A DNA stretch of 64,000 bases from Cocleimonas flava (GTDB lineage: Bacteria > Pseudomonadota > Gammaproteobacteria > Thiotrichales > Thiotrichaceae): the NCBI RefSeq assembly GCF_004339015.1, contig NZ_SMFQ01000003.1, positions 744,001 through 808,000 on the forward strand, in the 5' to 3' direction. Position numbers and translations under genes: made by a program. A model generated the notes under the pieces. It had not been told where the DNA came from, did not search any database, and saw nothing but the letters and a program-made list of their open reading frames with translations. Numbering within the stretch: the first letter of the stretch is position 1; each line of letters starts with the position of its first letter. Of the stretch, positions 1 to 64,000 are shown in pieces.

Positions 1-23
1 AGCACCATAGAGAACACATCAAC

Positions 24-54
24 AAAAAAGTGCCCGTAAGTAGGGGGGTGGCTT
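24..54 (-). repeat. C6/G6 dispersed repeat, unit 1
   Basis: Reverse-oriented copy (A-run, TGCCCGTAAG, TAGGGGGGTG, GCTT) of the dispersed intergenic repeat whose forward core is CACCCCCCTACTT followed by a T-run. It lies about 160 bp upstream of the efflux operon; the gene to its left is outside the window. Nothing else is recognisable in the first 198 bp. Confidence 0.85.
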
Positions 55-213
55 ATCTATTTCTCCATGCTGTTAATGTTATCTTTATATATAGTTATAT
101 CCCATAATATTCCTTATATTCTCACCCTACCTTTAAAAAACACGTTATAGATCAATACCCATAGTAACGAGTCATGTGACAATGAATGACACAAACTAAT
201 GGAAGGATTTCTA

Positions 214-1398
214 ATGCGAGTTTCTTACATTGTTATTCCCTTATTGATCGGCGCAGGCATATACGGCTGGTACTGGAAGCAAACCCACCCTGATATTATT
301 CCCGTTTCAGTTGTTTCTGTTGATAAAGGTGACGTCGAAGCAACCGTGGCCAATACTCGTGCAGGTACTATAAAAGCCTGCCGCAGAGCCAAATTATCCC
401 CTTCATCTGGCGGCCAGATTAGCGAATTACCTTACGCCGAAGGTGATTTTGTTAAAAAAGACACAATGCTTTTAAAAATCTGGAGTCTGGATTTACAAGC
501 TGAAGTTGAACACATTAAAAAGAATATCATCGCCAGTGAAGATACAGCTGAAGCCACCTGTTTACAGGCAGACATGGCACAACGCACGGCAGATCGTGAG
601 TTACGCTTATTGCGCTCCAGATCAATCTCGCAGGAAGAATACGACCTAAAATACACTGAATATCTAGTCAATAAAGCTTCTTGTAAGGCAGCTAAAGCCA
701 ATATCGATTCTGTTAAAGCCAGCCTGCTTGTCGCTCAGGAACAATTAAAACGCACTGTTTTATATGCGCCCTTTGACGGCGTTATTGCAAAAATTAACGG
801 TGAGCTAAATGAATATGTAACACCCTCCCCGATTGGTATTCAAACACCGCCGGTGATTGATCTCATAGAGCCGGGTTGCTTTCTGGTCAGTGTACCTGTC
901 GATGAGGTAGATGCACCCAAAATCAAAATTGGCATGCCAGCCCGAATTTCCTTAGATGCATGGCGCGGCCAAATATTTAAGGCAAATGTTTCTCGCATTG
1001 GCTCTTATGTGACCGATACCGAGAAACAGGCACGAACGGTTGAAATCGAATTAAGCTTTCAAGATAAAACCCAGCTTGATGATTTATTAGTCGGTTATAG
1101 CGCTGATGCAGACATCATTCTACAAACCAACAAAGATGTGTTACGCATCCCTAGTGAGACATTAGTTGATGATTCCCACGTATTACTGTTTAACCCAGAG
1201 AGCAAGCTTTTAGAAAAAATTACCGTAAAAAAAGGTCTCAGTAACTGGAGCTTTACAGAAATAACAGAAGGCTTAAAAACGGGAGATCAATTAGTCACAT
1301 CTGTCGGCACAACTGGCGTTAAAGAAGGTGTTCTGGTCAAAGTTGTAAACGAAAAGACAGCGAAAAATAGCAATAAGATAGATAGTAAAAATGATTAA
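214..1398 (+). CDS. HlyD/MacA-family periplasmic adaptor of an ABC efflux pump
   Basis: Adaptor subunit expected to link an inner-membrane MacB-type permease to an outer-membrane channel. An N-terminal membrane helix (about residues 2-20) is followed by a lipoyl-like half motif, an alpha-helical hairpin (about 90-175), the second lipoyl half (YAPFDGVIAKI) and beta-barrel sequence. An in-frame ATG exists at 199, but its GGAAGGA is an ideal Shine-Dalgarno for the ATG at 214, so 214 is chosen (394 aa). The stop overlaps the ATPase start by 8 bp and four genes are co-directional, so this is one operon. The substrate cannot be told, and no TolC-like partner is present in the window. Confidence 0.9.
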   Translation: MRVSYIVIPLLIGAGIYGWYWKQTHPDIIPVSVVSVDKGDVEATVANTRAGTIKACRRAKLSPSSGGQISELPYAEGDFVKKDTMLLKIWSLDLQAEVEHIKKNIIASEDTAEATCLQADMAQRTADRELRLLRSRSISQEEYDLKYTEYLVNKASCKAAKANIDSVKASLLVAQEQLKRTVLYAPFDGVIAKINGELNEYVTPSPIGIQTPPVIDLIEPGCFLVSVPVDEVDAPKIKIGMPARISLDAWRGQIFKANVSRIGSYVTDTEKQARTVEIELSFQDKTQLDDLLVGYSADADIILQTNKDVLRIPSETLVDDSHVLLFNPESKLLEKITVKKGLSNWSFTEITEGLKTGDQLVTSVGTTGVKEGVLVKVVNEKTAKNSNKIDSKND

Positions 1399-2077
1399 AC
1401 TCCAGGATATCTGCCGTTTTTTTAAGGTCGGAGATGAAACGGTACATGCGCTAGATAAAGTCACGCTGGATATCTCGCGTGGCGATTATATAAGCATTAT
1501 GGGCGCATCCGGATCGGGCAAATCAACCCTACTTAATATGCTAGGCCTGTTAGACATGCCAAACTCTGGCAGTTATCAATTTGAAGGTAAGGAACTCACG
1601 ACCTTATCCGAAGAAAAAAGAGCGACTTTTAGACGTGAAAACGTAGGTTTTATCTTTCAATCTTTTCATCTGATTCCTCGCCTGACTGCAGCAGGTAACC
1701 TCGAACTCCCTCTAATGCTGATGGGTATGGCGCCGAAAGAACGCCACACTAAAGTAAAAGATGCATTAGCAAATATTGGACTAGCTGATCGTGCCAATCA
1801 TTTACCTAAACAGTTATCCGGCGGGCAACAACAACGCGTAGCAATTGCGCGCGCCATGATACTCAAACCCCCTTTATTATTAGCCGATGAACCAACTGGC
1901 AATCTTGATACCCACTCCGGCAATGATGTTGTCAAAATACTGGAAGAATTAAACGCCTCTGGCATTACCTTAATCGTAGTCACGCATGACTTGGAATTGG
2001 GGGAACGTGCTACCCGCAAAATCAAAATGCTGGATGGAAAGATCATAGAAGATGTGACATCTGAAAAACCAATATGA
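1391..2077 (+). CDS. ABC transporter ATP-binding protein, MacB/LolD type
   Basis: Stand-alone nucleotide-binding subunit of 228 aa. Walker A is GASGSGKS (residues 38-45), the Q-loop is FIFQSF, the signature is LSGGQQQR (about 142), Walker B is LLLADEP (about 162) and the switch His is in VVTHD (about 196). The family (MacB/LolD/FtsE) powers mechanotransmission pumps rather than classical alternating-access transport. It overlaps the adaptor gene by 8 bp and the first permease by 4 bp (ATGA), indicating translational coupling. Start and length are normal for the family. Confidence 0.95.
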
Positions 2078-3279
2078 GAATTCTGGATACATTAGGCTTT
2101 GGTAAAATCGCATTAACAGCGAACCCAACGCGAACACTGTTGATATTACTCGCAATGTCTATTGGCGTAGCGTCCGTAATCATTTTGACTTCCTTAGGTG
2201 AAGGTGCACGTAAATATGTCTCAGCCCAATTTGAAACCCTAGGCTCAGAGTTACTTTTCATTCTTCCGGGCAAAAGAGAAACAACCGGCGGTCTACCTCC
2301 CCTATTAGGAACGTCTCCCAAAGATTTAACTATTGAAGATGCGTTATCACTAAAGCGCAGCCGTGCTATTGCCTATGTCGCTCCGGTGATTTTAGGCGCT
2401 GCGCCTGTATCCTTCGCATCCAGAGAACGAGAAGTCGTTATTTTCGGTAGCAGTAGCGATCTCAAAGCTGCGCTTGATTTACCGATGGCTGCAGGACATT
2501 TCTTACCCGATGATGATCCAAGAAATGCGGCATCAATCTGTGTTATTGGAAACAAACTTAAAAAGGAGCTATTTGATAATAAAAAAGCCATAGGTGAATG
2601 GTTAAGGATTGGAGAACGACGTTTTCGGGTGATTGGCGAACTCAGTGCAAAAGGCCAATCTGTTGGCATGGATTTAAGTGATACTGCCATCATCCCTGTA
2701 GCAAGTGCTGAAATTCTTTTTAATAAAGCCTCACTCAGCCGTATGATTGTTAAAGCACGCGGCAAAGAATCACTGGATAAAGCCGAAGCAGATATTTTAA
2801 GAACGATCAAACAACGCCACGATGGTGATGAGGACATCACCATTTTACGACAGGATTCCTTATTACAAACGTTTGATGGGGTATTGCAAACACTGACCTG
2901 GGCGCTGGCAGGTATTGCAGCTATCAGCCTGATTGTTGCCGGAATACTGATTATGAATGTCATGCTGGTTTCAGTAAGCCAGAGAAAATCCGAGATTGGC
3001 TTACTGAAAGCGCTGGGAGCCCCCACGCGTCAAGTGCTTACCCTATTTCTGAGTGAGGCTTTGATGCTATCCATAGCCGGAGGAATTATTGGCGTATTTA
3101 TTGGCCTTGCCGGCGCAAAAATGATTGCCTACTTTATTCCAAACTTTCCCGTGCAAACACCATTATGGGCAATTGCTGCTTCACTCATTGTTACCATTAT
3201 TACGGGGCTGATATTTGGCAGCATACCCGCCAGCAAAGCGGCAAAACTGAACCCCGTATTAGCCCTTTCGGATAAATAG
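2074..3279 (+). CDS. MacB/FtsX-type ABC permease (first of two)
   Basis: Permease of 401 aa with the MacB core/FtsX layout: one N-terminal membrane helix (about 25-45), a large periplasmic domain (about 46-270) and three C-terminal helices, ending in the family-typical [16 protein letters not shown]. It starts in an ATGA overlap with the ATPase. It is clearly homologous to the next gene; the two probably form a heterodimer driven by the single ATPase. The conserved cytoplasmic motif [15 protein letters not shown] is present. The substrate is unknown. Confidence 0.92.
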
Positions 3280-3287
3280 TTAATAGA

Positions 3288-4487
3288 ATGCGTATCACAG
3301 ACTACTCACTACTCGCATTATCTAGTCTCAAATACAGCCGTTTGCGTACGTATTTGACGGCTCTTGGTATTGCCGTTGGTATTGCTGCTGTCGTCCTGTT
3401 AACTGCATTAGGTGGCGGCGCACAACATTATATGATGGGTCAATTCAGTCAGTTTGGGGCAAATATAATTTCGGTAGCACCCGGTAAAACCACCACAGCA
3501 GGTATTTCCGGCGCCATTTTAAGCAATGTTCGCCCATTAACCATTGAAGATGCAGAAAGCTTGCATCGACTCCCTAATATCATTACTTCAGTTCCAGCAA
3601 TACAGGGAAACTTACCGATAGAACGAGGCAATCGAACACGCTGGACGAGCGTCTTAGGTATTAATCACGAAGTCCCTGACACATGGGCTATGGAGGTCGG
3701 GCAAGGACGCTTTCTACCCAATGAACCCGCCGAACAAGCGCGTAATTTTGTGGTGATTGGCGACACCATAAGAAGAGAACTGTTTCCTTACACCAAACCA
3801 CTGGGTGAATTTCTCCGCATAGGAGGAGAACGCTACAGAGTTATTGGCGTGATGAAAAAGAAAGGTCAGGTGTTAGGTTTGGATATGGACGATATCGTTT
3901 ACATACCCGTTTACAGAGCGCTTTCATTGTATAACCGCGATAGCCTAATGGAGATCGACCTACGCTATACCGAAGGATACGATGAAGAACAAATCATCAA
4001 TAATATAAAACAACGGCTGATTGAAAGACACGGTAGCGAAGATTTCACCATCACCTCGCAAGACGACATTATCGGCACACTCGGCTCTATATTAGGGATT
4101 TTAACCGCAGTGGTCGCGGGGCTTGGTAGCATTTCATTGTTTGTGGGTGGTGTCGGCATTTTTACCATAATGAGTATTGCGGTAAACGAACGAATTAAAG
4201 AGATTGGTTTACTCCGGGCACTTGGCGCTTCCCGCAGGCAGGTGACTTTACTGTTTCTGTTTGAAGCCGCAGTCCTATCCGGTCTAGGTGGGATTTTCGG
4301 TATGCTGTCGGGTTTTGGCATTGCGTGGTTACTGCACTATGTGATTCCCGCCCTACCCGTTAATATTCAATGGGATTATGTCATCATGGCAGAAATAATT
4401 GCGATAGTAACGGGAATGATCGCTGGTCTGGTTCCGGCGACACGAGCTGCAAAAATGGAACCCGTTGACGCCTTACGCAGTGAGTAA
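3288..4487 (+). CDS. MacB/FtsX-type ABC permease (second of two)
   Basis: Second permease (399 aa), 8 bp downstream of its paralogue. It has the same architecture: N-terminal helix (about 20-40), periplasmic MacB-like domain, three C-terminal helices and the motif EIGLLRALGASRRQV. Having two separate permease genes, rather than a fused MacB, implies a heterodimeric pump. It ends the operon; a reverse repeat unit starts 7 bp after its stop. Confidence 0.92.
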   Translation: MRITDYSLLALSSLKYSRLRTYLTALGIAVGIAAVVLLTALGGGAQHYMMGQFSQFGANIISVAPGKTTTAGISGAILSNVRPLTIEDAESLHRLPNIITSVPAIQGNLPIERGNRTRWTSVLGINHEVPDTWAMEVGQGRFLPNEPAEQARNFVVIGDTIRRELFPYTKPLGEFLRIGGERYRVIGVMKKKGQVLGLDMDDIVYIPVYRALSLYNRDSLMEIDLRYTEGYDEEQIINNIKQRLIERHGSEDFTITSQDDIIGTLGSILGILTAVVAGLGSISLFVGGVGIFTIMSIAVNERIKEIGLLRALGASRRQVTLLFLFEAAVLSGLGGIFGMLSGFGIAWLLHYVIPALPVNIQWDYVIMAEIIAIVTGMIAGLVPATRAAKMEPVDALRSE

Positions 4488-4493
4488 TAGTTT

Positions 4494-4525
4494 AAAAAAC
4501 CCCTCATAAGTAGGGGGGTGCCTTT
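4494..4525 (-). repeat. C6/G6 dispersed repeat, unit 2
   Basis: Reverse-oriented copy (A-run, CCCCTCATAAG, TAGGGGGGTG, CCTTT). It begins 7 bp after the stop of the plus-strand permease and lies 42 bp past the stop of the minus-strand GST gene, a convergent position fitting a bidirectional terminator. Confidence 0.85.
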
Positions 4526-4566
4526 ATAAACGTCTATTAACTCTAATTTAAAAAGAACCGAGTAAT

Positions 4567-5193
4567 TTACGATTTTTTCATCGCGACAAATCTGGGCATT
4601 GCTTCAATCTTAGCAAGCCATGCTTTAATATTTGCATAAGACTCTAAACTGATATCCCCTTCAGGCGCATGAGCGACATAGGTATAGCAAGCGATATCCG
4701 CAATTGTGATTTCATCTCCGATTAAAAAATCATGTTGGCTTAGGGTGTTGTTGATCATTCCCAACAACGCATGGGTCTTTTTCTCTACAGCCTCAAAATC
4801 GATTTCAACCTTATACAAATTACTAAATCTTGCGGCAGCCGGGCCAGAAGCTAACTCGCCTGCGGCGATAGATAACCAGCGTTGTGTTCTTGCAGCTTGC
4901 TCTGCGGACTCGGGCAACCATGCATGACCATCCTTGTATTTTTTAACCAGATAAACCAGTATCGCGTTCGAATCAGCTAACTTAACACCATTATCATCAA
5001 TGACTGGAACCTGACCAAATGGACTTGTTTCTAAATAATCATCTGGGCGATTACTACCATCGCGATTTAATTCGATAATCTCATAAGGTAAATCCAGCAG
5101 AGACGTCATTAACTGCACTCGATGACAATGCCCTGATGCCTCAAAACGATAGAATTTAATGGGATTATTGCTTTCTGGAAAATGGCTATTCAT
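4567..5193 (-). CDS. Glutathione S-transferase family protein
   Basis: Cytosolic GST-like protein of 208 aa. The thioredoxin-fold half (about residues 10-90) carries the cis-Pro glutathione-binding segment FGQVPVIDD and the Asp-Ser motif LADSNAILVYL. An all-helical C-terminal half follows, with the N-capping type segment EITIADIACY. The activating residue of this bacterial class cannot be assigned by eye. It is transcribed alone on the minus strand, with a 60-bp perfect palindrome 56 bp upstream of its start. No purine link is implied beyond position. Confidence 0.9.
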   Translation of the reverse strand: MNSHFPESNNPIKFYRFEASGHCHRVQLMTSLLDLPYEIIELNRDGSNRPDDYLETSPFGQVPVIDDNGVKLADSNAILVYLVKKYKDGHAWLPESAEQAARTQRWLSIAAGELASGPAAARFSNLYKVEIDFEAVEKKTHALLGMINNTLSQHDFLIGDEITIADIACYTYVAHAPEGDISLESYANIKAWLAKIEAMPRFVAMKKS

Positions 5194-5248
5194 ATTGATT
5201 ACCTGTCAATTAGATTCTTAACTATAGCTTACGGTAAATAAATTGTCA

Positions 5249-5308
5249 GACACCCCCCTACTTATAGGCACTTTTTTTAAAAAAAGTGCCTATAAGTAGG
5301 GGGGTGTC
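5249..5308. repeat. Perfect 60-bp palindrome made of two head-to-head C6/G6 repeats (unit 3)
   Basis: A forward copy (ACACCCCCCTACTTATAGGC, then C-ACT7) is joined at its T-run to a reverse copy (A7, GTGCC...). The two halves are exact reverse complements from 5249 to 5308. It lies 36 bp beyond the stop of the adenine deaminase gene and upstream of gst, so it is positioned to act as a terminator of the deaminase transcript. Perfect symmetry implies recent origin or strong constraint. Confidence 0.95.
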
Positions 5309-5343
5309 ATTTTAATTAGTCTTTAAGCTGCCTTAGCTTCGTA

Positions 5344-6360
<1,017 letters not shown>

Positions 6361-6375
6361 TTATTTAAGTTGAAT

Positions 6376-6410
6376 AAAAAAGAGCGGTAATAATACCGCT
6401 CTTAAAAAAA
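6376..6410 (-). terminator. Rho-independent terminator after the BMP gene
   Basis: Perfect hairpin with arms AAGAGCGGTA and TACCGCTCTT around a 4-nt loop. On the minus strand it is followed by a T-run, so it closes the importer operon; A/T runs on both sides could allow bidirectional use. Confidence 0.85.
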
Positions 6411-6427
6411 TGTATCGAATAATTGTT

Positions 6428-6551
6428 TTAGAACGTTTAGATTTTCATTCAAATCAAGGCGCCTTCGCACGCAGAATGTGAGCGTACATTAGTACGTGAC
6501 CATTCGAGTACGAAAGCAACGCCGAGTTGATTGAAAAGATGAATGTTCTAA
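6428..6551. repeat. 124-bp imperfect palindromic intergenic element
   Basis: Outer arms TTAGAAC and GTTCTAA, middle arms around TTTTCATTCAAATCAAGG and its near complement, and an apex CGTAC-ATTA-GTACG form one long stem. It sits directly after the BMP gene stop and before the terminator. It looks like a palindromic (REP/MITE-like) insertion; no other copy was seen in this window. Confidence 0.75.
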
Positions 6552-6555
6552 TTAA

Positions 6556-7617
6556 TTATTTGGGGATTGTGCCGTCTACTCCTTCCACATACCAATCCAG
6601 TTTCGACAAATCACCATCAGAAATAGTTTCGCCTTCTTTTACAACGATCTCGCCTTTCTGGTTTTTGATTGGGCCCTGGAATGGGTGGAAGCTACCATCA
6701 ATAATTGAGGCTTTTACTTTATCAGCCATTTCGCGAACATCCTCTGGCACTGCATCTCCGTAAGGAGCCATGACTACCATCCCTGCTTTAAGACCGTCCC
6801 AGGTATCATCTGATTCCCAGCTTCCGTCCATGACTGCTTTTACGCGTTCGATATAATAAGGAGCCCAATCATCAATGATTGCTGTCAGTTGTGCCTTAGG
6901 TGCAAATTTCTTCATATCTGAAGCTTGACCGAAACCATAAACACCGCGTTTTTCAGCAACTTGTAGTGGTGCTGGAGAATCGGTGTGCTGCGTGATGATA
7001 TCTGCGCCTTGGTCGATCAATGCTTTGGCAGCATCACCTTCTTTTCCGGGATCAAACCATGAGTTTACCCAAACAACTTTCACGGTGACATCTGGATTGA
7101 CTTTACGTGCAGCAATCGTCATTGCATCAATACCACGAATAACTTCTGGAATCGGGAATGAAGCAACATAACCGATGATATTCGACTTTGTCATTTTACC
7201 TGCGATCGTGCCTAATATTGCACGTCCTTCGTAAAAGCGTCCTGAATAAGTACCTACGTTTGCTGAGCGCTTATAACCAGTGGCATGTTCAAATTTAACC
7301 TTGGGATATTTCTTCGCTACTTTAAGTGTTGGGTTCATATAACCAAACGAGGTAGTGAAGATCACTTCGTTGCCATCTGCTGCCATCTGGCGAATAACAC
7401 GTTCTGCATCGGCGCCTTCTGGAACACTCTCAACATAGCTGGTTTTTACATCTAATTCCTTTTCAAGCGCTAAACGCCCTTGATCGTGCTGGTATGACCA
7501 GCCATGGTCTCCAATGGGACCGACATAAACGAAACCTACTTTAGTCTCTGCGTTAGCAATACCAGCGGCTGATAAGCAGGTGGCAATTGCAACAGATGTA
7601 AGAATTTTTTTAATCAT
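6556..7617 (-). CDS. BMP-family ABC transporter substrate-binding protein (nucleoside/purine)
   Basis: Periplasmic binding protein (353 aa) of the basic membrane protein/PnrA family, whose studied members bind purine nucleosides. A signal peptide (MIKKILTSV... ending SAAGIANA) precedes the mature domain. There is no lipobox cysteine, so it should be soluble. The family start VGFVYVGPIGDHGW is clear. A longer frame begins at 7647, but AAGGAG sits just before the ATG at 7617. It is the fourth gene of the ATPase-permease-permease-BMP operon inside a purine catabolism block. Confidence 0.92.
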   Translation of the reverse strand: MIKKILTSVAIATCLSAAGIANAETKVGFVYVGPIGDHGWSYQHDQGRLALEKELDVKTSYVESVPEGADAERVIRQMAADGNEVIFTTSFGYMNPTLKVAKKYPKVKFEHATGYKRSANVGTYSGRFYEGRAILGTIAGKMTKSNIIGYVASFPIPEVIRGIDAMTIAARKVNPDVTVKVVWVNSWFDPGKEGDAAKALIDQGADIITQHTDSPAPLQVAEKRGVYGFGQASDMKKFAPKAQLTAIIDDWAPYYIERVKAVMDGSWESDDTWDGLKAGMVVMAPYGDAVPEDVREMADKVKASIIDGSFHPFQGPIKNQKGEIVVKEGETISDGDLSKLDWYVEGVDGTIPK

Positions 7618-7661
7618 TTTAACTCCTTCAGGGTTTGGGTGAATCAAATATTAGCAGATAT

Positions 7662-8582
7662 TTATCGACTTGCATGAAAAGGTTTGCCTAAACTTGCAGG
7701 GGCATTTAGTTTAATTTTTGAACGGTCTCGGGAAATAATAACCAGTACTAAAATAGTGGCGAGATACGGTAGCATCGACATCACTTGCGAAGGCACAGCA
7801 ATACCTAGTGCTTGAGCGTGTAGTTGTAAAATAGAGATTCCACCAAACAGGTAGGCACCCATTAATACGCGCCTGACTTTCCAGCTTGCGAATACCACTA
7901 GGGCTAGCGCTATCCAACCGCGACCCGCTGTCATTTGCTCTACCCACAGCGGAGAATAAGCCAAAGATAAGTAGGCTCCACCGACACCTGCCATCGCACC
8001 GCCAAATATTACCGCGAGAAAACGAATTTTAAGCACTGAATAGCCCATCGCATGCGCTGCATCGTGGGAGTCTCCTACGGCTCTGAGAATCAATCCTGCA
8101 CGGGTTTTATTCATAAACCACATGACGGCAAACACCATAAAGATAGACAGATAAACCAGCCCATCCTGACTGAAGAAGATTTCACCGATCACTGGAATAT
8201 CAGAGATTACCGGGATATGAAGTTGTGGAATGCCATCATAAGCCACACCAATCATGCCTTGTCCAACTAGCGCACTTAGTCCTATGCCGAATATTGTTAG
8301 CGCCAATCCTGTAGGTACCTGGCTGGCATGAAACACCAGCACTAGCACACCAAAAATTGCAGCCATCGACGCACCGGCTACCATACTGGCAAAAATAGCC
8401 ACGGTGGCACTGCCAGAAAAATGCACCGCAGCAAAACCGACAATTGCACCCATGACCATCATGCCTTCGACACCAAGATTCAACACCCCGGATTTCTCTG
8501 TCACTAATTCGCCTAACGCGGCAAATAATAACGGCGTTGCTGCGGTGATAATTGTCAGTATTGCTGCAACTAAAATCTCCAT
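7662..8582 (-). CDS. ABC transporter permease, nucleoside-type (YufQ/PnrD-like)
   Basis: Inner-membrane permease of 306 aa with about eight hydrophobic segments and the BPD_transp_2 signature ALGELVTEKSGVLNLGVEGMM near the start. It pairs with the preceding permease, overlapping it by one base, to form the heterodimeric channel of the BMP-dependent importer. It is followed 44 bp later by the binding-protein gene. Confidence 0.92.
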   Translation of the reverse strand: MEILVAAILTIITAATPLLFAALGELVTEKSGVLNLGVEGMMVMGAIVGFAAVHFSGSATVAIFASMVAGASMAAIFGVLVLVFHASQVPTGLALTIFGIGLSALVGQGMIGVAYDGIPQLHIPVISDIPVIGEIFFSQDGLVYLSIFMVFAVMWFMNKTRAGLILRAVGDSHDAAHAMGYSVLKIRFLAVIFGGAMAGVGGAYLSLAYSPLWVEQMTAGRGWIALALVVFASWKVRRVLMGAYLFGGISILQLHAQALGIAVPSQVMSMLPYLATILVLVIISRDRSKIKLNAPASLGKPFHASR

Positions 8583-9703
8583 TATTTTACCTCGCTTGTA
8601 GATTTTATTGATGACTTAACTGCTGGTGCAAACGTCGACTCAGACTTTTTTGAGGTTCGAATCTTATATTGAATCAACACATCACAGGCCAATAAGAAAA
8701 AGAGTAATAGGCCTTGAAAAACACCGGTCACCGCTACAGGCAAATTGAGTTTCATCTGTGCGGTTTCTCCACCCAGATAAGAAAGCGCAAGCAACAAAGC
8801 CGCGAATAGCACCCCCAGAGGATGTAATCGTCCAACGTAAGCGACGATAATCGCGGCAAAACCATAACCCGGGGAAATATTGGGCAATAACTGCCCTATC
8901 GGTCCAGAGACTTCGATAGCGCCCGCCAACCCCGCAGCACCACCACTAATTAATAGGGTCGTCCAGATTATTTTGGAATGACTAAAACCCGCGTGCTCGC
9001 CGGCTGCTGGCGCATCACCCATCACCTTTATTTGATAACCGAGCAAGGTTCGAGAAAGTAATATCCAGCCGATGCCTACGAAAAATAATGCGATTACAGC
9101 GCCAAGATGTAAACGGGTGCCATCGTACAAAATAGGTAACAACGCGGAGTCACTGAATAAGCGTGATTCGGGGAAATTAAAACCATCCGGATCCTTTAAA
9201 GGTCCATGAATCAAAAGGTTTAATAACAAAGCAGCTACATAACTTAGCATCAAACTCGTGAGGATTTCATTCGCATTAAATCGAGTCTTTAGAAAAGCCA
9301 CGATTCCAGCCCATAACATCCCCCCTATTATGCCCATAATCAATATTAAAGGAATGATGTAAAACCCTGTTTTCTCATAGAAAAACAATGCAGTTGAACC
9401 ACCGAATATGCCACCGAGTATCAACTGCCCTTCAGCACCGATATTCCACACTCCGGCACGAAACCCCAGTGATAAAGCGACCCCGATAAGTATTAAAGGT
9501 GTGGCTTTTACCATCAGCTCGGTTAAACCATATATGCTCGAAATAGGCTCGACGAAAAATGCGTGTAACGCTGCTGAAGGTGACACCCCCATAATCAGAA
9601 ACAACACAACACTGGCTAATAAAGTTAGCAATAGTGCAAGTATTGGTGACAAAAAAACCATCGCTTTCGATGGCGCTTGTCGTTTAATCAATCTAGGTAG
9701 CAT
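8582..9703 (-). CDS. ABC transporter permease, nucleoside-type (YufP/PnrC-like)
   Basis: Second inner-membrane permease, 373 aa from the ATG at 9703. A start at 9781 is open, but would overlap the ATPase by 89 bp; the ATG at 9703 overlaps it by only 11 bp, has an AAGAG upstream and gives a normal N-terminus (MLPRLIKRQAPSK). The typical motif GVWNIGAEGQLILGGIFGG is present, with about ten hydrophobic segments. It forms the nucleoside importer with its neighbours. Confidence 0.9.
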   Translation of the reverse strand: MLPRLIKRQAPSKAMVFLSPILALLLTLLASVVLFLIMGVSPSAALHAFFVEPISSIYGLTELMVKATPLILIGVALSLGFRAGVWNIGAEGQLILGGIFGGSTALFFYEKTGFYIIPLILIMGIIGGMLWAGIVAFLKTRFNANEILTSLMLSYVAALLLNLLIHGPLKDPDGFNFPESRLFSDSALLPILYDGTRLHLGAVIALFFVGIGWILLSRTLLGYQIKVMGDAPAAGEHAGFSHSKIIWTTLLISGGAAGLAGAIEVSGPIGQLLPNISPGYGFAAIIVAYVGRLHPLGVLFAALLLALSYLGGETAQMKLNLPVAVTGVFQGLLLFFLLACDVLIQYKIRTSKKSESTFAPAVKSSIKSTSEVK

Positions 9704-11279
9704 TTTGATTACTCTTGTTTGTAATATCGTTATTGGCATTATCTCTAACGTCGTCTGTGACACTGTCATCCAGTGAAACACCTGCCATTAACAAGCCCAT
9801 TTTCTCAACCGTGATCTCTTCAATAGGGTAAAAGCTGGAAAGCACTCCGCCACAGATTGCCCCCATGCGATCTGATATCTCCATCAATTCATCAAGGTCT
9901 TGCGAGATAACCAGAACTGCTGCACCTTTCGAAGCCATTTTACGAATCGCTTCACGTATCGTCTGTGCAGCACCTGCATCAACTCCCCAGGTGGGTTGTG
10001 AAACAATCAAAATATTGGGATTTTGGTCGAACTCTCTACCCATAATGAATTTTTGTAAATTACCCCCGGAAAGACTCGCCGCAGGGACTTCGGCATTAGG
10101 GGTTTTCACTGAGAAATCTTTAATCACTTTATTGGCATATTGCTCGGTTTTGCCATAATCAATAAAGCCATGATTGATGAAGTCGAGACGTTCATAAGAC
10201 GTTAAAAAGGCATTGTCGATTAAATTCATATCCGGCATCGCACCGTGACCGAGACGCTTTTCAGGCACACTTGCCATTCCCATTAAACGTCGCTTATTCG
10301 GCCCCAGATGTCCAACTTGCTCGCCTTCTATAATGATACTGCCAGATTCAGTTAAATGCTCGCCATTGAGTGCGGTCAATAATTCATCCTGTCCATTACC
10401 TGCAACACCTGCAATACCTACTACCTCACCCGAGTGGACTAACAGGTTAATATCCTTTAACGATATACCCAGTGGATCTTTCGCTACCATATTCAGGTTT
10501 TTAGCTTTTAAACGGATATCACCAAGGATTGGTTTTTCCGGGTGTTGAAATGCCTGCATCTCTTCGCCCATCATCATTGCAGCAAGTGAGCCGGTACTTT
10601 CTTTATCAACCGATACTGTCGCGACTTTTTTACCCAGCCTTAAAATGGTGGCGTCATGACAAAGTGCTTTGATTTCATCGAGCTTATGACTGATATAGAG
10701 TATTGCCAGCCCTTCTTCACCCAGACGTCTTAAGGTAACAAATAATTTTTCCACTTCCTGCGGGGTCAATACCGAGGTTGGTTCATCCATTATCAGCAGC
10801 TTGGGTTCTTGCAATAAACAACGAATGATTTCAATACGCTGGCGTTCACCTACGGACAAGGTATAAACGTGGCGATCCGGATCAAGAGGCAAACCATAAC
10901 GCTGAGATACTTCTGTGATCTGCTCTGCCAGTTCTCTCATGCTGCTCGCATGATCCATTCCCAGTGATATATTTTCGACGACGGTTAATGAATCAAATAG
11001 TGAAAAATGTTGAAACACCATTGCAATGCCCAATTCTCTGGCATGGGCGGGTGCCTTGATATTGACTGCTTTTCCATTAAATTTAATTTCTCCAGCATCT
11101 GGCTTCAAAATACCGTAAATCATTTTTACCAGCGTGGATTTACCTGCACCATTTTCACCGAGTAAAGCGTGCACTTCGCCAGGTCTGATTTTCAGATCGA
11201 CATTGTCAGTAGCGAGTACACCTGGAAATGCTTTACGCATTCCTGTGAGTTCTAGCAAATACTCAGATGGTTGAGCCAT
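9693..11279 (-). CDS. ABC transporter ATPase with two nucleotide-binding domains (nucleoside import)
   Basis: Duplicated ATPase of 528 aa (RbsA/YufO layout). Domain 1 has Walker A GENGAGKST (about 40-48), signature LSVGERQR and Walker B LLIMDEPTSVL. Domain 2 has a degenerate P-loop GVAGNGQDE, signature LSGGNLQK and ILIVSQPTWGVD, with the catalytic Glu replaced by Gln. Such asymmetry is usual in this family. It is the first gene of the importer operon, and the operon's promoter region should lie in 11280-11566. Confidence 0.93.
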   Translation of the reverse strand: MAQPSEYLLELTGMRKAFPGVLATDNVDLKIRPGEVHALLGENGAGKSTLVKMIYGILKPDAGEIKFNGKAVNIKAPAHARELGIAMVFQHFSLFDSLTVVENISLGMDHASSMRELAEQITEVSQRYGLPLDPDRHVYTLSVGERQRIEIIRCLLQEPKLLIMDEPTSVLTPQEVEKLFVTLRRLGEEGLAILYISHKLDEIKALCHDATILRLGKKVATVSVDKESTGSLAAMMMGEEMQAFQHPEKPILGDIRLKAKNLNMVAKDPLGISLKDINLLVHSGEVVGIAGVAGNGQDELLTALNGEHLTESGSIIIEGEQVGHLGPNKRRLMGMASVPEKRLGHGAMPDMNLIDNAFLTSYERLDFINHGFIDYGKTEQYANKVIKDFSVKTPNAEVPAASLSGGNLQKFIMGREFDQNPNILIVSQPTWGVDAGAAQTIREAIRKMASKGAAVLVISQDLDELMEISDRMGAICGGVLSSFYPIEEITVEKMGLLMAGVSLDDSVTDDVRDNANNDITNKSNQNAT

Positions 11280-11375
11280 GTGTTTCCCTATCCAGATTAA
11301 TCTAAAATTGTACCGTTAAAAAACAAATGAATTTCATACATTTGCAATAAATCTAATAATGTTTCCTTAAATGAT

Positions 11376-11408
11376 TAAAAAATGCCCTCAAAGTGGGGAG
11401 GTGCCTTT
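11376..11408 (-). repeat. C6/G6 dispersed repeat, unit 4 (diverged)
   Basis: Reverse-oriented, with the G-run interrupted (GTGGGGAGGTG). It lies between the importer operon and guaD, about 80 bp from unit 5. The two units point away from each other and share the 287-bp gap, in which nothing else was recognised. Confidence 0.75.
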
Positions 11409-11487
11409 AATCGTTTTAAATATATGTTTCTTTATTACACTTTTAATACACTTTAAATAGACGCGTATTAAACCCTTATCGATTGTA

Positions 11488-11516
11488 CCCACCCCCCTAC
11501 TTTAGAGGCTTTTTTT
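11488..11516 (+). repeat. C6/G6 dispersed repeat, unit 5
   Basis: Forward copy (CCCACCCCCCTACTTTAGAGGC plus T7), 51 bp beyond the stop of the minus-strand guanine deaminase gene. Confidence 0.85.
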
Positions 11517-11566
11517 CATGAATGAATAAAAGTCATTGTTCTAGTACTTTTCACCCATGATACTTT

Positions 11567-12901
11567 TCACCCATAATACTTCTTACCCATAATATAGGTT
11601 TCTTTAACACAACGATCATCGCCCAACATCAATAATGAAAACAGACGCTCTTCAAACGTAGTGCATTGTTCTATTTTAAATTTCAGCAACGGCGTTGCCT
11701 GATAATCCATCACCACAAAATCAGCTTCCTTACCCTGTTCAAAGTTCCCAATGTTATCGTCTAAATCCAGTGTTTTAGCGCCACCGAGTGTTGCCATGTA
11801 CAAAGACTGGAATGCAGATAAGCTTTGGTCTTGAAGTTGTTGAATTTTATAGGCTTCGTTAATCGTTTGCAGGATTGAGAAACTGTCCCCACCGGCAACA
11901 TCGGTACCCAAACCTACTTTCACTTTGTGCTGTTGTGCTTTATGCAGATTAAACAAGCCACTACCGATAAAAAGATTAGAACGCGGGCAATACGATATAG
12001 ACGAGTCCGTTTCAGCAAGTCGTTGCCATTCGCCATCGTCCAGGTGAATACCATGCGCAAAAACAGAGCGTTTACCCAGCAAATCATAATGATCGTAAAC
12101 ATCCAGATAGTTTTTCCTCTCTGGAAATAAGTCATGCACCCATTCGCACTCTTTTTTATTCTCAGAAAGATGTGTTTGAAAATGCACATCCGGAAATTCT
12201 TTTAATAAGCGCCCTGCCGCTTCCAACTGTTCTGGGGTGCTGGTCGGTGCAAAACGCGGCGTTACGGCATAACGTAAACGATCTTTATTGTGCCATTTCT
12301 CAATAAGTTGTTTGCTTTCGCTATAAGATGTTTCGGGGGTATCCAGTAAATAATCTGGCGCATGTCGGTCCATCATCACTTTGCCGCAAATCATGCGTAA
12401 ATTTCGTTGCTGTGCTTCTGTAAAAAACGCATCGACGGATTGTGGGTGCACCGTGCCGAAAACTAAGGCGGTAGTGGTTCCATTAGACAGTAATTGATCG
12501 AGGAAAAAACGGGCTATTTCTGCGGCATATTCCGGATCAGAGAAATTCGATTCAGCAGGAAAAGTATAGGTTTCGAGCCACTCAAGCAATTGTTCGCCGT
12601 AAGATGCGATAATTTCACACTGTGGGAAATGAATGTGTGTATCAATAAAACCGGGAGTGATCAGGCAATTAGGGTGCTTCGTAATCTGAGCATCAGCGGG
12701 TAATGCTTTGAGTAGCGCTTCCGCTTCACCACATGACTGAACCTGACCATTACTATCAATGACCAGTAAACCATCTTTAAAATACTGCCAGCTATTCTCT
12801 TTTGTTTCGGTTGAAGACTGATATTGAGGATCACTTAAGAAATGCAATATTTCGCCGCGATGAGCAGTTACTGAATCTATAGATGAAGCTATAATTGCCA
12901 T
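11567..12901 (-). CDS. guaD: Guanine deaminase
   Basis: Amidohydrolase of 444 aa converting guanine to xanthine and ammonia. The metal-binding start motif PGFIDTHIHFPQ (about residue 84), the substrate-side segment FPAESNF, HLSE, FAHGIHL, CPRSNLFIGSG and GLGTDVAGGDSFS follow the guanine deaminase pattern closely. It is the last gene of the minus-strand xdhABC-guaD operon, overlapping xdhC by one base. The C-terminus is normal. It feeds xanthine directly to the dehydrogenase encoded upstream. Confidence 0.95.
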   Translation of the reverse strand: MAIIASSIDSVTAHRGEILHFLSDPQYQSSTETKENSWQYFKDGLLVIDSNGQVQSCGEAEALLKALPADAQITKHPNCLITPGFIDTHIHFPQCEIIASYGEQLLEWLETYTFPAESNFSDPEYAAEIARFFLDQLLSNGTTTALVFGTVHPQSVDAFFTEAQQRNLRMICGKVMMDRHAPDYLLDTPETSYSESKQLIEKWHNKDRLRYAVTPRFAPTSTPEQLEAAGRLLKEFPDVHFQTHLSENKKECEWVHDLFPERKNYLDVYDHYDLLGKRSVFAHGIHLDDGEWQRLAETDSSISYCPRSNLFIGSGLFNLHKAQQHKVKVGLGTDVAGGDSFSILQTINEAYKIQQLQDQSLSAFQSLYMATLGGAKTLDLDDNIGNFEQGKEADFVVMDYQATPLLKFKIEQCTTFEERLFSLLMLGDDRCVKETYIMGKKYYG

Positions 12902-13728
12902 TAATCCCTGCTCTCTATGCTAACTATCTTGTTTATATCATCTTCAAGTCGAGCATAATCTAACTGCTGCTTTTCTTTTAACAACAGACATTCTGCCATG
13001 ATCGAAACAGCAATCTCCATTGGTTTTTTAGTCTTTAAGTCGGGCAACCCCATGGGGCACGTCAACTGTTGCAGCTCATCCTGATTAAAGCCTTTCTTTA
13101 ATAGACGCTGTCTAAATTTTAGCCCTTTGGTACTCGAACCTATGACACCACAATAGACTGCATCACCACGGGTTAGAATTGCTTCGCAGAGTTGCTGGTC
13201 AAGCGCATGGTCGTGTGTCATCACCAGAAAGTAACTTTTTTTAGGACAGGATTCGACTGCCAGTTCGGGTTGTTTTAAATGGATTATTTGAACATTTCTC
13301 GCATCAATATCACTGAGCAGTTCTGGTCTGGAATCGAACAGGTTTACCTTACAATCTACCTCAGCCAATATCTTGACCAATGCCTGACCGATATGCCCTG
13401 CGCCAAAAATATTGAGCACAAAATCACTTGCGGGAAATACCTCAAAAAAGACCGAAACCACGCCACCACAGCATTGCTTTAAATCTTTTCCCAGATTAAA
13501 ACGTTCGGTATGTTGCTGTAATTTATTGGATTTCAATAACTCACGTGCAATGTCGATAGATTGAAACTCCAGTGCACCGCCACCAATGGTATCGAAAGTG
13601 GCATCTTCAGAAACCACCATTTTTGTGCCCGTATCGCGTGGACTGGAACCGCGAACACCCATCACCGTGAGCAACACGAATCCTTGCGCTTCAGATTCTA
13701 GCTTCGCCATTGCCTGAACCCAGTTCAA
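12901..13728 (-). CDS. xdhC: Xanthine dehydrogenase accessory protein XdhC
   Basis: Molybdenum-cofactor sulfuration/insertion chaperone for xanthine dehydrogenase, 275 aa. The N-terminal XdhC/CoxI motif RGSSPRDTGTKMVV and GGGALEFQ are followed by a Rossmann-like half starting FGAGHIGQALVKIL and ending GVIGSSTKGLKFRQRL. It is translationally coupled to xdhB (4-bp overlap) and guaD (1-bp overlap). It is not part of the mature enzyme. Confidence 0.95.
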   Translation of the reverse strand: MNWVQAMAKLESEAQGFVLLTVMGVRGSSPRDTGTKMVVSEDATFDTIGGGALEFQSIDIARELLKSNKLQQHTERFNLGKDLKQCCGGVVSVFFEVFPASDFVLNIFGAGHIGQALVKILAEVDCKVNLFDSRPELLSDIDARNVQIIHLKQPELAVESCPKKSYFLVMTHDHALDQQLCEAILTRGDAVYCGVIGSSTKGLKFRQRLLKKGFNQDELQQLTCPMGLPDLKTKKPMEIAVSIMAECLLLKEKQQLDYARLEDDINKIVSIESRD

Positions 13729-16049
13729 GACTTTGCTCCGCTATTTGTATCAGTATCATCAACAATATCAGTTATGGCGCTAATGGCATTCATAATATTT
13801 TCAGGAGTTGCAGGCGCATCCAAGGGTGGATTAATTTTGTAATCAGCGACACTGGCTATCGCATCGCGAATCGCAAAAAACACCGAGAATCCCAACAGCA
13901 ATGGTGGTTCACCGACAGCTTTTGAACGCAATATGGTGTCCTCATGATTCGGGTTATGAAAAAGTTTTACTCTAAGGTCATCTGGACAATCGTTAACAGC
14001 AGGAATTTTATAGGTGGAAGGTGCATGCGTCATTAGCTTGCCCTTCGGGTTCCACCACAAATCTTCTGTCGTAAGCCAACCCATTCCCTGAATAAAAGCG
14101 CCTTCTACCTGACCGATATCTATTGCTGTATTAATTGGATTACCGGCATCGTGTAATAAATCTGCTCGGAGTAACTTCATCTCGCCGGTCAAGGTATCAA
14201 CAATCACTTCTGAAACGGCTGCACCGTAGGCAAAATAGAAAAAAGGTCGACCTTGTAACTTATCCTTGTCCCAATTCAGTTTGGGTGTTTTATAAAAACC
14301 GTCTGACCAGAGTTGTATTCGGTTTTCATAAGCTTCTACAACAAGTTCTGTGAAGGGTATCGATTGTTTATCAAGACTGACCGTATCATTTTCAAATAAC
14401 ACATCTTGAATGTCACCCCCCCACTTATGGGCGATATATTCTGCAAAACGTTGTTTAATCTGTGCAGCAGCATTCTCGGCGGCTTTACCATTTAAATCAG
14501 TTCCGGAAGATGCCGCAGTTGCGGATGTATTAACGACTTTACTGGTATCTGTGGCTGTCGCTCGTACCCGACTTAGATCAACACCCAGCACTAATGCAAC
14601 AACCTGCGCAACTTTGGTATTCAGCCCTTGCCCCATTTCAGTGCCGCCATGATTCACCAGAATAGAGCCATCGGTGTAGATATGGACCAATGCACCAGCC
14701 TGATTGAAATGCACCACATTGAATGAAATCCCGAATTTTACGGGGGTCAGTGCTAAACCTTTTTTTAGAATTGGGCTCGTTTCGTTGTAAGCCTTAATCT
14801 CAGCGCGACGCGCTACGTAATCGCTGGTTTCTTCTAACTCGGCAACCAGCTCATGAATAACATTGTCTTCGACCGTTTGACCATAAGGCGTAACATTGCG
14901 CTCAGCGTTGCCGTAAAAATTAGCTTTACGGATTTCCAGAGCGTCTTTACCTAAGTCACGTGCAATATTATCAATAATATTTTCAATCACGATGGCTCCC
15001 TGTGGACCACCAAAGCCTCGAAATGCGGTATTTGACTGGGTATTGGTTTTGCCACACATCGCGTGTATTTCAACATCACTCAGATAGTAAGCATTATCAA
15101 AATGGCATACCGCACGGGTTGCTACCGGTGGTGATAGGTCAGTTGAAAACCCCGAACGCAAAACCATTTCGACTTTGGCTGCAAGAATTCGTCCATCTTC
15201 ATCAAAGCCAACATCGTATTCATAGTAGAAACAATGACGTTTTCCCGTAGCCATAAAGTCATCATCACGATCGAGACGAATTTTTACTGAGCATTTCAGG
15301 TAATCAGCACATATCGCGGCGACACAGGCAAACAAGCCCGATTGAGACTCTTTACCACCAAAGCCACCGCCCATACGGCGTGTTTCGATAAGCACCTGAT
15401 TAAAATCACGCTTAGTCGAATGCGCAACCAAATGCTGCATTTCAGTAGGATGCTGAGTGGAACAATACACCAGCATGCCATTATCTTCTTTAGGGATGGC
15501 GTAGGAGATCTGGCCTTCCAGATAAAACTGTTCCTGCCCGCCTACATAGAATGTTCCTTTGCTTCGATGTGGGGAATCTTTGAGTTTCTTTTCGGGTTCG
15601 CCACGTACTAACTGCATTGGCGGAACCACAAACGAACCCTGGAGCTTAGCTTCCTGTGGCGTCATGATTGCAGGTAAATCTTCGTATTCGACTTTTGCTA
15701 ATACGCTTGCGCGACGAGCCGCCATATAGTTTTTGGCAACAACCACGAACATTGGCTGACCTACAAACTGTACTAAACCATCGGCAAGAATAGGATCATC
15801 CTGAACTATCGGACCACATTCGTTTTCGCCCGAAATATCTTTGGCAGTTAATACTGCGACCACATCCTCGGCGGCTTCAACAGCGGATAAGTCCATGGAT
15901 TTGATTAATGCATGTGGGCGCTCGCTTAAACCCAGAGCCGCATACAAGGTTCCGTTGACCTCAGCAATATCATCCACATACACCGCTTCACCAGACACAT
16001 GTAAATGCGCGGATTCGTGAGGATGAGATTTTTTGGGTGACTGCCTCAT
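13725..16049 (-). CDS. xdhB: Xanthine dehydrogenase molybdopterin-binding subunit
   Basis: Large catalytic subunit of 774 aa oxidising hypoxanthine and xanthine to urate. Diagnostic segments are GEAVYVDDI (N-terminus), RRMGGGFGGKESQ (molybdopterin dithiolene contact), AFRGFGGPQG, GGTEMGQGLNTK, RPFFYFAYGAA and the C-terminal GEPPLLLG, whose Glu is the conserved catalytic base. Four-base overlaps link it to xdhA and xdhC. Oddity: the stretch encoding AHKWGGDIQ (about 14410-14435) is nearly identical at DNA level to the dispersed C6/G6 repeat. Confidence 0.96.
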   Translation of the reverse strand: MRQSPKKSHPHESAHLHVSGEAVYVDDIAEVNGTLYAALGLSERPHALIKSMDLSAVEAAEDVVAVLTAKDISGENECGPIVQDDPILADGLVQFVGQPMFVVVAKNYMAARRASVLAKVEYEDLPAIMTPQEAKLQGSFVVPPMQLVRGEPEKKLKDSPHRSKGTFYVGGQEQFYLEGQISYAIPKEDNGMLVYCSTQHPTEMQHLVAHSTKRDFNQVLIETRRMGGGFGGKESQSGLFACVAAICADYLKCSVKIRLDRDDDFMATGKRHCFYYEYDVGFDEDGRILAAKVEMVLRSGFSTDLSPPVATRAVCHFDNAYYLSDVEIHAMCGKTNTQSNTAFRGFGGPQGAIVIENIIDNIARDLGKDALEIRKANFYGNAERNVTPYGQTVEDNVIHELVAELEETSDYVARRAEIKAYNETSPILKKGLALTPVKFGISFNVVHFNQAGALVHIYTDGSILVNHGGTEMGQGLNTKVAQVVALVLGVDLSRVRATATDTSKVVNTSATAASSGTDLNGKAAENAAAQIKQRFAEYIAHKWGGDIQDVLFENDTVSLDKQSIPFTELVVEAYENRIQLWSDGFYKTPKLNWDKDKLQGRPFFYFAYGAAVSEVIVDTLTGEMKLLRADLLHDAGNPINTAIDIGQVEGAFIQGMGWLTTEDLWWNPKGKLMTHAPSTYKIPAVNDCPDDLRVKLFHNPNHEDTILRSKAVGEPPLLLGFSVFFAIRDAIASVADYKINPPLDAPATPENIMNAISAITDIVDDTDTNSGAKS
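14413..14432 (+). repeat. C6/G6 repeat look-alike inside xdhB
   Basis: TCACCCCCCCACTTATGGGC on the plus strand differs from the unit-3 core at only two positions over 19 bases. It lacks the following T-run and is fully coding (minus strand, IAHKWGGD). It could be chance, or conversion of coding DNA by the repeat. Confidence 0.4.
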
Positions 16050-17515
16050 GAATTCACGCTCGTATTGGCAAACACATTGAGACTTTCGTTGGGCAATGGA
16101 TTCACCAAACGCGTTTCGAGATAAAAACGGTAGAGTAGATTTGTCGCCGATTGCACCCGGTTTTTATCACTCGCGCGCATATCAGTCATTGGCGCATAGT
16201 CTTGCTGCATCAACTTCATCGCAGTGCGAACATTCGATTCATTCCACTCCTGCCCGACCAAACTCTGTTCTGTCTGTTTGGCTCTCTTGGATGTTGCAGC
16301 CATGCCACCGTAGGTTATTCGACAACTCTCGACGGTATTGCCTTTCAAGCTAAGCGCAAACGCGGCGAATACTGCGGAGATATCAGAATCATGACGTTTA
16401 GAAAGTTTATAGCAGCGGAATTGTTGTCCTGTGACAGGCAAAGGCAGATAAATAGCTTCTACAATTTCATCTCGCTGCATATCTTTTTTCATATAATCGA
16501 GATAAAAATCCTCGAGCAACAACTTTCTTGAACCCGAAGTGCTACACAATTCAACTTCAGCGCCCAAGCTGATTAGTGCTGGCATGGAATCACCAATGGG
16601 TGAGCCATTGGCGACATTGCCCCCCAGGGTTCCGACATTACGTATCGGCTGTGAAGCAAAACGCTCCCACATCTGATCCATTTCTGGATAATATTCTGAC
16701 ACCGCTTTATACGTATCGGTTAACGACACTCCAGCGCCTATTCTCAACGACTCATCTTTCACTGAAAGTTGTTTTAGTTCAGTAACTTCTCCGATATAGA
16801 TGATCGGGTTCAGTTCTCTAAATTGTTTATTCACCCAAAGACCGACATCCGTGCCACCAGCGAGAATGGTTGCATCGGGATATTGAGCACGTAGCTCAGT
16901 TAATTCATGGATAGTTTTAGGTGCAAAAAATTGAGAATCTTTATAGTTATGGCTGAGTGCGGCGTCACGTTTTAAATTACGTAGCTGATTGCATAAATCA
17001 TCAGATTTAAATTCAACCAGAGGCAACTCAAACATTTGTTGTGCTGCATCAAGTATGGGACGATAGCCCGTACACCGGCATAAATTTCCAGTTAAGGCGC
17101 TTCTGACTTCTGACTGTTCGGGTTTGCTGCCTATGGCTTGATGTTTATTGTAAACATTCCACAATGACATAATAAAACCGGGCGTACAAAAACCGCATTG
17201 CGATCCATGTTGATCGACCATTGCTTGCTGAACCGGATGCAAACTCCCATCACTTTGACGCAAATACTCAACGGTGAAAACAGCTTTAGCATCAAGTGTA
17301 GGAACAAACTGAATACAGGCATTAACCGTTTTCAACTCAAGTTCATCATTGACAAGTTCGCCAATGACAACCGTACATGCACCACAATCACCCTCTGCAC
17401 AGCCTTCTTTCGAGCCTGTGAGTCCTTGATCTGTACGTAAAAAATCTAATAGGGTTTTGTCAGCTCGAATATCCTCAAGCTGAGTCAATTTATTATTGAG
17501 AACAAACTGAATCAC
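16046..17515 (-). CDS. xdhA: Xanthine dehydrogenase FeS/FAD subunit
   Basis: Small subunit of 489 aa. Two [2Fe-2S] domains use Cys 39, 44, 47 and 67 (plant-ferredoxin type) and Cys 107, 110, 146 and 148 (helical domain). The FAD-binding domain follows with ILAGGTDVGLWVN and GTLGGNVANGSPIGDS, and a CO-dehydrogenase flavoprotein C-terminal domain ends the chain. First gene of xdhABC-guaD, transcribed away from the nucleoside porin. The 585-bp gap upstream must hold its promoter, which I could not pinpoint. Confidence 0.96.
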   Translation of the reverse strand: MIQFVLNNKLTQLEDIRADKTLLDFLRTDQGLTGSKEGCAEGDCGACTVVIGELVNDELELKTVNACIQFVPTLDAKAVFTVEYLRQSDGSLHPVQQAMVDQHGSQCGFCTPGFIMSLWNVYNKHQAIGSKPEQSEVRSALTGNLCRCTGYRPILDAAQQMFELPLVEFKSDDLCNQLRNLKRDAALSHNYKDSQFFAPKTIHELTELRAQYPDATILAGGTDVGLWVNKQFRELNPIIYIGEVTELKQLSVKDESLRIGAGVSLTDTYKAVSEYYPEMDQMWERFASQPIRNVGTLGGNVANGSPIGDSMPALISLGAEVELCSTSGSRKLLLEDFYLDYMKKDMQRDEIVEAIYLPLPVTGQQFRCYKLSKRHDSDISAVFAAFALSLKGNTVESCRITYGGMAATSKRAKQTEQSLVGQEWNESNVRTAMKLMQQDYAPMTDMRASDKNRVQSATNLLYRFYLETRLVNPLPNESLNVFANTSVNS

Positions 17516-17832
17516 TTAAAACAAAACTCCATCAAATGCATATTGTTTACGTTAAAAATTTATACCATCTCAACTGATAGTATTCATAGTAAAGGATAGC
17601 AGAGATTAATTTTTTGTAGACTGAATTATCTATAATAATCATGCATACAAAGCTCAGAAGAAAACGTGAATCTAACGCTTATTTAAAGGTGTACAGATCC
17701 AACCGTACTTCATTTTCCCAATAAGTAATTGAGCAAGATTCATGCCAGTTACACCATCCTCATTTTGCCTTAATTTAGCAAGCTTATTGATAACCAGACT
17801 CTAGAGAGGTCCAGCTAACAACAATACATTAC

Positions 17833-17878
17833 CCCAGAATAGTGCAAACACATATATGTATACACCCAGAACAGTGCA
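17833..17878 (+). promoter_or_regulatory. Candidate upstream activator sites for the sigma-54 promoter
   Basis: Two direct repeats, CCCAGAATAGTGCA (17833-17846) and CCCAGAACAGTGCA (17865-17878), match at 13 of 14 positions and are spaced 32 bp, about three helical turns. They lie roughly 110-155 bp before the -24 element, where enhancer-binding proteins usually bind. The protein is unknown; an NtrC-like activator is a guess. Confidence 0.5.
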
Positions 17879-17983
17879 TGAATTAGCAATTAGAATTTAT
17901 CTCGATTTGAACAAACACCTCAGCCAGAGCCCTACTATAGTCCTACTAAAGCCCTCCTATACAAATATTGTGCACCCGCAGCA

Positions 17984-18001
17984 TTTGGCATAGTACTTGC
18001 T
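17984..18001 (+). promoter_or_regulatory. Sigma-54 (-24/-12) promoter for the nucleoside porin
   Basis: TTTGGCATAGTACTTGCT matches TGGCAY-N5-TTGCW with the invariant GG (17987-17988) and GC (17999-18000) exactly 12 bp apart. Expected transcription start is near 18012, giving a leader of about 90 nt. The rest of the 17516-18100 gap is AT-rich and shows no gene. Confidence 0.75.
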
Positions 18002-18100
18002 GACTTTATTTATTGATTGGTCAACAACTTTTCCAATTTTATTTTTTTACTCAAGTTTTTACTCAATGATTCATATCGTCATCTATCAGGAGAATATGCA

Positions 18101-18871
18101 ATGCCTTTAAATCTCTCATCACAAAAACTATCTACAACACTTAAATCTAGTTTAACTAAAGTAGCCGCCATAGCCAGTATATGTCTGGCCTCTACATTTT
18201 CCACTCATGCGGCTGATTGGAGTTCCACCAATGTACAACTGCTAAATGGCAGTGGTTATGAGCTTGGCGATAAAAATCGTACAATTTTTACGTTTGAAAA
18301 TGCACTCGGCTGGAAATATGGCGATAGCTTTTTATTCATCGACGTGACTGAACCTTTTAGCGAAGGAACGAGTTATTACAGTGAGTTTTCACCTCGATTT
18401 TCTCTTGGGAAAATAACGGGTAAAGATATGTCCTTTGGCATTGTCAAAGACGTGATGGTATCTACGACACTGGAAATGGGACAAGGCACGCGTGGTTACT
18501 TAGTAGGTGTAGGTTTACCTCTAGATATTTCGGGCTTTGCATTTGCTAATGTGAATTTATATGCACGCCAAAGTGACCGCGATTTTGCTGCTGATGACAC
18601 TGATCTAGGTGGACAGGTCACACTGACCTGGAATCGTCCGTTTACATTAGGTTCTACAAAGTGGAATTTTGAAGGATTTCTCGATTATGCGTTTGCTGAA
18701 AAAGGAGGCAGTGCGCCGAAAGAAGACAATATCGTTGCAGCACCACGCTTAATGCTGAATCTCGGAAAATCTTTACAAGTGGGTATCGAGCAACAAATAT
18801 GGAGAAATAAATTCGGCGTTAAAAATGTGGACGAAGATGTCACACAAGCAATGGTAAAATTCACGTTCTAA
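18101..18871 (+). CDS. Tsx/OmpK-like nucleoside-specific outer-membrane channel
   Basis: Outer-membrane beta-barrel protein of 256 aa resembling Tsx/OmpK nucleoside channels. A signal peptide ends in THA before ADWSSTNVQLLNG. Alternating beta-strand segments follow (FLFIDVTEPF, YSEFSPRFSLGK, GYLVGVGLPLD, KWNFEGFLDYAF), and the protein ends in a terminal Phe (MVKFTF), as barrel proteins do. A TTG at 18017 opens the frame earlier, but AGGAG precedes the ATG at 18101. It lies between the xdh and ureide operons and has its own sigma-54 promoter, so it probably admits nucleosides for the BMP importer. Confidence 0.88.
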   Translation: MPLNLSSQKLSTTLKSSLTKVAAIASICLASTFSTHAADWSSTNVQLLNGSGYELGDKNRTIFTFENALGWKYGDSFLFIDVTEPFSEGTSYYSEFSPRFSLGKITGKDMSFGIVKDVMVSTTLEMGQGTRGYLVGVGLPLDISGFAFANVNLYARQSDRDFAADDTDLGGQVTLTWNRPFTLGSTKWNFEGFLDYAFAEKGGSAPKEDNIVAAPRLMLNLGKSLQVGIEQQIWRNKFGVKNVDEDVTQAMVKFTF

Positions 18872-18929
18872 GTCTGTCATATCAAAGTAAACAGTATCTG
18901 CTTATTATTTATAACTAGAAACTAATGTC

Positions 18930-18964
18930 GTTATAAATTCCTCTTTCAAAGGGGAATTTATAAC
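18930..18964. terminator. Strong hairpin after the porin gene
   Basis: Perfect 12-bp arms GTTATAAATTCC and GGAATTTATAAC around an 11-nt loop, 58 bp past the porin stop. No T-run follows, so it may be an mRNA 3'-end stabiliser rather than a classical terminator. Confidence 0.5.
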
Positions 18965-19020
18965 TAAAGCAAATCATAATTAGATCAAAAAGAATGAAAA
19001 ACAAAGAATGCAGATTATAA

Positions 19021-19049
19021 GTCACCCCCCACCTTTGGGGCACTTTTTT
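19021..19049 (+). repeat. C6/G6 dispersed repeat, unit 6
   Basis: Forward copy of the CCACCTTTGGGG subtype (GTCACCCCCCACCTTTGGGG then CACT6). CCCC and GGGG can form a short stem before the T-run. It abuts the stop of the minus-strand allA gene (19051). Confidence 0.9.
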
Positions 19050-19050
19050 A

Positions 19051-19545
19051 CTAAAGCTTCAACACAACCTTAGTATCCAGCTCCGTTTCAACACAATTAT
19101 CATCATCAGCTATATGATCAACGACGATAAAATCACTGTCTTCTTGAAGTGGTATTAAATAATGATGCCATGCGCCTTTACGATAATTCACGCCTTGCCT
19201 GCCATTACTGATAAATAATTCGAGCTTATCGATATCCAGTTTTTCAGCGGGCGGAGCAACCAGTATCAGAAACGGAATATTGCCCAAGGGATGAAACAAC
19301 TGACTACCAAATGGATGATATTCCATCATCGTGGCTTCAAACGGTAATTTAACGGCCTTTGATTTGACCAGACTAATACAAGTGTTACCGCCGTTATCAT
19401 TAACATCTATATCTGCAAGATCGTAATAACGGGTGGCCATATCATAATTCATGGAAAACGTTTTACTGGCGCTCTCAATATCGACGACATCTCCAAATGC
19501 TGAAAATGCTTGTGCGGTTAACGGTTTAGCGGTTAATTCGATCAT
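19051..19545 (-). CDS. allA: Ureidoglycolate lyase
   Basis: Cupin-type enzyme of 164 aa splitting ureidoglycolate to glyoxylate and urea. The N-terminal PLTAQAFSAFGDVV and the conserved EYHPFGSQLFHPL, FLILVAPP, ISNGRQGVNYRKGAWHHYL and FIVVDH are characteristic of AllA. It is the last gene of the minus-strand ureide operon, 30 bp after the allantoicase. Together they finish allantoate breakdown without the alternative amidohydrolase branch. Confidence 0.95.
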   Translation of the reverse strand: MIELTAKPLTAQAFSAFGDVVDIESASKTFSMNYDMATRYYDLADIDVNDNGGNTCISLVKSKAVKLPFEATMMEYHPFGSQLFHPLGNIPFLILVAPPAEKLDIDKLELFISNGRQGVNYRKGAWHHYLIPLQEDSDFIVVDHIADDDNCVETELDTKVVLKL

Positions 19546-19575
19546 ATTTTTTGACTTCCTATTTCTCGCAGTTAC

Positions 19576-20577
19576 CTATTCATTGCAGTTGCCAATGGTT
19601 CCATAAAGCCTAAAGCGACTGACACCACCATCTGGATAGATATTCAGACGTACATGACTAACTGCACCTATATCATTAATCTGATCTATAAAATTATGCT
19701 CCATATCCATCTCTAGTTTTTGCTCAGTGAGAATTTCAGGCCAATTCTGGCTTTGCTCAATAAGTTCATCAGTGTTCATTGATGCATCAGTTAAACAAAC
19801 TGCCTGTATGGAACAACGATCAGGATAGTTACCTTTGAAAAAGGCAGTATCAACAACCACTTTTTTAAGATGACCAGCATGACCTAATGCAATAATAACC
19901 CAGTCATGACCAGGTCCACGTCGACGCGACGTTTCCCAACCATCACCCATATTTTTACCTTTCCCAGGAAAGATAATATTATTCATAATGCCGAAGTGTT
20001 CGTCGCTACAGGCAATGGCTCTCCCACCATTTAGAGCCGCTGCTAAATCCATAACTTCACTAGGAATTACATCATCCCAGTTGCATTGTGGTCGTCCATA
20101 CACTCTTAAACGTGCAACACCACCATCTGGATAGATATGTAACTTCACGTGGCTAACCACTTGTTTGCATTCTACTTTACACGCTTTAACGTCATTTTCA
20201 TTGACTGGCGTTTTAGCAAGCAACGTCGTCCATTCAGTTTTTTCACTTGGGACACCTTCACAGTAACAATAATCTATTGAAACATCTGTCGGCTGATTGC
20301 CTCTAAAGTGAGAAGTATCGATAACAACACCATCGATATAACCGGGACGAGCTAGCCTAACGATACAATAGTCATGTCCTGGGGTTCTTTTTCTGCGTGA
20401 TTCCCAGCCATCCATCCACTTGCCGTGATCATCGAACTTATCTTCAATAAATACAGGCTCTTTATCGTGTAATAAACGTTCTTTGGCAGCAAAAAAGTCA
20501 TCCGTCGCATAAAGCGCGATCGCACCTAGATTAGCTGATGCAAGATTGATGAAGTCCTGTTTAAATTGTTTAATCAT
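19576..20577 (-). CDS. alc: Allantoicase
   Basis: Allantoate amidinohydrolase (allantoate to ureidoglycolate and urea), 333 aa. Two homologous jelly-roll halves are visible: WMDGWESRRKRTPGHDYCIVRL (about 50-72) in half 1 and DGWETSRRRGPGHDWVIIAL in half 2, each followed by VVIDTSHFRGN or VVDTAFFKGN and by HVKLHIYPDGGVARLRVYG or its counterpart. The start is MIKQFKQDFINLASANLG. It lies between puuE and allA in the operon. Confidence 0.95.
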   Translation of the reverse strand: MIKQFKQDFINLASANLGAIALYATDDFFAAKERLLHDKEPVFIEDKFDDHGKWMDGWESRRKRTPGHDYCIVRLARPGYIDGVVIDTSHFRGNQPTDVSIDYCYCEGVPSEKTEWTTLLAKTPVNENDVKACKVECKQVVSHVKLHIYPDGGVARLRVYGRPQCNWDDVIPSEVMDLAAALNGGRAIACSDEHFGIMNNIIFPGKGKNMGDGWETSRRRGPGHDWVIIALGHAGHLKKVVVDTAFFKGNYPDRCSIQAVCLTDASMNTDELIEQSQNWPEILTEQKLEMDMEHNFIDQINDIGAVSHVRLNIYPDGGVSRFRLYGTIGNCNE

Positions 20578-20661
20578 TTTTTTATGAATTCCAGAGATAA
20601 AGTAAAGTGTCTTTTGCTTTAAATGTAGCTTGTTTTTACTTAGTCTGTTCTAAAATAGCAG

Positions 20662-21567
20662 TTAAGCATTAACACTAAAATTTTCTTGCCAATGATTGGC
20701 GATATCTATTCGACGGGTTACCCAGACTTGTTCCTTACTTTGAATATAATCCAAAAAGCGAGCTAGCGCTGCAGCACGACCGGGACGTCCAACCAATCGA
20801 CAATGCAGACCTATTGATAGCATTTTAGGTTGGGTTTCGCCCTCATCGTAAAGAAAATCGAAACTGTCTTTTAGATAACTGTAAAACTGGTCACCACTAT
20901 TAAACCCTTGAGGCGTAGCAAAACGCATATCGTTAGAATCCAGCGTGTATGGAACGACAAGCTGTTCTTTTGAATATTGCTTATCCCAATAGGGTAAGTC
21001 ATCGGCATAACTATCTGCGTGATAGACAAAATCAAATTCATCGGCGACCAGCTTGGCTGTATTTGGGCTAGCACGCCCCAGATAAAAGCCTAATGGTTTG
21101 GAGCCAGTAACCGCTTCATGAATTTGTATCGCTTTATGTAAATGCTCTCGCTCTAGTTCAATAGGAAGATGCTGGTAATCAATCCAGCGATAGCCATGAC
21201 TGGCGATTTCCCAATCTGCTTTTAACATCGCTTCTACAGCTTCAGGATTACGTTCCAAAGCCATTGCAACCCCAAAAACGGTAACGGGTAAATCTCGATC
21301 GGTAAACATTCGATGTAAACGCCAAAAACCTACACGCGAACCATATTCGTATATAGATTCCATATTGGCATGCCGCATGCCTTGATAGGCCTCAGCACCG
21401 ACAATTTCAGACAAAAAACGCTCAGAGGCATCATCACCATGCAGTATGCAATTCTCCCCGCCTTCTTCATAATTGATGACAAATTGAACGGCAATACGCG
21501 CCTTTTTTGGCCATTGGGGATGTGGTGGATTCGCTCCATAGCCAATCATGTCACGAGGATATTTCAT
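20662..21567 (-). CDS. puuE: Allantoinase, polysaccharide-deacetylase type (PuuE)
   Basis: Metal-independent allantoinase family of 301 aa, with the NodB/polysaccharide deacetylase fold: YPRDMIGYGANPPHPQWP, FVINYEEGGE, ASHGYRWIDYQ and GLHCRLVGRPGRAAAL. It opens the hydantoin ring of allantoin. The frame extends upstream to 21618 inside puuD, but GGAG stands 7 nt before the ATG at 21567, which gives the usual MKYPRDM start and nearly abuts the puuD stop. It replaces the AllB-type enzyme in this pathway. Confidence 0.93.
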   Translation of the reverse strand: MKYPRDMIGYGANPPHPQWPKKARIAVQFVINYEEGGENCILHGDDASERFLSEIVGAEAYQGMRHANMESIYEYGSRVGFWRLHRMFTDRDLPVTVFGVAMALERNPEAVEAMLKADWEIASHGYRWIDYQHLPIELEREHLHKAIQIHEAVTGSKPLGFYLGRASPNTAKLVADEFDFVYHADSYADDLPYWDKQYSKEQLVVPYTLDSNDMRFATPQGFNSGDQFYSYLKDSFDFLYDEGETQPKMLSIGLHCRLVGRPGRAAALARFLDYIQSKEQVWVTRRIDIANHWQENFSVNA

Positions 21568-21568
21568 G

Positions 21569-22744
21569 CTATTTCTCCAAAGACCGATACCAGAGACTAA
21601 CCTTTTCGCGTTCCTCATCGGTCATTTGAGTGAGATTACCTAAGGGCATGATTTTTTGCATCACCTGAGTATTAACCTTATCCGCATTATTTTCAACATC
21701 AATGGGTTTATCGTAAGCCAACCCAGCGGGTGGTGCCGCAAAACCGGGCTGTGTCGGTTTAGCACTATGACAACTTGCACAACGCTGGGTGATTATCGGC
21801 ATAATTTGCGCAGTTGTTACTTTATTCGCATCTTCAACTGCGGCTTGTTTAGCAGGCATTGTCGCCATCACAATCATAATAAATCCGAATAATGCCGTGG
21901 GTAACATCCATACCGCTTTATGCAAATGACGAATATTGTAGTAATGACGAACCAGAACACCCACCGCTGACACAGTAATGAGCACTAGCCAGTTATACTG
22001 ATTACCATAAGTACTCGGGAAGTGATTGCTGATCATGATGAATAACACTGGCAAAGTTAGGTAATTATTATGTCGTGAACGTAATAAACCATTCGCGCCA
22101 AAACTCGGGTCTGGTATACGCCCTTCAGATAGCGCTTTCACCAGTTCTTTTTGAGAAGGAATGATCACAAAAAACACATTGGCTGCCATGATTGTGCCAA
22201 TGGCTGCACCGACATGAATATAAGATGCTCTCGGGCTTAATATCAGGCTTAAAATAAATGCTAACACTCCAAGAAAAACAAAGATTAACGCACCTAATAA
22301 TTTCGGGTTTTCTTTTAAAGATGATTTACACAGCTGATCATAAATTACCCAACTCACCACCAGACTTCCAATACCAATCAAAATAGAAAGGAAAGGTGAT
22401 ATATCAAGCACGGAAGGATCAATCATCATCGCTTGCGCATTGTAATAGTAAACAATACACATCAAGGTGATGCCACTGACCCAGGTCATATAGGCTTCCC
22501 ATTTAAACCAATGCAATACCTCCGGGAGCTTATCAGGTCCATTTTCAAATTTTTTCAGGTGATAAAAACCACCTCCGTGAACGGCCCATAAGTTACCATC
22601 AATGCCTTTTTCTTGTAGCGCCTGTCGATTTAAATGATTTTCCAGCCAGTTAAAATAAAACGATGCACCTATCCATGCCACACCGACAATAAAGTGTATC
22701 CAGCGTACTAAAAGATTGAGCCATTCTGCGATATGAGCTTCCAT
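21569..22744 (-). CDS. puuD: PuuD-type membrane urate oxidase with C-terminal cytochrome c
   Basis: Integral membrane urate hydroxylase of 391 aa. About eight hydrophobic segments start with WIHFIVGVAWIGASFYFNW. A C-terminal c-type cytochrome domain carries the haem motif CASCH (about residue 325) and a likely axial Met in KIMPLGNLTQM. It converts urate to 5-hydroxyisourate, passing electrons to a cytochrome chain instead of directly to oxygen. It is followed by puuE and preceded by uraH in one operon; no soluble uricase is present. Confidence 0.93.
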   Translation of the reverse strand: MEAHIAEWLNLLVRWIHFIVGVAWIGASFYFNWLENHLNRQALQEKGIDGNLWAVHGGGFYHLKKFENGPDKLPEVLHWFKWEAYMTWVSGITLMCIVYYYNAQAMMIDPSVLDISPFLSILIGIGSLVVSWVIYDQLCKSSLKENPKLLGALIFVFLGVLAFILSLILSPRASYIHVGAAIGTIMAANVFFVIIPSQKELVKALSEGRIPDPSFGANGLLRSRHNNYLTLPVLFIMISNHFPSTYGNQYNWLVLITVSAVGVLVRHYYNIRHLHKAVWMLPTALFGFIMIVMATMPAKQAAVEDANKVTTAQIMPIITQRCASCHSAKPTQPGFAAPPAGLAYDKPIDVENNADKVNTQVMQKIMPLGNLTQMTDEEREKVSLWYRSLEK

Positions 22745-22747
22745 GGA

Positions 22748-23089
22748 TTAACTTCCTCTATATGTTGAATAGCCAAAAGGAGAGAGTAATAACGGAATGT
22801 GGTAATGCTCTCCGTCACCCGTTATATCGAAAACAATTTCAGCATAGGGATAAAAAGCGTCTATCTTCTGTTTTTGAAAATAGGCTTCTGTCACAAACAA
22901 GACTTTGTATCTGCCAGCATCCAGCTTGATTTCATCCGCCAATAAATTAGACACACGTCCATCACTATTCGTTATTCCTGCGCCCAGTAACTGCCATTCA
23001 TCATTGACTAATTGAGATAAGGTTAAATCAATTCCCTCTGCGGGCTTCCCAACCGCCGTATCTAAAACATGGGTAGTTATTTGGCTCAT
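22748..23089 (-). CDS. uraH: 5-hydroxyisourate hydrolase (transthyretin-like)
   Basis: Protein of 113 aa hydrolysing 5-hydroxyisourate to OHCU. The family signatures are ITTHVLDTAVGKPAEG at the N-terminus, DGRVSNLL, and the C-terminal tetrapeptide YRGS preceded by HIPLLLSPFGYSTY. The catalytic His and Arg positions are therefore present. It overlaps uraD by 4 bp and lies 3 bp before puuD, so the three consecutive steps are co-translated. Confidence 0.96.
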   Translation of the reverse strand: MSQITTHVLDTAVGKPAEGIDLTLSQLVNDEWQLLGAGITNSDGRVSNLLADEIKLDAGRYKVLFVTEAYFQKQKIDAFYPYAEIVFDITGDGEHYHIPLLLSPFGYSTYRGS

Positions 23090-23631
23090 GCTTTTTCCTC
23101 TAGTAATTTAAGTAATCTAATCTGGGTTATTTTGCGTTGTTCTTCAGCTGCATTTTCAAGTTCTTGTTTTCTATTATTGGGTAAGCGTTTTAGTAAAAGT
23201 TCCAGCATTTCTTCCGCACTTTTACCGGTGGCACACACTATAAAAATGAAGCCGAATTTTTCTTTGTAATCCTGGTTTCCCTGAGTCAATAACTCCAATG
23301 TATTCTCATTGGCTGTATTAACGCCAGACTGCTCATGCCCTGCCAGCTTTTCTGTATTGCGATATTTTTCTCTAAGCGTAGACACATCACCGATTTCAGG
23401 ATGCCCTTCAAAAGCTTCCAGATAATCTTCTTCAGTAGAGAGTTCCCAATGTTGATCGGCTGTTGCTAACAAGGATTGAGAATCTGAAAAAGGACGACTC
23501 TGTTCCATTCGCATGCACCACTTCTGACTGGTATTGCATTGCATAAATAGATCAAGAGCCTGTTCTTTAGAAAGCTGATTAATGAAACTACACCCCCCTA
23601 CTTTCAGGCCTTTTTTTGTTGATGAACTCAT
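23086..23631 (-). CDS. uraD: OHCU decarboxylase
   Basis: 2-oxo-4-hydroxy-4-carboxy-5-ureidoimidazoline decarboxylase, 181 aa, producing S-allantoin. The catalytic region FEGHPEIGD, the ANENTLELLTQGNQDYKEKFGF motif region and the C-terminal RLLKLLEEKA are typical. The start lies in an ATGA overlap with the upstream deaminase and no other start codon occurs before residue 28. Oddly, residues about 5-14 (TKKGLKVGGC) are encoded by a complete C6/G6 repeat unit, so this N-terminal tail is repeat-derived and absent from normal UraD. Confidence 0.93.
   Translation of the reverse strand: MSSSTKKGLKVGGCSFINQLSKEQALDLFMQCNTSQKWCMRMEQSRPFSDSQSLLATADQHWELSTEEDYLEAFEGHPEIGDVSTLREKYRNTEKLAGHEQSGVNTANENTLELLTQGNQDYKEKFGFIFIVCATGKSAEEMLELLLKRLPNNRKQELENAAEEQRKITQIRLLKLLEEKA
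23590..23618 (+). repeat. C6/G6 dispersed repeat, unit 7, within the uraD coding region
   Basis: Forward copy (ACACCCCCCTACTTTCAGGCC plus T7). It lies wholly inside uraD, just after its start codon and after the upstream deaminase stop. It keeps frame and contributes no stop on the minus strand. Confidence 0.9.
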
Positions 23632-24995
23632 TGTGCCAACACCTTTGCCGCTTTAGTATGTTCTGCCATCAATTCAGCAAGATCAAGATCAACAACCTCA
23701 CCATCTTTAACTTTCCATTCACCCGCAACCATAACGCGATCTGCTGCGTGAGCGCCACACAATAACAATGCAGCCAGTGGATCACCCGCACCAGAAAAAC
23801 GGATTTCATCCAATTTAAAGAATGCTAGATCAGCTTGCTTGCCGACGGCTATTTCACCAATATCATCACGTCCCAGACATTGTGCAGAACCTTTCGTAAC
23901 CCAGCGTAATGCATCAAAATGAGTCACCCCTGCAGAACCATAATGCAGACGTTGTAATAGCATCGCTTGTCGCACTTCTTGAATCAGATTAGAACAATCA
24001 CTGGATGCTGAACCATCAACACCTAAACCCACCGGACATCCTGCTTTTTCTAAATCCAGGGTACGACATTGTCCCGAGCCCAATACCATATTAGAGCTTG
24101 GGCAGTGGGTCACGCCCACCTTTGCTTTTCCTAAACGAGTGATTTCTTCATCGTTAAAATGGATCCCATGTGCTAGCCACACATCATCCGACATCCAGCC
24201 AACACGTTCGAGATAATCAACAGGTCGCACGCCAAAAATTTTCATACAGAAATCATTTTCATCATGGGTTTCTGCAAGATGTGTATGTAAACGTACCTTT
24301 TTCTCACGCGCTAATATTGCACTTTGTTTCATTAAATCTTCGGTCACACTAAACGGTGAGCACGGTGCTAGTGCAACCTGCATCATCGAGCCTTCACTGG
24401 CATCGTGGTATTGGCCAATAACCCGATCGCAGTCAGCAAGAATCGCATCTTCCGTTTGAATAGTATTACGGGGAGGCAAGCCACCCTCATCTTCACCTAG
24501 GCTCATAGAGCCTCGTGTCAAGGTTGCTCGAATACCCACCGTGTTAATTGCATCAACTTGAACATCCAGCGCTTCTCTAGCCGCTTCAGGAAAAATGTAA
24601 TGATGATCCGCCGCTGTGGTACAACCCGATAACAATAATTCAACACTGGCAAGTCGGGTAGATACATGAATCATCTCTTCATTCAAACCAGCCCAAACAG
24701 GGTAAAGGCTTTTTAACCAGGGAAATAATTCCTTATTTAGAGCATCTGGAAATGCACGCGTCAGTGTTTGATAGAAATGGTGATGAGTATTGATTAATCC
24801 GGGTAAAACAACATGCTCTGATGCATCAAATATTTGTTCAACTTGTACTGAGGGTTTTTCATCCAGAGAGAGTATTTCAAGGATTGCATTGTCTTTTATA
24901 ACAATGCCTCTAGCATACTCGTTCTTATCGCTATTTTTACCGTGTCCGGAACCACCAACAAAAATTGCAAGCGGGTTCTTTATCCAAATATTCAT
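23628..24995 (-). CDS. 8-oxoguanine deaminase-like amidohydrolase
   Basis: TIM-barrel amidohydrolase of 455 aa. Metal ligands are in LPGLINTHHHFYQTLTRA (about 68-85), HTHLAETHDEN, LAHGIHF and GLGVDGSASSD. The closest family by these motifs is 8-oxoguanine deaminase/hydroxychlorotriazine hydrolase (TrzN/AtzB-related). A homologue sits in the purine operon of Pseudomonas, which favours 8-oxoguanine to urate. It heads the uraD-uraH-puuD-puuE-alc-allA run and is coupled to uraD by a 4-bp overlap. Its substrate is inferred. Confidence 0.85.
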   Translation of the reverse strand: MNIWIKNPLAIFVGGSGHGKNSDKNEYARGIVIKDNAILEILSLDEKPSVQVEQIFDASEHVVLPGLINTHHHFYQTLTRAFPDALNKELFPWLKSLYPVWAGLNEEMIHVSTRLASVELLLSGCTTAADHHYIFPEAAREALDVQVDAINTVGIRATLTRGSMSLGEDEGGLPPRNTIQTEDAILADCDRVIGQYHDASEGSMMQVALAPCSPFSVTEDLMKQSAILAREKKVRLHTHLAETHDENDFCMKIFGVRPVDYLERVGWMSDDVWLAHGIHFNDEEITRLGKAKVGVTHCPSSNMVLGSGQCRTLDLEKAGCPVGLGVDGSASSDCSNLIQEVRQAMLLQRLHYGSAGVTHFDALRWVTKGSAQCLGRDDIGEIAVGKQADLAFFKLDEIRFSGAGDPLAALLLCGAHAADRVMVAGEWKVKDGEVVDLDLAELMAEHTKAAKVLAQ

Positions 24996-25162
24996 TAATT
25001 GAGTCTGAATTGCCTCGTTTTAATTAACTAGTACGTTTAAGTAAGCATGGCGAAATGCAAATTTTATATGCCTAACGCCAGGCTTTTTCAATCAGAACTT
25101 TATGTAAAGAACTCTATTCTAAGAAAATTACTAAAAGTACATTTTTCATAGAGCTAGACCTA

Positions 25163-26566
25163 TCAGTTAGTTGCTAATTGTTCTTTAGTTTCTTTCTCAA
25201 GTTCAGGCACAGATAGAGACTTAGACTCAGGTTGAGGCAGAATCAAATTCAAAATAATAGCCGATAAACCACCCATTGTGACTGCACTACCAAAAATATT
25301 TTGAGCGACTTTTGGCAATTGGGCGATTGCCTCAGGAACCATCATGACCCCCAAACCAAGACCAAATGAAACCGCTATGACTAACATATTACGACGATTT
25401 AATTCCACTTGCTTCAATATCTTTACGCCTGCCGCTGCAACGGTAGCGAACATAATTAATGTCGCACCACCCAGTACGGGTTTTGGCATATTTTGTAGTA
25501 CTCCACCAATAATGGGGAAGAAGCCTAAAATAATTAAGATAACAGCTATAAAATAAGCCACGTGACGACTAGCCACCCCAGTTAATTGAATCACGCCATT
25601 ATTCTGACTGAATGTAGTATTAGGGAATGTATTAAATGTTGCTGCAATTAAAGAGTTCACTCCATCTGCTAGTACACCGCCCTTGACACGATCGCGATAT
25701 TTTTTACCATCTATCTCCTGTCCTGAAATCACACAGTTTGCGGTGATATCACCGGTAGTTTCAATTGCTGTAATAATATAAATAAGTGCTATTGGTAAAA
25801 AAGCAGCTAAGTCAAATGAGAATCCGAACTTAAACGGAACGGGAATACTAACTGCTGGCAAAGCAGCAAGGTTACTAAAATCTATTTTTCCCATCATGAT
25901 TGCTATGATAAAACCGACAACAAGACCTATCGCAATAGATGAAATTCTTAACCACTGATTTTTCATTTGATTCATAACAATCACAACAAGTAATACCGTG
26001 ATGCCAAGCATCATGTTCTCGATACTGCCCAAATCTTTGGCTTTAAATCCCCCCGCCAAATCAGTCATACCCACTTTAATCAAACTCAAACCAATCACAG
26101 TGATTACTATGCCTGTTACCAGTGGTGTAACCACATTCTTTAATTTACCAATAATCTGGCTGAGAAATATTTCAATAAATGCACCAAAAAAACAAACCGT
26201 AAAAATCAGTGAAAGAATTTCATCAGGTCCTCCGCCTTTCGCTTTAGCGATAAATCCTGCTGCCAGTATTGAACTGAGAAAAGCAAAACTTGTTCCTTGC
26301 ACACATAACATACCTGCACCAACTCCGAGCATTCGACGTGCTTGAATAAACGTCGCTGCACCAGAAACGATCAATGCCATACTAATCAAATAAGGTATGT
26401 GAGATCCTAAACCTAGCACACCACCAATAACCAGAGTCGGTGTAATAATTCCCACAAAACTCGCTAGCACATGCTGTATCGCAGCAAATGTTGATTCGGT
26501 AAAGCCTGGGGTGTCTTCTAATGTGTAAATCAGGTCCGTCTGCGGCTCGCTCTTATACTCTGCCAT
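25163..26566 (-). CDS. NCS2-family xanthine/urate permease
   Basis: Inner-membrane nucleobase symporter of 467 aa with about fourteen hydrophobic segments. The NAT signature QNNGVIQLTGVASR and the helix-8 segment AIETTGDITAN are present, and the proton/substrate Gln-Glu positions look conserved. Xanthine or urate specificity is inferred from the neighbouring genes. The frame opens at 26578, but GGAG lies 6 nt before the ATG at 26566. Its promoter is of sigma-54 type. Confidence 0.92.
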   Translation of the reverse strand: MAEYKSEPQTDLIYTLEDTPGFTESTFAAIQHVLASFVGIITPTLVIGGVLGLGSHIPYLISMALIVSGAATFIQARRMLGVGAGMLCVQGTSFAFLSSILAAGFIAKAKGGGPDEILSLIFTVCFFGAFIEIFLSQIIGKLKNVVTPLVTGIVITVIGLSLIKVGMTDLAGGFKAKDLGSIENMMLGITVLLVVIVMNQMKNQWLRISSIAIGLVVGFIIAIMMGKIDFSNLAALPAVSIPVPFKFGFSFDLAAFLPIALIYIITAIETTGDITANCVISGQEIDGKKYRDRVKGGVLADGVNSLIAATFNTFPNTTFSQNNGVIQLTGVASRHVAYFIAVILIILGFFPIIGGVLQNMPKPVLGGATLIMFATVAAAGVKILKQVELNRRNMLVIAVSFGLGLGVMMVPEAIAQLPKVAQNIFGSAVTMGGLSAIILNLILPQPESKSLSVPELEKETKEQLATN

Positions 26567-26619
26567 AATATTCTCCATGAACTTAGATCAATTGAAAAAG
26601 TCACTGCAGTAATAAACAA

Positions 26620-26635
26620 AGCAAATTTAGTGCCA
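26620..26635 (-). promoter_or_regulatory. Sigma-54 (-24/-12) promoter for the NCS2 permease
   Basis: On the minus strand the sequence reads CTGGCACTAAATTTGCT: a perfect TGGCAC-N5-TTGCT. The predicted start of transcription is near 26608, about 40 nt before the gene. Confidence 0.8.
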
Positions 26636-26662
26636 GTATCGGTAAAATAATATGAGAACAGG

Positions 26663-26714
26663 TTTCTATCATCTAAATTCTGAATAATGATAGATTGTAA
26701 ATATATGATAGAAA
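26663..26714 (-). promoter_or_regulatory. Candidate activator sites upstream of the permease promoter
   Basis: TTTCTATCAT (26663-26672) and ATGATAGAAA (26705-26714) form a perfect inverted repeat. A third ATGATAGA lies between them at 26687-26694. All are 30-80 bp upstream of the sigma-54 promoter. They differ from the boxes before the porin, so a different activator may act. The remaining gap up to 27076 is AT-rich with no gene seen. Confidence 0.4.
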
Positions 26715-27076
26715 TCACATAAGATTTTGTAAAAAAATAAAAATATGTTGTTATAAATATGGAAAGTGAATTTATTTTTACAACAAGAAGGCTTACAACA
26801 AATGATACCAATAAAAGAATTCAACAGTAGCACTTTTCACGTAACTCATTAAATTATTTAAAATAAATACATAAGAAAACGCTTATTAACAGGAGATATA
26901 TCAAGTTACGCAACAAATTCTTACTTATAAATTCAATTATTAACAATTATCAACTTTAAAAATCTAACCTTATTTTATATTGAGCATAAGAGTTATTTGT
27001 AAAGGCGAGGAATTTTAAACACAAATCACCATTCCCCCATCACATAAAATTTTAGTCTTAAGCAGATAGCGCACTT

Positions 27077-27107
27077 TGAAATGACTCCACGAGGAGTGGA
27101 TCTTTCA
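27077..27107 (+). promoter_or_regulatory. Leader hairpin before the GlyGly-CTERM gene
   Basis: Nested arms TGAAA...TTTCA and TCCAC-GAGGA-GTGGA form a hairpin 28 nt before the start codon, with a GAGGA in its loop. It could modulate translation or mRNA stability; no known riboswitch class was recognised. Confidence 0.35.
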
Positions 27108-27134
27108 GTCTATTTTCAATCAAGGAGAGTTGAT

Positions 27135-29204
27135 ATGTCAGTACAAACATTTAGAAAAACCCCGATCGCTTTAGCAATAACGACAGCCGTTACAATGCTT
27201 ATTGCTACGAATCTACAAGCAGGGCAAATTGTTACCGACGCACCAGAAGGTGAAGCGTTAAAAACCGCTGTTAATACACCAAACCAGCAATTTGGCTTTG
27301 GTGGATGGGATTTGAGCAATATTAGTGTAAATATAGTAAGCGTAGAGGATTTCGCTACTGTAACAGGGTCTTATAATCCTGCCGATGGAAGTTATACCAG
27401 TATGGTATTAGGTGATTCTTTTGAGTCTGTTATCACCACTGGTGGTGAGGTTAGAGGACTGCTACACGGTAAAGATTGGCCTACTGGTGAACCATCAGGA
27501 ATCAAAATCATAAATGGTGATTTGGAGACTAAACAAGGTAGACCAGAAAACTGCATAATGACAACATCTTACCTTGATAATGGTGGACCAACTCTTTGTT
27601 CTAGCCCTTTTCAAAGCCACAAACGTTTTAAAATTAATTTACAGCCAACTACAGTAGCTGGTGTTGAAGCGGGATTAGGATCACCCGTAGAAATATCATT
27701 TAATCTAAAAGAAGGTGATACCAGTACACAACGCTACCAAGTCTTACAAAAAATTAATAACTACACAGGTAAACGTCTTAATGGATATAGCATTGAAGTG
27801 TTCGATGCCGAAGGTCTTCCAAATCCAGAATTGACAGTATCCATAGGTTTAGGTGAAAACCCAAGCAATGGTGATGAACCAGCCACAGATATCTGGGATA
27901 TCGAATCAAGAGCTAACTTCTCTCATGGGTTATGGGGACCAATAGATCAACATTTTGACTCTAATGGCTTTTTTGATAGCACTCGAGTTTATTACACGCC
28001 AGCGGTGGGTTCTAACAGCATCTCTTATGCGGGTCCAATGCTAGGCGGTAACTATCAGGAACTCTTTGGTAACTGGTTGCCTTCTATTTGGGAGCCAACA
28101 GGGGTATTTCATGATGATGACTTTAACCCACTTACTGATGCAACACTCAAAGCTTTTTGGGGCGATCCTCTAAAAACTGGAACAAATGCATGGCATAAAG
28201 GCAATGAAGATAACTGGGAAATTGCGACCGAGGAAGATCTACTTACTTGGTCAGGCGATTGGTATGCACAAGGTCCGGTTGAAGATGTTTTGAATCTGGG
28301 CGTAAACTACATCGTTAACGTCGGTGATAACACCGCCATTGGTAATAAATTCACCATTCGTATTACCCCAAGTGTTGATTCAGATCAGGTCGAACCCGCT
28401 TATGTGGCGGATGTTGCACCAGAGCCAGGATATGACGAAAGTGAAGGTATCGTGGTTGTTGATATAACACCGATCCCTGAAGACGAGCCAGATTCTGAAG
28501 AAGTGACTGATGATGAGACTGTTGTCGAGGATGATACAGCTGCTGAAGATGATGCTGTTGTCGAAGACGATACTATTGTTGAAGATGACGTTGTAGCCGA
28601 AGACGATACCGTTGTTGAAGATGACGTTGTAGCCGAAGACGATACCGTTGTTGAAGATGACGTTGTAGCCGAAGACGATACAGTTGTTGAAGATGATACT
28701 GTTGTCGAGGAACCTGCTGTTGCAGCTAGACCAGAAGAAGAGCTTGTTCTTGAAGGTTCAGCACTTATCACAGTAGGTGTTGCCGACAATGACCTCAATA
28801 CTGACCCACTTGCAAGAGAAACGGTTGAAATTGCAGTAACCAGTGATCATGGTGAGACAGAAATGTTGACCCTAACTGAAACCGATATCAATACATCTAG
28901 ATTTATCGGTTACTTAAATGCTCATGCTTCAAACGAAGCAACTGTAGATAATGATGGTAAGTTGAATCTTAATAAGCACACTAACTTGAAAGCGACTTAT
29001 GTCGATAATAAATACGGTGAGCAAACAACGCCTGAAACCGTTGAAACGGAGCTAGCGATTGAAGTTGCTGAGTTACCTGCAGAAACAGAAACTAGCAGCA
29101 GTGGTGGCGGTAGCTTCAACACTTTCTTAATAATGCTATTAGGTACTCTTGGAATTCGCGGATTATTCGCACGCAGAAAACTTAGAGCTAACAATACCAA
29201 GTAA
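27135..29204 (+). CDS. Large exported GlyGly-CTERM protein with acidic repeats
   Basis: Surface-type protein of 689 aa. A signal peptide ends near LQAGQIV. A long extracellular region (about 30-430) resembles NCBI choice-of-anchor proteins, possibly type F (from memory). An acidic Val/Glu/Asp repeat region (about 455-535, unit EDDTVVEDDVVA) follows, then a second domain starting GSALITVGVADNDLNTDP. The tail SSSGGGS, a hydrophobic helix and ARRKLR is a GlyGly-CTERM, processed by rhombosortase and linked to type II secretion. AAGGAGA precedes the ATG at 27135, favouring it over the frame opening at 27081. The function is unknown. Confidence 0.82.
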   Translation: MSVQTFRKTPIALAITTAVTMLIATNLQAGQIVTDAPEGEALKTAVNTPNQQFGFGGWDLSNISVNIVSVEDFATVTGSYNPADGSYTSMVLGDSFESVITTGGEVRGLLHGKDWPTGEPSGIKIINGDLETKQGRPENCIMTTSYLDNGGPTLCSSPFQSHKRFKINLQPTTVAGVEAGLGSPVEISFNLKEGDTSTQRYQVLQKINNYTGKRLNGYSIEVFDAEGLPNPELTVSIGLGENPSNGDEPATDIWDIESRANFSHGLWGPIDQHFDSNGFFDSTRVYYTPAVGSNSISYAGPMLGGNYQELFGNWLPSIWEPTGVFHDDDFNPLTDATLKAFWGDPLKTGTNAWHKGNEDNWEIATEEDLLTWSGDWYAQGPVEDVLNLGVNYIVNVGDNTAIGNKFTIRITPSVDSDQVEPAYVADVAPEPGYDESEGIVVVDITPIPEDEPDSEEVTDDETVVEDDTAAEDDAVVEDDTIVEDDVVAEDDTVVEDDVVAEDDTVVEDDVVAEDDTVVEDDTVVEEPAVAARPEEELVLEGSALITVGVADNDLNTDPLARETVEIAVTSDHGETEMLTLTETDINTSRFIGYLNAHASNEATVDNDGKLNLNKHTNLKATYVDNKYGEQTTPETVETELAIEVAELPAETETSSSGGGSFNTFLIMLLGTLGIRGLFARRKLRANNTK
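28541..28700 (+). repeat. 36-bp coding tandem repeat
   Basis: A unit beginning GTTGTTGAAGATGACG, with period 36 bp, is repeated almost perfectly about three times and is flanked by degenerate copies. It encodes the acidic spacer of the GlyGly-CTERM protein. Exact repeats make copy-number change likely. Confidence 0.85.
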
Positions 29205-29218
29205 TAGTATTTAACTTA

Positions 29219-29286
29219 AGAAACCGAATAAACCGGAGGGTAAACAGTCAGATCATTTGGTTGTTTGCGCTTCGGTTTTTTCGTTT
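29219..29286 (+). terminator. Terminator of the GlyGly-CTERM gene
   Basis: Arms AAACCGAA (29221-29228) and TTCGGTTT (29271-29278) run into a T-run, with weaker internal pairing in the 42-nt loop. It begins about 15 bp after the stop. Confidence 0.65.
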
Positions 29287-29330
29287 TGATTTTTGTTCTG
29301 TCTTTTCGTTTAGCCGCTTTAGATTAAATG

Positions 29331-29359
29331 CCACCCCCCACCTTTGGGGCACTTTTTTT
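29331..29359 (+). repeat. C6/G6 dispersed repeat, unit 8
   Basis: Forward copy of the CCACCTTTGGGG subtype, nearly identical to unit 6. It lies 39 bp past the stop of the minus-strand phosphoribosyltransferase gene, in a convergent gap. Confidence 0.9.
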
Positions 29360-29397
29360 AAATGTCTAAATTCGCTATCGGAAATAGTTATCGGGAA

Positions 29398-29985
29398 TTA
29401 ACTATCAGGAATTAGTTCGGGCTTCAAATAAGGCACTAAAAAGGGTTTGTGTTGCTTGATTTCATCCAGGGTCAACCCAGTCATTTCATACGGGAACACC
29501 AACCAGTCTTCAGTCTGGTGCAAAACAAAATCGGGCTTGGTATCAACCGCATTGTATGAAGATCGTTGATACAGCGTAGCTACTTTCACCTGTTTCGGCA
29601 TATTGCGTCTTAAACGATGCTGGAGTTTCTGGATAACCGCTTCAATGTTTTTACCTGTACTAAACACATCATCCACAATCAACAATGAATCACCCTGATT
29701 CAAATTATCAACCAAATACTTGGTGCCATGCACTCGAATATCACTTACAGGCAAATTAGCCATTTCGTGATAATACGGTTGACCGCGGTAAGAGGTCCGC
29801 AAGGAAATATGATTGGTTTCAACACCCAGTGTTTGCAAACATTCCTGCACGTAAATACCGACAGAACTTCCGCCGCGCCATAGGCCAACGATAAAGGTTG
29901 GTTTAAAACCAGACTCAAAAATCTGCACACCAAGTTTGAAGGAGTCTTGTATTAATTCTTGTTCTTCCAGGAATGTCTTTTTCAT
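29398..29985 (-). CDS. Phosphoribosyltransferase-like protein A
   Basis: Type I PRTase fold of 195 aa with the PRPP-binding loop LLIVDDVFSTGKN (about 103-115) and the upstream FIVGLWRGGSSVG. The family includes hypoxanthine/xanthine salvage enzymes, but the substrate is not assignable. It lies head to head with a paralogue whose start is 46 bp away. Conserved flanks IQDSFKL and PDFVLHQTEDWLVFPYEM are shared with the paralogue. A link to purine salvage is suggested by the window. Confidence 0.82.
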   Translation of the reverse strand: MKKTFLEEQELIQDSFKLGVQIFESGFKPTFIVGLWRGGSSVGIYVQECLQTLGVETNHISLRTSYRGQPYYHEMANLPVSDIRVHGTKYLVDNLNQGDSLLIVDDVFSTGKNIEAVIQKLQHRLRRNMPKQVKVATLYQRSSYNAVDTKPDFVLHQTEDWLVFPYEMTGLTLDEIKQHKPFLVPYLKPELIPDS

Positions 29986-30031
29986 AGTTTTAATATACTC
30001 TTTAAACTAGCCTTGTTAAAGTTGAATGATC

Positions 30032-30598
30032 ATGGAAAAAGTCTACCTTACAGCACAAGATTTACTAGAAGATTCGTTTAAACTCGCCCATAAAATTCTG
30101 GAGTCGGGTTTTAAACCGACATTCATTATTGCAGTATGGCGTGGTGGCGCGCCGATAGGCATCGCTGTGCAGGAATATCTGCATTTTCACGGCATCCATG
30201 CTGACAATATTGCGATTCGCACCTCATCCTATTCCGGCATTGATAATCAACAACGCAAAGTGAAAGTGCTCGGTCTCGATTACCTCATAAAAAACATTCA
30301 GAACCACGACAAATTATTGATTGTGGATGATGTGTTTGACACGGGCCGATCAGTGCAAGCAATTATCAATCGACTTCAGAAATCAGCGCGTAGAAATACC
30401 CCAGAAGATATCCGCATCGCCGTGCCCTATTACAAACCCAGCAGAAACCAAACGGATATCAACCCCGATTTCGTCGTCCATGAAACCGCAGACTGGTTGA
30501 AATACCCGCATTCCATGGAGGGACTGACTAATGAAGAAATGGCAGAGAAACGCCCTGAGATTTACGCCATCCTGAAAGATCATTTGCCAAAAAGTTAA
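30032..30598 (+). CDS. Phosphoribosyltransferase-like protein B
   Basis: Paralogue of the divergent gene, 188 aa. PRPP loop is LLIVDDVFDTGRSV; FIIAVWRGGAPIG and PDFVVHETADWLKYPHSM match protein A. The ATG at 30032 aligns with the start of the paralogue (MEKVYL against MKKTFL) and is preferred over the ATG at 30026. No clear Shine-Dalgarno is seen. The very short shared promoter region implies co-ordinated expression. The two could work as a hetero-oligomer or on different bases. Confidence 0.82.
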   Translation: MEKVYLTAQDLLEDSFKLAHKILESGFKPTFIIAVWRGGAPIGIAVQEYLHFHGIHADNIAIRTSSYSGIDNQQRKVKVLGLDYLIKNIQNHDKLLIVDDVFDTGRSVQAIINRLQKSARRNTPEDIRIAVPYYKPSRNQTDINPDFVVHETADWLKYPHSMEGLTNEEMAEKRPEIYAILKDHLPKS

Positions 30599-30613
30599 GA
30601 GATAGCATTCTAG

Positions 30614-30643
30614 GTCACCCCCCTACTTTTAGCGTGTTTTTTT
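30614..30643 (+). repeat. C6/G6 dispersed repeat, unit 9
   Basis: Forward copy (GTCACCCCCCTACTTTTAGC, then GTGT7), 15 bp after the stop of phosphoribosyltransferase B and in a convergent gap. The 3' part differs (GCGTG), so CAC and GTG could pair here. Confidence 0.85.
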
Positions 30644-30671
30644 GTTTCAGAAATCAATCAAGCAAATTTGA

Positions 30672-31313
30672 TTAGCCTTCTCTATCCAAAAAAGAAAGAT
30701 CACGATCGGTCTTGGCATAACTGAGATGCCCAAGTAATTGCGTACTGTGATAGGTATCCAGACTGCTTACTGCAACCGTATTGGCTTTTTCCAGCGAGAT
30801 AAACCCATCTTCGCTAACCAATTCGTCCGGAACTTCAATGCTGATAATCTCACCGATTAAGAACTCTGTACCATTGATGGCTAAATGGTGTTTTTCTCGC
30901 AGTTTCATGCCTAACTTGATATGACTTTCTTTTACAAACGGCGCAGCAAATCCTTCTTCCCACTGTTCGTTCAAACCCACTTCGTTGAATTCAGAAATAT
31001 CCTCAGGATAACGTGCCGACGTTTGATGCGCTTGTTGATAGATATCGGTATTTACGTGATTCAAGGTATACACACCAGTGTTGATAATGTTTTCCAAAGT
31101 GCCGCGCGGCACACTGTGAGGTCGCATAACCATTCCCAGTAACGCAGGGTTTGCACCCAAGTGAACTACGGATGAAACGATCGCCAGATTGCTCTGTTTC
31201 TCATCGTTAGCTGTACCGACCAGATTCGCACTTTTAAACCCTGATAATGAATTGATAAAAAGTACGCGTTCGCTATCATCTTTCGCTTCGATCTGTTCTT
31301 TGTTTAATTTCAT
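30672..31313 (-). CDS. Flavin reductase-like protein (FMN-binding split barrel)
   Basis: Probably an FMN-binding flavin reductase family protein of 213 aa. The split-barrel segment SANLVGTANDEKQSNLAIVSSVVHLGANPALLGMVMRP and the later TLNHVNTDIYQQAHQTS fit the family. The open frame reaches 31451 but would overlap DUF2805; ATG 31313 starts MKLNKEQIEAKDDSERV, 41 bp after the DUF2805 stop. It probably supplies reduced flavin or reductase activity to the photolyase locus next door; that role is inference. Confidence 0.75.
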   Translation of the reverse strand: MKLNKEQIEAKDDSERVLFINSLSGFKSANLVGTANDEKQSNLAIVSSVVHLGANPALLGMVMRPHSVPRGTLENIINTGVYTLNHVNTDIYQQAHQTSARYPEDISEFNEVGLNEQWEEGFAAPFVKESHIKLGMKLREKHHLAINGTEFLIGEIISIEVPDELVSEDGFISLEKANTVAVSSLDTYHSTQLLGHLSYAKTDRDLSFLDREG

Positions 31314-31354
31314 ATTTGGTGGTTTGTAATTCGTTTTAGTAATAGATAGTTTGT

Positions 31355-31621
31355 TTAACGAAGACGCTGTGTCGGACAAACAAAACGACCAACCGTAAAT
31401 CCCCGTTGTGTCAGATGTTTGGTTTTGCGACCACTGACCCGTTTGCGCCACATTTTAAAGCTGGATGCTTTCATCTGTTTGCGCATCAACGCTATGACCT
31501 GTTTTTCTGCCAAACCATATTCAGTTTCAATCGCTTCGAAAGGCGTTCTATCTTCCCACGCCATTTCTATGATTCGACTCACATCGGCTTCTTCAAAACT
31601 TTTGGATTTACTGCTTTTCAT
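31355..31621 (-). CDS. DUF2805/TIGR03643 small protein
   Basis: Conserved small protein of 88 aa with DVSRIIEMAWEDRTPFEAIE, YGLAEKQVIALMR and KMWRKRVSGRKTKH, matching the TIGR03643/DUF2805 family. The first half resembles a helix-turn-helix. The function is unknown. The family is often seen next to cryptochrome/photolyase-like genes, as here. It probably forms an operon with the flavin reductase downstream. Confidence 0.85.
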   Translation of the reverse strand: MKSSKSKSFEEADVSRIIEMAWEDRTPFEAIETEYGLAEKQVIALMRKQMKASSFKMWRKRVSGRKTKHLTQRGFTVGRFVCPTQRLR

Positions 31622-31741
31622 AATAAATAAACATTCGTAGATATAGATTCAAAGGCATTGTTAAAACAAAACACAAATACTAACACATTTATTATACAAT
31701 ACTTATATTTTACCGATACAATAATTCTTGGACTCCCAAAT

Positions 31742-31915
31742 ATGACGCATAAAAAGATCAATCTGGCTGAGAAGCAATGTCCGGTTTGCGAGAAACCATT
31801 TAGCTGGCGCAAGAAGTGGCAGCGTTGTTGGGACGAGGTTAAATACTGTTCTGAACGATGCAGACGAAACCGCAACAGTGTTGTTAATGTTGATAATCAA
31901 ACAAGGAAAAGTTAA
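31742..31915 (+). CDS. DUF2256 zinc-ribbon-like small protein
   Basis: Protein of 57 aa with four regularly placed Cys: CPVC, then [14 protein letters not shown]. This matches DUF2256, probably zinc binding. An in-frame TTG at 31658 is also open, but the ATG at 31742 gives the standard family N-terminus (MTHKK). The stop overlaps the photolyase start (TAATG), which is strong coupling. The family commonly precedes FeS-type photolyases. Confidence 0.88.
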
Positions 31916-33447
31916 TGCGCAGACTCTATGTCATTCTTGGTGATCAACTCGATCATAAGTCCTTAATCTTCGATGATGTCGATAAACAACAGGATTGCTT
32001 CTGGATGGCGGAAGTCAAAGAAGAAGCCACGCACGTTTGGTCACATAAACAACGCATCGCCCTATTCTTATCTGCGATGCGGCATTTTGCAGAATCGCTA
32101 AAACAACGTGATTTACCGTTGCACTACTTAACGCTCAACGATCATGATTACTCATCACTGGCTGATGCCTTAGGTGCAACGATTAAGGAACATAATCCAG
32201 AATCTATATGGCTGGTCAGACCTGGTGATTACCGCGTGTTTAAATCCATCGCCGAAGCCTGTGAAGCACGAGGAGTCGAGCTAAAACAACTGCACGATCA
32301 ACATTTCCTCTCAACCCCTTCTGAATTTAAACAATGGGCCAATGGCAAGAAACAACTGCGTCTGGAATACTGGTATCGAGAACTTCGCAAGAAATACCAC
32401 ATTCTTATGGAGGACGATAAACACCCTCTGGGTGGAAAATGGAATTACGATCAATCCAATCGCAAATCATTCAACAAGGATGGCCCGCAAAATATCCCGA
32501 AAACGATTGACTGGGAAGCGGATGAAATCACCACGGAAGTAATCACACTGGTTAACAACAATTACCCAGATCATCCCGGTGAGTTAGAACAACTAGAATG
32601 GCCAGTAACCCCAGAACAGGCACAACAAGCGCTAGATCGCTTTCTCGATGAGTGCCTGCAAAATTTTGGTGATTACCAGGACGCGATGTGGACCGATGAG
32701 CCCTTTCTCAATCACTCGTTAATTTCATCTTCGCTGAATTTAAAACTTTTGCACCCATTAGACGTGATTAACGCTGCGGAAACATACCACCGCGAAAAAG
32801 GTGCACCTCTCGCTGCGGTAGAAGGTTTTATTCGACAGATTCTAGGTTGGCGTGAATACGTGCGCGGTTTATATTGGTTGAATATGCCCGACTGGCTGGA
32901 AATGAACGGACTGCAAGCTAGTAACGATCTGCCCGATTTTTACTGGACGGGCGAAACCGATATGAATTGCCTGCATCAGAGCATAAAGCAAACGCTTAAA
33001 TATGGTTATGCGCATCACATTCAGCGCTTGATGGTTACGGGATTATTCTCATTGATTTACGGCGTTAAACCCAAACAGATTCACGAATGGTATCTGGCAG
33101 TTTATGTCGATGCCGTCGAATGGGTAGAACTACCCAATACCCTTGGCATGAGTCAGTACGTAGACAACGGCATTATGGCATCCAAACCCTATGCGGCCAG
33201 CGGAAACTACATCAATAAAATGAGTAACTACTGTAAAGATTGTCGATATAAACCCAACGAGGCTATAGGTGATAATGCCTGCCCTTTTACTACCTTATTC
33301 TGGGATTTTCTGGATAAGCACGAATCTGACTTTGCTAATAATCCTCGCATGGGTTTTATGTTGAAAAATCTACGCCGTAAAAGTGATGAGGATCTCGAAC
33401 AAATAAAAAAACAAGCTGCTGCATTTAGGGAAAACACAAATAAATAA
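31915..33447 (+). CDS. FeS-type photolyase/cryptochrome (FeS-BCP, PhrB-like)
   Basis: Photolyase-related flavoprotein of 510 aa, probably a prokaryotic (6-4) photolyase. The N-terminal antenna-domain segment YVILGDQLDHKS is typical. The C-terminal part carries MVTGLFSLIYGVKP, YADGGI-like YVDNGIMASKPYAASG, and the four-Cys [4Fe-4S] pattern: one Cys near residue 352 (MNCLHQS), then CKDCRY and NACPF at about 438-455. This spacing matches PhrB as known. AAGGA precedes the start. The enzyme would repair UV photoproducts. Confidence 0.9.
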   Translation: MRRLYVILGDQLDHKSLIFDDVDKQQDCFWMAEVKEEATHVWSHKQRIALFLSAMRHFAESLKQRDLPLHYLTLNDHDYSSLADALGATIKEHNPESIWLVRPGDYRVFKSIAEACEARGVELKQLHDQHFLSTPSEFKQWANGKKQLRLEYWYRELRKKYHILMEDDKHPLGGKWNYDQSNRKSFNKDGPQNIPKTIDWEADEITTEVITLVNNNYPDHPGELEQLEWPVTPEQAQQALDRFLDECLQNFGDYQDAMWTDEPFLNHSLISSSLNLKLLHPLDVINAAETYHREKGAPLAAVEGFIRQILGWREYVRGLYWLNMPDWLEMNGLQASNDLPDFYWTGETDMNCLHQSIKQTLKYGYAHHIQRLMVTGLFSLIYGVKPKQIHEWYLAVYVDAVEWVELPNTLGMSQYVDNGIMASKPYAASGNYINKMSNYCKDCRYKPNEAIGDNACPFTTLFWDFLDKHESDFANNPRMGFMLKNLRRKSDEDLEQIKKQAAAFRENTNK

Positions 33448-33461
33448 ATTATAATGACCCG

Positions 33462-34526
33462 ATGGATACCTTAAAAGAAATTGGCCTGAGTGACTGGTTT
33501 CAAAGTCACATTGATCAAAACAAACTAGCTACACATGAACTAGCACGGATTGTTGCAGTTCACAAAGATAGCTTCATGATTAGTAATGGCAAACAGGACG
33601 TGTTTGCCGAGCTTTCTGGAAATCTTCATTACAGTGTGGAATCAGCTACCGATCTACCAACCGTTGGTGATTGGGTTTATGCTGATTTTTACGATGATGA
33701 TACGCATGCAATTATTCATGGCTTTGTCCCCAGAAAAACCTTATTAAAAAGAAAAACAGCCGGAAAGCTGGTTGAGTTTCAATTAATTGCTGCGAATATT
33801 GATACTGCATTTATTGTTCAATCTGCCAATGAAAATTTTAATCTGAGTCGTCTAGAACGTTATTTGGTGATGATTAATCAAAGCGGAATTACACCCGTTA
33901 TTCTATTAAGTAAAAGTGACCTACTCCCTCAATCCGAAATTGAAGAATTAACGACCAGCATATTGACCACCTACCCTGAAATCACGGTAATTGCATTTAG
34001 TAATGAGACCAGAGAAAACCTGGATAAAGTCCGGGATTTATTAATCTCAGGTTCTACTTATTGCCTGCTAGGCTCTTCGGGTGTGGGAAAAACTACGCTA
34101 CTAAATAGCATCCTCGGTAGTACTAAATTAGAAACCCAAACCGTTAGTAAAAAACAAAGTAAAGGCAGACATACAACTACCAGCCGCGAACTGTTGCAAC
34201 TAGAAAATGGCGCTATGATTATTGATACTCCCGGCATGAGGGAACTCGGCAATATGTCAGTAGATAGCGGTATTGACGAAACATTCTCTGAAATTATTGA
34301 GCTAATGCAACACTGTAAATTTAGCAACTGTTCTCACACCAAAGAAAAAGGCTGCGCCATTTTATCTGCGTTAGCCACTGATGAACTGTCTGAACAACGC
34401 TATAAAAACTATCAGAAAATGAAAAGCGAATCAGCGTTCAATGACATGTCCTATTCCGATAAAAGAAAGAAGGATAAAGACTTTGGCAAGATGATTAAAA
34501 CCACCTTGAAGAACAAAAAGCGATGA
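33462..34526 (+). CDS. rsgA: RsgA/YjeQ-type ribosome small-subunit GTPase
   Basis: Circularly permuted GTPase of 354 aa acting in late 30S maturation. After the N-terminal OB fold the motifs come in permuted order: G4 LLSKSDLL (about 147), G1 GSSGVGKT (about 203), G3 DTPGMREL (about 255). The zinc motif CKFSNCSHTKEKGC follows at about 285. It begins 14 bp after the photolyase gene on the same strand. Because it lies outside the usual orn/psd context it may be a second RsgA copy. Confidence 0.88.
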   Translation: MDTLKEIGLSDWFQSHIDQNKLATHELARIVAVHKDSFMISNGKQDVFAELSGNLHYSVESATDLPTVGDWVYADFYDDDTHAIIHGFVPRKTLLKRKTAGKLVEFQLIAANIDTAFIVQSANENFNLSRLERYLVMINQSGITPVILLSKSDLLPQSEIEELTTSILTTYPEITVIAFSNETRENLDKVRDLLISGSTYCLLGSSGVGKTTLLNSILGSTKLETQTVSKKQSKGRHTTTSRELLQLENGAMIIDTPGMRELGNMSVDSGIDETFSEIIELMQHCKFSNCSHTKEKGCAILSALATDELSEQRYKNYQKMKSESAFNDMSYSDKRKKDKDFGKMIKTTLKNKKR

Positions 34527-34578
34527 TATTGATGATAATATAATGATGAGTAGATTCAATAATCTATCACCAAAAATA

Positions 34579-34608
34579 ACAAAGCCCGAACAGTAGTTCG
34601 GGCTTTGG
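34579..34608. terminator. Bidirectional hairpin terminator
   Basis: Perfect arms AAAGCCCGAA and TTCGGGCTTT with a 6-nt loop, between the convergent rsgA and peroxiredoxin genes. Minus-strand reading gives CTTTGTTATTTTT after the stem. Confidence 0.85.
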
Positions 34609-34628
34609 TTGAATCTAATAACTATTGT

Positions 34629-35291
34629 TTAAAGTTCTTTCTTACAGAAGTACCAATCCGTACATTCATAACCTTCAGTCATACGTGCTTCGGCAGCTGC
34701 TGCATCCTGTGGTGGAGGTACGATAACCTTATCACCTGGTTGCCATCCTTCTGGCGTTGCGATTTGGTTTTCGTCAGACGCTTTAAGCGCTCTAATCACT
34801 CGCAAGAACTCAGGAATTGAACGGCCATTTGTCATTGGGTAGTAAACCATCGCACGTAAGATTCCATCAGGATCAATAATGAAAGTTGCTCTTACCGCTG
34901 ACGTATCCGCAGCACCCGGGTGAATCATTCCGTAAGCTTTCGCCACATTCATTGAAAGATCTTCGATGATAGGGAAGTTGATGTCTACACCAAATTTCTC
35001 CTTAATATTACGTACCCATGCAACATGGCTGTAATAGCTATCGATAGACAAACCGAGTAAGTCTGCACCTTCTGCCAAGAACTCTTCGTGGTGATTCGCA
35101 AAAGCCATGAATTCAGTGGTACAAACAGGTGTGAAATCAGCTGGGTGAGAGAATAATACTAACCAACGACCTTTGTAGTCAGAAAGCTTTTTAACACCGT
35201 GCGTAGTCTTTGCTTCAAAAGCAGGTGCAGGTTTATTCAATTGTGGGAATGTAACTACTTCTTCGTTAATTTTTTCGATTGTATTTTCCAT
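34629..35291 (-). CDS. 1-Cys peroxiredoxin (Prx6 type)
   Basis: Thiol peroxidase of 220 aa. The peroxidatic Cys lies in FSHPADFTPVCTTEF (about 50-64). The Prx6-type C-terminal arm MTNGRSIPEFLRVIRAL and QIATPEGWQPGDKVIVPP is present. A second Cys occurs only near the C-terminus (ECTDWYFCKKEL), unusual enough to note but not clearly resolving. It is monocistronic. A perfect FNR-type box lies 189 bp upstream of its start. Confidence 0.93.
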   Translation of the reverse strand: MENTIEKINEEVVTFPQLNKPAPAFEAKTTHGVKKLSDYKGRWLVLFSHPADFTPVCTTEFMAFANHHEEFLAEGADLLGLSIDSYYSHVAWVRNIKEKFGVDINFPIIEDLSMNVAKAYGMIHPGAADTSAVRATFIIDPDGILRAMVYYPMTNGRSIPEFLRVIRALKASDENQIATPEGWQPGDKVIVPPPQDAAAAEARMTEGYECTDWYFCKKEL

Positions 35292-35479
35292 GATATTTAC
35301 CTTCTATTATTAGGTTTCAATATTTTTCAATTTACGTTTGTTTGAATGAAAATCCGTTTTATTCTGTTTAAACCAGATTTTCTGATTCCAGCTTGGTAGC
35401 TGTTAAAACCTATATTAGACTTCATTAATATACTTGTGAAATGTTAAATAACTATCGAAACAATCTATCTAGTAGATGG

Positions 35480-35493
35480 TTGATTTATATCAA
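35480..35493. promoter_or_regulatory. FNR/Anr-type box
   Basis: TTGATTTATATCAA is a perfect TTGAT-N4-ATCAA site between the divergent peroxiredoxin and acetyltransferase genes. It could serve either. The rest of the 327-bp gap (35292-35618) shows no gene or other site I can support. Confidence 0.45.
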
Positions 35494-35618
35494 AACCACT
35501 CTGTGATTAAACCAAATAAAAAAGGGCGAATAACCCTGCATAGAAGTTGCTAAACTGCGACCTATAAGCAAGCTACTAATAAGCACATAATCACCATTCA
35601 AACAAACAGGCTGAGTAA

Positions 35619-36056
35619 ATGCATACCATTCGACAATACATAGAAAGCGATTTATACGATGTTCTCGCAGCATGGGAAAACGCTAACAAACTCGCACACC
35701 CTTTTTTAAAAGAAGACTTTGTCGCACAGGTGAGAAAAGATATTCCTGCACTCTACTTACCCAATGCTGATACATGGGTGATAGAAGATGACAATGAAAA
35801 GAAGGTGGTTGGATTCATCGCCCTTATTGGTAATGAGGTTGGTGCGATATTTCTACAGCCTGAGCATCATGGCAAGAAACTCGGTAAAATGATGATGGAT
35901 ATCGCACACCAATTACACGGCGATTTAGAATTAGAAGTATTCGAAAAAAACACCATCGGCCGTGAGTTTTATAAACAATATGGATTCACGCAAATCGATG
36001 AGATGGAACATGAAGCATCTGGAGAACACGTACTTCGTTTGAAATACACAGCATAG
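35619..36056 (+). CDS. GNAT-family acetyltransferase
   Basis: Small N-acetyltransferase of 145 aa (YjaB-like layout). The acetyl-CoA loop is QPEHHGKKLGKMMM (about 88-101), and EVFEKNTIGREFYKQYGF is the typical C-terminal signature. The substrate is unknown. It is followed 49 bp later by a glyoxalase-fold gene on the same strand. Confidence 0.88.
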   Translation: MHTIRQYIESDLYDVLAAWENANKLAHPFLKEDFVAQVRKDIPALYLPNADTWVIEDDNEKKVVGFIALIGNEVGAIFLQPEHHGKKLGKMMMDIAHQLHGDLELEVFEKNTIGREFYKQYGFTQIDEMEHEASGEHVLRLKYTA

Positions 36057-36105
36057 ATGAGCACTGTTTATTGTAAATCTACTAAAGCAAAATAGGAGCA
36101 GATAA

Positions 36106-36480
36106 ATGTCAATACAACCCTTCATAAGATGCAACGATATAACCGTCTCCCTCCCCTTTTACACGGAAGTTTTAGACTTCAACACTCTACAAGCACCCGA
36201 CCCTGATCCAACTTCGTTTATGTCGATGTATGCCTTTTTAGAAAGGGATGGTGATCGCGTTCATCTATCACAACACGCGGGCGATGGCGTATTTGGTAAT
36301 GTGATTTATGTAAACGTCACAAATCTGGATGAGGTTTATAAAGGATTTACAAATAACGGTTTAACGGTCAAAGACAAAGCGGGAATTACCATGCAACCCG
36401 TCGAACAGACCTGGGGAATGAAAGAATTTTCAGTCGCTGATCCTGATGGTAATAGACTGACTTTTGGGCAAGACCTATAG
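36106..36480 (+). CDS. Glyoxalase/bleomycin-resistance (VOC) fold protein
   Basis: Vicinal-oxygen-chelate protein of 124 aa: an N-terminal IRCNDITVSLPFYTEVLDF and a C-terminal KEFSVADPDGNRLTFGQ. The two betaalphabetabetabeta halves are visible. AGGAG precedes the ATG. No substrate can be assigned; relatives include bleomycin-binding proteins and small dioxygenase-like folds. Confidence 0.85.
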   Translation: MSIQPFIRCNDITVSLPFYTEVLDFNTLQAPDPDPTSFMSMYAFLERDGDRVHLSQHAGDGVFGNVIYVNVTNLDEVYKGFTNNGLTVKDKAGITMQPVEQTWGMKEFSVADPDGNRLTFGQDL

Positions 36481-36530
36481 AACAAATGTTAATGGGTATA
36501 TCGAAAAATTACTTAAATAGCTAAAGCCTT

Positions 36531-36563
36531 AAAAAAAGGCTTATAAGTAGGGGGGGGCCATTT
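36531..36563 (-). repeat. C6/G6 dispersed repeat, unit 10
   Basis: Reverse copy with an extended G8 run (A7-GGCTTATAAGTA-G8-CCATTT). It lies 51 bp after the VOC gene and 107 bp from the convergent SHMT-like gene. A small hairpin CCATTTC/GAAATGG overlaps its 3' side. Confidence 0.85.
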
Positions 36564-36669
36564 CGTTTTTAGAAATGGTCAACTCATGTATGCCAAAGCT
36601 TAGAGCTAGCTCGCCGATAGGCGATACTAGATCTTAGCGTGTATTCATACGTTTTTTCATATATTGGTT

Positions 36670-37989
36670 TTAATCATTCACAAAATGCACACGATCAAAC
36701 TCTTTTCTCAGCTTCGCCGTTTCAGCTGCAATTTCTTCAGGGTTATCAGAGCGCAATGCACGCACAATCAAACTGGCAATTTCACCAATACGGTCTACAG
36801 TCACACCCCAACGCACTAATTCTGGTGTACCAAATCGCAATCCATTCATATCACCGTCTACAGGATCAATAGGAAGCCCAATACCGCTCGCGAGGAAACC
36901 GGCTTTGCGAAGCTTTTTCGCCGCCGCCTGACCTCCACCAAATTCTTTCCCAATAATCGCGAATTGATGAGATTTGGTGAATCCTTTGTCTTTAGCGTAA
37001 ACAGGAATGCCTTCAGCATCTAATGCTTTTGCAAAAGCTTGTGCGACCGCGATCATCTCTTGTGCATAGACTTCGCCATGTTCGCGCCAATCCAGCATGC
37101 TTACAGCGAGTGCCGCGGTTTTTGCGGCATCGAAGTTGGCTGTCATTCCCGGATAGGCAATTGCATCTAATCGTTCTACGATGTCTTTATCATTAGACAC
37201 GATAATGCCACCAGCTGGGCCGCCCAGACTTTTATAGGTGCTTAGTGTCATGAAATGCGCACCTTCTGTTAACGGATTTTTCCACGCTTTACCTGCGATA
37301 ATGCCGCATTGATGCGCTGCATCGAACATCAACTTCGCACCCACTTCATCGGCTATCTTTCGCACTTCTCTAACGGGATGTTCGAATAAATTCAAACTGC
37401 TACCGATGGTAATTAATTTGGGTTTTACTTCTTTTGCTAGTTCACGCAATGCTTCGATATCAACGGTATAGCCATCTTCGTTAACCGGCGCATAAACCGT
37501 ATTTAAACCATAAAGGCCTGCGCAACCATCACTGTGATGTGTCACATGACCCGCAATTGATGCCGGTGGTGCAATAATTGTATCGTCTGCTTCACAAGTA
37601 GCCATAAAACCATAGAGGTTCGCGATTGCGCCAGAAGGGACACGTACTTCGGCGTAATCTGCGTCAAAGATTTCGCAACACAATTCAGCAGCGATGACTT
37701 CGATTTCTTCAATCGCCTCAAGTCCCATTTCGTATTTATCACCGGGGTAACCCAATGATGCACGTGAACCCAAACCCTTCGCATGAAACGCTTCCGCTTT
37801 AGGATTCATCACATTAGACGCAGGATTGAGATTGAAACACTCACGCTCGTGAATATCGGCATTCTTTTTCGTCAAAGACTCGATATGATCAAAAACGGTA
37901 TTTGAATCTTCTTTGCTCGTACGCTTTGCAATAGCTTGTACCAAAGCTTCACTATGCTCTGGCACCCAGTTTCTTTTGTTTAAGGTCAT
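36670..37989 (-). CDS. Serine hydroxymethyltransferase-like PLP enzyme
   Basis: Fold-type I PLP enzyme of 439 aa in the SHMT superfamily. Motifs: GYPGDKYEMG, SGAIANLYGF, MFDAAHQCG, STYKSLGGPAGG with the Schiff-base Lys (about residue 245), and PGMTANFDAAKTAALA. It differs from housekeeping GlyA and resembles the divergent SHMT paralogues that sit next to regulators. A glycine/serine or alpha-methylserine-type aldol reaction is plausible. Glyoxylate from the ureide route could feed it via glycine; that link is inference. It is divergent from a LysR gene. Confidence 0.82.
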   Translation of the reverse strand: MTLNKRNWVPEHSEALVQAIAKRTSKEDSNTVFDHIESLTKKNADIHERECFNLNPASNVMNPKAEAFHAKGLGSRASLGYPGDKYEMGLEAIEEIEVIAAELCCEIFDADYAEVRVPSGAIANLYGFMATCEADDTIIAPPASIAGHVTHHSDGCAGLYGLNTVYAPVNEDGYTVDIEALRELAKEVKPKLITIGSSLNLFEHPVREVRKIADEVGAKLMFDAAHQCGIIAGKAWKNPLTEGAHFMTLSTYKSLGGPAGGIIVSNDKDIVERLDAIAYPGMTANFDAAKTAALAVSMLDWREHGEVYAQEMIAVAQAFAKALDAEGIPVYAKDKGFTKSHQFAIIGKEFGGGQAAAKKLRKAGFLASGIGLPIDPVDGDMNGLRFGTPELVRWGVTVDRIGEIASLIVRALRSDNPEEIAAETAKLRKEFDRVHFVND

Positions 37990-38195
37990 AATATTCTCCG
38001 TCTGTTTAATGCGTGTGTCTCATGTATTTATAGATGGTTATTTGTATATCGATTTTGTCATTCAGAACCAGATAGATGATGCGCTACGCCTGCTGATTCG
38101 CGCAACTCAGAATTACTAAACTTTGGCATAGAAAAACTAGCCCTAAGTTATTAGATATAATTACTTTACATATCTGCAACATAAGCTACTTTCCA

Positions 38196-38212
38196 TATAG
38201 CGATACGCTATA
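38196..38212. promoter_or_regulatory. Palindromic operator candidate between SHMT-like and LysR genes
   Basis: TATAGCGATACGCTATA has perfect 7-bp arms around ATA and contains the T-N11-A pattern of LysR-type sites. It is 24 bp before the LysR start, suiting autoregulation and control of the divergent enzyme gene. Confidence 0.55.
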
Positions 38213-38235
38213 AATATCTCTTGAGGATTTACACC

Positions 38236-39156
38236 TTGCCAGTTTCACCGCCCCGACCGAAAGGTCCACCGTTGAATGCATTACGCGCGTTTGAAGCAGC
38301 CGCACGTTTGGGTGGATTCAATAACGCCGCAGAAGAATTGTGTGTAACGTCGGGCGCCATTTCGCAACATATAAAAACACTGGAAGATTGGGCAGGGGCG
38401 AAGTTATTTGAGCGCCGCTCTCAAGGCGTGGTGCTTACTGATGTAGGCGCAGAAGTCATCGCAGATTTCACCAGCGCGTTTGATGCGCTGGGTGATGCGG
38501 TTAGATTGTTGCGTACTAAAACGACTGTCGCTACGATTAATATCGCAGCTTTACCGAGCATTGCACAACTGTGGTTATCGCCGCGTTTACCAGCGATTCG
38601 TCGTGCATTTCCACATATTAATATCTCGATTACCGCTTTGGAAAACCCACCCAATTTAAACCGGGAAATGTTTGATATCAGTTTGTTTTTTGAAGCGGCT
38701 AATACAGACAGCAGCGCTAATAACATCAATGACAACAATAACAACAATAACAACAAGCAAATCATTCTCGAAGAAGATACCATCCTGCCGGTTTGCTCAC
38801 CTGAAATCGCGAAACGCTTAAAAACACCTGCTGATCTACTCAATGAAACCTGTTTGTATGATGTGCTATGGCCAGATGACTGGACTAACTGGCTTAACAA
38901 AGCAGCGCCAGATCTGACAATCCCCAAAAACGGACCAAGTTACTCACTGTTTAGCATTGCGGCAGAAGAAACTAAGAACGGTGCCGGGATATTAATGGGG
39001 CATCTATCATTATTGGAGGCACCGTTGAAAAATGGTGATCTGGTAGCACCTTTCAAACAAACAGTGACGACCGACAAACCATTGATTCTGAAATTTGCAG
39101 GTGATAAAAACGTATCAAATAATCTTAGGCATGTAATCGATAGTCTTACAGGTTAA
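38236..39156 (+). CDS. LysR-family regulator, GcvA-like
   Basis: Transcription regulator of 306 aa. The winged HTH starts PLNALRAFEAAARLGGFNNAAEEL and has the recognition helix VTSGAISQHIKTLE. The effector domain follows. There is no ATG start: a TTG at 38236 stands 8 nt after GAGGA and is preferred over the TTG at 38221. An Asn-rich tract (INDNNNNNNNKQ) encoded by AAC/AAT triplets interrupts the effector domain. It probably controls the divergent SHMT-like gene. Confidence 0.85.
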   Translation: MPVSPPRPKGPPLNALRAFEAAARLGGFNNAAEELCVTSGAISQHIKTLEDWAGAKLFERRSQGVVLTDVGAEVIADFTSAFDALGDAVRLLRTKTTVATINIAALPSIAQLWLSPRLPAIRRAFPHINISITALENPPNLNREMFDISLFFEAANTDSSANNINDNNNNNNNKQIILEEDTILPVCSPEIAKRLKTPADLLNETCLYDVLWPDDWTNWLNKAAPDLTIPKNGPSYSLFSIAAEETKNGAGILMGHLSLLEAPLKNGDLVAPFKQTVTTDKPLILKFAGDKNVSNNLRHVIDSLTG

Positions 39157-39163
39157 AATTGTT

Positions 39164-39193
39164 ACCCACCCCCCTACTTTGAAGCCTTTTTTT
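39164..39193 (+). repeat. C6/G6 dispersed repeat, unit 11
   Basis: Forward copy (CCCACCCCCCTACTTTGAAGCC plus T7) squeezed between the LysR stop (8 bp) and the next start codon (11 bp) on the same strand. It would separate the two transcripts or form part of the next leader. Confidence 0.9.
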
Positions 39194-39204
39194 ATTCCAT
39201 ATTT

Positions 39205-40020
39205 ATGAACGACAATCACCAAACAATCAAACCGATCGGCAAGTACTCAGAAGATATCGATTGGGATATTATCTACCGCACTTTTCACAATCCTAAAGAT
39301 ATTGCAGAACGCATTGCGTTTGAACTTGCAGATCACCAGGCTCCTGTCATTTTCTGTGGGTTTCCGGAAACTGCAGCCTATCTAGCGACCGCGACCGAAC
39401 TACAATTTGTTGATAAATCTGCGGTCGTGACACAACGTACAGAAGAACGCTACTCTGATATTCACAGCGTCACACAAGGTGATATCAGTGCAATTCTAAA
39501 AGACACGCCCACCAGAAATGTCGTTATCAGCTGTCGTCTCTCTGCATTCTGGCAAACCGAGCAAGACTTCGAAGCACTCGCTAACGCGATTCTGGCACAT
39601 CCAAGAGATCAGATTATTATCGACTTTTTCGATCGTGAAGCGGTGTTTGAAGGTATGCATATCTACTATCATGCAGAAGCGCCTGAAGCTGATTCTGAGG
39701 TAGCTGAAAACAACGCACAGAAAGAGAAAATACAACAGTCAGGAGATTGGGATTTCAAACAATTTGATGACATCCAAAGTACCAATCCAGCTATTCAGAT
39801 AGCCAATATCGATGTGAGTTATTTTATCGAGAATGCTAACAATAGTAAAAACGATATTAATTTTACCTACGAAACGCGTCGCGCATTCTTTACTAAAATG
39901 GCTATTTTAAACTGGTGCACCAAAACATTCCCCAATTACGAAACAACACTCGCAACAGGCCTATTGGAAGGAGACCCAAGTTTCCTCGTAAGCCTTAACC
40001 ATTTTAAAAAACTGAGTTAA
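39205..40020 (+). CDS. Hypothetical protein, possible methyltransferase-like fold
   Basis: I do not recognise this 271-aa protein. Residues about 45-140 alternate strands and helices like a degenerate SAM-methyltransferase: VIFCGFPETAAYLA, LQFVDKSA, VTQGDIS, NVVISCRLSAFW and IIIDFFDRE. A polar, Glu/Ala-rich insert (about 155-185) and a C-terminal helical part (FFTKMAILNWCTKTFPNYE) follow. No signal peptide or membrane segment is seen. It is followed 25 bp later by an ACT-domain gene, so the two may be co-expressed. Confidence 0.6.
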   Translation: MNDNHQTIKPIGKYSEDIDWDIIYRTFHNPKDIAERIAFELADHQAPVIFCGFPETAAYLATATELQFVDKSAVVTQRTEERYSDIHSVTQGDISAILKDTPTRNVVISCRLSAFWQTEQDFEALANAILAHPRDQIIIDFFDREAVFEGMHIYYHAEAPEADSEVAENNAQKEKIQQSGDWDFKQFDDIQSTNPAIQIANIDVSYFIENANNSKNDINFTYETRRAFFTKMAILNWCTKTFPNYETTLATGLLEGDPSFLVSLNHFKKLS

Positions 40021-40045
40021 TAGTAGCAATATTAAGGAAATTACT

Positions 40046-40441
40046 ATGACAGGTATCGTCGAAATCGAAGAACTATTAAAATCCATGTCACCCGAAATCA
40101 GAGGCGGTGAATATGCATTTTGCACCGTCGAAGGAGAACTCGCGGACTATGTTCATTTAAACCCTCTGGCTACCTATATCGAAGCAGAAGGTTTAACACT
40201 TATCCTTGATGTAGAAGCAGCAGAAAAAGCAAATATTCCTTTCGAAGGGAAATACAAACAGATCACACTCACCGTGCATTCCAGTCTGGAAGCGGTTGGT
40301 TTAACGGCAGCGGTATCAGCCAAGCTAACAGCTTATAACATCAGCGCGAATGTCGTGGCGGCTTATTATCACGATCATATCTTTGTGCAATCTGATAAAG
40401 CTGATGCGGCTTTGGCAGCGTTACAAGAATTTGCAGAGTAA
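40046..40441 (+). CDS. ACT-domain protein (DUF2241 type)
   Basis: Small protein of 131 aa consisting of two ACT-like halves; GEYAFCTVEG near the start and LTVHSSLEAVGLTAAVSAKLTAYNISANVVAAYYHDHIFV in the second half match the DUF2241/ACT family. Such proteins are thought to bind small ligands such as amino acids. AAGGA precedes the ATG. The partner is unknown; the neighbouring 271-aa gene is the best candidate. Confidence 0.82.
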   Translation: MTGIVEIEELLKSMSPEIRGGEYAFCTVEGELADYVHLNPLATYIEAEGLTLILDVEAAEKANIPFEGKYKQITLTVHSSLEAVGLTAAVSAKLTAYNISANVVAAYYHDHIFVQSDKADAALAALQEFAE

Positions 40442-40471
40442 TATAATCAATACTTTGAAAATGGACTTTAG

Positions 40472-40509
40472 CGAACTATCCGTCTGGTTTTGATGAAACG
40501 GATAGTTCG
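40472..40509. terminator. Hairpin after the ACT gene
   Basis: Perfect 12-bp arms CGAACTATCCGT and ACGGATAGTTCG with a 14-nt loop, 31 bp after the stop. No T-run follows, so it may protect the mRNA end rather than terminate. Confidence 0.5.
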
Positions 40510-40589
40510 GCTATTTGGGCTGGGCTGGCTTTTGGTAAGCGCTTATTTAAATAGATATTGAGGTAGAAGAATTCCTTCTATTATCAAAA

Positions 40590-40653
40590 ATCGTACATCG
40601 ACGATTCCTTACGGAATCTACGATGGACTTTCCTTGCTTTTGGTAAGCCTCGA
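40590..40653. repeat. Second intergenic repeat family, copy 1
   Basis: This stretch contains hairpin CGATTCC-TTAC-GGAATC and ends with TTTTGGTAAGCCTCG. It matches 61691-61756 at about three quarters of positions. Both copies adjoin a C6/G6 repeat. No coding capacity is seen. Confidence 0.65.
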
Positions 40654-40658
40654 AAAGC

Positions 40659-40687
40659 CACCCCCCTACTTTGAGGCGTTTTTTTGC
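40659..40687 (+). repeat. C6/G6 dispersed repeat, unit 12
   Basis: Forward copy (CCACCCCCCTACTTTGAGGCG plus T7) preceded by AAAAG. It lies 26 bp past the stop of the minus-strand parB gene, in a convergent gap. Confidence 0.88.
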
Positions 40688-40712
40688 TTAGTGATCTACT
40701 ATTGAACTGTTA

Positions 40713-41600
40713 TTAATCTTCTTCTAGCATCTTAAAGTAATTCACCAAGTTTTCTTTTAGCTCAAACATTTCTTTATTGATCTGATCTTTCTCTGGTCCA
40801 TCATATTTCAAGCCTTCTATCAAAATACGCGAGAGATTTTTATTCACGCGTTTAATCGGGCTTTTGAGCAATGTGTATTCTTTTGGTAACGGCACAAAGT
40901 TTTCATTTTCCTGAATCGCCGCTTCGATGCCACCCTGCTTTACCGCTTTGATTATCTTCTTTGCTTCTTTGACTGTTTTATCCGCGATGAGTGGTAATAC
41001 TTTTTCTTGCAGTTCTTTATTTAACTGGATAATTTCATTGGTCTGGCTGGCATTCAATTCACCCTGACTACGCGCCTGTTTTACCGAATCTGCCGCCAAT
41101 TCATCGCGTTTGATGGCACTTTTAATCACTGACTTTGATAGGCCGGTTTTTTCTGAAGTAATCGCTGCAAACGAATCGTTATCGACTTTTTCCTGCTCTT
41201 TTTCTTTTAACTTATTCTCAGGGTTTAATGATTCATTGGATACATCGATTTTGATTGCGTTCGGGTTTAGCTGTTCGTAAATTTCACGACCACGATTCAA
41301 ACACTTCTCTAGCTCTAATCGATTCAATGGCTCACGCACCAGGTTTTCATCGATAGAGATCAATTCCTGCTGTAATAAATCACGATCTACCACATGTACA
41401 TCGACCTCTTTCCAGCCCAATTCTGTGACCGCCTGAAAGCGTCGAGAACCTGCTAATAACTCATTATCTTTGTTGATCGTGAGTGGGTTAATTAGCCCGA
41501 TGCTTTCGATGCTCTTTTTTAAGGTATCGACGTCTGTTCCGTGACGCAAGTATTCACTATTTCTTTTAATATCAGATAGTTGACGAGTAGCGAGTTCCAT
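40713..41600 (-). CDS. Orphan ParB/Spo0J-like protein
   Basis: ParB N-terminal-domain protein of 295 aa: a nuclease/CTPase-fold region with GLINPLTINKDNELLAGSRRFQAV (about 33-56), ENLVREPLNRLELEKC, then an HTH region (FAAITSEKTGLSKSVIKSAIKRDEL). It has a long helical C-terminus. No parA or cognate partition gene is nearby, so it is more likely a ParB-like regulator, nuclease or mobile-element relic than the chromosomal segregation protein. It is transcribed alone. Confidence 0.82.
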   Translation of the reverse strand: MELATRQLSDIKRNSEYLRHGTDVDTLKKSIESIGLINPLTINKDNELLAGSRRFQAVTELGWKEVDVHVVDRDLLQQELISIDENLVREPLNRLELEKCLNRGREIYEQLNPNAIKIDVSNESLNPENKLKEKEQEKVDNDSFAAITSEKTGLSKSVIKSAIKRDELAADSVKQARSQGELNASQTNEIIQLNKELQEKVLPLIADKTVKEAKKIIKAVKQGGIEAAIQENENFVPLPKEYTLLKSPIKRVNKNLSRILIEGLKYDGPEKDQINKEMFELKENLVNYFKMLEED

Positions 41601-41781
41601 TTTCGACCTTCCTTATTTTTTTGAGATGCGTATTTTATGTAATTAACCGTTGATTAGATAGCATTGCTTTTTAAAAAACAAACAAGTTCAAATGAAACCT
41701 TATGCATCAAGCGTTAACACATCCAAATTCTTTTTCCTCGCGTACCTAAACCATTATTAACGCATTACATTGGTCATTCGC

Positions 41782-42276
41782 ATGAACTTTAAAAACACTT
41801 TACTCATTGGCGCACTCTCCGGCTTTATCGTTGGCGTATTATTTATCTACGTACAACCTCTGTTTGGCATGTCGCCACTGACAGATAGACACGCGGCGGC
41901 TTACACCCAACTGAGTAATATAGGTCCATCTATAGCATTGATAGTTGCCTGGACTGCTCATTTACTGGTATCCATTGGATATGGCATTGCGACGGGACTG
42001 GCGTTATTCATCAGCAAAGACCTGCTTTCTTTCGGCATATTTATTGCCGCACTGGGGTGGATCACAACGGTTATCGCTGGTCCTGCGAATCAATTAATCG
42101 TTAGAGTGGTGACCAGAGATGGTTTTCCATCGTTGAATGGCTTGCCTCCTCTAAACTTTAACCTTGATGCAAAACTGCTACTACATTTGATTTTCTTTTT
42201 AGCTATCGGCGTATTTCTATTAGGCTATAGTTATCTTGGTAAACACAAAGCCGACTCACTCCGTCAGTCGGCTTAA
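41782..42276 (+). CDS. Hypothetical integral membrane protein
   Basis: Protein of 164 aa with about four hydrophobic segments (near residues 5-25, 48-72, 78-98 and 138-158 of the chosen frame). A TTG at 41770 extends it by four residues; the ATG at 41782 is preferred by codon type only. No family is recognised. It is followed by a DUF1330 gene on the same strand. Confidence 0.65.
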   Translation: MNFKNTLLIGALSGFIVGVLFIYVQPLFGMSPLTDRHAAAYTQLSNIGPSIALIVAWTAHLLVSIGYGIATGLALFISKDLLSFGIFIAALGWITTVIAGPANQLIVRVVTRDGFPSLNGLPPLNFNLDAKLLLHLIFFLAIGVFLLGYSYLGKHKADSLRQSA

Positions 42277-42312
42277 GGGCTAATTATCAATCTAACAATC
42301 AGGAATCTAACC

Positions 42313-42621
42313 ATGCAAGAAGCGTATATCATCGGCAATATTACCGTTAAAGATGAGACTAGATGGGCAGAATACAAAAGCAAGGTTCCTGATACATTGA
42401 TTCCCTGGGGAGGCACTCTCGTCTTCCGCGGGGAAACGTTGAAAGGTTTTACGAACAGCTCCGCGCGCGCAGATTCCTCACATACCGATAACGTTATTAT
42501 CAAATTTCCAAACCAGCAATCTCTGGATAACTGGATTGAATCCGATGCCTATCAGGCGTTAATACCTAACCGTGATCTGGCGGCCAATATTGATCTGGTG
42601 AGTTATCTGTCGATGGCTTAA
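42313..42621 (+). CDS. DUF1330 protein
   Basis: Small alpha/beta dimeric-barrel protein of 102 aa: YIIGNITVKDETRWAEYKSKVPDTL at the start and VIIKFPNQQSLDNWIESDAYQALIPNR at the end are the DUF1330 hallmarks. Its biochemical role is unknown. A Gly-rich middle (WGGTLVFRGE) is also family-typical. It stands 36 bp after the membrane-protein gene. Confidence 0.85.
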   Translation: MQEAYIIGNITVKDETRWAEYKSKVPDTLIPWGGTLVFRGETLKGFTNSSARADSSHTDNVIIKFPNQQSLDNWIESDAYQALIPNRDLAANIDLVSYLSMA

Positions 42622-42719
42622 CTGTTTTCGCTTTCACACCATCCATATCTGTTACTTTTAGGCAATTAATGTAAACTGCCGAGCTTGTTAAAACAACGAC
42701 TCTAGCTTCGCTAACCGAT

Positions 42720-43346
42720 ATGAACACTACTGATATTTTTGCCTTTTTTGCCGCTCTATTCTCAATGATGAATCCTATTGGTGGTGTAGGTATTTTCGCC
42801 AGCCTCACAGCCGACAGAAGTGAAGAGGAATCTCGTAAAATAGCCAAAACCTGTGCATTCGCATCAGCAATTACCTTATTGGTGGTTATTTGGGCGGGTG
42901 GCGGATTCCTTCAATTATTTGGTATAACCGTCAATGAGATCAGAGTAGCCGGTGGTTTAATCGTGCTTTTAATTGGCTTACACATGCTATTTAACAAAGA
43001 TGACCACAGAACCAGTTCGGCCGAGACCACGGTTCACTCAAGCCATGATTCTATCGCGGTGGTTCCACTGGCTATCCCTTTACTAGCAGGTCCGGGAACA
43101 ATGGCTACCGTGATTGTCGCTAGCCAAAACCATTCTGGTATCAGCTCTGACTTTATAATGTCGGTGATCGTAATCATCGTTAGCGCCATCACTGGTGTTT
43201 TGTTTACCTATTCACGCGTTGTTGCCAATTCTCTGGGTGAAAGTGGCATGGCAATCGTCTCTCGAGTAATGGGGATGATATTGATGGCGATGGCAGTAGG
43301 TATGCTTGCTGAAGGGCTGCGCGCGATGTTCCCTATTCTTAGATAG
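42720..43346 (+). CDS. MarC-family membrane protein
   Basis: Integral membrane protein of 208 aa with about six hydrophobic helices; FFAALFSMMNPIGGVGIFASL at the start and VPLAIPLLAGPGTMATVIV in the middle are the MarC/UPF0056 repeat motifs. Despite the name, involvement in multiple antibiotic resistance is not supported for the family. It is apparently transcribed alone. Confidence 0.9.
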   Translation: MNTTDIFAFFAALFSMMNPIGGVGIFASLTADRSEEESRKIAKTCAFASAITLLVVIWAGGGFLQLFGITVNEIRVAGGLIVLLIGLHMLFNKDDHRTSSAETTVHSSHDSIAVVPLAIPLLAGPGTMATVIVASQNHSGISSDFIMSVIVIIVSAITGVLFTYSRVVANSLGESGMAIVSRVMGMILMAMAVGMLAEGLRAMFPILR

Positions 43347-43446
43347 TCGATATCAGATATCTCAGAACACACACTAAGGTGCAAATAGCAGGGCTAAATT
43401 AAAGAAGGCCCAAAAGCCTTGGTATGCCTTATTTTTATTTTAACGG

Positions 43447-43482
43447 AAAAAACCGCGTATAAGTGGGGGGGGGGTGGCTTTT
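43447..43482 (-). repeat. C6/G6 dispersed repeat, unit 13, with G10 run
   Basis: Reverse copy with the longest G-run seen (G10 at 43465-43474), lying between the convergent marC and ankyrin genes, 39 bp past the ankyrin gene stop. Confidence 0.85.
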
Positions 43483-43520
43483 GTTATCTTCATACCCCTT
43501 TCCAATTCACTATTAATCCT

Positions 43521-45371
43521 CTATTTCAATAAAGCCTTCAATTCATCGCTGGCTGTCTTTTTATCCTTGATTCTTTGATACGCGGTTTTGCCGGTTTTAT
43601 CCTTGAGCGATTTATCAGCGCCCAACACCAGTAATATTTTTGATTTACTCAAGGCATCTTTCATACCGTGACTGGCTTCATGCATCAGTGGCGTTACTCC
43701 CCTATCATCCTGCGCATTGACGTCTGCGCCTAATTTAACCAACTCTTTAATGAATGTTTCATCATTTTTCGCAATGGATAAGGACGACATGCCATCGTCA
43801 CACACGATATTGATATCTGCACCGAGAGCCGCAAGTTTCTGCACACCAACGAGATCACCGTATTTGGCCGCGTAAAATACCGGATTACAACCATCTTTAA
43901 TGGTTTTGCCATCCAGTGTTTTGAGCGCATCAAGATTTACTTTTAACTTTTTCCCCAGGTCGATACCTGATATCCCTGCATCATTCTTAATTGTGGGGTC
44001 AGCCCCATTTTGCATCAGAAGACCAATGAGGTAACTGTTATACATTCTGAAAGCGGCATGCAGTGGCGTATTACCTTTTGCCCCTTTAGCATTCACATCA
44101 AAGCCTTTATCCAATAAATAACGAATGATATTCGGATTTTCACCCATAGTTGCAGCCAGTAAAAGGTTACTGCCATCTTTGGCTTTATGTTGCAGATTGC
44201 CACCTTTGGTGACGAGTGTTTCAAAGAAGGCTTGATCGCCTTTCGCGACAGCGATGAATAGCGGACTCATACCATCTTTCGCGGTCATATTTACATCAGA
44301 CCCTTTTTCAACATACTGTTTAATCTTGACCAGATTGCCTTTGAAGATGGCTTTTTTATAATCTTCGTCACCCATCACGATACCGAAATCTTCAGGTTGA
44401 CCGACGATCTCAAAATTCTTCGCATAACGTTTACAGCTGGCTTGTAGCTTCTTCTTTTTCACATTAGCCTGACACTTTTTCAAAGCTTCGCTATCGGCTA
44501 AATCTGGTGAGAATGCCCCTTCTGCTCGACCACATGCCTGCTTACCTGATTTATCATTGGCTAAGTAAAAGGCTTGATGCTGACTTCCGCGTAAATAGTA
44601 TTTAAATTGAAACAGGCACGGGCCTTCGTTAATGATTTCTCTGCCCTTATTCAGATACTCACTGTATTCACTACTGCTTAAATATTTGTCTGATTTGGGG
44701 ACAAGATTCAAACCAAAATCATCCGCACTTAGAAGAATCTGTTTGTTTTCCGCATACACTTTACACGCACTTTTAGGTGCATTTTTACCGCGTTTTGATT
44801 TGTTGGTATTACAGGCTTTAAGTGCGCTTTGTGTTACCGATTGCAAATTATCACCGAAACTTTTTCCACAGGCGTATTTACCATCAGCATCAAGGCTGTA
44901 TGTAAATACTCTGTGCTCTTTATCTTTTAAGTGAGTTTCATAAAAAGGTAGACAATTACCCAGAACGAGTTTCTTTGCTTCAGCCATTAGCGCTTCTTTT
45001 TGCGAGTCGCTCAGCGGTGTATTGTCGGCTGGGGTAATCTGTGAGAAATCACCCTCTTTCACCAGGTAAGTGCCATCGGCATCAACCACCAAACATTCCG
45101 CATTTAATTGGTGTTTGGCACAGGATTTGATCGCTTCCCTTTTTGCAGTTTCAACGTCTTTAGCGCCGTAATGCCATTGGCATCGATCCTTGCCCGTCTT
45201 TTCTTCTCTCACATAAACAAAGGCTTTATGTTGTTTCAGGTTTTTATACTGTGTCTGATAAGCATTGAGGCAGCTCTTGTTCAAAATACGCTCAGGAGCC
45301 GGAACCGCCCAGCTTAAAGCGGGAAATAATAGGATCAAAACAAGCAGTTTATTAAGCATATTCAAAATCAT
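43521..45371 (-). CDS. Exported ankyrin-repeat protein with three N-terminal Cys-rich modules
   Basis: Predicted periplasmic protein of 616 aa. A signal peptide (MLNKLLVLILLFPALSWAVP) is followed by three homologous modules of about 70 residues (about 30-105, 135-210 and 255-325), each with an HKAF- or HRVF-like start, a central C.WHYGA/CGKSFG/CGRAEG motif and paired Cys. Ankyrin repeats follow (about 340-610; for example DGMSPLFIAVAKGDQAFFETLVTKGGN, GNTPLHAAF and RGVTPLMHEAS). The modules resemble DUF4189-type domains only loosely. It probably mediates protein interaction in the periplasm; the partner is unknown. Confidence 0.8.
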   Translation of the reverse strand: MILNMLNKLLVLILLFPALSWAVPAPERILNKSCLNAYQTQYKNLKQHKAFVYVREEKTGKDRCQWHYGAKDVETAKREAIKSCAKHQLNAECLVVDADGTYLVKEGDFSQITPADNTPLSDSQKEALMAEAKKLVLGNCLPFYETHLKDKEHRVFTYSLDADGKYACGKSFGDNLQSVTQSALKACNTNKSKRGKNAPKSACKVYAENKQILLSADDFGLNLVPKSDKYLSSSEYSEYLNKGREIINEGPCLFQFKYYLRGSQHQAFYLANDKSGKQACGRAEGAFSPDLADSEALKKCQANVKKKKLQASCKRYAKNFEIVGQPEDFGIVMGDEDYKKAIFKGNLVKIKQYVEKGSDVNMTAKDGMSPLFIAVAKGDQAFFETLVTKGGNLQHKAKDGSNLLLAATMGENPNIIRYLLDKGFDVNAKGAKGNTPLHAAFRMYNSYLIGLLMQNGADPTIKNDAGISGIDLGKKLKVNLDALKTLDGKTIKDGCNPVFYAAKYGDLVGVQKLAALGADINIVCDDGMSSLSIAKNDETFIKELVKLGADVNAQDDRGVTPLMHEASHGMKDALSKSKILLVLGADKSLKDKTGKTAYQRIKDKKTASDELKALLK

Positions 45372-45809
45372 GTTGGTAGGTTTTGTTAGAACGTAACTTA
45401 TGGCAGCTACGATTTTCGATCAAGCTTTAATTGAAGCAAAATACCTAATAATCAAGTGGCAGTTAATTAACTACTTATCAAGTATAAAAAAGAATCATTA
45501 AAAGCAGCTTAAAGTTTAAAAATGTGACTTATTTAACATTTGCTTAATCTTAACGCTATAGAATCACAGCGAGAAAAAACTCATCAAAAAAAGACAAGAG
45601 CGCCATGATTTTTAGTCGCCTTATAATTTTTTTGTTATCAGTACGCCATATTGGTCTATAAAGTAATAGAACAACAAGATGCATGCCTCCATATCCACGA
45701 CTGATTTGATCAGGTTTTACGATATAAAAGCACTAATGCGCAGAGAATTAAAGCCAGGAAAGAGTTTTAAAGAAGTGTAATTTTTTTATTTAAAAATAGG
45801 GAGAAAAAG
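45372..45809. other. 438-bp AT-rich gap with no gene seen
   Basis: Divergent region between the ankyrin gene and the first VPTLS gene. It is rich in A/T runs; no credible ORF, hairpin or known operator was found. It must hold promoters for both sides. An AGGGAGA ribosome-binding site ends it. Confidence 0.6.
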
Positions 45810-46319
45810 ATGTTCAGTTACAGTTTATTATCTGCAGCAGCAGTGCCTACCTTAAGCGGTATCATGTTATTTATACTTAGCTTATCGCTATTTTTTGTAG
45901 CTTTTAAGGTATCAAAACAAAAAAGTGCGAATACCGGAAAATTTTTTATCACACTCATCGGAGTTGGCGCACTAGTGTCAGGTATGGGTGGTGTTAAATT
46001 AGTTACTGATGCGGAAGCTATTGTATTTATTGATGAACTTCCTTTAGTTGGATCAAAAGGCCAAGTTCAACTACAAAATCTTGATGGACTAAATACGTTC
46101 CAAAACCTAGATAATTCACAAAGAACGTTAGTCGCAGGAGCACTTACTAATCCTGTAGGATCAACGTGCACAGCCATAGCGCGCACTAGGGTTCAAAAAA
46201 TAACAGCAGCAGCTCCACCGGAAGCAGTCATTAATAGCGATCCTGCCTGTACTGAAGGCACGCATATTACTTTTAAAGCTGTGTGTTATTTTGATTGCGT
46301 ACTTGATAATCCATTATAA
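45810..46319 (+). CDS. Small VPTLS-motif membrane protein A
   Basis: Protein of 169 aa, function unknown. The N-terminus FSYSLLSAAAVPTLSG is followed by a membrane helix (about 17-35), a basic patch KVSKQKSANTGK, a second hydrophobic segment (FITLIGVGALVSGMGGVKLV) and a C-terminal domain with Cys pairs. The VPTLS-helix-basic order resembles the IPTL-type signal recognised by exosortase H, here near the N-terminus as in the midcut-by-XrtH idea (from memory). AGGGAGA precedes the ATG. It has a tandem paralogue 35 bp downstream. Confidence 0.6.
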   Translation: MFSYSLLSAAAVPTLSGIMLFILSLSLFFVAFKVSKQKSANTGKFFITLIGVGALVSGMGGVKLVTDAEAIVFIDELPLVGSKGQVQLQNLDGLNTFQNLDNSQRTLVAGALTNPVGSTCTAIARTRVQKITAAAPPEAVINSDPACTEGTHITFKAVCYFDCVLDNPL

Positions 46320-46354
46320 ATATAAACATGATCTTTTAAAATAGGGAGAAAAAG

Positions 46355-46870
46355 ATGTTCAATTACAGTTTATTAAATGCAGCAGCAGTACCAACCTTAA
46401 GCGGTATGATGTTATTTATACTTAGCTTATTGTTATTTTTTGTAGCTTTTAAAGTATCAAAACAAAAAAGCGCGAATACCGGAAAATTCTTTATAACACT
46501 CATCGGAGTTGGCGCACTTGTGTCAGGCATGGGCGGTGTTAAATTAATATCAGATGTATCAGCAGTCGGCTATGCTTCTCTTCCTATAGTTGGATCAAAA
46601 GGTTCAGTTACTCTTAACCCCAATGGAACAAGTATATTTCAAAATCAAGACGGGGCACAAAGAACATTAGTCGCAGGCAAAATTGATAAGAGCGTATTTC
46701 CTGAAGGTACATTTTGCAAGTCCATATTACAAGGTGTATCGCCTATTACGAATGATTCGTTTAATTATAACCCGTGCAATGAAGGTGACCCAATACCTTA
46801 TGAGGCAATTTGTAGATTTGAATGCGCATTCTCTGACCCCTCTGACGTCGCTGACATCTCTGACGACTAA
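46355..46870 (+). CDS. Small VPTLS-motif membrane protein B
   Basis: Paralogue of the preceding gene, 171 aa. Residues 1-70 are almost identical to protein A, including VPTLSG, KVSKQKSANTGK and FITLIGVGALVSGMGGVKL. The C-terminal domain has drifted, but keeps SIFQNQDGAQRTLVAGK and several Cys. An 18-bp leader with AGGGAGA is also duplicated. It looks like a recent tandem duplication with a conserved anchor and a diversifying exported domain. Confidence 0.6.
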   Translation: MFNYSLLNAAAVPTLSGMMLFILSLLLFFVAFKVSKQKSANTGKFFITLIGVGALVSGMGGVKLISDVSAVGYASLPIVGSKGSVTLNPNGTSIFQNQDGAQRTLVAGKIDKSVFPEGTFCKSILQGVSPITNDSFNYNPCNEGDPIPYEAICRFECAFSDPSDVADISDD

Positions 46871-46977
46871 TAAATTAAAGAATTATCCTGAGATGAGCTC
46901 AAATTAGGAACTGTAATTTACTGTGTTTACTCATGCAGTTTAACTATTCCCATCATCTTACATTTACTACATCCTAA

Positions 46978-47016
46978 TCATTCATTGCCAGCTATCCAGT
47001 TGGCAATGAATTTTTC
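46978..47016 (+). terminator. Terminator of the VPTLS pair
   Basis: Arms TTCATTGCCA and TGGCAATGAA with a 10-nt loop, followed by T5. It is 108 bp past the stop of protein B. Confidence 0.85.
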
Positions 47017-47059
47017 TAAAAAACCAAAATATCTTAAAAAAGAACCCCCAAAGAATAGA

Positions 47060-47178
47060 TATCTATTAGCAACAATATCTATTGCTAAAAGTGTCCATTA
47101 CCAACAAATGTCCATTACCAATAAATACCTATTAATCAGTAAATGCCTATAAACTGACACATGTCTATAAAAGCCAAC
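47060..47178 (+). repeat. Seven degenerate direct repeats of 16-18 bp
   Basis: Units such as TGTCCATTACCAACAAA, TGTCCATTACCAATAAA, TACCTATTAATCAGTAAA and TGCCTATAAACTGACACA follow one another without gaps from 47060 to 47178, just before the ferric-reductase-like gene. The array resembles iterons or a protein-binding array. It and the terminator account for most of the 385-bp gap. Confidence 0.7.
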
Positions 47179-47255
47179 ACCCGATGCGATAGAATAATAA
47201 GGTGATAAATATTGATAGATGTATTTTTTTATAACAAATAGCCCACCCTCATAAA

Positions 47256-48629
47256 ATGAACAAAGCAAAAGATGTAAAACACACTAGATACATCTTGGAT
47301 GGATTACATCCACGGTTATTGCTTGTTCTTTATTTACTAATATCTTCACTGCCTCTGGTTTTAGCGTATCTGCAAAATAAACCATTGCGCGAATTTCCCA
47401 ATGAATTTGCATCTGCTTTCGGACTGATTGGCTTCACCTGGATGTTGATGAGCTTTTTACTTTCTGGGCGTTTTCGTACCATTTCAGGAAAAATTGGCAT
47501 CGATAAAACAATGCGCCTGCATCAGGTAATGGCGATTGTGTTGACTGGGTTCATTCTCCTTCACCCATATTTATATACGTTACCGATGAATGAAGACTTG
47601 CCGTGGGACCCTACGCATCAGCTTTACCTGACGCTCCCCCTTTCTGCTTTTATCACGGGAATGTTTGCCTGGGTATTGCTCCCTGTATTCGTTGTGCTTG
47701 CGTTGTTTAGAGATCAACTACCCTATCGCTACGAATCCTGGCGCGGTTTACATGGCTTGGCTGCACTAGTATTGGTCGCTGCCAGTTTGCATCATGTACT
47801 CGTAGCTGGTCGGTATAGTGAAGATTTGATGATGAAGCTTTTCTGGTTTGGTTTAATCGCAATTTCATCACTTACGTTAATCCGTACCTACCTAATCCTC
47901 CCGATGCTACAAAAAAAGCGTTTGTACAATGTCGTGAGTGTCATACCAGCAGCGCTCAAAACCTGGCATGTAACGGTTGAAGCCAATAAGAAAAAAAGCA
48001 ATGATTTTACTTTTAAAGCGGGACAGTTCGCCTGGTTAAAACTACAAAAAGATCCATTCAATCTAATTGAGCATCCATTCTCGATTAGCTCAGCCCCCTC
48101 TGATCTGCCACAAATACGATTTACGATTAAAGAATCTGGTGATTTCACCCAAGAAATCGGCACTATCACCGACGGTCAACATGCGTATCTGGATGGCCCA
48201 CACGGCTATTTCATTATCGATGATCAGACGTTCGACGGAATCGTGATGCTCGCCGGTGGTATCGGAGTTGCACCGATGATGAGTATCATAAGGCAAATGG
48301 CTCACGATAAAGATAATCGCCCAGTAAAGCTGTTATATGGCAATCGTATCGAAAGCCAGATTGCCTTTAAAGATGAGCTTAAAGAAGCTGCCAGAAAAAT
48401 CAATCTGGATGTGGATTATGTACTCTCCGACCCACCGCAGGGCTGGCAAGGTTCTACTGGCTATCTGGATGAAGCCGTCATAAAAGCAGCGCTGGATATG
48501 CCCAATCCGGAAAAGTGGCTATACCTACTCTGCGGACCACCCGTGATGTTAGATTCAGCCGTGGAAACACTTCAATCAGCGGGAATTCCCAAACAGCAGA
48601 TTATCTTTGAGAAGTTTTCATACCTCTAA
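47256..48629 (+). CDS. Ferric-reductase-like transmembrane oxidoreductase
   Basis: Membrane flavocytochrome of 457 aa (FRE/NOX-like). About six helices with haem-ligand-type His pairs (MRLHQVMAIVLTGFILLHPY and RGLHGLAALVLVAASLHHVL) are followed by an FAD domain (EHPFSISSAPS) and an NAD(P) domain (MLAGGIGVAPMMS, LCGPPVMLDS). It could reduce ferric iron or transfer electrons across the inner membrane; the acceptor is unknown. Start is the first ATG of the frame; upstream sequence carries the direct-repeat array. Confidence 0.88.
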   Translation: MNKAKDVKHTRYILDGLHPRLLLVLYLLISSLPLVLAYLQNKPLREFPNEFASAFGLIGFTWMLMSFLLSGRFRTISGKIGIDKTMRLHQVMAIVLTGFILLHPYLYTLPMNEDLPWDPTHQLYLTLPLSAFITGMFAWVLLPVFVVLALFRDQLPYRYESWRGLHGLAALVLVAASLHHVLVAGRYSEDLMMKLFWFGLIAISSLTLIRTYLILPMLQKKRLYNVVSVIPAALKTWHVTVEANKKKSNDFTFKAGQFAWLKLQKDPFNLIEHPFSISSAPSDLPQIRFTIKESGDFTQEIGTITDGQHAYLDGPHGYFIIDDQTFDGIVMLAGGIGVAPMMSIIRQMAHDKDNRPVKLLYGNRIESQIAFKDELKEAARKINLDVDYVLSDPPQGWQGSTGYLDEAVIKAALDMPNPEKWLYLLCGPPVMLDSAVETLQSAGIPKQQIIFEKFSYL

Positions 48630-48639
48630 CCAAGCGCAT

Positions 48640-48676
48640 AAAAAAAGTGCTTATAAGTAGGGGGGTGGCTTTTTTG
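48640..48676 (-). repeat. C6/G6 dispersed repeat, unit 14
   Basis: Reverse copy (A7-GTGCTTATAAG-TAGGGGGGTGGC-T6), 10 bp after the oxidoreductase stop. The A-run and T-run can pair, giving a terminator-like fold in both directions. Confidence 0.9.
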
Positions 48677-48762
48677 TTTACTTATTTTTAACCTATTACC
48701 CTCACATTATTTCACGGCTTTCAATTAAGTACTTCTGCTTAAACTATGAAACAATACCCCGC

Positions 48763-49635
48763 ATGACTACATACAATGACATCTGGTACACCAGCGAAAA
48801 CGGTTTGCGTTTATATGCGCGAGATTATTCTACTGCACTTGATAAAAACCCAAACGCAAAAACCATACTCTGCATGCATGGGCTGACAAGAAACTCCGCC
48901 GATTTTGAAGATATTTGCAATCAACTCGCTGATGATTATCGTTTAATTGTGGTTGATCAAAGAGGACGTGGCTTGTCTGACTATGACCCTGATCCGAACA
49001 ACTACAATCCCCTGATTTACGTTCAGGACATGTTCCTATTATTGGCAGAGTTAAAGCTTTCATCCGTGATTCTTTTCGGAACATCAATGGGTGGAATCAT
49101 GTCGATGATGATGGCGGCGATGAAGCCAGACATGGTAGAAGCCTTGATTATCAATGACGTTGGCCCTGAGATTGCAGAAAAAGGACTCGATCGTTTAAAG
49201 AAGTATGTCGGCAAACAAACGCCCGTAAATACTTGGGAAGAAGCGGCTAGACAAACAGAAGTAATTAATCGAATTGCATTTCCAGATGCCACTAATGAAG
49301 ACTGGCTAAAATTCGCAAAGCGTTTATACCGTGAAGATGAAAACGGTCGCCCCGTAATTGCCTGTGATCCTAATATTGCAATACCGCTACAAGACAATAG
49401 CGATAACAGCGTGGCGCCAGACCTCTGGCCTGTCTATGAACAGATTCTGGATAAACCCATGCTGCTCATTCGCGGCGAGCTTTCAGACATTATTGATGTT
49501 GAATGCGTAGAAAGAATGCAACAGATGAAACCCGATCTTGAGGTGTTGGAAATACCGAATGTAGGACACGCTCCACTCTTAAGTGAAGAAGCTGTGGAAC
49601 CTGCTATAGCAAAGTTTTTACAAGAATCTATCTAG
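48763..49635 (+). CDS. Alpha/beta-hydrolase
   Basis: Alpha/beta-hydrolase of 290 aa. The oxyanion segment is LCMHGLTRNSADF; the nucleophile elbow is FGTSMGG (Ser about residue 110). The acid is probably the Asp in LSDIIDVE and the base His is in VGHAPLL. No signal peptide is present, so it is cytoplasmic. The substrate is unknown; such proteins include esterases and epoxide or C-C hydrolases. Monocistronic, with repeat units on both sides. Confidence 0.88.
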   Translation: MTTYNDIWYTSENGLRLYARDYSTALDKNPNAKTILCMHGLTRNSADFEDICNQLADDYRLIVVDQRGRGLSDYDPDPNNYNPLIYVQDMFLLLAELKLSSVILFGTSMGGIMSMMMAAMKPDMVEALIINDVGPEIAEKGLDRLKKYVGKQTPVNTWEEAARQTEVINRIAFPDATNEDWLKFAKRLYREDENGRPVIACDPNIAIPLQDNSDNSVAPDLWPVYEQILDKPMLLIRGELSDIIDVECVERMQQMKPDLEVLEIPNVGHAPLLSEEAVEPAIAKFLQESI

Positions 49636-49654
49636 ACATCAGCATTTATCTAAA

Positions 49655-49682
49655 TGCCCCCCCCTACTTTAAGCGACTTTTC
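49655..49682 (+). repeat. C6/G6 dispersed repeat, unit 15
   Basis: Forward copy with a C8 run (GCCCCCCCCTACTTTAAGC), 20 bp after the hydrolase stop; the T-run is short (GACTTTTC). Confidence 0.8.
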
Positions 49683-49803
49683 TTCTAGTTATTTAAAAAC
49701 GTGAATGGAATTTATGCAAAGCAAAGGTACTTTTATAAACTGACTCTTAGGTTGAAACCATTTTCAGGGTAATTAGTGAAACGCTTTGTGATTGATATCT
49801 AAT

Positions 49804-49840
49804 AATTGATGTTCACGTGCAAATCACGTGAACATCAATT
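49804..49840 (-). terminator. Long perfect hairpin after the SnoaL-like gene
   Basis: Arms AATTGATGTTCACGTG and its exact complement around CAAAT, 5 bp beyond the stop of the minus-strand gene. Only a short AT-rich tail follows, so it may be a weak terminator or an mRNA-protecting stem. Confidence 0.7.
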
Positions 49841-49845
49841 CAGAC

Positions 49846-50328
49846 TTATTTGCTGTTATAAGCTTTAGAAACTGCATAACTATTTTCAAGCCAGTTCCAG
49901 CTTTTCACTTTGCCATCTTTAACATGCACCCGAACAGCCCAGGTGAATTTTCCGGTATCGACGCCAGAATTATTCGCGATTGCGCTCATGGTACCCATGA
50001 ACATCGCCTGATCAGCTTTTGAGAAACTGTAATCGGTACTCCAGCTTGTTACTTTTAAACCTGCGCCGAATGCCGGCATAAATGTCCCCATCACTGTTTC
50101 TTTGCCTTCCCAGTTTCCAATCCACGGGATGTTTGGATCACCTTCGTTGTGCCAGACGAAATCATCACTCATTAATTCATTGAGCGTCTTTCCATCACCA
50201 CTTCCTGCTGCATTCAAAAATGATTGAGCAACCGCAAGTGTTTTATCGGATTGTTCATCGGCGTAAGCCACTCCTGCCACATTCGTTAACATCAACCCTG
50301 CTAGTAATACTGAATAAATATATTTCAT
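49846..50328 (-). CDS. Exported SnoaL/NTF2-like protein A
   Basis: Secreted small protein of 160 aa with a signal peptide (MKYIYSVLLAGLMLTNVAGVAYA) and an NTF2-like domain: MSDDFVWHNEGDPNIPWIGNWEGKE, then WAVRVHVKDGKVKSWNWLEN. AAGGAG lies before the ATG at 50328, so the longer frame from 50385 is rejected. Relatives include nuclear-transport-factor-2-like and SnoaL cyclases; no activity can be assigned. It neighbours a second such protein on the same strand. Confidence 0.78.
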   Translation of the reverse strand: MKYIYSVLLAGLMLTNVAGVAYADEQSDKTLAVAQSFLNAAGSGDGKTLNELMSDDFVWHNEGDPNIPWIGNWEGKETVMGTFMPAFGAGLKVTSWSTDYSFSKADQAMFMGTMSAIANNSGVDTGKFTWAVRVHVKDGKVKSWNWLENSYAVSKAYNSK

Positions 50329-50421
50329 CGGTGTAACTCCTTCTATCTCTTTAAATTTGGGTTGATCGTTGATGAAAACACCCAACCCTTGTTGCCTTTA
50401 ATCTGCTGATTACGTGACTTT

Positions 50422-50913
50422 TTACTTACCTTTCAATTGACCAAGCGCACCAGACCAGTCTTCAACGTGATAAGTCTTAACGATTTTGCCATTTTCAATG
50501 GTGTGAATATCAATAGTTAAAATATCGAAGCTTTTGCCTTTGCCATCAACTCCAAATAAAGGCCCCGTTGGCGTACCTGTTGCGCGGCTTCTAACGACAA
50601 CGCGATTACCTGATTCGATCATCTCCTGAGGTTCCCATTTAAGGTTTGGGATTAATTTAGAGAAAAAGCCTATCTGACCTAAAAATGCTTCTTTAGATTT
50701 ATTTTTCCCCGAATAGTTTCCAATACTCTCCCAATCATCAGCGATGTGCGTGTTGAAGTTTTTTACGGCTGCGGCTGACCCAGGATTACTTAGAAGATCA
50801 TAAAACGTTTGTGTCGTTGCTTTATTATCAGCAGCTGAAACATTACTCATTGCCATCATTGGAAGCGCAGCAACCATAAGTAATGCAAAAATCTTTTTGA
50901 AAATATTCATCAT
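50422..50913 (-). CDS. Exported SnoaL-like/ester-cyclase-like protein B
   Basis: Protein of 163 aa with a signal peptide (MNIFKKIFALLMVAALPMMAMSNVSA). The NTF2-like core shows FNTHIADDWESIGNY, FLGQIGFFSKLIPNLKWEP, VVVRSRATGTPTGPLFGV and KIVKTYHVEDW, as in SnoaL-like ester cyclases. It lies upstream of its relative A, so they may be co-transcribed. It is divergent from a LysR gene 128 bp away, its likely regulator. Confidence 0.8.
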   Translation of the reverse strand: MMNIFKKIFALLMVAALPMMAMSNVSAADNKATTQTFYDLLSNPGSAAAVKNFNTHIADDWESIGNYSGKNKSKEAFLGQIGFFSKLIPNLKWEPQEMIESGNRVVVRSRATGTPTGPLFGVDGKGKSFDILTIDIHTIENGKIVKTYHVEDWSGALGQLKGK

Positions 50914-51041
50914 AAATGTCTCTTTTGTGTGTTTAGAAAATTAAGCAGTTACATGTTGTAGCCACAAAAAACATTCTATCGACTCTCTCATTGTTTGATA
51001 ATATGCCTTTAATTAATTTCATAATTCGATAAAATGAGATA

Positions 51042-51923
51042 ATGCTCAATCAACTCAGACAAATCGCCGTGTTTGCCAAAACAGTCGAACACGGCTCATT
51101 CCGTAAAGCGGCGCATGCTTTGAATCTCTCTCCATCTGTGGTCAGTCATCACATTGCTAAATTGGAAGAAGAACTAGGAGTAGCCTTGCTATACCGGTCT
51201 ACCCGTAAACTCTCACTCACCTCCGATGGCGAAGCGCTACTGATTTCAGCGCACGCCATGCTAGAAGCTGCAGAAAGTTTTTTAAATGTTGCCACTAAAC
51301 AGTCGACACAACTTATAGGAAATTTAAGCGTCACACTTCCGGCGGTTTTACAACAATCGGCTTTGGTTAATCACATCGGTTCGTTTGCTAAGTCACATCC
51401 CAATGTCATTCTAGATCTCGATTTTTCTGATTTAACCACCAACCTGATCAATGATGGGGTAGATGTCGCAATCAGAATGGGCTGGTTACAAGACAGTGGA
51501 CTCAAAGCGCGAAAACTCTATGACGTAGATCGATACGTCGTCGCATCAGCCGACTATCTCAAAACCAAGCCCAATGAAATAACCGTTGAAGAAGTCGAAA
51601 CCTGGGACTGGATGGAGCTTTCCTCGGTTGGCCTTGCGAATCTTTATTCTTTTCCAAATAACCCCAAAAGAGTATTCAGACCCCAATCCAGAATTCGGGT
51701 TAACAGTGCCTACGCCATACATAAACTCGTCTCAAATGATAACGGCATAGCTGCATTGCCAAAGTTTCTGATAAAAGAAGAACTTGAAAGTGGTAAATTA
51801 GTACATGTATTACCAGAAATAGAAATTAAATCTGTCGGTGTTTATGCGGTGTGGCCGCCGAATGCGCCCAAGGGAGGTTTGACGAGTCGTTTTGTAGAAC
51901 ACTTAAAACAGAATATACAATAG
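51042..51923 (+). CDS. LysR-family transcription regulator
   Basis: Regulator of 293 aa. The N-terminal HTH reads MLNQLRQIAVFAKTVEHGSFRKAAHALNLSPSVVSHHIAKLE and is followed by the effector domain (LSVTLPAVLQQSALVNHI onward). It is divergent from the SnoaL-like pair, the usual target arrangement. The inducer is unknown. Start and length are standard. Confidence 0.92.
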   Translation: MLNQLRQIAVFAKTVEHGSFRKAAHALNLSPSVVSHHIAKLEEELGVALLYRSTRKLSLTSDGEALLISAHAMLEAAESFLNVATKQSTQLIGNLSVTLPAVLQQSALVNHIGSFAKSHPNVILDLDFSDLTTNLINDGVDVAIRMGWLQDSGLKARKLYDVDRYVVASADYLKTKPNEITVEEVETWDWMELSSVGLANLYSFPNNPKRVFRPQSRIRVNSAYAIHKLVSNDNGIAALPKFLIKEELESGKLVHVLPEIEIKSVGVYAVWPPNAPKGGLTSRFVEHLKQNIQ

Positions 51924-51957
51924 TTACCCCCCTACTTTGAATGATATTAGTTTTTTG
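51924..51957 (+). repeat. C6/G6 dispersed repeat, unit 16 (diverged)
   Basis: GTTACCCCCCTACTTTGAATG followed after a gap by T6, starting directly at the LysR stop codon. The 3' half has drifted. Confidence 0.7.
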
Positions 51958-52072
51958 TTGTTTGAAAATGTAAATAGAACCGAGCTTGCGAGACAAAAGC
52001 TTTAGCTGACCCTTTAGGATGAGGCGTAGCCGAATAATTTATGCTTTGCGAAGGCACTTTTTTTAGTTAATC

Positions 52073-53017
52073 ATGAAAAAAAACAAAGACATTCCATTAC
52101 ATTCTTTTAAAAACACTGTTGATAATGTACAGAGTTCTCAGGGAAAAACACTCGAACCCCTTGATCCAGAATTTCCGTTTGTAATGACCAGTTTTGGGGC
52201 CATGAATGAGTCAGCTCAGGCAAAATATCCACATCGTCATGATTGCTATGAAGTGCTGTATATTTGTGAAGGCGAAGGAACTCATATCATTGATTTCGAA
52301 CCCTATCCCGTTAAGACGAATACATTCTATTTCCTCTCCAAAGACCAGGTCCATTTTTGGCAATTAAGTAAACCATTAAAGGGTTATGCCCTGCTCTTTA
52401 CTGAAGAGTTTTTAGGCATTCCTTCTTCGAACATTATCAGGACCCATGATTTCTCCTTTTTCCACGATGTGGGACAAGCCCCCTACCTTTCTATCGATAA
52501 CAAAGCATCTGCAATGGTCAATGGATTGTTTGATGGAATAGAGCAGGAGTTTCGCAATGAGACTGTGCGAAGTCTGTCCGTATTACGTGCTTATTTACAC
52601 ATTCTGCTAACACAACTACATCGTTTGTATGATGTTGATCACCCAGAAAGACACGCCAAGACAACATCGCCTATCGTACGACATTTTTCACAACTGGTAT
52701 CCGAACACTTTATTTCGGAACATTCTGTAAAAGACTACGCCAACAAAATCGGGATTAGTACCAGCCATCTCACCGATACCATCAAAGCTGTTACAGGACA
52801 ATCACCGGGAAACATTATTCGACAAAAGCTTGCGGTAGAAGCTAAGCGTTTACTAGTCCAAAGCAACGCTAGCATCGCTGAAATTGGTTATCACCTAAAC
52901 TTTGAAGACTCATCCTATTTCGGACGATTTTTTAAACGTGAAACCGGTATGAGTCCTGCAGCCTTTCGCCAGGAGATACGAGAAAAATACCAGATTGACT
53001 CAGACAAAACCCCTTGA
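52073..53017 (+). CDS. AraC-family regulator with cupin sensor domain
   Basis: Regulator of 314 aa. The N-terminal cupin-like AraC-binding domain contains HRHDCYEVLYICEGEGTHIIDFEPYPV. The C-terminal double HTH (about 215-305) has KDYANKIGISTSHLTDTIKAVTGQSP and IAEIGYHLNFEDSSYFGRFFKRETGMSPAAFR. The ligand is unknown. It precedes the exported OsmC-like and MBL genes on the same strand, which are its likely targets. Confidence 0.92.
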   Translation: MKKNKDIPLHSFKNTVDNVQSSQGKTLEPLDPEFPFVMTSFGAMNESAQAKYPHRHDCYEVLYICEGEGTHIIDFEPYPVKTNTFYFLSKDQVHFWQLSKPLKGYALLFTEEFLGIPSSNIIRTHDFSFFHDVGQAPYLSIDNKASAMVNGLFDGIEQEFRNETVRSLSVLRAYLHILLTQLHRLYDVDHPERHAKTTSPIVRHFSQLVSEHFISEHSVKDYANKIGISTSHLTDTIKAVTGQSPGNIIRQKLAVEAKRLLVQSNASIAEIGYHLNFEDSSYFGRFFKRETGMSPAAFRQEIREKYQIDSDKTP

Positions 53018-53103
53018 TTTAAGTCAAAAGATTGGATGATTCAACTGAAAATCCGCGAAAAGTACCAGAACAGCCGTGTTCAGTCTCTATATAAACTCCT
53101 GCA

Positions 53104-53135
53104 TTAATTCATCATATCCCCATAGCATGAATTAA
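53104..53135 (+). promoter_or_regulatory. Inverted repeat before the OsmC-like gene
   Basis: TTAATTCAT and ATGAATTAA form a perfect 9-bp inverted repeat with a 14-nt spacer, 26 bp before the start codon. It could be an operator of the upstream AraC protein or a leader hairpin. Confidence 0.4.
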
Positions 53136-53160
53136 CCATTAGCATTCAAGGAGAGAACCA

Positions 53161-54453
53161 ATGAAAACTCAACTAAGTACTTTATCAATACTAACCACAC
53201 TTCTTATTTCAGGAAGTGCCGTTTATGCAGATACTGACACAAGGCAAGATTCAAAAACGTATAAAATCGCAACACGATTAAGTGACTATACGCGCCCAAT
53301 AACGTTTACCCCGACAAAAGCCATAGCAGTCAACGGTGCAATTACCGAAAATATTGTTACCACCACTCAAAACATATTTAACAAAGAGGCTCTTTTCCTC
53401 AAGAAAGGAATAGTGAAGCCTGTAGGTGAAGACCAATTCAGTGCATGGGAACTTGTCAGTGACGAAGGTGGTACTGATCATGATCAAACGGCACCAAACC
53501 CTTTAACCTATTATACGGCAGGTTCAGCCTCAAGTTTATTAACCCAAATTGAAAGAAGCATAAAAATATTAGGTCTGGATGTTGAGGATGTAAAAATAGA
53601 ATCAAAAATATTTTTTAGATTCGATGATCCCATGACAAAAAAATGGTCTGGCTACACGGATAAAGTCATCTCTAATATTCTCATTAAAAGTAATGAGCCA
53701 CCCGAAAAAATAACAGCATTAAAAGAAATGGCTCTTAAAGCCTGGGCTGTGGGTGAAGGACTGGCAAACAAAACCACTATCGATGCTGCAATAGTCATCA
53801 ATTCAGATAATTGGTCAGGAATGACAGTTCATGCAGGAAAAGTAGAATCCCCTATTTCTATCGACAATGGTTTTACCCTCACCAATGTCACACCTGATTT
53901 AAAATTTGAAACAATGGACATTGAAGAAGATCTTGCTTTTGGCATGATGAATATGCCGAACCCTATGATATTCCCAGAAATTGCCATTGCCGAATCTGCA
54001 AATGATGCAGGCAGACCCTATATGCACAAGATCAGAGCTAAATCATTAACCCAAAATTATCAAACCTGGGAGCTTTATTCTGATGACAGCCGTGGATATT
54101 CTGGAATGGATAAAGCCCCTACCTCAAGAGACTATTTCACCGTAGGCACATCCTTTTGCTTAATGAGTCAACTTGCAATAAATAAAATGCTCTTCCAGAA
54201 ACAAGGCGTCGAGATTAAAAATTACCGGGTAGAACACCAATTTAATTATCAGCAAGATAATTTTATGACACCCACAATGACGGGACATCTGGATGATGTA
54301 ATTACCAGAGTCATAGTCACCAGCGACGCTCCAGAAGAAGCGGTAAATAATTATGCCAAACAATCTCTTCGTATGTGTTTTGCAGGAGAAGGAATTCAAA
54401 ATGAAACTGAAATGGAAACCAATATTTACCTCAACGGAAAGATCGTAAAGTAA
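53161..54453 (+). CDS. Exported protein with two tandem OsmC-like domains
   Basis: Secreted protein of 430 aa. A signal peptide ends near GSAVYA. The two halves (about 30-215 and 280-425) are homologous: each has a helix-starting TAGSASSLLTQI or TVGTSFCLMSQL, and ends with LKAWAVGEGLANKTTIDAAIVIN or LRMCFAGEGIQNETEMETNIYLN. Spacing and pattern resemble the OsmC/Ohr fold. The Cys expected in those helices are Ser/Trp in half 1 but Cys in half 2 (FCLM, MCFA), so only half 2 might be redox active. I have no named family; the OsmC assignment is inference. Confidence 0.6.
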   Translation: MKTQLSTLSILTTLLISGSAVYADTDTRQDSKTYKIATRLSDYTRPITFTPTKAIAVNGAITENIVTTTQNIFNKEALFLKKGIVKPVGEDQFSAWELVSDEGGTDHDQTAPNPLTYYTAGSASSLLTQIERSIKILGLDVEDVKIESKIFFRFDDPMTKKWSGYTDKVISNILIKSNEPPEKITALKEMALKAWAVGEGLANKTTIDAAIVINSDNWSGMTVHAGKVESPISIDNGFTLTNVTPDLKFETMDIEEDLAFGMMNMPNPMIFPEIAIAESANDAGRPYMHKIRAKSLTQNYQTWELYSDDSRGYSGMDKAPTSRDYFTVGTSFCLMSQLAINKMLFQKQGVEIKNYRVEHQFNYQQDNFMTPTMTGHLDDVITRVIVTSDAPEEAVNNYAKQSLRMCFAGEGIQNETEMETNIYLNGKIVK

Positions 54454-54521
54454 GACAAAACACCCTGTTGAAAGACCCTTTCAACAGGGGTAATTATCAA
54501 ATGAGATAAAGGAACATAGAA

Positions 54522-55562
54522 ATGAAACAGCTAAAAAAACTACTGCCCGCTAATGTCAAAAATACATTGAGCGTATGTTTTGCCACAGTTATTTTAACCT
54601 TAAGCGGAGTAGCGACAGCCGAAAGTACGTTTGATACACAGGCCGTAAAAGACAAATACAGTGTTAGAGATTATGTTTATGCGCCAATGCCTGAGCGCGG
54701 CTACAACTATTATGAAATTGCCAAAGATACCTATTTCGTTCATGACGAATTCGAACACATGGTCTTTTTTGTCACTGACGACGGTGTAGTTGTTTATGAC
54801 CCCAAGCCTGATGTATCGCCATTTGTGCTCAAGGTGATTCCTCAAGTCACGGACAAACCCATCACACATGTAATTTACTCACACCATCATCGTGATCATT
54901 CACAAGGGGCTTATCTTTTTCCGGAGTCAGCTGAGTTGATTGCCAATGAACGAACCACCAAATTTCTGGCAATTGCAAAAGACCCAAAACGTCCTATGCC
55001 TGACACAACCTGGTCGGACAGTTATGTACTGGAAACTGGCGGCCTCCGACTTGAATTCAAAGATTTAGGACGGAACTGGCATTCTCAAGACGACACCATC
55101 ATGTATGCACCGCAGCAAAAGATCTTGTTTGCTACTGATATGTTCCACGCTGATGCGGCTCCCTGGATCCATTTTGGTGAATCTTCCGACCCAATGTTCG
55201 CCTTTATGTTGCCCGGCATATTATTAGATACTTATGATTTTGAGTTTGTTATTCCCGGTCATGAACGCATTGTACCCACTCGTGCTCACATGGAGACCTA
55301 TAAAGCGTTGATAGCGGATATGCAAAAGATTCTATTTGAGGTTGTAAAATCCCCTGCATTCCAGAAAAGCGCTGAAGAAGCAGCCAAACGTTATAAAGAT
55401 GGTCAAGACCACTGGGAATACAAAGAAAGTATCATGACAGCGTCAAATCTGTGCGCGAGTAAGTTTATCGAAAATTGGGCTGGGCGCGTACGTAATGCCA
55501 ACTTGAATGCCGTGGAAAACTGCCAAACCATGTTTATGCATCAGATTATTCTTGATCCATAA
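54522..55562 (+). CDS. Exported metallo-beta-lactamase-fold hydrolase
   Basis: MBL-fold protein of 346 aa with a signal peptide (ending SGVATA). The zinc motif HHHRDHSQGA (HxHxDH) lies at about residues 128-137, followed by NWHSQDDT, ATDMFHADA and PGHERIVPT, supplying the later ligands. No lactamase activity is implied; relatives include quinoprotein-linked MBL and lactonase-like enzymes. It lies 68 bp after the OsmC-like gene, with which it probably forms an operon. Confidence 0.88.
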   Translation: MKQLKKLLPANVKNTLSVCFATVILTLSGVATAESTFDTQAVKDKYSVRDYVYAPMPERGYNYYEIAKDTYFVHDEFEHMVFFVTDDGVVVYDPKPDVSPFVLKVIPQVTDKPITHVIYSHHHRDHSQGAYLFPESAELIANERTTKFLAIAKDPKRPMPDTTWSDSYVLETGGLRLEFKDLGRNWHSQDDTIMYAPQQKILFATDMFHADAAPWIHFGESSDPMFAFMLPGILLDTYDFEFVIPGHERIVPTRAHMETYKALIADMQKILFEVVKSPAFQKSAEEAAKRYKDGQDHWEYKESIMTASNLCASKFIENWAGRVRNANLNAVENCQTMFMHQIILDP

Positions 55563-55574
55563 AACTTAACTACG

Positions 55575-55628
55575 TTAAAGGCGAATACTAGCTTTTGATT
55601 GGGTTAGTATTCGCTTTAATTTTTATTA
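55575..55628 (+). terminator. Terminator after the MBL gene
   Basis: Arms GCGAATACTA (55581-55590) and TAGTATTCGC (55605-55614), extended by TTAAA/TTTAA, then a T-run. It lies 19 bp after the stop. Confidence 0.85.
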
Positions 55629-55684
55629 ATTTTCATGAGAAACAAGCTATGAGTGACATACCACTAAATTAGCAAACATCCAAT

Positions 55685-55854
55685 TAATGGACAGGTGACC
55701 GAGAAAAAGGCGAGGTTCGAATTGACGACTTACCCTTACTGCCCACTAGTTCACCACATGATGCCGACCGATTTTGTCCAGTTGATATTGAGCCAATTAT
55801 TAAAACCGCAAAATCATCAATGAACTGCAATAAATATAATTATCGAAGATATTA
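55685..55854 (+). pseudogene. Possible decayed ORF remnant
   Basis: A frame from about 55685 reads 55 sense codons (WTGDREKGEVRIDDLPLLPT... to NYRRY) without a start codon and with the preceding ATG frame stopping early. It looks more like coding than spacer but has no recognised family. The rest of the gap to 55893 is empty. Confidence 0.25.
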
Positions 55855-55893
55855 AACACTGTTACTAACACCTAAAATATGGAAGAGAAAACC

Positions 55894-56235
55894 ATGCCTA
55901 GAAAATTTTTTGCAGTAGCCTTGCTTGTCTCATTTATAGCAATGTCTACATCAGGGTTGATGATGTTTTTCATTGAAAAACCATCGTTTACCATTCAAAT
56001 GCACCCAGTACATAAACTCTTCGGACTGGTTATGATCATCTCGGTGATTGGCCATCTAAGTTTTAACTATCGATCTCTATTAACTTATTTGAAGACGAAA
56101 ACAATCGCAATATTCGGCAGTGTATTGGTATTTCTACTGGTATTTCTCTACGGTGTAGCGATCAACAATAAAGTACCCGACAATATTGCGATACCGATGG
56201 ATGAACTGGCAGGTCAGGCTGAGTCACACGAGTAA
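55894..56235 (+). CDS. Small DUF4405-like membrane protein
   Basis: Membrane protein of 113 aa with three hydrophobic segments (about 5-26, 40-60 and 73-92). MHPVHKLFGLVMIISVIGHLSFNY carries several His within helices, as in the cytochrome-b-like DUF4405 family, so haem binding is possible. An ATG at 55879 is also in frame, but GGAAGAG lies upstream of the ATG at 55894. It may belong to the AraC-linked group; that is inference. Confidence 0.7.
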   Translation: MPRKFFAVALLVSFIAMSTSGLMMFFIEKPSFTIQMHPVHKLFGLVMIISVIGHLSFNYRSLLTYLKTKTIAIFGSVLVFLLVFLYGVAINNKVPDNIAIPMDELAGQAESHE

Positions 56236-56239
56236 CAAC

Positions 56240-56262
56240 AAGTTTTGAGGGGGGACTTTTTT
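56240..56262 (-). repeat. Diverged C6/G6-like repeat, unit 17
   Basis: AAGTTTTGAGGGGGGACTTTTTT just after the DUF4405 stop resembles a shortened reverse unit. Weak. Confidence 0.4.
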
Positions 56263-56362
56263 AATGAGTTTACATTTCAGTGATTTTTTTGTCGCTCAGG
56301 AGCGTATTTCTTTTTCACTTATTTTAGAAATCAGTCACGAGTTCACTTCTTTGTTTACTGTG

Positions 56363-56395
56363 TGAAAAGCCGCATAAAAGTACAGGGGTGTGTTT
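56363..56395 (-). repeat. Diverged C6/G6-like repeat, unit 18
   Basis: GAAAAGCCGCATAAAAGTACAGGGGTGTGTTT keeps the unit's layout but has a G4 run, 64 bp before truC. Confidence 0.5.
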
Positions 56396-56458
56396 ATAAG
56401 TGTTATCTTTAAGAATACTTATTTATTCAGCCTTTAACGCCCAAAACTAACGAATTCT

Positions 56459-57202
56459 ATGACTGACTTTTCAGACAGCTTTTCTATTATCTATCAAGAT
56501 GATGACATCGTAGCGATACATAAGCCTGCCGGTCTTTTGGTTCATCGATCGTGGATGGATTCCGACGAAACACAATTCGCCGTGCAGATGACCAGAGATG
56601 CGATTGGGCAAAAGGTATTCCCCGTACATCGTCTGGATAAGCCCACCTCAGGCGTACTTATCTTTGCTCTTTCATCAGAGGTTGCGCGATTACTTCAAGA
56701 ACAATTCCAGAATAATAGCATCGAAAAAGAATACCTCGCTCTGGTACGAGGCTGGCCAAGCCATGCAAAAGATCATGGAAAATGGATAGTCGATAAACCC
56801 CTTAAATATCATGTCGACAAGTTCTCCGAACCCGATACTGAAGAAGGGAAAATGCAAGAAGCTGAAACACATTTTGATTGTCTACAAACAGCGACCATCC
56901 AGCAACCCGTAGGACGCTATGACTCAGCTAGATATGCTCTAGTAAAAGCGATGCCAAAAACTGGCAGAAAACATCAAATACGTCGCCACCTGAATCACTG
57001 TAATCACCCCATAGTGGGAGATGTAAATCATGGGGATCGTCATCACAATCACTTCTTTCAAGACCACTTTAAGCAGACTCGCTTATATCTGGCAGCCACA
57101 CAGATAACACTTACGCATCCGATTAGTTTGGAGTCTTTGGTGATTGAAGCACCGATAGAGGCATCCTTTCAAAGTGTGATTGATCAGATTGATTGGGATT
57201 AG
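56459..57202 (+). CDS. truC: tRNA pseudouridine(65) synthase TruC
   Basis: RluA-family pseudouridine synthase of 247 aa modifying U65 of tRNA-Ile/Asp-type substrates. The start FSIIYQDDDIVAIHKPAGLLVHRSWMD, the catalytic FPVHRLDKPTSGVL (Asp about residue 60) and GRKHQIRRHLNHCNHPIVGDVNHGD are diagnostic of TruC rather than RluA/C/D (no S4 domain). It is a housekeeping gene marking the left edge of the accessory segment. Confidence 0.93.
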   Translation: MTDFSDSFSIIYQDDDIVAIHKPAGLLVHRSWMDSDETQFAVQMTRDAIGQKVFPVHRLDKPTSGVLIFALSSEVARLLQEQFQNNSIEKEYLALVRGWPSHAKDHGKWIVDKPLKYHVDKFSEPDTEEGKMQEAETHFDCLQTATIQQPVGRYDSARYALVKAMPKTGRKHQIRRHLNHCNHPIVGDVNHGDRHHNHFFQDHFKQTRLYLAATQITLTHPISLESLVIEAPIEASFQSVIDQIDWD

Positions 57203-57208
57203 AAAATT

Positions 57209-57237
57209 GTCACCCCCCTACTTTGGGGCACTTTTTT
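57209..57237 (+). repeat. C6/G6 dispersed repeat, unit 19
   Basis: Forward copy of the TACTTTGGGG subtype (GTCACCCCCCTACTTTGGGG, CACT6), 6 bp after the truC stop. It starts the first copy of the duplicated accessory unit. Confidence 0.92.
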
Positions 57238-57417
57238 CAAATCTAGCGATGTTGTTTAAACCCCTTTCAAATAAGCCGAGCGACACGGCTAATTGACGAT
57301 TAAGGTTTTAGCTGTCTGAGTGAGGAACGAGCGAGTTCTAAAACCGCGTCAATTTGCTGTGTTGTGAGGGAACCGCATGCGGCTTGTTTGTGGGCGGCAT
57401 TTTGTTTGGTTCGTTGG
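57238..57417. repeat. Duplicated palindromic unit R1, copy 1
   Basis: About 180 bp, with a long imperfect palindrome from AAGCCG (57273) to CGGCTT (57385). Stem elements are AATTGACG/CGTCAATT, GGTTTTAG/CTAAAACC and ACAC/GTGT, with a variable apex. It is about 85 % identical to 58626-58808. No ORF. Confidence 0.85.
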
Positions 57418-57681
57418 GTATCACAATTAACTAGTATTTATAGTTACAGCGGCTCAGGAATGTTTTATCCACTAGGCGCGACTTGCAGTGAATGGTTATT
57501 CCCTTCACAAAAGTTGTAACAACGTGGATGAGGCATTCCTGATTCGCCCGAAGGGAGCAACCCAATGCCCACAATACAGCGTTATGTTTATTGGAAAGGG
57601 ATTTCCATTACCATCTAAACATGCCTTGCCTTGTGAGCATTGGGTTGCTCTGTAGTTATAAATACTAGATAACTGTGATAC
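57418..57681. mobile_element. 264-bp MITE-like insertion
   Basis: Terminal inverted repeats of 32 bp (57418-57449 and 57650-57681) match at 28 positions and begin GTATCACA. They are flanked by TGG on both sides, a possible 3-bp target duplication. The second copy of the surrounding unit lacks it, confirming insertion. Inside are further perfect inverted repeats: TCAGGAATG/CATTCCTGA, GAGCAACCCAATGC/GCATTGGGTTGCTC and TGGAAA/TTTCCA. No transposase; it must be mobilised in trans. Confidence 0.85.
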
Positions 57682-57799
57682 TGGGCTGAGCAAAATAAAT
57701 GAACTCGTAGCCGATAACTAAATATTCGAGGAGAAGAAACAAATTACCAAGCTACGAAAAAATTACTCGGTGATAGACAATAGATTGAAATCAAAAATA
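57682..57799. repeat. Duplicated unit R2, copy 1
   Basis: About 118 bp, beginning TGGGCTGAGC and including AACTCGTAGCC and TATTCGAGGAG. It is about 90 % identical to 58809-58926. It normally follows R1 directly; here the MITE separates them. No ORF was supported. Confidence 0.85.
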
Positions 57800-57828
57800 G
57801 TCACCCCCCTACTTTGAGGCTCTTTTTT
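57800..57828 (+). repeat. C6/G6 dispersed repeat, unit 20
   Basis: Forward copy (GTCACCCCCCTACTTTGAGGC, TCT6) closing the first duplicated unit. Confidence 0.92.
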
Positions 57829-57909
57829 AACCCTTCATATCTACAAAAAAATTAAAATTAATTGTACTCTACACAGATAAAACAAATATAAACAACGAGG
57901 ACCATTCTC

Positions 57910-58539
57910 ATAGATAACTTACTAAGCCGATCAGCTGAATTTGAGAAAGAGATGATTCGCATCTTTATGCAAGATGCTTATGATAATTCAGACAGAATTC
58001 GCATAAGTAAAATTATGTGTAGCGTTGCTTTCGAGCATGCTGAAAGTCTCAAAATATTATTAGCATCACATAATTTCACATCAGCAGTGGGAATACTTCG
58101 TATTCAATTCGAATCCTATGTTCGAGGAGTATGGGTGCTTTATGCAGCATCAGATACTGAGCTAAGTAAACTAACCGCCGAGCTAAATAATGAGAACGCT
58201 AAACGCGCAGAAAGATTGCCAATGCTAAGCGCAATGATTAACAAGTTAGAATCTAAAGCACCTGAGAATGCGATTTCTCCAATACTTGAGTTTAAAAAGT
58301 ATTCATGGGGGCCATTGAACTCCTATTTGCATGGAGGTCTTCATGCTATTGATCGACATAGTAAAGGTTACCCTGTCGGTATACTTGAGCAAGCACTGAA
58401 AGCGTCAAATGGTGTTAATGGAATGGTAGGAATGTTTGCTGCTGTTCTTACTGGAAGACAAGATTTAGTTAAAGAAGTATCAGAAATATACAAATCGTAT
58501 TCAGACTGTTTTCAGATGAAAGCAGATATGAATTCATAA
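57910..58539 (+). CDS. Hypothetical protein, DUF6988-like
   Basis: Unrecognised with certainty; a helical, probably cytoplasmic protein that resembles DUF6988/abortive-type hypothetical proteins (VAFEHAESLKILLASHNFTSAVGILRIQFESYVRGVWVLYAA; LNSYLHGGLHAI). An ATG at 57952 gives 195 aa. The frame continues upstream as convincing protein sequence (DNLLSRSAEFEKE) to an ATA at 57910 with GAGGA 8 nt before it. That suggests a mutated ATG or a rare start (209 aa). It lies between the two duplicated repeat units, like a cassette. Confidence 0.6.
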   Translation: MDNLLSRSAEFEKEMIRIFMQDAYDNSDRIRISKIMCSVAFEHAESLKILLASHNFTSAVGILRIQFESYVRGVWVLYAASDTELSKLTAELNNENAKRAERLPMLSAMINKLESKAPENAISPILEFKKYSWGPLNSYLHGGLHAIDRHSKGYPVGILEQALKASNGVNGMVGMFAAVLTGRQDLVKEVSEIYKSYSDCFQMKADMNS

Positions 58540-58596
58540 TAAAGCATCGATACAGATAAGCTATTAAACCTAAATCCAAACAATAATCTTAATATA

Positions 58597-58625
58597 GTCA
58601 CCCCCCTACTTACAGGCACTTTTTT
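58597..58625 (+). repeat. C6/G6 dispersed repeat, unit 21
   Basis: Forward copy (GTCACCCCCCTACTTACAGGC, ACT6) opening the second duplicated unit, 57 bp after the hypothetical gene. Confidence 0.92.
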
Positions 58626-58808
58626 AAAATCTAGCGATGTTGTTTAACCCCCTTTCAAACAAGCCGAGCGACACGGCTAATTGGCGATTATGGTTTTAGC
58701 TGTTTGAGCGACTATAGGAGCGAGTTCTAAAACCGCGTCAATTCGCTGTGTCGTGAGGGAACCGCTTGCGGCTTTTTTGTGGGCAGCCTTTTGTTTGGTT
58801 CGTTTATT
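58626..58808. repeat. Duplicated palindromic unit R1, copy 2
   Basis: Second copy of the 180-bp palindromic unit, with the palindrome from AAGCCG (58661) to CGGCTT (58774). The apex sequence differs from copy 1 while the stem is largely kept. Its first 25 bp recur in degenerate form after unit 23 (61648-61675). Confidence 0.85.
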
Positions 58809-58926
58809 TTGGCTGAGCAAAATAAATGAACTCGTAGCCGATAACTAAATATTCGAGGAGAAGAAACAAATCACCAAGCTACGAAAAAATTACTCGGTGA
58901 TAGATAACAGATTTAAATCAGGTAAA
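58809..58926. repeat. Duplicated unit R2, copy 2
   Basis: Second copy of the 118-bp unit, uninterrupted here and following R1 directly. It is followed by a truncated C6/G6 repeat. Confidence 0.85.
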
Positions 58927-58943
58927 GTCACCCCCTACTTATG
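58927..58943 (+). repeat. C6/G6 dispersed repeat, unit 22 (truncated)
   Basis: GTCACCCCCTACTTATG with five C and no T-run; it ends the second duplicated unit. Confidence 0.7.
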
Positions 58944-59100
58944 TAATAAATGAACATATAGAACCAATGATTAGGTAACAAGAATCTGGCATAATAACTA
59001 AAACTTATTCGGTTTATTTGAAAAATACAAAAACCGAAAAAAAGTAGGGAAGAGTCCCTATTTTCCTGTATTTAAAACAGATAGAAAGTTAAAAACACCT

Positions 59101-59205
59101 ATTTAACAGTAACTTAAGGATTCGTTTCAAATTGATAAAATAACTAGAAGGATTCCATATATTACTATTAAGAGGGATTTAATCCTTCTTTAAAGACCGT
59201 TAGAT
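59101..59205 (+). other. Possible attC-like site upstream of the OLD gene
   Basis: ATTTAAC (59101-59107, RYYYAAC) and GTTAGAT (59199-59205, GTTRRRY) bracket complementary stretches AACTTAAGGATT and AATCCTTCTTTAAAG. The layout is that of an integron attC site, but the pairing is imperfect. The rest of 58944-59236 is AT-rich spacer. Confidence 0.3.
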
Positions 59206-59236
59206 TCCTCAGAGTAATTGAAGTCAGGAGTAAGTT

Positions 59237-61009
59237 TTGAAAATCAAGGAAGTACATATTAAAAATTGGAGATCAATTGAATCAGTTAAGCTTGATTATC
59301 AGGATCTGATGATATTTATCGGCCAAAATAATCACGGAAAATCCAACATATTAAGCTCACTTTTGTTTTTCTTTGGAGAGATAAAACCTCAAGAGCTAGA
59401 TTTTCATAATCAATCGGATGAACTATTTGTAGAAGTTGTTTTCTCAAACCTAGATGAAAGCGATCGCTCTACATTCAGCAAATACGTTACATCTGAGGGA
59501 GAGATAAAAATCAGGAAGACTGCATATGCCTCCGGTAGTTTTGATTACAAAGGTTATATTCAAAACCCAGTCGAAGAGTGGCTTCAAGAAAGCAATGCTG
59601 GCGCTTATACCGCAAGGGCAACAGCTGAATCTCTACCTTTGGCTGAGTTTCTTCCTGAGGTCGGGAGAATTACACAGGCAAATATTAAGTTCGCTCAATC
59701 GGAATATATTCAGAGAAACATCGACACGGTTTCATTCAATTATGAAATGGAAGATTCCAACTTTTTAGGCTTGAAGAATGTAGCGAAAGGGATATTTGGA
59801 CAGGTATTTCATATACCCGCAATTAGAAGCGCCTCAGATGATTATGTTACTAAGGAGACAAGTGCATTTGGCTCTCTATATTCAAAGTTAATTGAACAAA
59901 TGTCTTCTTCAAACCCTGAATGGATTTCAGCTAAAGATAATATCTCAACTCTTTTTGGTTTGTTAAATAAAACTGATAGTGAAGGAAATCATAACGAAGA
60001 ACGCCCGCCCGAATTATCTGCTTTTGAAGAAAGACTTAGTTCTCACCTTTCATCTTGGGGGGCTGAGATTGACGTAGAAATAGTTGCACCAAATATTGAT
60101 GATGTCTTTAAAGCTAACACTCAGGTATGGATAAATGATGGGGTTAAAACTGATATTAATCGCAAAGGGCACGGATTGCAGCGTGCCTTGAGTTTTGCCT
60201 TAATAAAAACCATAGCTGAAACTCTTCAAGAAGAGCGCGTAGCGGCTGAAGAAGCAGGCGAGACAGCTGGTGCTCGGCGTGCGTCAAATTCAATGTACTT
60301 CATATTGGAAGAGCCCGAACTTTATTTGCACCCACAAGCTCAAAGGGCTTTGTTTCAATCACTAACATCATTGGTCGAGGGAGGTGCGCAAGTATCACTT
60401 TGCACTCATTCAAGTGCATTAATAGATTTAGAGTATTACAAATCAATATGTATTGTCAGAAAAGACCAACCAGAGAGCGGGACCACTATATGTCAATGTA
60501 CCGAGGAAATTTTTACAGGTAATGACAAGAAAGACTTCAATCTTAGCTACTGGGTAAACCCTGACAGGAGCGAATTGTTCTTCGCGCAAAAAGTAATATT
60601 AGTTGAAGGAGCCACCGAAAAGACGGTAATTCCTTACATCGCCCAAAGAATAGATTGCTTCAAGCATCAGTATTCAGTTATTGACTGCGGTTCAAAGAAT
60701 AACATTCCAGCCTATGTTGGTTTGTTAAACAAATTCAATATTCCTTATGTGGCGGTATATGATATTGATCATCAGGCAGGTAAATCACAAGCGGCCATTG
60801 ATTCCGCAGATATTGCAACCCGAGGAATAGAGGATGTTGTTGATAGAAGTTGTGGTTCTACCATCACGTTAGTAAATGATATAGAGGAAGAACTTGGCAT
60901 GGCTCAAGGTGCCGGTAGCAAACCTTATGTTGCTTTGGAAGAAATAAGCAGTGATGACTTTGAGGTTTCGGATCAATTTAAAGACAAAGTCCTAACAATG
61001 TATGAGTAA
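59237..61009 (+). CDS. OLD-family ATPase/TOPRIM nuclease
   Basis: Overcoming-lysogenisation-defect-type protein of 590 aa. The N-terminal ABC-like ATPase has Walker A GQNNHGKS (29-36) and Walker B YFILEEPELYLHP (about 354-366), with THSSALIDL after it. The C-terminal TOPRIM domain has ILVEGATEK (about 454-462) and VYDID (about 507). TTG start with AGGAG 6 nt upstream. The size and order match class 1 OLD nucleases and Gabija GajA. No GajB helicase is adjacent, so a stand-alone phage-defence nuclease is most likely. Confidence 0.88.
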   Translation: MKIKEVHIKNWRSIESVKLDYQDLMIFIGQNNHGKSNILSSLLFFFGEIKPQELDFHNQSDELFVEVVFSNLDESDRSTFSKYVTSEGEIKIRKTAYASGSFDYKGYIQNPVEEWLQESNAGAYTARATAESLPLAEFLPEVGRITQANIKFAQSEYIQRNIDTVSFNYEMEDSNFLGLKNVAKGIFGQVFHIPAIRSASDDYVTKETSAFGSLYSKLIEQMSSSNPEWISAKDNISTLFGLLNKTDSEGNHNEERPPELSAFEERLSSHLSSWGAEIDVEIVAPNIDDVFKANTQVWINDGVKTDINRKGHGLQRALSFALIKTIAETLQEERVAAEEAGETAGARRASNSMYFILEEPELYLHPQAQRALFQSLTSLVEGGAQVSLCTHSSALIDLEYYKSICIVRKDQPESGTTICQCTEEIFTGNDKKDFNLSYWVNPDRSELFFAQKVILVEGATEKTVIPYIAQRIDCFKHQYSVIDCGSKNNIPAYVGLLNKFNIPYVAVYDIDHQAGKSQAAIDSADIATRGIEDVVDRSCGSTITLVNDIEEELGMAQGAGSKPYVALEEISSDDFEVSDQFKDKVLTMYE

Positions 61010-61011
61010 GA

Positions 61012-61072
61012 ATCTAACAAATATGTCAATTAGGATATTCACAAGCTCACGCCTATTACGCGGGCGTTATAT
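61012..61072 (+). other. Possible attC-like site before the HExxH gene
   Basis: ATCTAAC (61012-61018) and GTTATAT (61066-61072) nearly complement each other, and the right end CGCGGGCGTTATATT closely resembles the 3' end of Vibrio-type attC sites. The inner left half does not pair well, so at best a decayed or chimeric site. Confidence 0.4.
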
Positions 61073-61085
61073 TAAAGAAGACTAA

Positions 61086-61559
61086 ATGATCACATTTATT
61101 GAAAACTGGATTGATGAAACACTTAATAATTATTCCAGCCAAAAACAATCTTGCAGCCAATTTTCTGAAGAATTTAAAGGTTTTTATCCTTTGGAGTTTT
61201 TACAAAAGTGTAATTTTGTCGTAGTTAATAAAATTCCAAAACCAGATCATCCCAGTTTAATAGATGCCGGTCTTGGAAGTTTCATTGATGAACCTTCTGA
61301 TGGAATTACATATAAAAACACATACTTTATTAAGTCTGGTTATGAACAAACACCATCATTACATTTTCATGAGTTAGTCCATGTCTTACAATGGAACATT
61401 CTAGGAGTAAGTGGCTTTATTAACCGTTATATTTATGAACTTAAAAAGTACGGTTATGATGATGCACCGTTAGAAGTAATGGCTTATTATCTTGAAGATC
61501 TTTATTCAAATAATGAAAAACCAATAGATGTATCTAATTATGTTAATCAAAAAATATAA
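61086..61559 (+). CDS. HExxH protein, putative zinc-dependent peptidase
   Basis: Protein of 157 aa of unrecognised family. The motif HFHELVHVLQW contains HExxH (95-99), and a downstream APLEVMAYYLEDLY (Glu about 130) could supply the third gluzincin-type ligand. No signal peptide is visible, so an intracellular protease-like or toxin-like role is possible. The gene is AT-richer than the core genes, lies 76 bp behind the OLD gene and is bracketed by attC-like half sites, suggesting an acquired cassette. Confidence 0.65.
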   Translation: MITFIENWIDETLNNYSSQKQSCSQFSEEFKGFYPLEFLQKCNFVVVNKIPKPDHPSLIDAGLGSFIDEPSDGITYKNTYFIKSGYEQTPSLHFHELVHVLQWNILGVSGFINRYIYELKKYGYDDAPLEVMAYYLEDLYSNNEKPIDVSNYVNQKI

Positions 61560-61582
61560 CACGTTGCAGCATCGGAAAAAAT
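61554..61582 (+). other. Possible 5' half of an attC site after the HExxH gene
   Basis: ATATAACACGTTGCAGCATC overlaps the stop codon. ATATAAC is the exact complement of the GTTATAT before the gene. The matching 3' half is missing; 61583-61618 shows nothing else. Confidence 0.3.
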
Positions 61583-61618
61583 TATTCAATGAAAAACAAA
61601 CGATTTCAATCTAGTAAC

Positions 61619-61647
61619 ATCACCCCCCTACTTTGGGACACTTTTTT
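61619..61647 (+). repeat. C6/G6 dispersed repeat, unit 23
   Basis: Forward copy (CATCACCCCCCTACTTTGGG, ACACT6) in the convergent gap between the HExxH gene and pxpC. It is followed by a degenerate start of R1 (AATCTAGCAACATC). Confidence 0.92.
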
Positions 61648-61690
61648 AATCTAGCAACATCTTACAAACCCCATTCCTAGGTTAATCATT

Positions 61691-61756
61691 GTACGTCGAC
61701 GATTCCTCACGGAATCTACAACATACTTTCTTAGGCTTCTGGTAAGCCTAAGAAAG
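61691..61756. repeat. Second intergenic repeat family, copy 2
   Basis: Hairpin CGATTCC-TCAC-GGAATC and TCTGGTAAGCCTAAG match 40590-40653. Its right end provides the stop codon and last three codons of pxpC. Confidence 0.65.
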
Positions 61757-62713
61757 TAAAAACCCAGAATACTCCCCCAACTCCCCTTCCAAATCAGCAA
61801 TCCCAACCTTCACAAACTCCACCTCCACCCCCGGCTTACTCTGACTCAACTTCGCCACATCCAAATGCGCCACACACCCCAATAACGGATACCCACCAAT
61901 CGTCTGCCGATCCTTCATCAACACAATCGGCTGCCCATCTTTAGGCAATTGAATAAACCCCGTACTAATCCCCTGCGAGATAATACTTTTACCATCATGC
62001 GGCAACGCCTCACCCTTTAAGCGATAGCCCATGCGATTTATTTCATTACTGACGCGATAGCTTTGCTGGGTAAATTTATTCAAGATCGCTTCACCACAGC
62101 CATTTTCAGAATAATTCGGGATAAAACGTATGCTGATTTTATCTGGGTATGACGGGATATACGCTTCAGGCACCACGGTTGAAAATGGCCCCGTACCCTT
62201 TATGTGTCGCTCGTTGTAATGCGGATAATCCAGTGAATCTCCTGCGACTAATTTCTCGCCGTTTTGATGGATACCCCCCAAATACTCCCGCATTACGGTA
62301 CTGCAACTGGATAATTGTGGCTTAACATCAAAACCACCGGCAATCGCCAGATAGGCATATAGCCCATGATGTGCGCCACCAAAGCGAAGTACATCACCTG
62401 CTTTTATCGCGTAACTGTGCCATGTTTTGAGTGGTTTATGATTGAGTGTTGGGTGTAAGTGCGCGCCGCAAATGGCGATTCTTGTGGGTTTGGTAAAACG
62501 TGCTTCAAACCCGCCCAGACAAATTTCTATCTGCGGTGCATTGAAGTTGTTTTGCAATAAACGATTCGCCCATAGATAAGCGTGTTCATCCATCGGGCCA
62601 CTATTGGTGATGCCATAGTGTTGCATACCGTAGCGCCCATAGTCTTGAAGTAAACTAATGACGCCAGGTTTTACTATTTGCAAGGTAGGCGGTAATAAAT
62701 CGTCTAGCGACAT
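61748..62713 (-). CDS. pxpC: 5-oxoprolinase subunit C (KipA-like)
   Basis: Biotin-dependent carboxyltransferase-fold subunit of 321 aa. IVKPGVISLLQDYGRYGMQHYGITNSGPMDEHAYLWANRLL at the start and GISTGFIQLPKDGQPIVLMKDRQTIGGYP near the end are diagnostic. With PxpA and PxpB it cleaves 5-oxoproline to glutamate using ATP. It abuts pxpB on the minus strand without a gap. Its last codons and stop fall in an intergenic repeat, so the C-terminus is probably repeat-altered. Confidence 0.95.
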   Translation of the reverse strand: MSLDDLLPPTLQIVKPGVISLLQDYGRYGMQHYGITNSGPMDEHAYLWANRLLQNNFNAPQIEICLGGFEARFTKPTRIAICGAHLHPTLNHKPLKTWHSYAIKAGDVLRFGGAHHGLYAYLAIAGGFDVKPQLSSCSTVMREYLGGIHQNGEKLVAGDSLDYPHYNERHIKGTGPFSTVVPEAYIPSYPDKISIRFIPNYSENGCGEAILNKFTQQSYRVSNEINRMGYRLKGEALPHDGKSIISQGISTGFIQLPKDGQPIVLMKDRQTIGGYPLLGCVAHLDVAKLSQSKPGVEVEFVKVGIADLEGELGEYSGFLLS

Positions 62714-63406
62714 TTAAAACTCCCCGCCCAAATCAAGGTACGCTTGTTTGCTGATGGGATTAAATTTAATGCTATCCCCTACTTCAAATTCGCACGGTGG
62801 GTGTTGATTGTAATCTACAAGATTCATTGGGGTGCGACCGATGATATTCCAGCCACCCGGAGAATCAAATGGATAGATAGCGGTTTGTTCGCCGGCAATG
62901 CCTAAACTGCCTTTGGGTACTGAAAGCCTTGGGGTTTCTTTTCTCGGCACTGCAATCGGCTGATCAACAGAGCCTAAGAATGCAAAGCCGGGAGAGAAAC
63001 CAAGGGCAAACACACGATAGGTTTTCTGGTGATGCATCTGAATGATTTGCTCGATCGATAAGCCGGTTGATTCAGTCATTTCATGCAGATCGAGCCCGAC
63101 TTCTTCACCATAATAAACGGGGATTTCTATGAGTTTCTGTTGGCCATCATGGGTGTCATCTTCTGCTGCGTTTAATACGATATCGGTTATCGTTTCCAGC
63201 TTATCGACAAAGCCTTGATGGTTTATTTTACGTAAGTTAAAGCTTAAATGTATCGACGCGTAGGAAGGCACGATATCAATCACATAGTCTGCAAGTTCAG
63301 CATCGATAAGTTGTTTTAACTTAAGTACTTGAGCGGCTACCTGCTGCGATATCTTCTGCTCGAACAGCACAACTACGGTGTTCTCGGATACAGAAACTAC
63401 TTTCAT
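62714..63406 (-). CDS. pxpB: 5-oxoprolinase subunit B (KipI-like)
   Basis: KipI/PxpB protein of 230 aa with VPSYASIHLSFN, IPVYYGEEVGLDL, YRVFALGFSPGFAFLGSVD, PRLSVPKGSLGIAGEQTAIYPFDSPGGWNIIGRTP and the C-terminal cyclophilin-like half. It interacts with PxpC in the 5-oxoprolinase complex. It lies between pxpA and pxpC on the minus strand, 50 bp after pxpA. Confidence 0.95.
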   Translation of the reverse strand: MKVVSVSENTVVVLFEQKISQQVAAQVLKLKQLIDAELADYVIDIVPSYASIHLSFNLRKINHQGFVDKLETITDIVLNAAEDDTHDGQQKLIEIPVYYGEEVGLDLHEMTESTGLSIEQIIQMHHQKTYRVFALGFSPGFAFLGSVDQPIAVPRKETPRLSVPKGSLGIAGEQTAIYPFDSPGGWNIIGRTPMNLVDYNQHPPCEFEVGDSIKFNPISKQAYLDLGGEF

Positions 63407-63456
63407 GGCTTTATGGAAACTATCAACATTGTATTTATCAGAAATATCACAATGGA

Positions 63457-64000
63457 TTAAGACTTCGTAAAATTAGCATCAATAAATTTTCTAATGCTTT
63501 TAACCGATTCCAGCGCTTGCACATTATCACCATGCACACACAGGGTATCGGCATGGACGGATAGCGTGTTACCCGAAATACTGATGGCTTGTTTGTCTGT
63601 AATCAACGATTTGATTTGATCCTGGATGTCATTTTCATTTTCCAGAACCGAGCCTTCCAGAGCGCGTGAGGTCAGGTTTCCATCATCGGCGTAACGTCTA
63701 TCGGCAAAGGCTTCAAACAACAGCGATACAGAATGCTTTTCTGCCAGTTGTTTGTTTTCTTCGGCATCGGCATTGGCCAGTATCATCAATGGCACAGGGT
63801 CTTTTAAAGACGCGACTGCTTGCATAATCGCGGTTAATTGCGATTTGCTTTTCATCATGGTGTTGTACAACGCGCCATGCGGTTTTACGTAGCCGATCTT
63901 GGTGCCATTGGCTTCGCAAATCGCCTGTAATGCCCCTACCTGATAGAGCACCAGTTGTCTTATTTCATCTGCATTAAACGACATGTCACGACGTCCAAAA
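63457..64000 (-). CDS. pxpA: 5-oxoprolinase subunit A (LamB/YcsF), 5' end outside window
   Basis: C-terminal three quarters of the LamB/YcsF-type subunit. VKPHGALYN, FEAFADRRYADDGNLTSR and LCVHGDN are hallmark motifs. The ATG at 63984 is internal: the frame continues to the window edge as FGRRDMSFNADEIR, the conserved family segment, so the true start lies beyond 64000. First gene of pxpABC. Confidence 0.95.
   Translation of the reverse strand, partial: FGRRDMSFNADEIRQLVLYQVGALQAICEANGTKIGYVKPHGALYNTMMKSKSQLTAIMQAVASLKDPVPLMILANADAEENKQLAEKHSVSLLFEAFADRRYADDGNLTSRALEGSVLENENDIQDQIKSLITDKQAISISGNTLSVHADTLCVHGDNVQALESVKSIRKFIDANFTKS

Follow-up and report, generated by a model that had tools for sequence, protein, structure and literature searches.

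A putative uptake-signal-sequence-like motif, in several dialects, dispersed through genomes of the genus Cocleimonas

The genome of Cocleimonas flava (G000) contains a dispersed non-palindromic repeat of about 32 bp that looks and evolves like the uptake signal sequences (USS) and DUS of other bacteria, and we consider it a putative motif of this kind, with a probability of roughly 0.62. We claim likeness and not membership, uptake being the defining feature of USS and DUS. Uptake sequences are characterised by a combination of features (PMC1626085, PMC12616744, PMC3630211) that is seen here: the copy number, the excess of perfect copies, a core followed by phased T-rich segments, dialects specific to subclades, an origin by point mutation and the presence of inverted pairs.

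Alignment of 198 units taken from 924 kb gave the full unit as AAAGN-CACCCCCCTACTT-WNRGGCNY-TTTTTT. The upstream AAAG is thus part of the unit besides the core and the T-run, and information content falls to background at both ends, indicating sharp boundaries. Among the T-rich segments G000 retains TACTT plus the distal T6. The window analysed is a stretch of 64,000 nucleotides (contig NZ_SMFQ01000003.1, positions 744,001 to 808,000), in which the core CACCCCCCTACTT has 23 matches at up to 2 mismatches, against 0.55 in shuffled sequence. A 32-position weight matrix (PWM) also found 23 units, spanning exactly positions 24 to 61647, and none in the reversed window. Over the whole genome, pattern counts gave 721 exact copies of the core, or 999 when 1 mismatch was allowed, about one per 4.5 kb, while the pattern read backwards as a control matched 0-2 times. 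Exact copies therefore exceed those with a single mismatch (721 vs 278). No covarying or consistent helix was detected by mutual information within the unit, where the strongest signals were between adjacent bases, and an Rfam search of the window found no known RNA family. These results bear out the preliminary description in that the stretch contains at least 20 copies and that primary sequence is kept more than base pairing. The units of the window are the following, with their PWM scores.

24-55, minus strand: repeat unit with exact core, 48.0
4494-4525, minus strand: repeat unit in a convergent gap, 44.3
5246-5277, plus strand: repeat unit, left-hand member of an inverted pair (pair fold -52.7 kcal/mol), 43.8
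5280-5311, minus strand: repeat unit, right-hand member of the same inverted pair (5246-5311), 47.7
11377-11408, minus strand: diverged repeat unit with 2 mismatches, 37.3
11485-11516, plus strand: repeat unit, 37.5
14409-14440, plus strand: repeat unit with 1 mismatch within the xdhB coding sequence (xdhB by TIGR02965) and antisense to it, 34.9
19018-19049, plus strand: diverged repeat unit with 2 mismatches, 34.6
23586-23617, plus strand: repeat unit at an operon junction, antisense, overlapping the start of ORF 23086-23631, 41.6
29327-29358, plus strand: diverged repeat unit with 2 mismatches, 34.7
30611-30642, plus strand: repeat unit in a convergent gap, 39.6
36531-36562, minus strand: repeat unit with 1 mismatch, 41.0
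39162-39193, plus strand: repeat unit, 42.7
40654-40685, plus strand: repeat unit in a convergent gap, 49.8
43447-43478, minus strand: diverged repeat unit with 2 mismatches, 23.9
48641-48672, minus strand: repeat unit, 48.0
49652-49683, plus strand: repeat unit with 1 mismatch, 34.2
51920-51951, plus strand: repeat unit with a decayed T-tract, 19.1
56364-56395, minus strand: weak diverged unit with 2 mismatches, 20.7
57206-57237, plus strand: repeat unit, 46.1
57797-57828, plus strand: repeat unit, 45.7
58594-58625, plus strand: repeat unit, 47.4
61616-61647, plus strand: repeat unit in a convergent gap, 37.7

Different versions of the motif were found in the genus. Dialect A is present in G000 and G007, with a subtype of it in G003, G008, G011 and G006, dialect B in G002 and G009, and dialect C in G010. 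The sister species G002, which lacks the dialect A motif, has ACCCATCCCCCCTGTTTTTT-AYATA-TTTTT instead. Small samples of G001, G004 and G005, and of genomes from other genera, contained no equivalent motif, and the G012 sample reads as N. In whole-genome pattern counts the dialects are mutually exclusive, no other genome of the genus giving more than 2 cross-matches, and they follow the ComEC tree with the exception of G006, whose position in that tree lacks support. All of them have the C-run, a T at position +1, further T's around +4 to +7 and a T-tract around +14 to +19, and in most dialects T-tracts lie near +4 to +8 and +14 to +19 after the C-run. G000 and G007, whose aligned DNA is about 85% identical, have 19 of 28 sites in common, and the remaining ones are mostly near-matches in place; gene gaps occupied in both number 23, vs 8 that are unshared. 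Identity between these two genomes reaches 94% in the core columns, vs 65-78% in the degenerate columns and 66-78% in the flanks, in a comparison that was anchored on the G000 units and in which part of the G007 sample was picked for carrying the motif. Across dialects the conservation of sites is weak (p = 0.03-0.7 depending on the comparison). The column-wise conservation, the lineage-specific versions and the absent covariation support the putative sequence-specific DNA-binding factor suggested in the preliminary description.

G000 was sampled over about 1.04 Mb of its 4.49 Mb, with genes called by a simple ORF method. Close to 90% of the copies lie outside coding sequence. Convergent gaps are enriched in units and divergent gaps depleted, and tandem gaps are also occupied. 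The siting near stop codons in both orientations that had been described from the window holds in this sample: in tandem gaps the median distance to the stop is 37 nt for sense units and 54 nt for antisense ones, vs 122 and 83 nt to the next start. The spacing of units, inspected for a sign of chromosome packing, was no more even than random. A single 19-kb stretch without the motif corresponds to a polysaccharide locus, which would fit with newly acquired DNA being free of the tag.

Proximity to stop codons, the T6 at the end of the unit and the enrichment in convergent gaps would suit an unusual intrinsic or factor-assisted terminator, the sequence of which is kept since a termination factor reads it. 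However, orientation in tandem gaps is unrelated to transcription (44 units sense and 45 antisense), covariation is absent and copies occur inside housekeeping genes. For these reasons we reject termination as the primary role, and this explanation appears quite improbable. Folding of four single units gave in addition only a weak GC hairpin before the T-run in three of them (-1 to -4 kcal/mol) and one of -10.9 kcal/mol. The pairs behave differently from the single units: all 15 close pairs (within 130 bp) in the G000 sample are inverted and none direct, they fold at -43 to -53 kcal/mol, and those with G6 and C6 facing inwards, tail to tail, are all in convergent gaps. The terminator role initially proposed is thus not sustained for single units, and a secondary use of the inverted pairs as terminators is plausible, as predicted from their strong hairpins and the position of the tail-to-tail pairs. 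What the orientation does follow is GC skew. The G6 strand lies on the presumed leading strand, assigned by GC skew and without a mapped origin, in about 73% of cases (138:52, a bias of about 2.65:1). This, together with some 1000 sites in lineage-specific versions that fit a co-evolving factor, could indicate a site read inside the cell by a DNA-binding protein that acts across the chromosome, in nucleoid organisation, segregation or repair, and a site that is oriented with replication like KOPS or Chi. The G-strand sequence AAGTAGGG is indeed similar to KOPS, GGGNAGGG, and the KOPS and Chi sites are also found in about 1000 copies with the G-rich strand mostly leading. They are of only about 8 bp, in contrast to a largely non-coding unit of ~32 bp whose T-tract lies 14 nt away, and AAGTAGGG is rare outside units in the sample. 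Moreover, composition by itself predicts a bias of 1.65 to 2.1 fold vs the 2.65 observed (binomial p = 0.003 or 0.19, respectively), so that the strand bias is at least partly, and perhaps entirely, explained by GC skew and composition. Since the unit is a C-run and background skew alone predicts such a bias, a replication role is possible and not required. Intracellular sites also seldom show more perfect than near-perfect copies (an argument made in PMC1626085), and we regard an intracellular binder as unlikely, although worth keeping in mind.

The copies located inside genes bear on how the repeat has spread. At up to 1 mismatch there are 26 ORF-internal copies, about 11% of the copies at that threshold, vs 0-1 in reversed and shuffled controls; they are found in fabD, tsaB, lpxH, rluC, tgt, clpA, xdhB and others. 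Coding copies are antisense in about 20 cases and sense in about 8, and a favoured orientation within genes has also been reported for uptake sequences (PMC2346458). In alignments of FabD, Tgt, LpxH, TsaB and ClpA with solved homologues, no insertion was found at the motif. Therefore, the force that makes the copies acts by substitution, in genic and intergenic DNA and in both orientations. This is difficult to reconcile with a REP-like mobile element spread by RAYT or another transposase, which had been put forward in the preliminary description together with a search for a REP-associated tyrosine transposase. The large number of copies, the intergenic bias and the BIME-like inverted pairs close to gene ends are as in REP/BIME systems, and a strand bias is conceivable under single-stranded DNA transposition. 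However, the single unit in Cocleimonas is non-palindromic, sites are shared across species despite their differing flanks, and a search for the Y1 transposase domain (Y1_Tnp, PF01797) was negative for G000 and for four further genomes with the motif (G003, G006, G008 and G011), while several motif-poor genomes do have it. The mobile-element explanation is consequently largely refuted, and we give it very little credit. Another dispersed intergenic repeat of the Thiotrichales is TAACTGA in Beggiatoaceae, which differs from the Cocleimonas unit in sequence and in consisting of direct heptamer repeats.

The resemblance to uptake sequences is closest with the USS of Pasteurellaceae, of both Hin and Apl types, which are also discontinuous motifs of ~30 nt with a core and two AT- or T-rich segments, number about 1000 copies, have subclade-specific types and originate by point mutation (PMC1626085, PMC12616744, PMC1852404). 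Their AT-rich segments 2 and 3 are separated by about one helical turn, like the Cocleimonas T-tracts; in the Hin type the distance between the segment centres is 12 nt (PMC1626085; PMC12616744). Perfect copies outnumber singly mismatched ones there too, an oddity common to USS and DUS (PMC1626085). On the other hand, the USS core is GCGG instead of a C-run, and Cocleimonas belongs to the unrelated order Thiotrichales. With the DUS of Neisseriaceae it shares lineage-specific dialects built on an unchanging inner core, inverted pairs with a role in termination (predicted for Cocleimonas) and a permissive intergenic space (PMC3630211), but DUS are continuous 10-13-mers without T-tracts and have ComP as their receptor, while the receptor of Cocleimonas is only a predicted one. 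Paired USS and DUS serve as terminators (PMC1852404, PMC3630211), a use that the inverted pairs found here would match. Two features fit poorly with USS and DUS, namely the ~90% of non-coding copies at the low density described above, against many coding copies and about one per kb, and the replication-strand bias, which those sequences lack.

If the unit is uptake-signal-like, it would be a recognition site with a C-run core and phased T-tracts. A DNA receptor specific for this sequence would bind it, most probably on the cell surface while the cells are naturally competent. DNA from outside would be taken up and recombined preferentially when it bears the site, and copies would build up by molecular drive, through point mutation and biased uptake, chiefly at the least harmful positions, in intergenic DNA at a distance from promoters. 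Hairpin terminators might later have been recruited from inverted pairs. A shift in the specificity of the receptor would shift the consensus all over the genome, resulting in lineage-specific dialects. The genome of G000 contains competence genes (ComEC, ComEA, DprA and pilins of the GspH/FimT type), but they are non-discriminating because they are equally present in the motif-lacking G001, G004 and G005. The type IV pilus operon of G000, with FimT/GspH and other minor pilins, lies near C1:567-574 kb.

The literature describes uptake sequences as confined to Neisseriaceae and Pasteurellaceae (PMC3630211). On the small sample of relatives available, the chances seem evenly balanced that Cocleimonas represents a third lineage with independently evolved DNA self-recognition, in which receptor specificity would have shifted at least twice within the genus, with hundreds of sites rewritten each time, and the tags are kept almost entirely outside genes. 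Were this true, the coexistence of several dialects in one genus with motif-free close relatives would allow testing how uptake specificity arises, shifts and disappears. It could also be tested whether the way DNA is bent on crossing to the outer membrane makes the layout of core and T-tracts converge with that of USS, and which of the minor pilins acts as receptor. Genetic exchange among these sulfur-oxidising marine bacteria would then be biased towards self.

The strand preference of the repeat unit switches together with the sign of the GC skew at two sites of the host genome, near 0.94 Mb of contig C1 and near 0.13 Mb of contig C2, and these switches are likely to be boundaries of the replication origin or terminus. 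The longest stretch without the motif that was found (L056, C1:21621-40687) contains genes for polysaccharide biosynthesis and is possibly acquired DNA.

In the window, two non-coding blocks, each of them duplicated, are located at 57203-58935 on either side of a small gene (57952-58539). They measure about 121+87 nt and 125 nt, and their copies have 90-94% identity at a spacing of 1127-1389 bp. The 125-nt block takes the repeat unit along with it. Elsewhere, a pair of neighbouring short paralogous proteins (45810-46870) shares the N-terminal start MF.YSLL.AAAVPTLSG.MLFILS, with an IPTL-like segment in both, and the ORF at 27081-29204 includes a highly repetitive acidic EDDTVVEDD stretch (28400-28798), its product being a large, secreted-looking protein.

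About 40 copies of a CRISPR-like repeat with TGTTCCCCACACTCGTGGGGATG were found in sampled loci (L143-L146 and others) of G009, a genome with dialect B. The dialect A motif appeared in two IMG/VR viral contigs (L245 and L246), with one copy in each. Exact 18-nt copies of dialect C, one or two, were present in the otherwise motif-free genomes G001 and G004 of the genus, perhaps as remnants of a system that has since been lost.

Follow-up and report, generated by a model that had tools for sequence, protein, structure and literature searches.

The locus raises the question of how a protein with two OsmC domains in a single, apparently exported chain could work, and with which partners. In the literature, enzymes of the OsmC family are homodimers whose two sites are identical, and our search of it returned no exported or tandem OsmC, although the OsmC of D. 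radiodurans (DR_1538), described simply as OsmC and not as a tandem, has been reported in the periplasm (PMC7775534). The gene lies in a stretch of 64,000 nucleotides (the window), which is part of contig 2 of a 4.49 Mb Cocleimonas genome, and we refer to its product as OsmC2. The closest named relative of the window comes from an uncultured Cocleimonas (locus L010), whose genome (G011/G380) belongs to the same genus. A first-pass annotation, made from the sequence alone, had proposed that OsmC2 and the metallo-hydrolase (MBL) encoded next to it form a periplasmic redox or detoxification pair under an AraC regulator. The features of the locus are collected in Table 1.

Table 1. Features of the OsmC2 locus, in positions of the window.
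Feature	Position	Strand	Evidence
AraC-family regulator, cupin-type AraC_binding + HTH_18, 314 aa	52073..53017	+	Pfam
araC-osmC2 intergenic region, carries GAACAgccgTGTTC	53018..53160	.	palindrome test: not significant
OsmC2, exported (predicted) tandem OsmC protein, 430 aa	53161..54453	+	ORF, Pfam, NCBIfam, AF2, Foldseek
Probable signal peptide, residues 1-23, cleavage VYA↓DT	53161..53229	+	by inspection: hydrophobicity, conservation in relatives
OsmC domain 1, residues 61-213, without Cys	53341..53799	+	alignment, AF2
OsmC domain 2, residues 269-424, both Cys	53965..54432	+	alignment, AF2, profile search
Cys333 codon, motif FCLMSQL, first (peroxidatic) OsmC Cys position	54157..54159	+	alignment, profile search
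Cys406 codon, motif RMCFAGEG, second Cys position of OsmC/Ohr	54376..54378	+	alignment, profile search
Hairpin, perfect 12-bp arms, CCCTGTTGAAAG ACC CTTTCAACAGGG, OsmC2/MBL gap	54463..54489	.	sequence
Exported (predicted) MBL-fold hydrolase, 346 aa	54522..55562	+	Lactamase_B, zinc motif, hydrophobic leader
Pseudogene remnant, single-domain osmC1	55649..55816	+	comparison with intact copies in L010 and L073
DUF4405 protein, small, b-type-cytochrome-like, three hydrophobic segments, conserved His (MHPVHK...GH)	55879..56235	+	Pfam, locus comparison

Both the Pfam OsmC model (E = 1.1e-12) and the NCBIfam model NF041052, "OsmC-related (seleno)protein" (E = 4.2e-39; 133.8 bits against a cut-off of 95), match OsmC2 in two stretches, demonstrating two OsmC domains in one open reading frame. 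An AF2 model based on a 20-row alignment of close, tandem and single-domain relatives (mean pLDDT 83.8, pTM 0.87) superseded an earlier run with 9 close homologues only, which was too poor to use (pLDDT 48). The model contains the OsmC pattern twice, with long helices at residues 114-137 and 322-347, and all sensible Foldseek matches were OsmC-family structures (3cje at E = 4.8e-5, then 2onf, 6mjn, 1lql, 1vla and 1nye). The domains therefore have the fold of the OsmC superfamily, a β-sheet around a long central helix bearing the Cys, in agreement with the first-pass assignment. The pTM of the model further indicates a defined packing of the two domains. The closest solved structure by both sequence and fold, the OsmC-like protein 3cje from Jannaschia, has a single domain, unlike OsmC2.

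The cysteine pattern was also read correctly from the sequence: domain 1 contains no Cys, and the whole protein has just two, C333 and C406, both in domain 2. In the alignment, the domain 1 Cys is lost in all OsmC2 relatives, whereas C333 and C406 are invariant, and the same positions are Cys in the aligned single-domain relatives. Most mature OsmC2 relatives have no further Cys, and one exported relative (L015) has a single extra one. In a profile search, C333 and C406 line up with the Cys pair of Ohr/OsmC chains. The Glu of the Ohr/OsmC catalytic triad lies ten residues before the first Cys (Glu51/Cys61 numbering; PMC5962072); in the alignment it is absent from OsmC2, which has R323 at this position, and is replaced by Leu in a paralogue (L009, below) and in single-domain relatives. 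For the Arg19-type catalytic residue, the N-terminal loop of OsmC2 falls outside the stretch aligned to Ohr/OsmC. Since the catalytic Glu is missing, classical hydroperoxidase activity is doubtful, and OsmC2, with the fold and two Cys but no Glu, is therefore a member of the OsmC superfamily that lacks one hallmark of the Ohr/OsmC peroxidases. As regards the absent Glu, it appears to resemble YhfA-type OsmC proteins, which have two Cys but neither the catalytic Arg nor the Glu, and the activity and function of which are unknown (PMC8945050, PMC5962072).

OsmC2 shares its fold and two Cys positions with Ohr/OsmC peroxidases of solved structure (1nye, 1lql, 1vla and 6mjn), but these are single-domain homodimers with a Cys-Arg-Glu triad, whereas OsmC2 is fused and has one active site. 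Its family is that of NF041052, with which it has the Cys positions and the CLMS/T motif in common: C333-LMS of domain 2 fits the Cys-or-Sec CxxT/UxxT position of the model, and domain 1 is without it. The UxxT selenocysteine motif has been reported for this family (PMC1088965), for which we found no function in the literature. The closest members that we found are single-domain proteins of ∼200 aa with CLMT or CLMS and no obvious leader, in contrast to the exported tandem predicted here. The family is already known, and the architecture and context of OsmC2 are new.

Two other sets of tandem OsmC proteins were compared with OsmC2. The same genome encodes a probably cytosolic paralogue (L009:8524-9774, at about 896.5 kb of contig 2), which is 49% identical and keeps the Cys pair of the C-terminal domain, but has no leader and lies behind an old-yellow-enzyme (Oxidored_FMN) gene; the sister genome (L068) retains only an N-terminal fragment of ∼80 codons. 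A gammaproteobacterium (G131) encodes two tandem OsmC proteins (L066:6083-7387, minus strand, and L067:6868-8082, minus strand), one of them near a UbiD-like reading frame. In these, too, domain 2 has the core Cys and domain 1 lacks it, but they have no obvious leader, other neighbours and only 16-18% identity to OsmC2. Domains 1 and 2 of the OsmC2 clade were sisters in a tree (support 91/77), and the domains of the G131 tandem paired with each other (83/72). This weakly suggests two independent tandem duplications, with the first site blanked in both; because the tree was flagged for long branches and composition bias, separate duplications are suggestive at most. A single common origin of the tandem proteins is the less likely reading of this tree.

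Secretion of the tandem protein, claimed in the first-pass annotation, is probable. The N-terminus is hydrophobic and ends in VYA↓DT, features that full-length relatives share and the L009 paralogue lacks, consistent with export via a signal peptide. OsmC2 is under purifying selection, with a dN of 0.028 and a dS of 0.28 relative to its L010 orthologue (dN/dS about 0.10).

The genes on either side were identified as had been proposed. The preceding gene encodes an AraC-family regulator, and the following one an MBL-fold enzyme, predicted to be exported, with a Lactamase_B match (E = 1.8e-7), the zinc motif HHHRDH...H...D...H and a hydrophobic leader; it reaches no NCBIfam beta-lactamase cut-off. 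In contrast, the proposed pairing did not hold up. The MBL gene is missing beside OsmC2 at all ten other loci (the sister Cocleimonas and nine more), and in L010 a single-domain osmC1 takes its place. The MBL region of the window measures about 1.17 kb and replaces 158 bp of L010. At E = 1e-60, the enzyme was detected among 369 Gammaproteobacteria in the window genome only, and the one close relative that we found (L071; 84% identical) belongs to a different genus of the family and to a genome that lacks OsmC2. There, the MBL gene lies directly behind an araC whose product is 67% identical to that of the window. In another genome of the L071 genus, a truncated tandem OsmC is followed by an osmC1 product 77% identical to that of L010. 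An AraC orthologue (88% identical) precedes the OsmC gene in L010. As AraC accompanies OsmC2 in L010 and MBL in L071, the regulator is tied to each of them, rather than OsmC2 to MBL. We therefore rejected a conserved OsmC2-MBL pair; from locus comparison, MBL appears to be a local occupant of the slot and no conserved partner of OsmC2. Thus, of the original proposal, a periplasmic redox role stays plausible and the pairing is lost.

An AraC regulator is found upstream of OsmC2 at 7 of the 11 loci, and that of five Sulfurovaceae loci is a different one, about 28% identical to the regulator of the window. The palindrome noted between araC and osmC2 (GAACAgccgTGTTC, 5-bp arms) was dismissed as an operator: one palindrome was observed against 1.7 expected, 72% of shuffles contained at least one, and the repeat is partly lost in L010. 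Between OsmC2 and MBL, the hairpin lacks a T run and is a possible terminator or attenuator.

The recurrent neighbour of OsmC2 is instead a DUF4405 gene, which the first-pass annotation had missed together with the ruined osmC1. DUF4405/FezC proteins, described only recently, are heme-b cytochromes of the membrane, for which a role in extracytosolic electron transfer has been proposed (PMC11334425). The protein of the window scores 31.2 bits against a Pfam threshold of 26.7, and carries conserved His in its membrane part (His37, 40 and 54 of the 113-aa form) in common with L012, L016 and L077. Among the eleven loci, five have an intact DUF4405 gene just downstream of OsmC2 (the window, L010, L012, L016 and L077) and one a remnant. 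It is missing beside OsmC2 in L011, L014, L015, L017 and L076, and is thus not indispensable to OsmC2. The remnant belongs to L013 (7294-7700), where decayed AhpD-like and DUF4405 pieces lie behind an intact OsmC2, an erosion like that of the window. A gene between OsmC2 and DUF4405 encodes a cytosolic thiol protein at some of these loci: osmC1 in L010, with the order araC-osmC2-osmC1-DUF4405, and CxxC AhpD-like (CMD) proteins in L012 and L077. In the window, the MBL gene sits between osmC2 and the osmC1 remnant. The remnant carries two early stops (codons 8 and 13) and has lost 261 bp in frame, between TGTCC repeats, and with them the AEACLANY Cys region. Two other small genes recur near OsmC2. 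In two phyla, an ∼80-aa membrane protein with a weak DUF3185 match is encoded between OsmC2 and DUF4405 (L012:7308-7547 and L016:869-1102), and two genomes of the L012 genus have a small exported four-Cys protein without a Pfam match (L077:4131-4388 and L076:7754-8008).

A scan of genome contigs returned eight close OsmC2 loci (69-94% identical), from Cocleimonas, two Sulfurovum, another Sulfurovaceae, Thiomicrorhabdus, Desulfoplanes, a Desulfuromonadaceae MAG and a Krumholzibacteriia MAG. A search of the genus of L012 added L076 and L077, giving the eleven loci compared here (the window and ten others). The hosts belong mostly to sulfur-cycling genera. Presence is patchy: OsmC2 was detected in 2 of 12 genomes of the window's genus and in 4 of 34 of the L012 genus (Sulfurovum), most of which are without it. 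In class samples, it occurred in 1 of 298 genomes for L012 and 1 of 244 for L016, each time the genome used as centre, and among 399 sampled Pseudomonadota the tandem match was confined to the window's own genome. Identity of ∼70% across four phyla combined with this patchiness points to spread by horizontal transfer. Plasmid or viral carriage was rejected, as no OsmC2 relative was present among 72,556 plasmids or in viral contigs. The OsmC2 gene of L014, from a low-coverage MAG, contains two in-frame TAG codons, most likely due to sequence error or decay.

How, then, could OsmC2 work? With confidence just short of even, we favour a periplasmic OsmC pseudo-dimer with one active site that acts as a thiol redox protein, possibly fed by DUF4405. 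OsmC/Ohr proteins function as homodimers whose sites lie at the interface (PMC5962072), and we therefore read OsmC2 as their intramolecular counterpart. The two fused units would probably pack against one another as the two chains of the usual homodimer do, resulting in a monomeric pseudo-dimer with a single Cys-bearing site (C333/C406) and domain 1 as structural partner. In the periplasm, C333 and C406 would alternate between the dithiol and disulfide states as they reduce a substrate that is oxidised or loaded with sulfur; candidates are organic hydroperoxides, sulfane sulfur and other oxidised thiols. Lipoyl donors are cytosolic. Because a periplasmic OsmC2 would be cut off from lipoyl and AhpD donors in the cytosol, the DUF4405 b-type cytochrome is the best candidate to help supply electrons across the membrane. 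Against this route, the DUF4405 protein that has been tested has six TM helices and four His, whereas that of the window is half its size with three hydrophobic segments. The AraC regulator would switch the OsmC2 cassette and also MBL, a gene that would have been added locally. A more far-reaching version, in which a DUF4405-reduced, single-site OsmC2 and a cytosolic OsmC or AhpD-like partner form a cytochrome-wired periplasmic thiol pathway that spread among sulfur-cycling bacteria by way of a mobile cassette, we consider doubtful. If true, a natural one-site fusion that is exported and cytochrome-linked would offer a way to dissect the mechanism of the OsmC family, indicate how thiol chemistry in the periplasm may be supplied with electrons and give the OsmC-related (seleno)protein family a testable role.

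The same evidence allows for other readings of OsmC2. As a periplasmic carrier or reductase of sulfane sulfur (persulfide or polysulfide), it would suit the mostly sulfur-cycling hosts of its close relatives, and ohr expression in P. aeruginosa responds to sulfane sulfur (PMC9495516). However, the argument is one of habitat correlation, the gene is carried by just those 4 of 34 Sulfurovum genomes and no sulfur-oxidation enzyme was recognised among the neighbour genes examined, making this a rather doubtful alternative. A classical Ohr/OsmC peroxidase, relocated to the periplasm and reducing lipid or organic hydroperoxides, would account for the fold, both Cys positions and the linkage to OsmC1 or AhpD-like proteins, and has precedents in the periplasmic OsmC of D. 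radiodurans (PMC7775534) and the regeneration of C. glutamicum OsmC by AhpD (PMC8945050). In OsmC2, however, the triad Glu is not conserved, as in YhfA-type proteins. The cytosolic location of lipoyl donors also speaks against such a peroxidase, which we judge unlikely.

Loss of the domain 1 Cys in all relatives and absence of the catalytic Glu would also be expected of a non-catalytic, ligand-binding OsmC fold, such as a lipid or thiol scavenger, but the domain 2 Cys pair is invariant over four phyla in a protein otherwise almost free of Cys, and we regard this function as improbable. Least of all do we expect OsmC2 and MBL to form one detoxification module. Their genes are adjacent, both with leaders and with a single regulator, and the same AraC type stands before MBL in L071, but the two were never together elsewhere, neither at the ten other OsmC2 loci nor in the L071 genome, and a hairpin separates them.

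Further genes of the window were recorded alongside this locus. At 57952-61009 (plus strand), a PDC-S52 family protein (PADLOC E = 3.7e-76) is followed by an OLD/AriA/GajA-type ATPase-Toprim protein, and these genes are candidates for anti-phage defence. Two adjoining SnoaL-like proteins with hydrophobic leaders (49846-50913, minus strand) are encoded divergently from a LysR gene at 51042. Two paralogous 170-aa proteins (45810-46870, plus strand; 60% identical) have sub-threshold matches to midcut-by-XrtH (NF033207). Finally, a 616-aa protein with a leader (43521-45371, minus strand) has sub-threshold matches to ankyrin-repeat models and probably consists just of ankyrin repeats.
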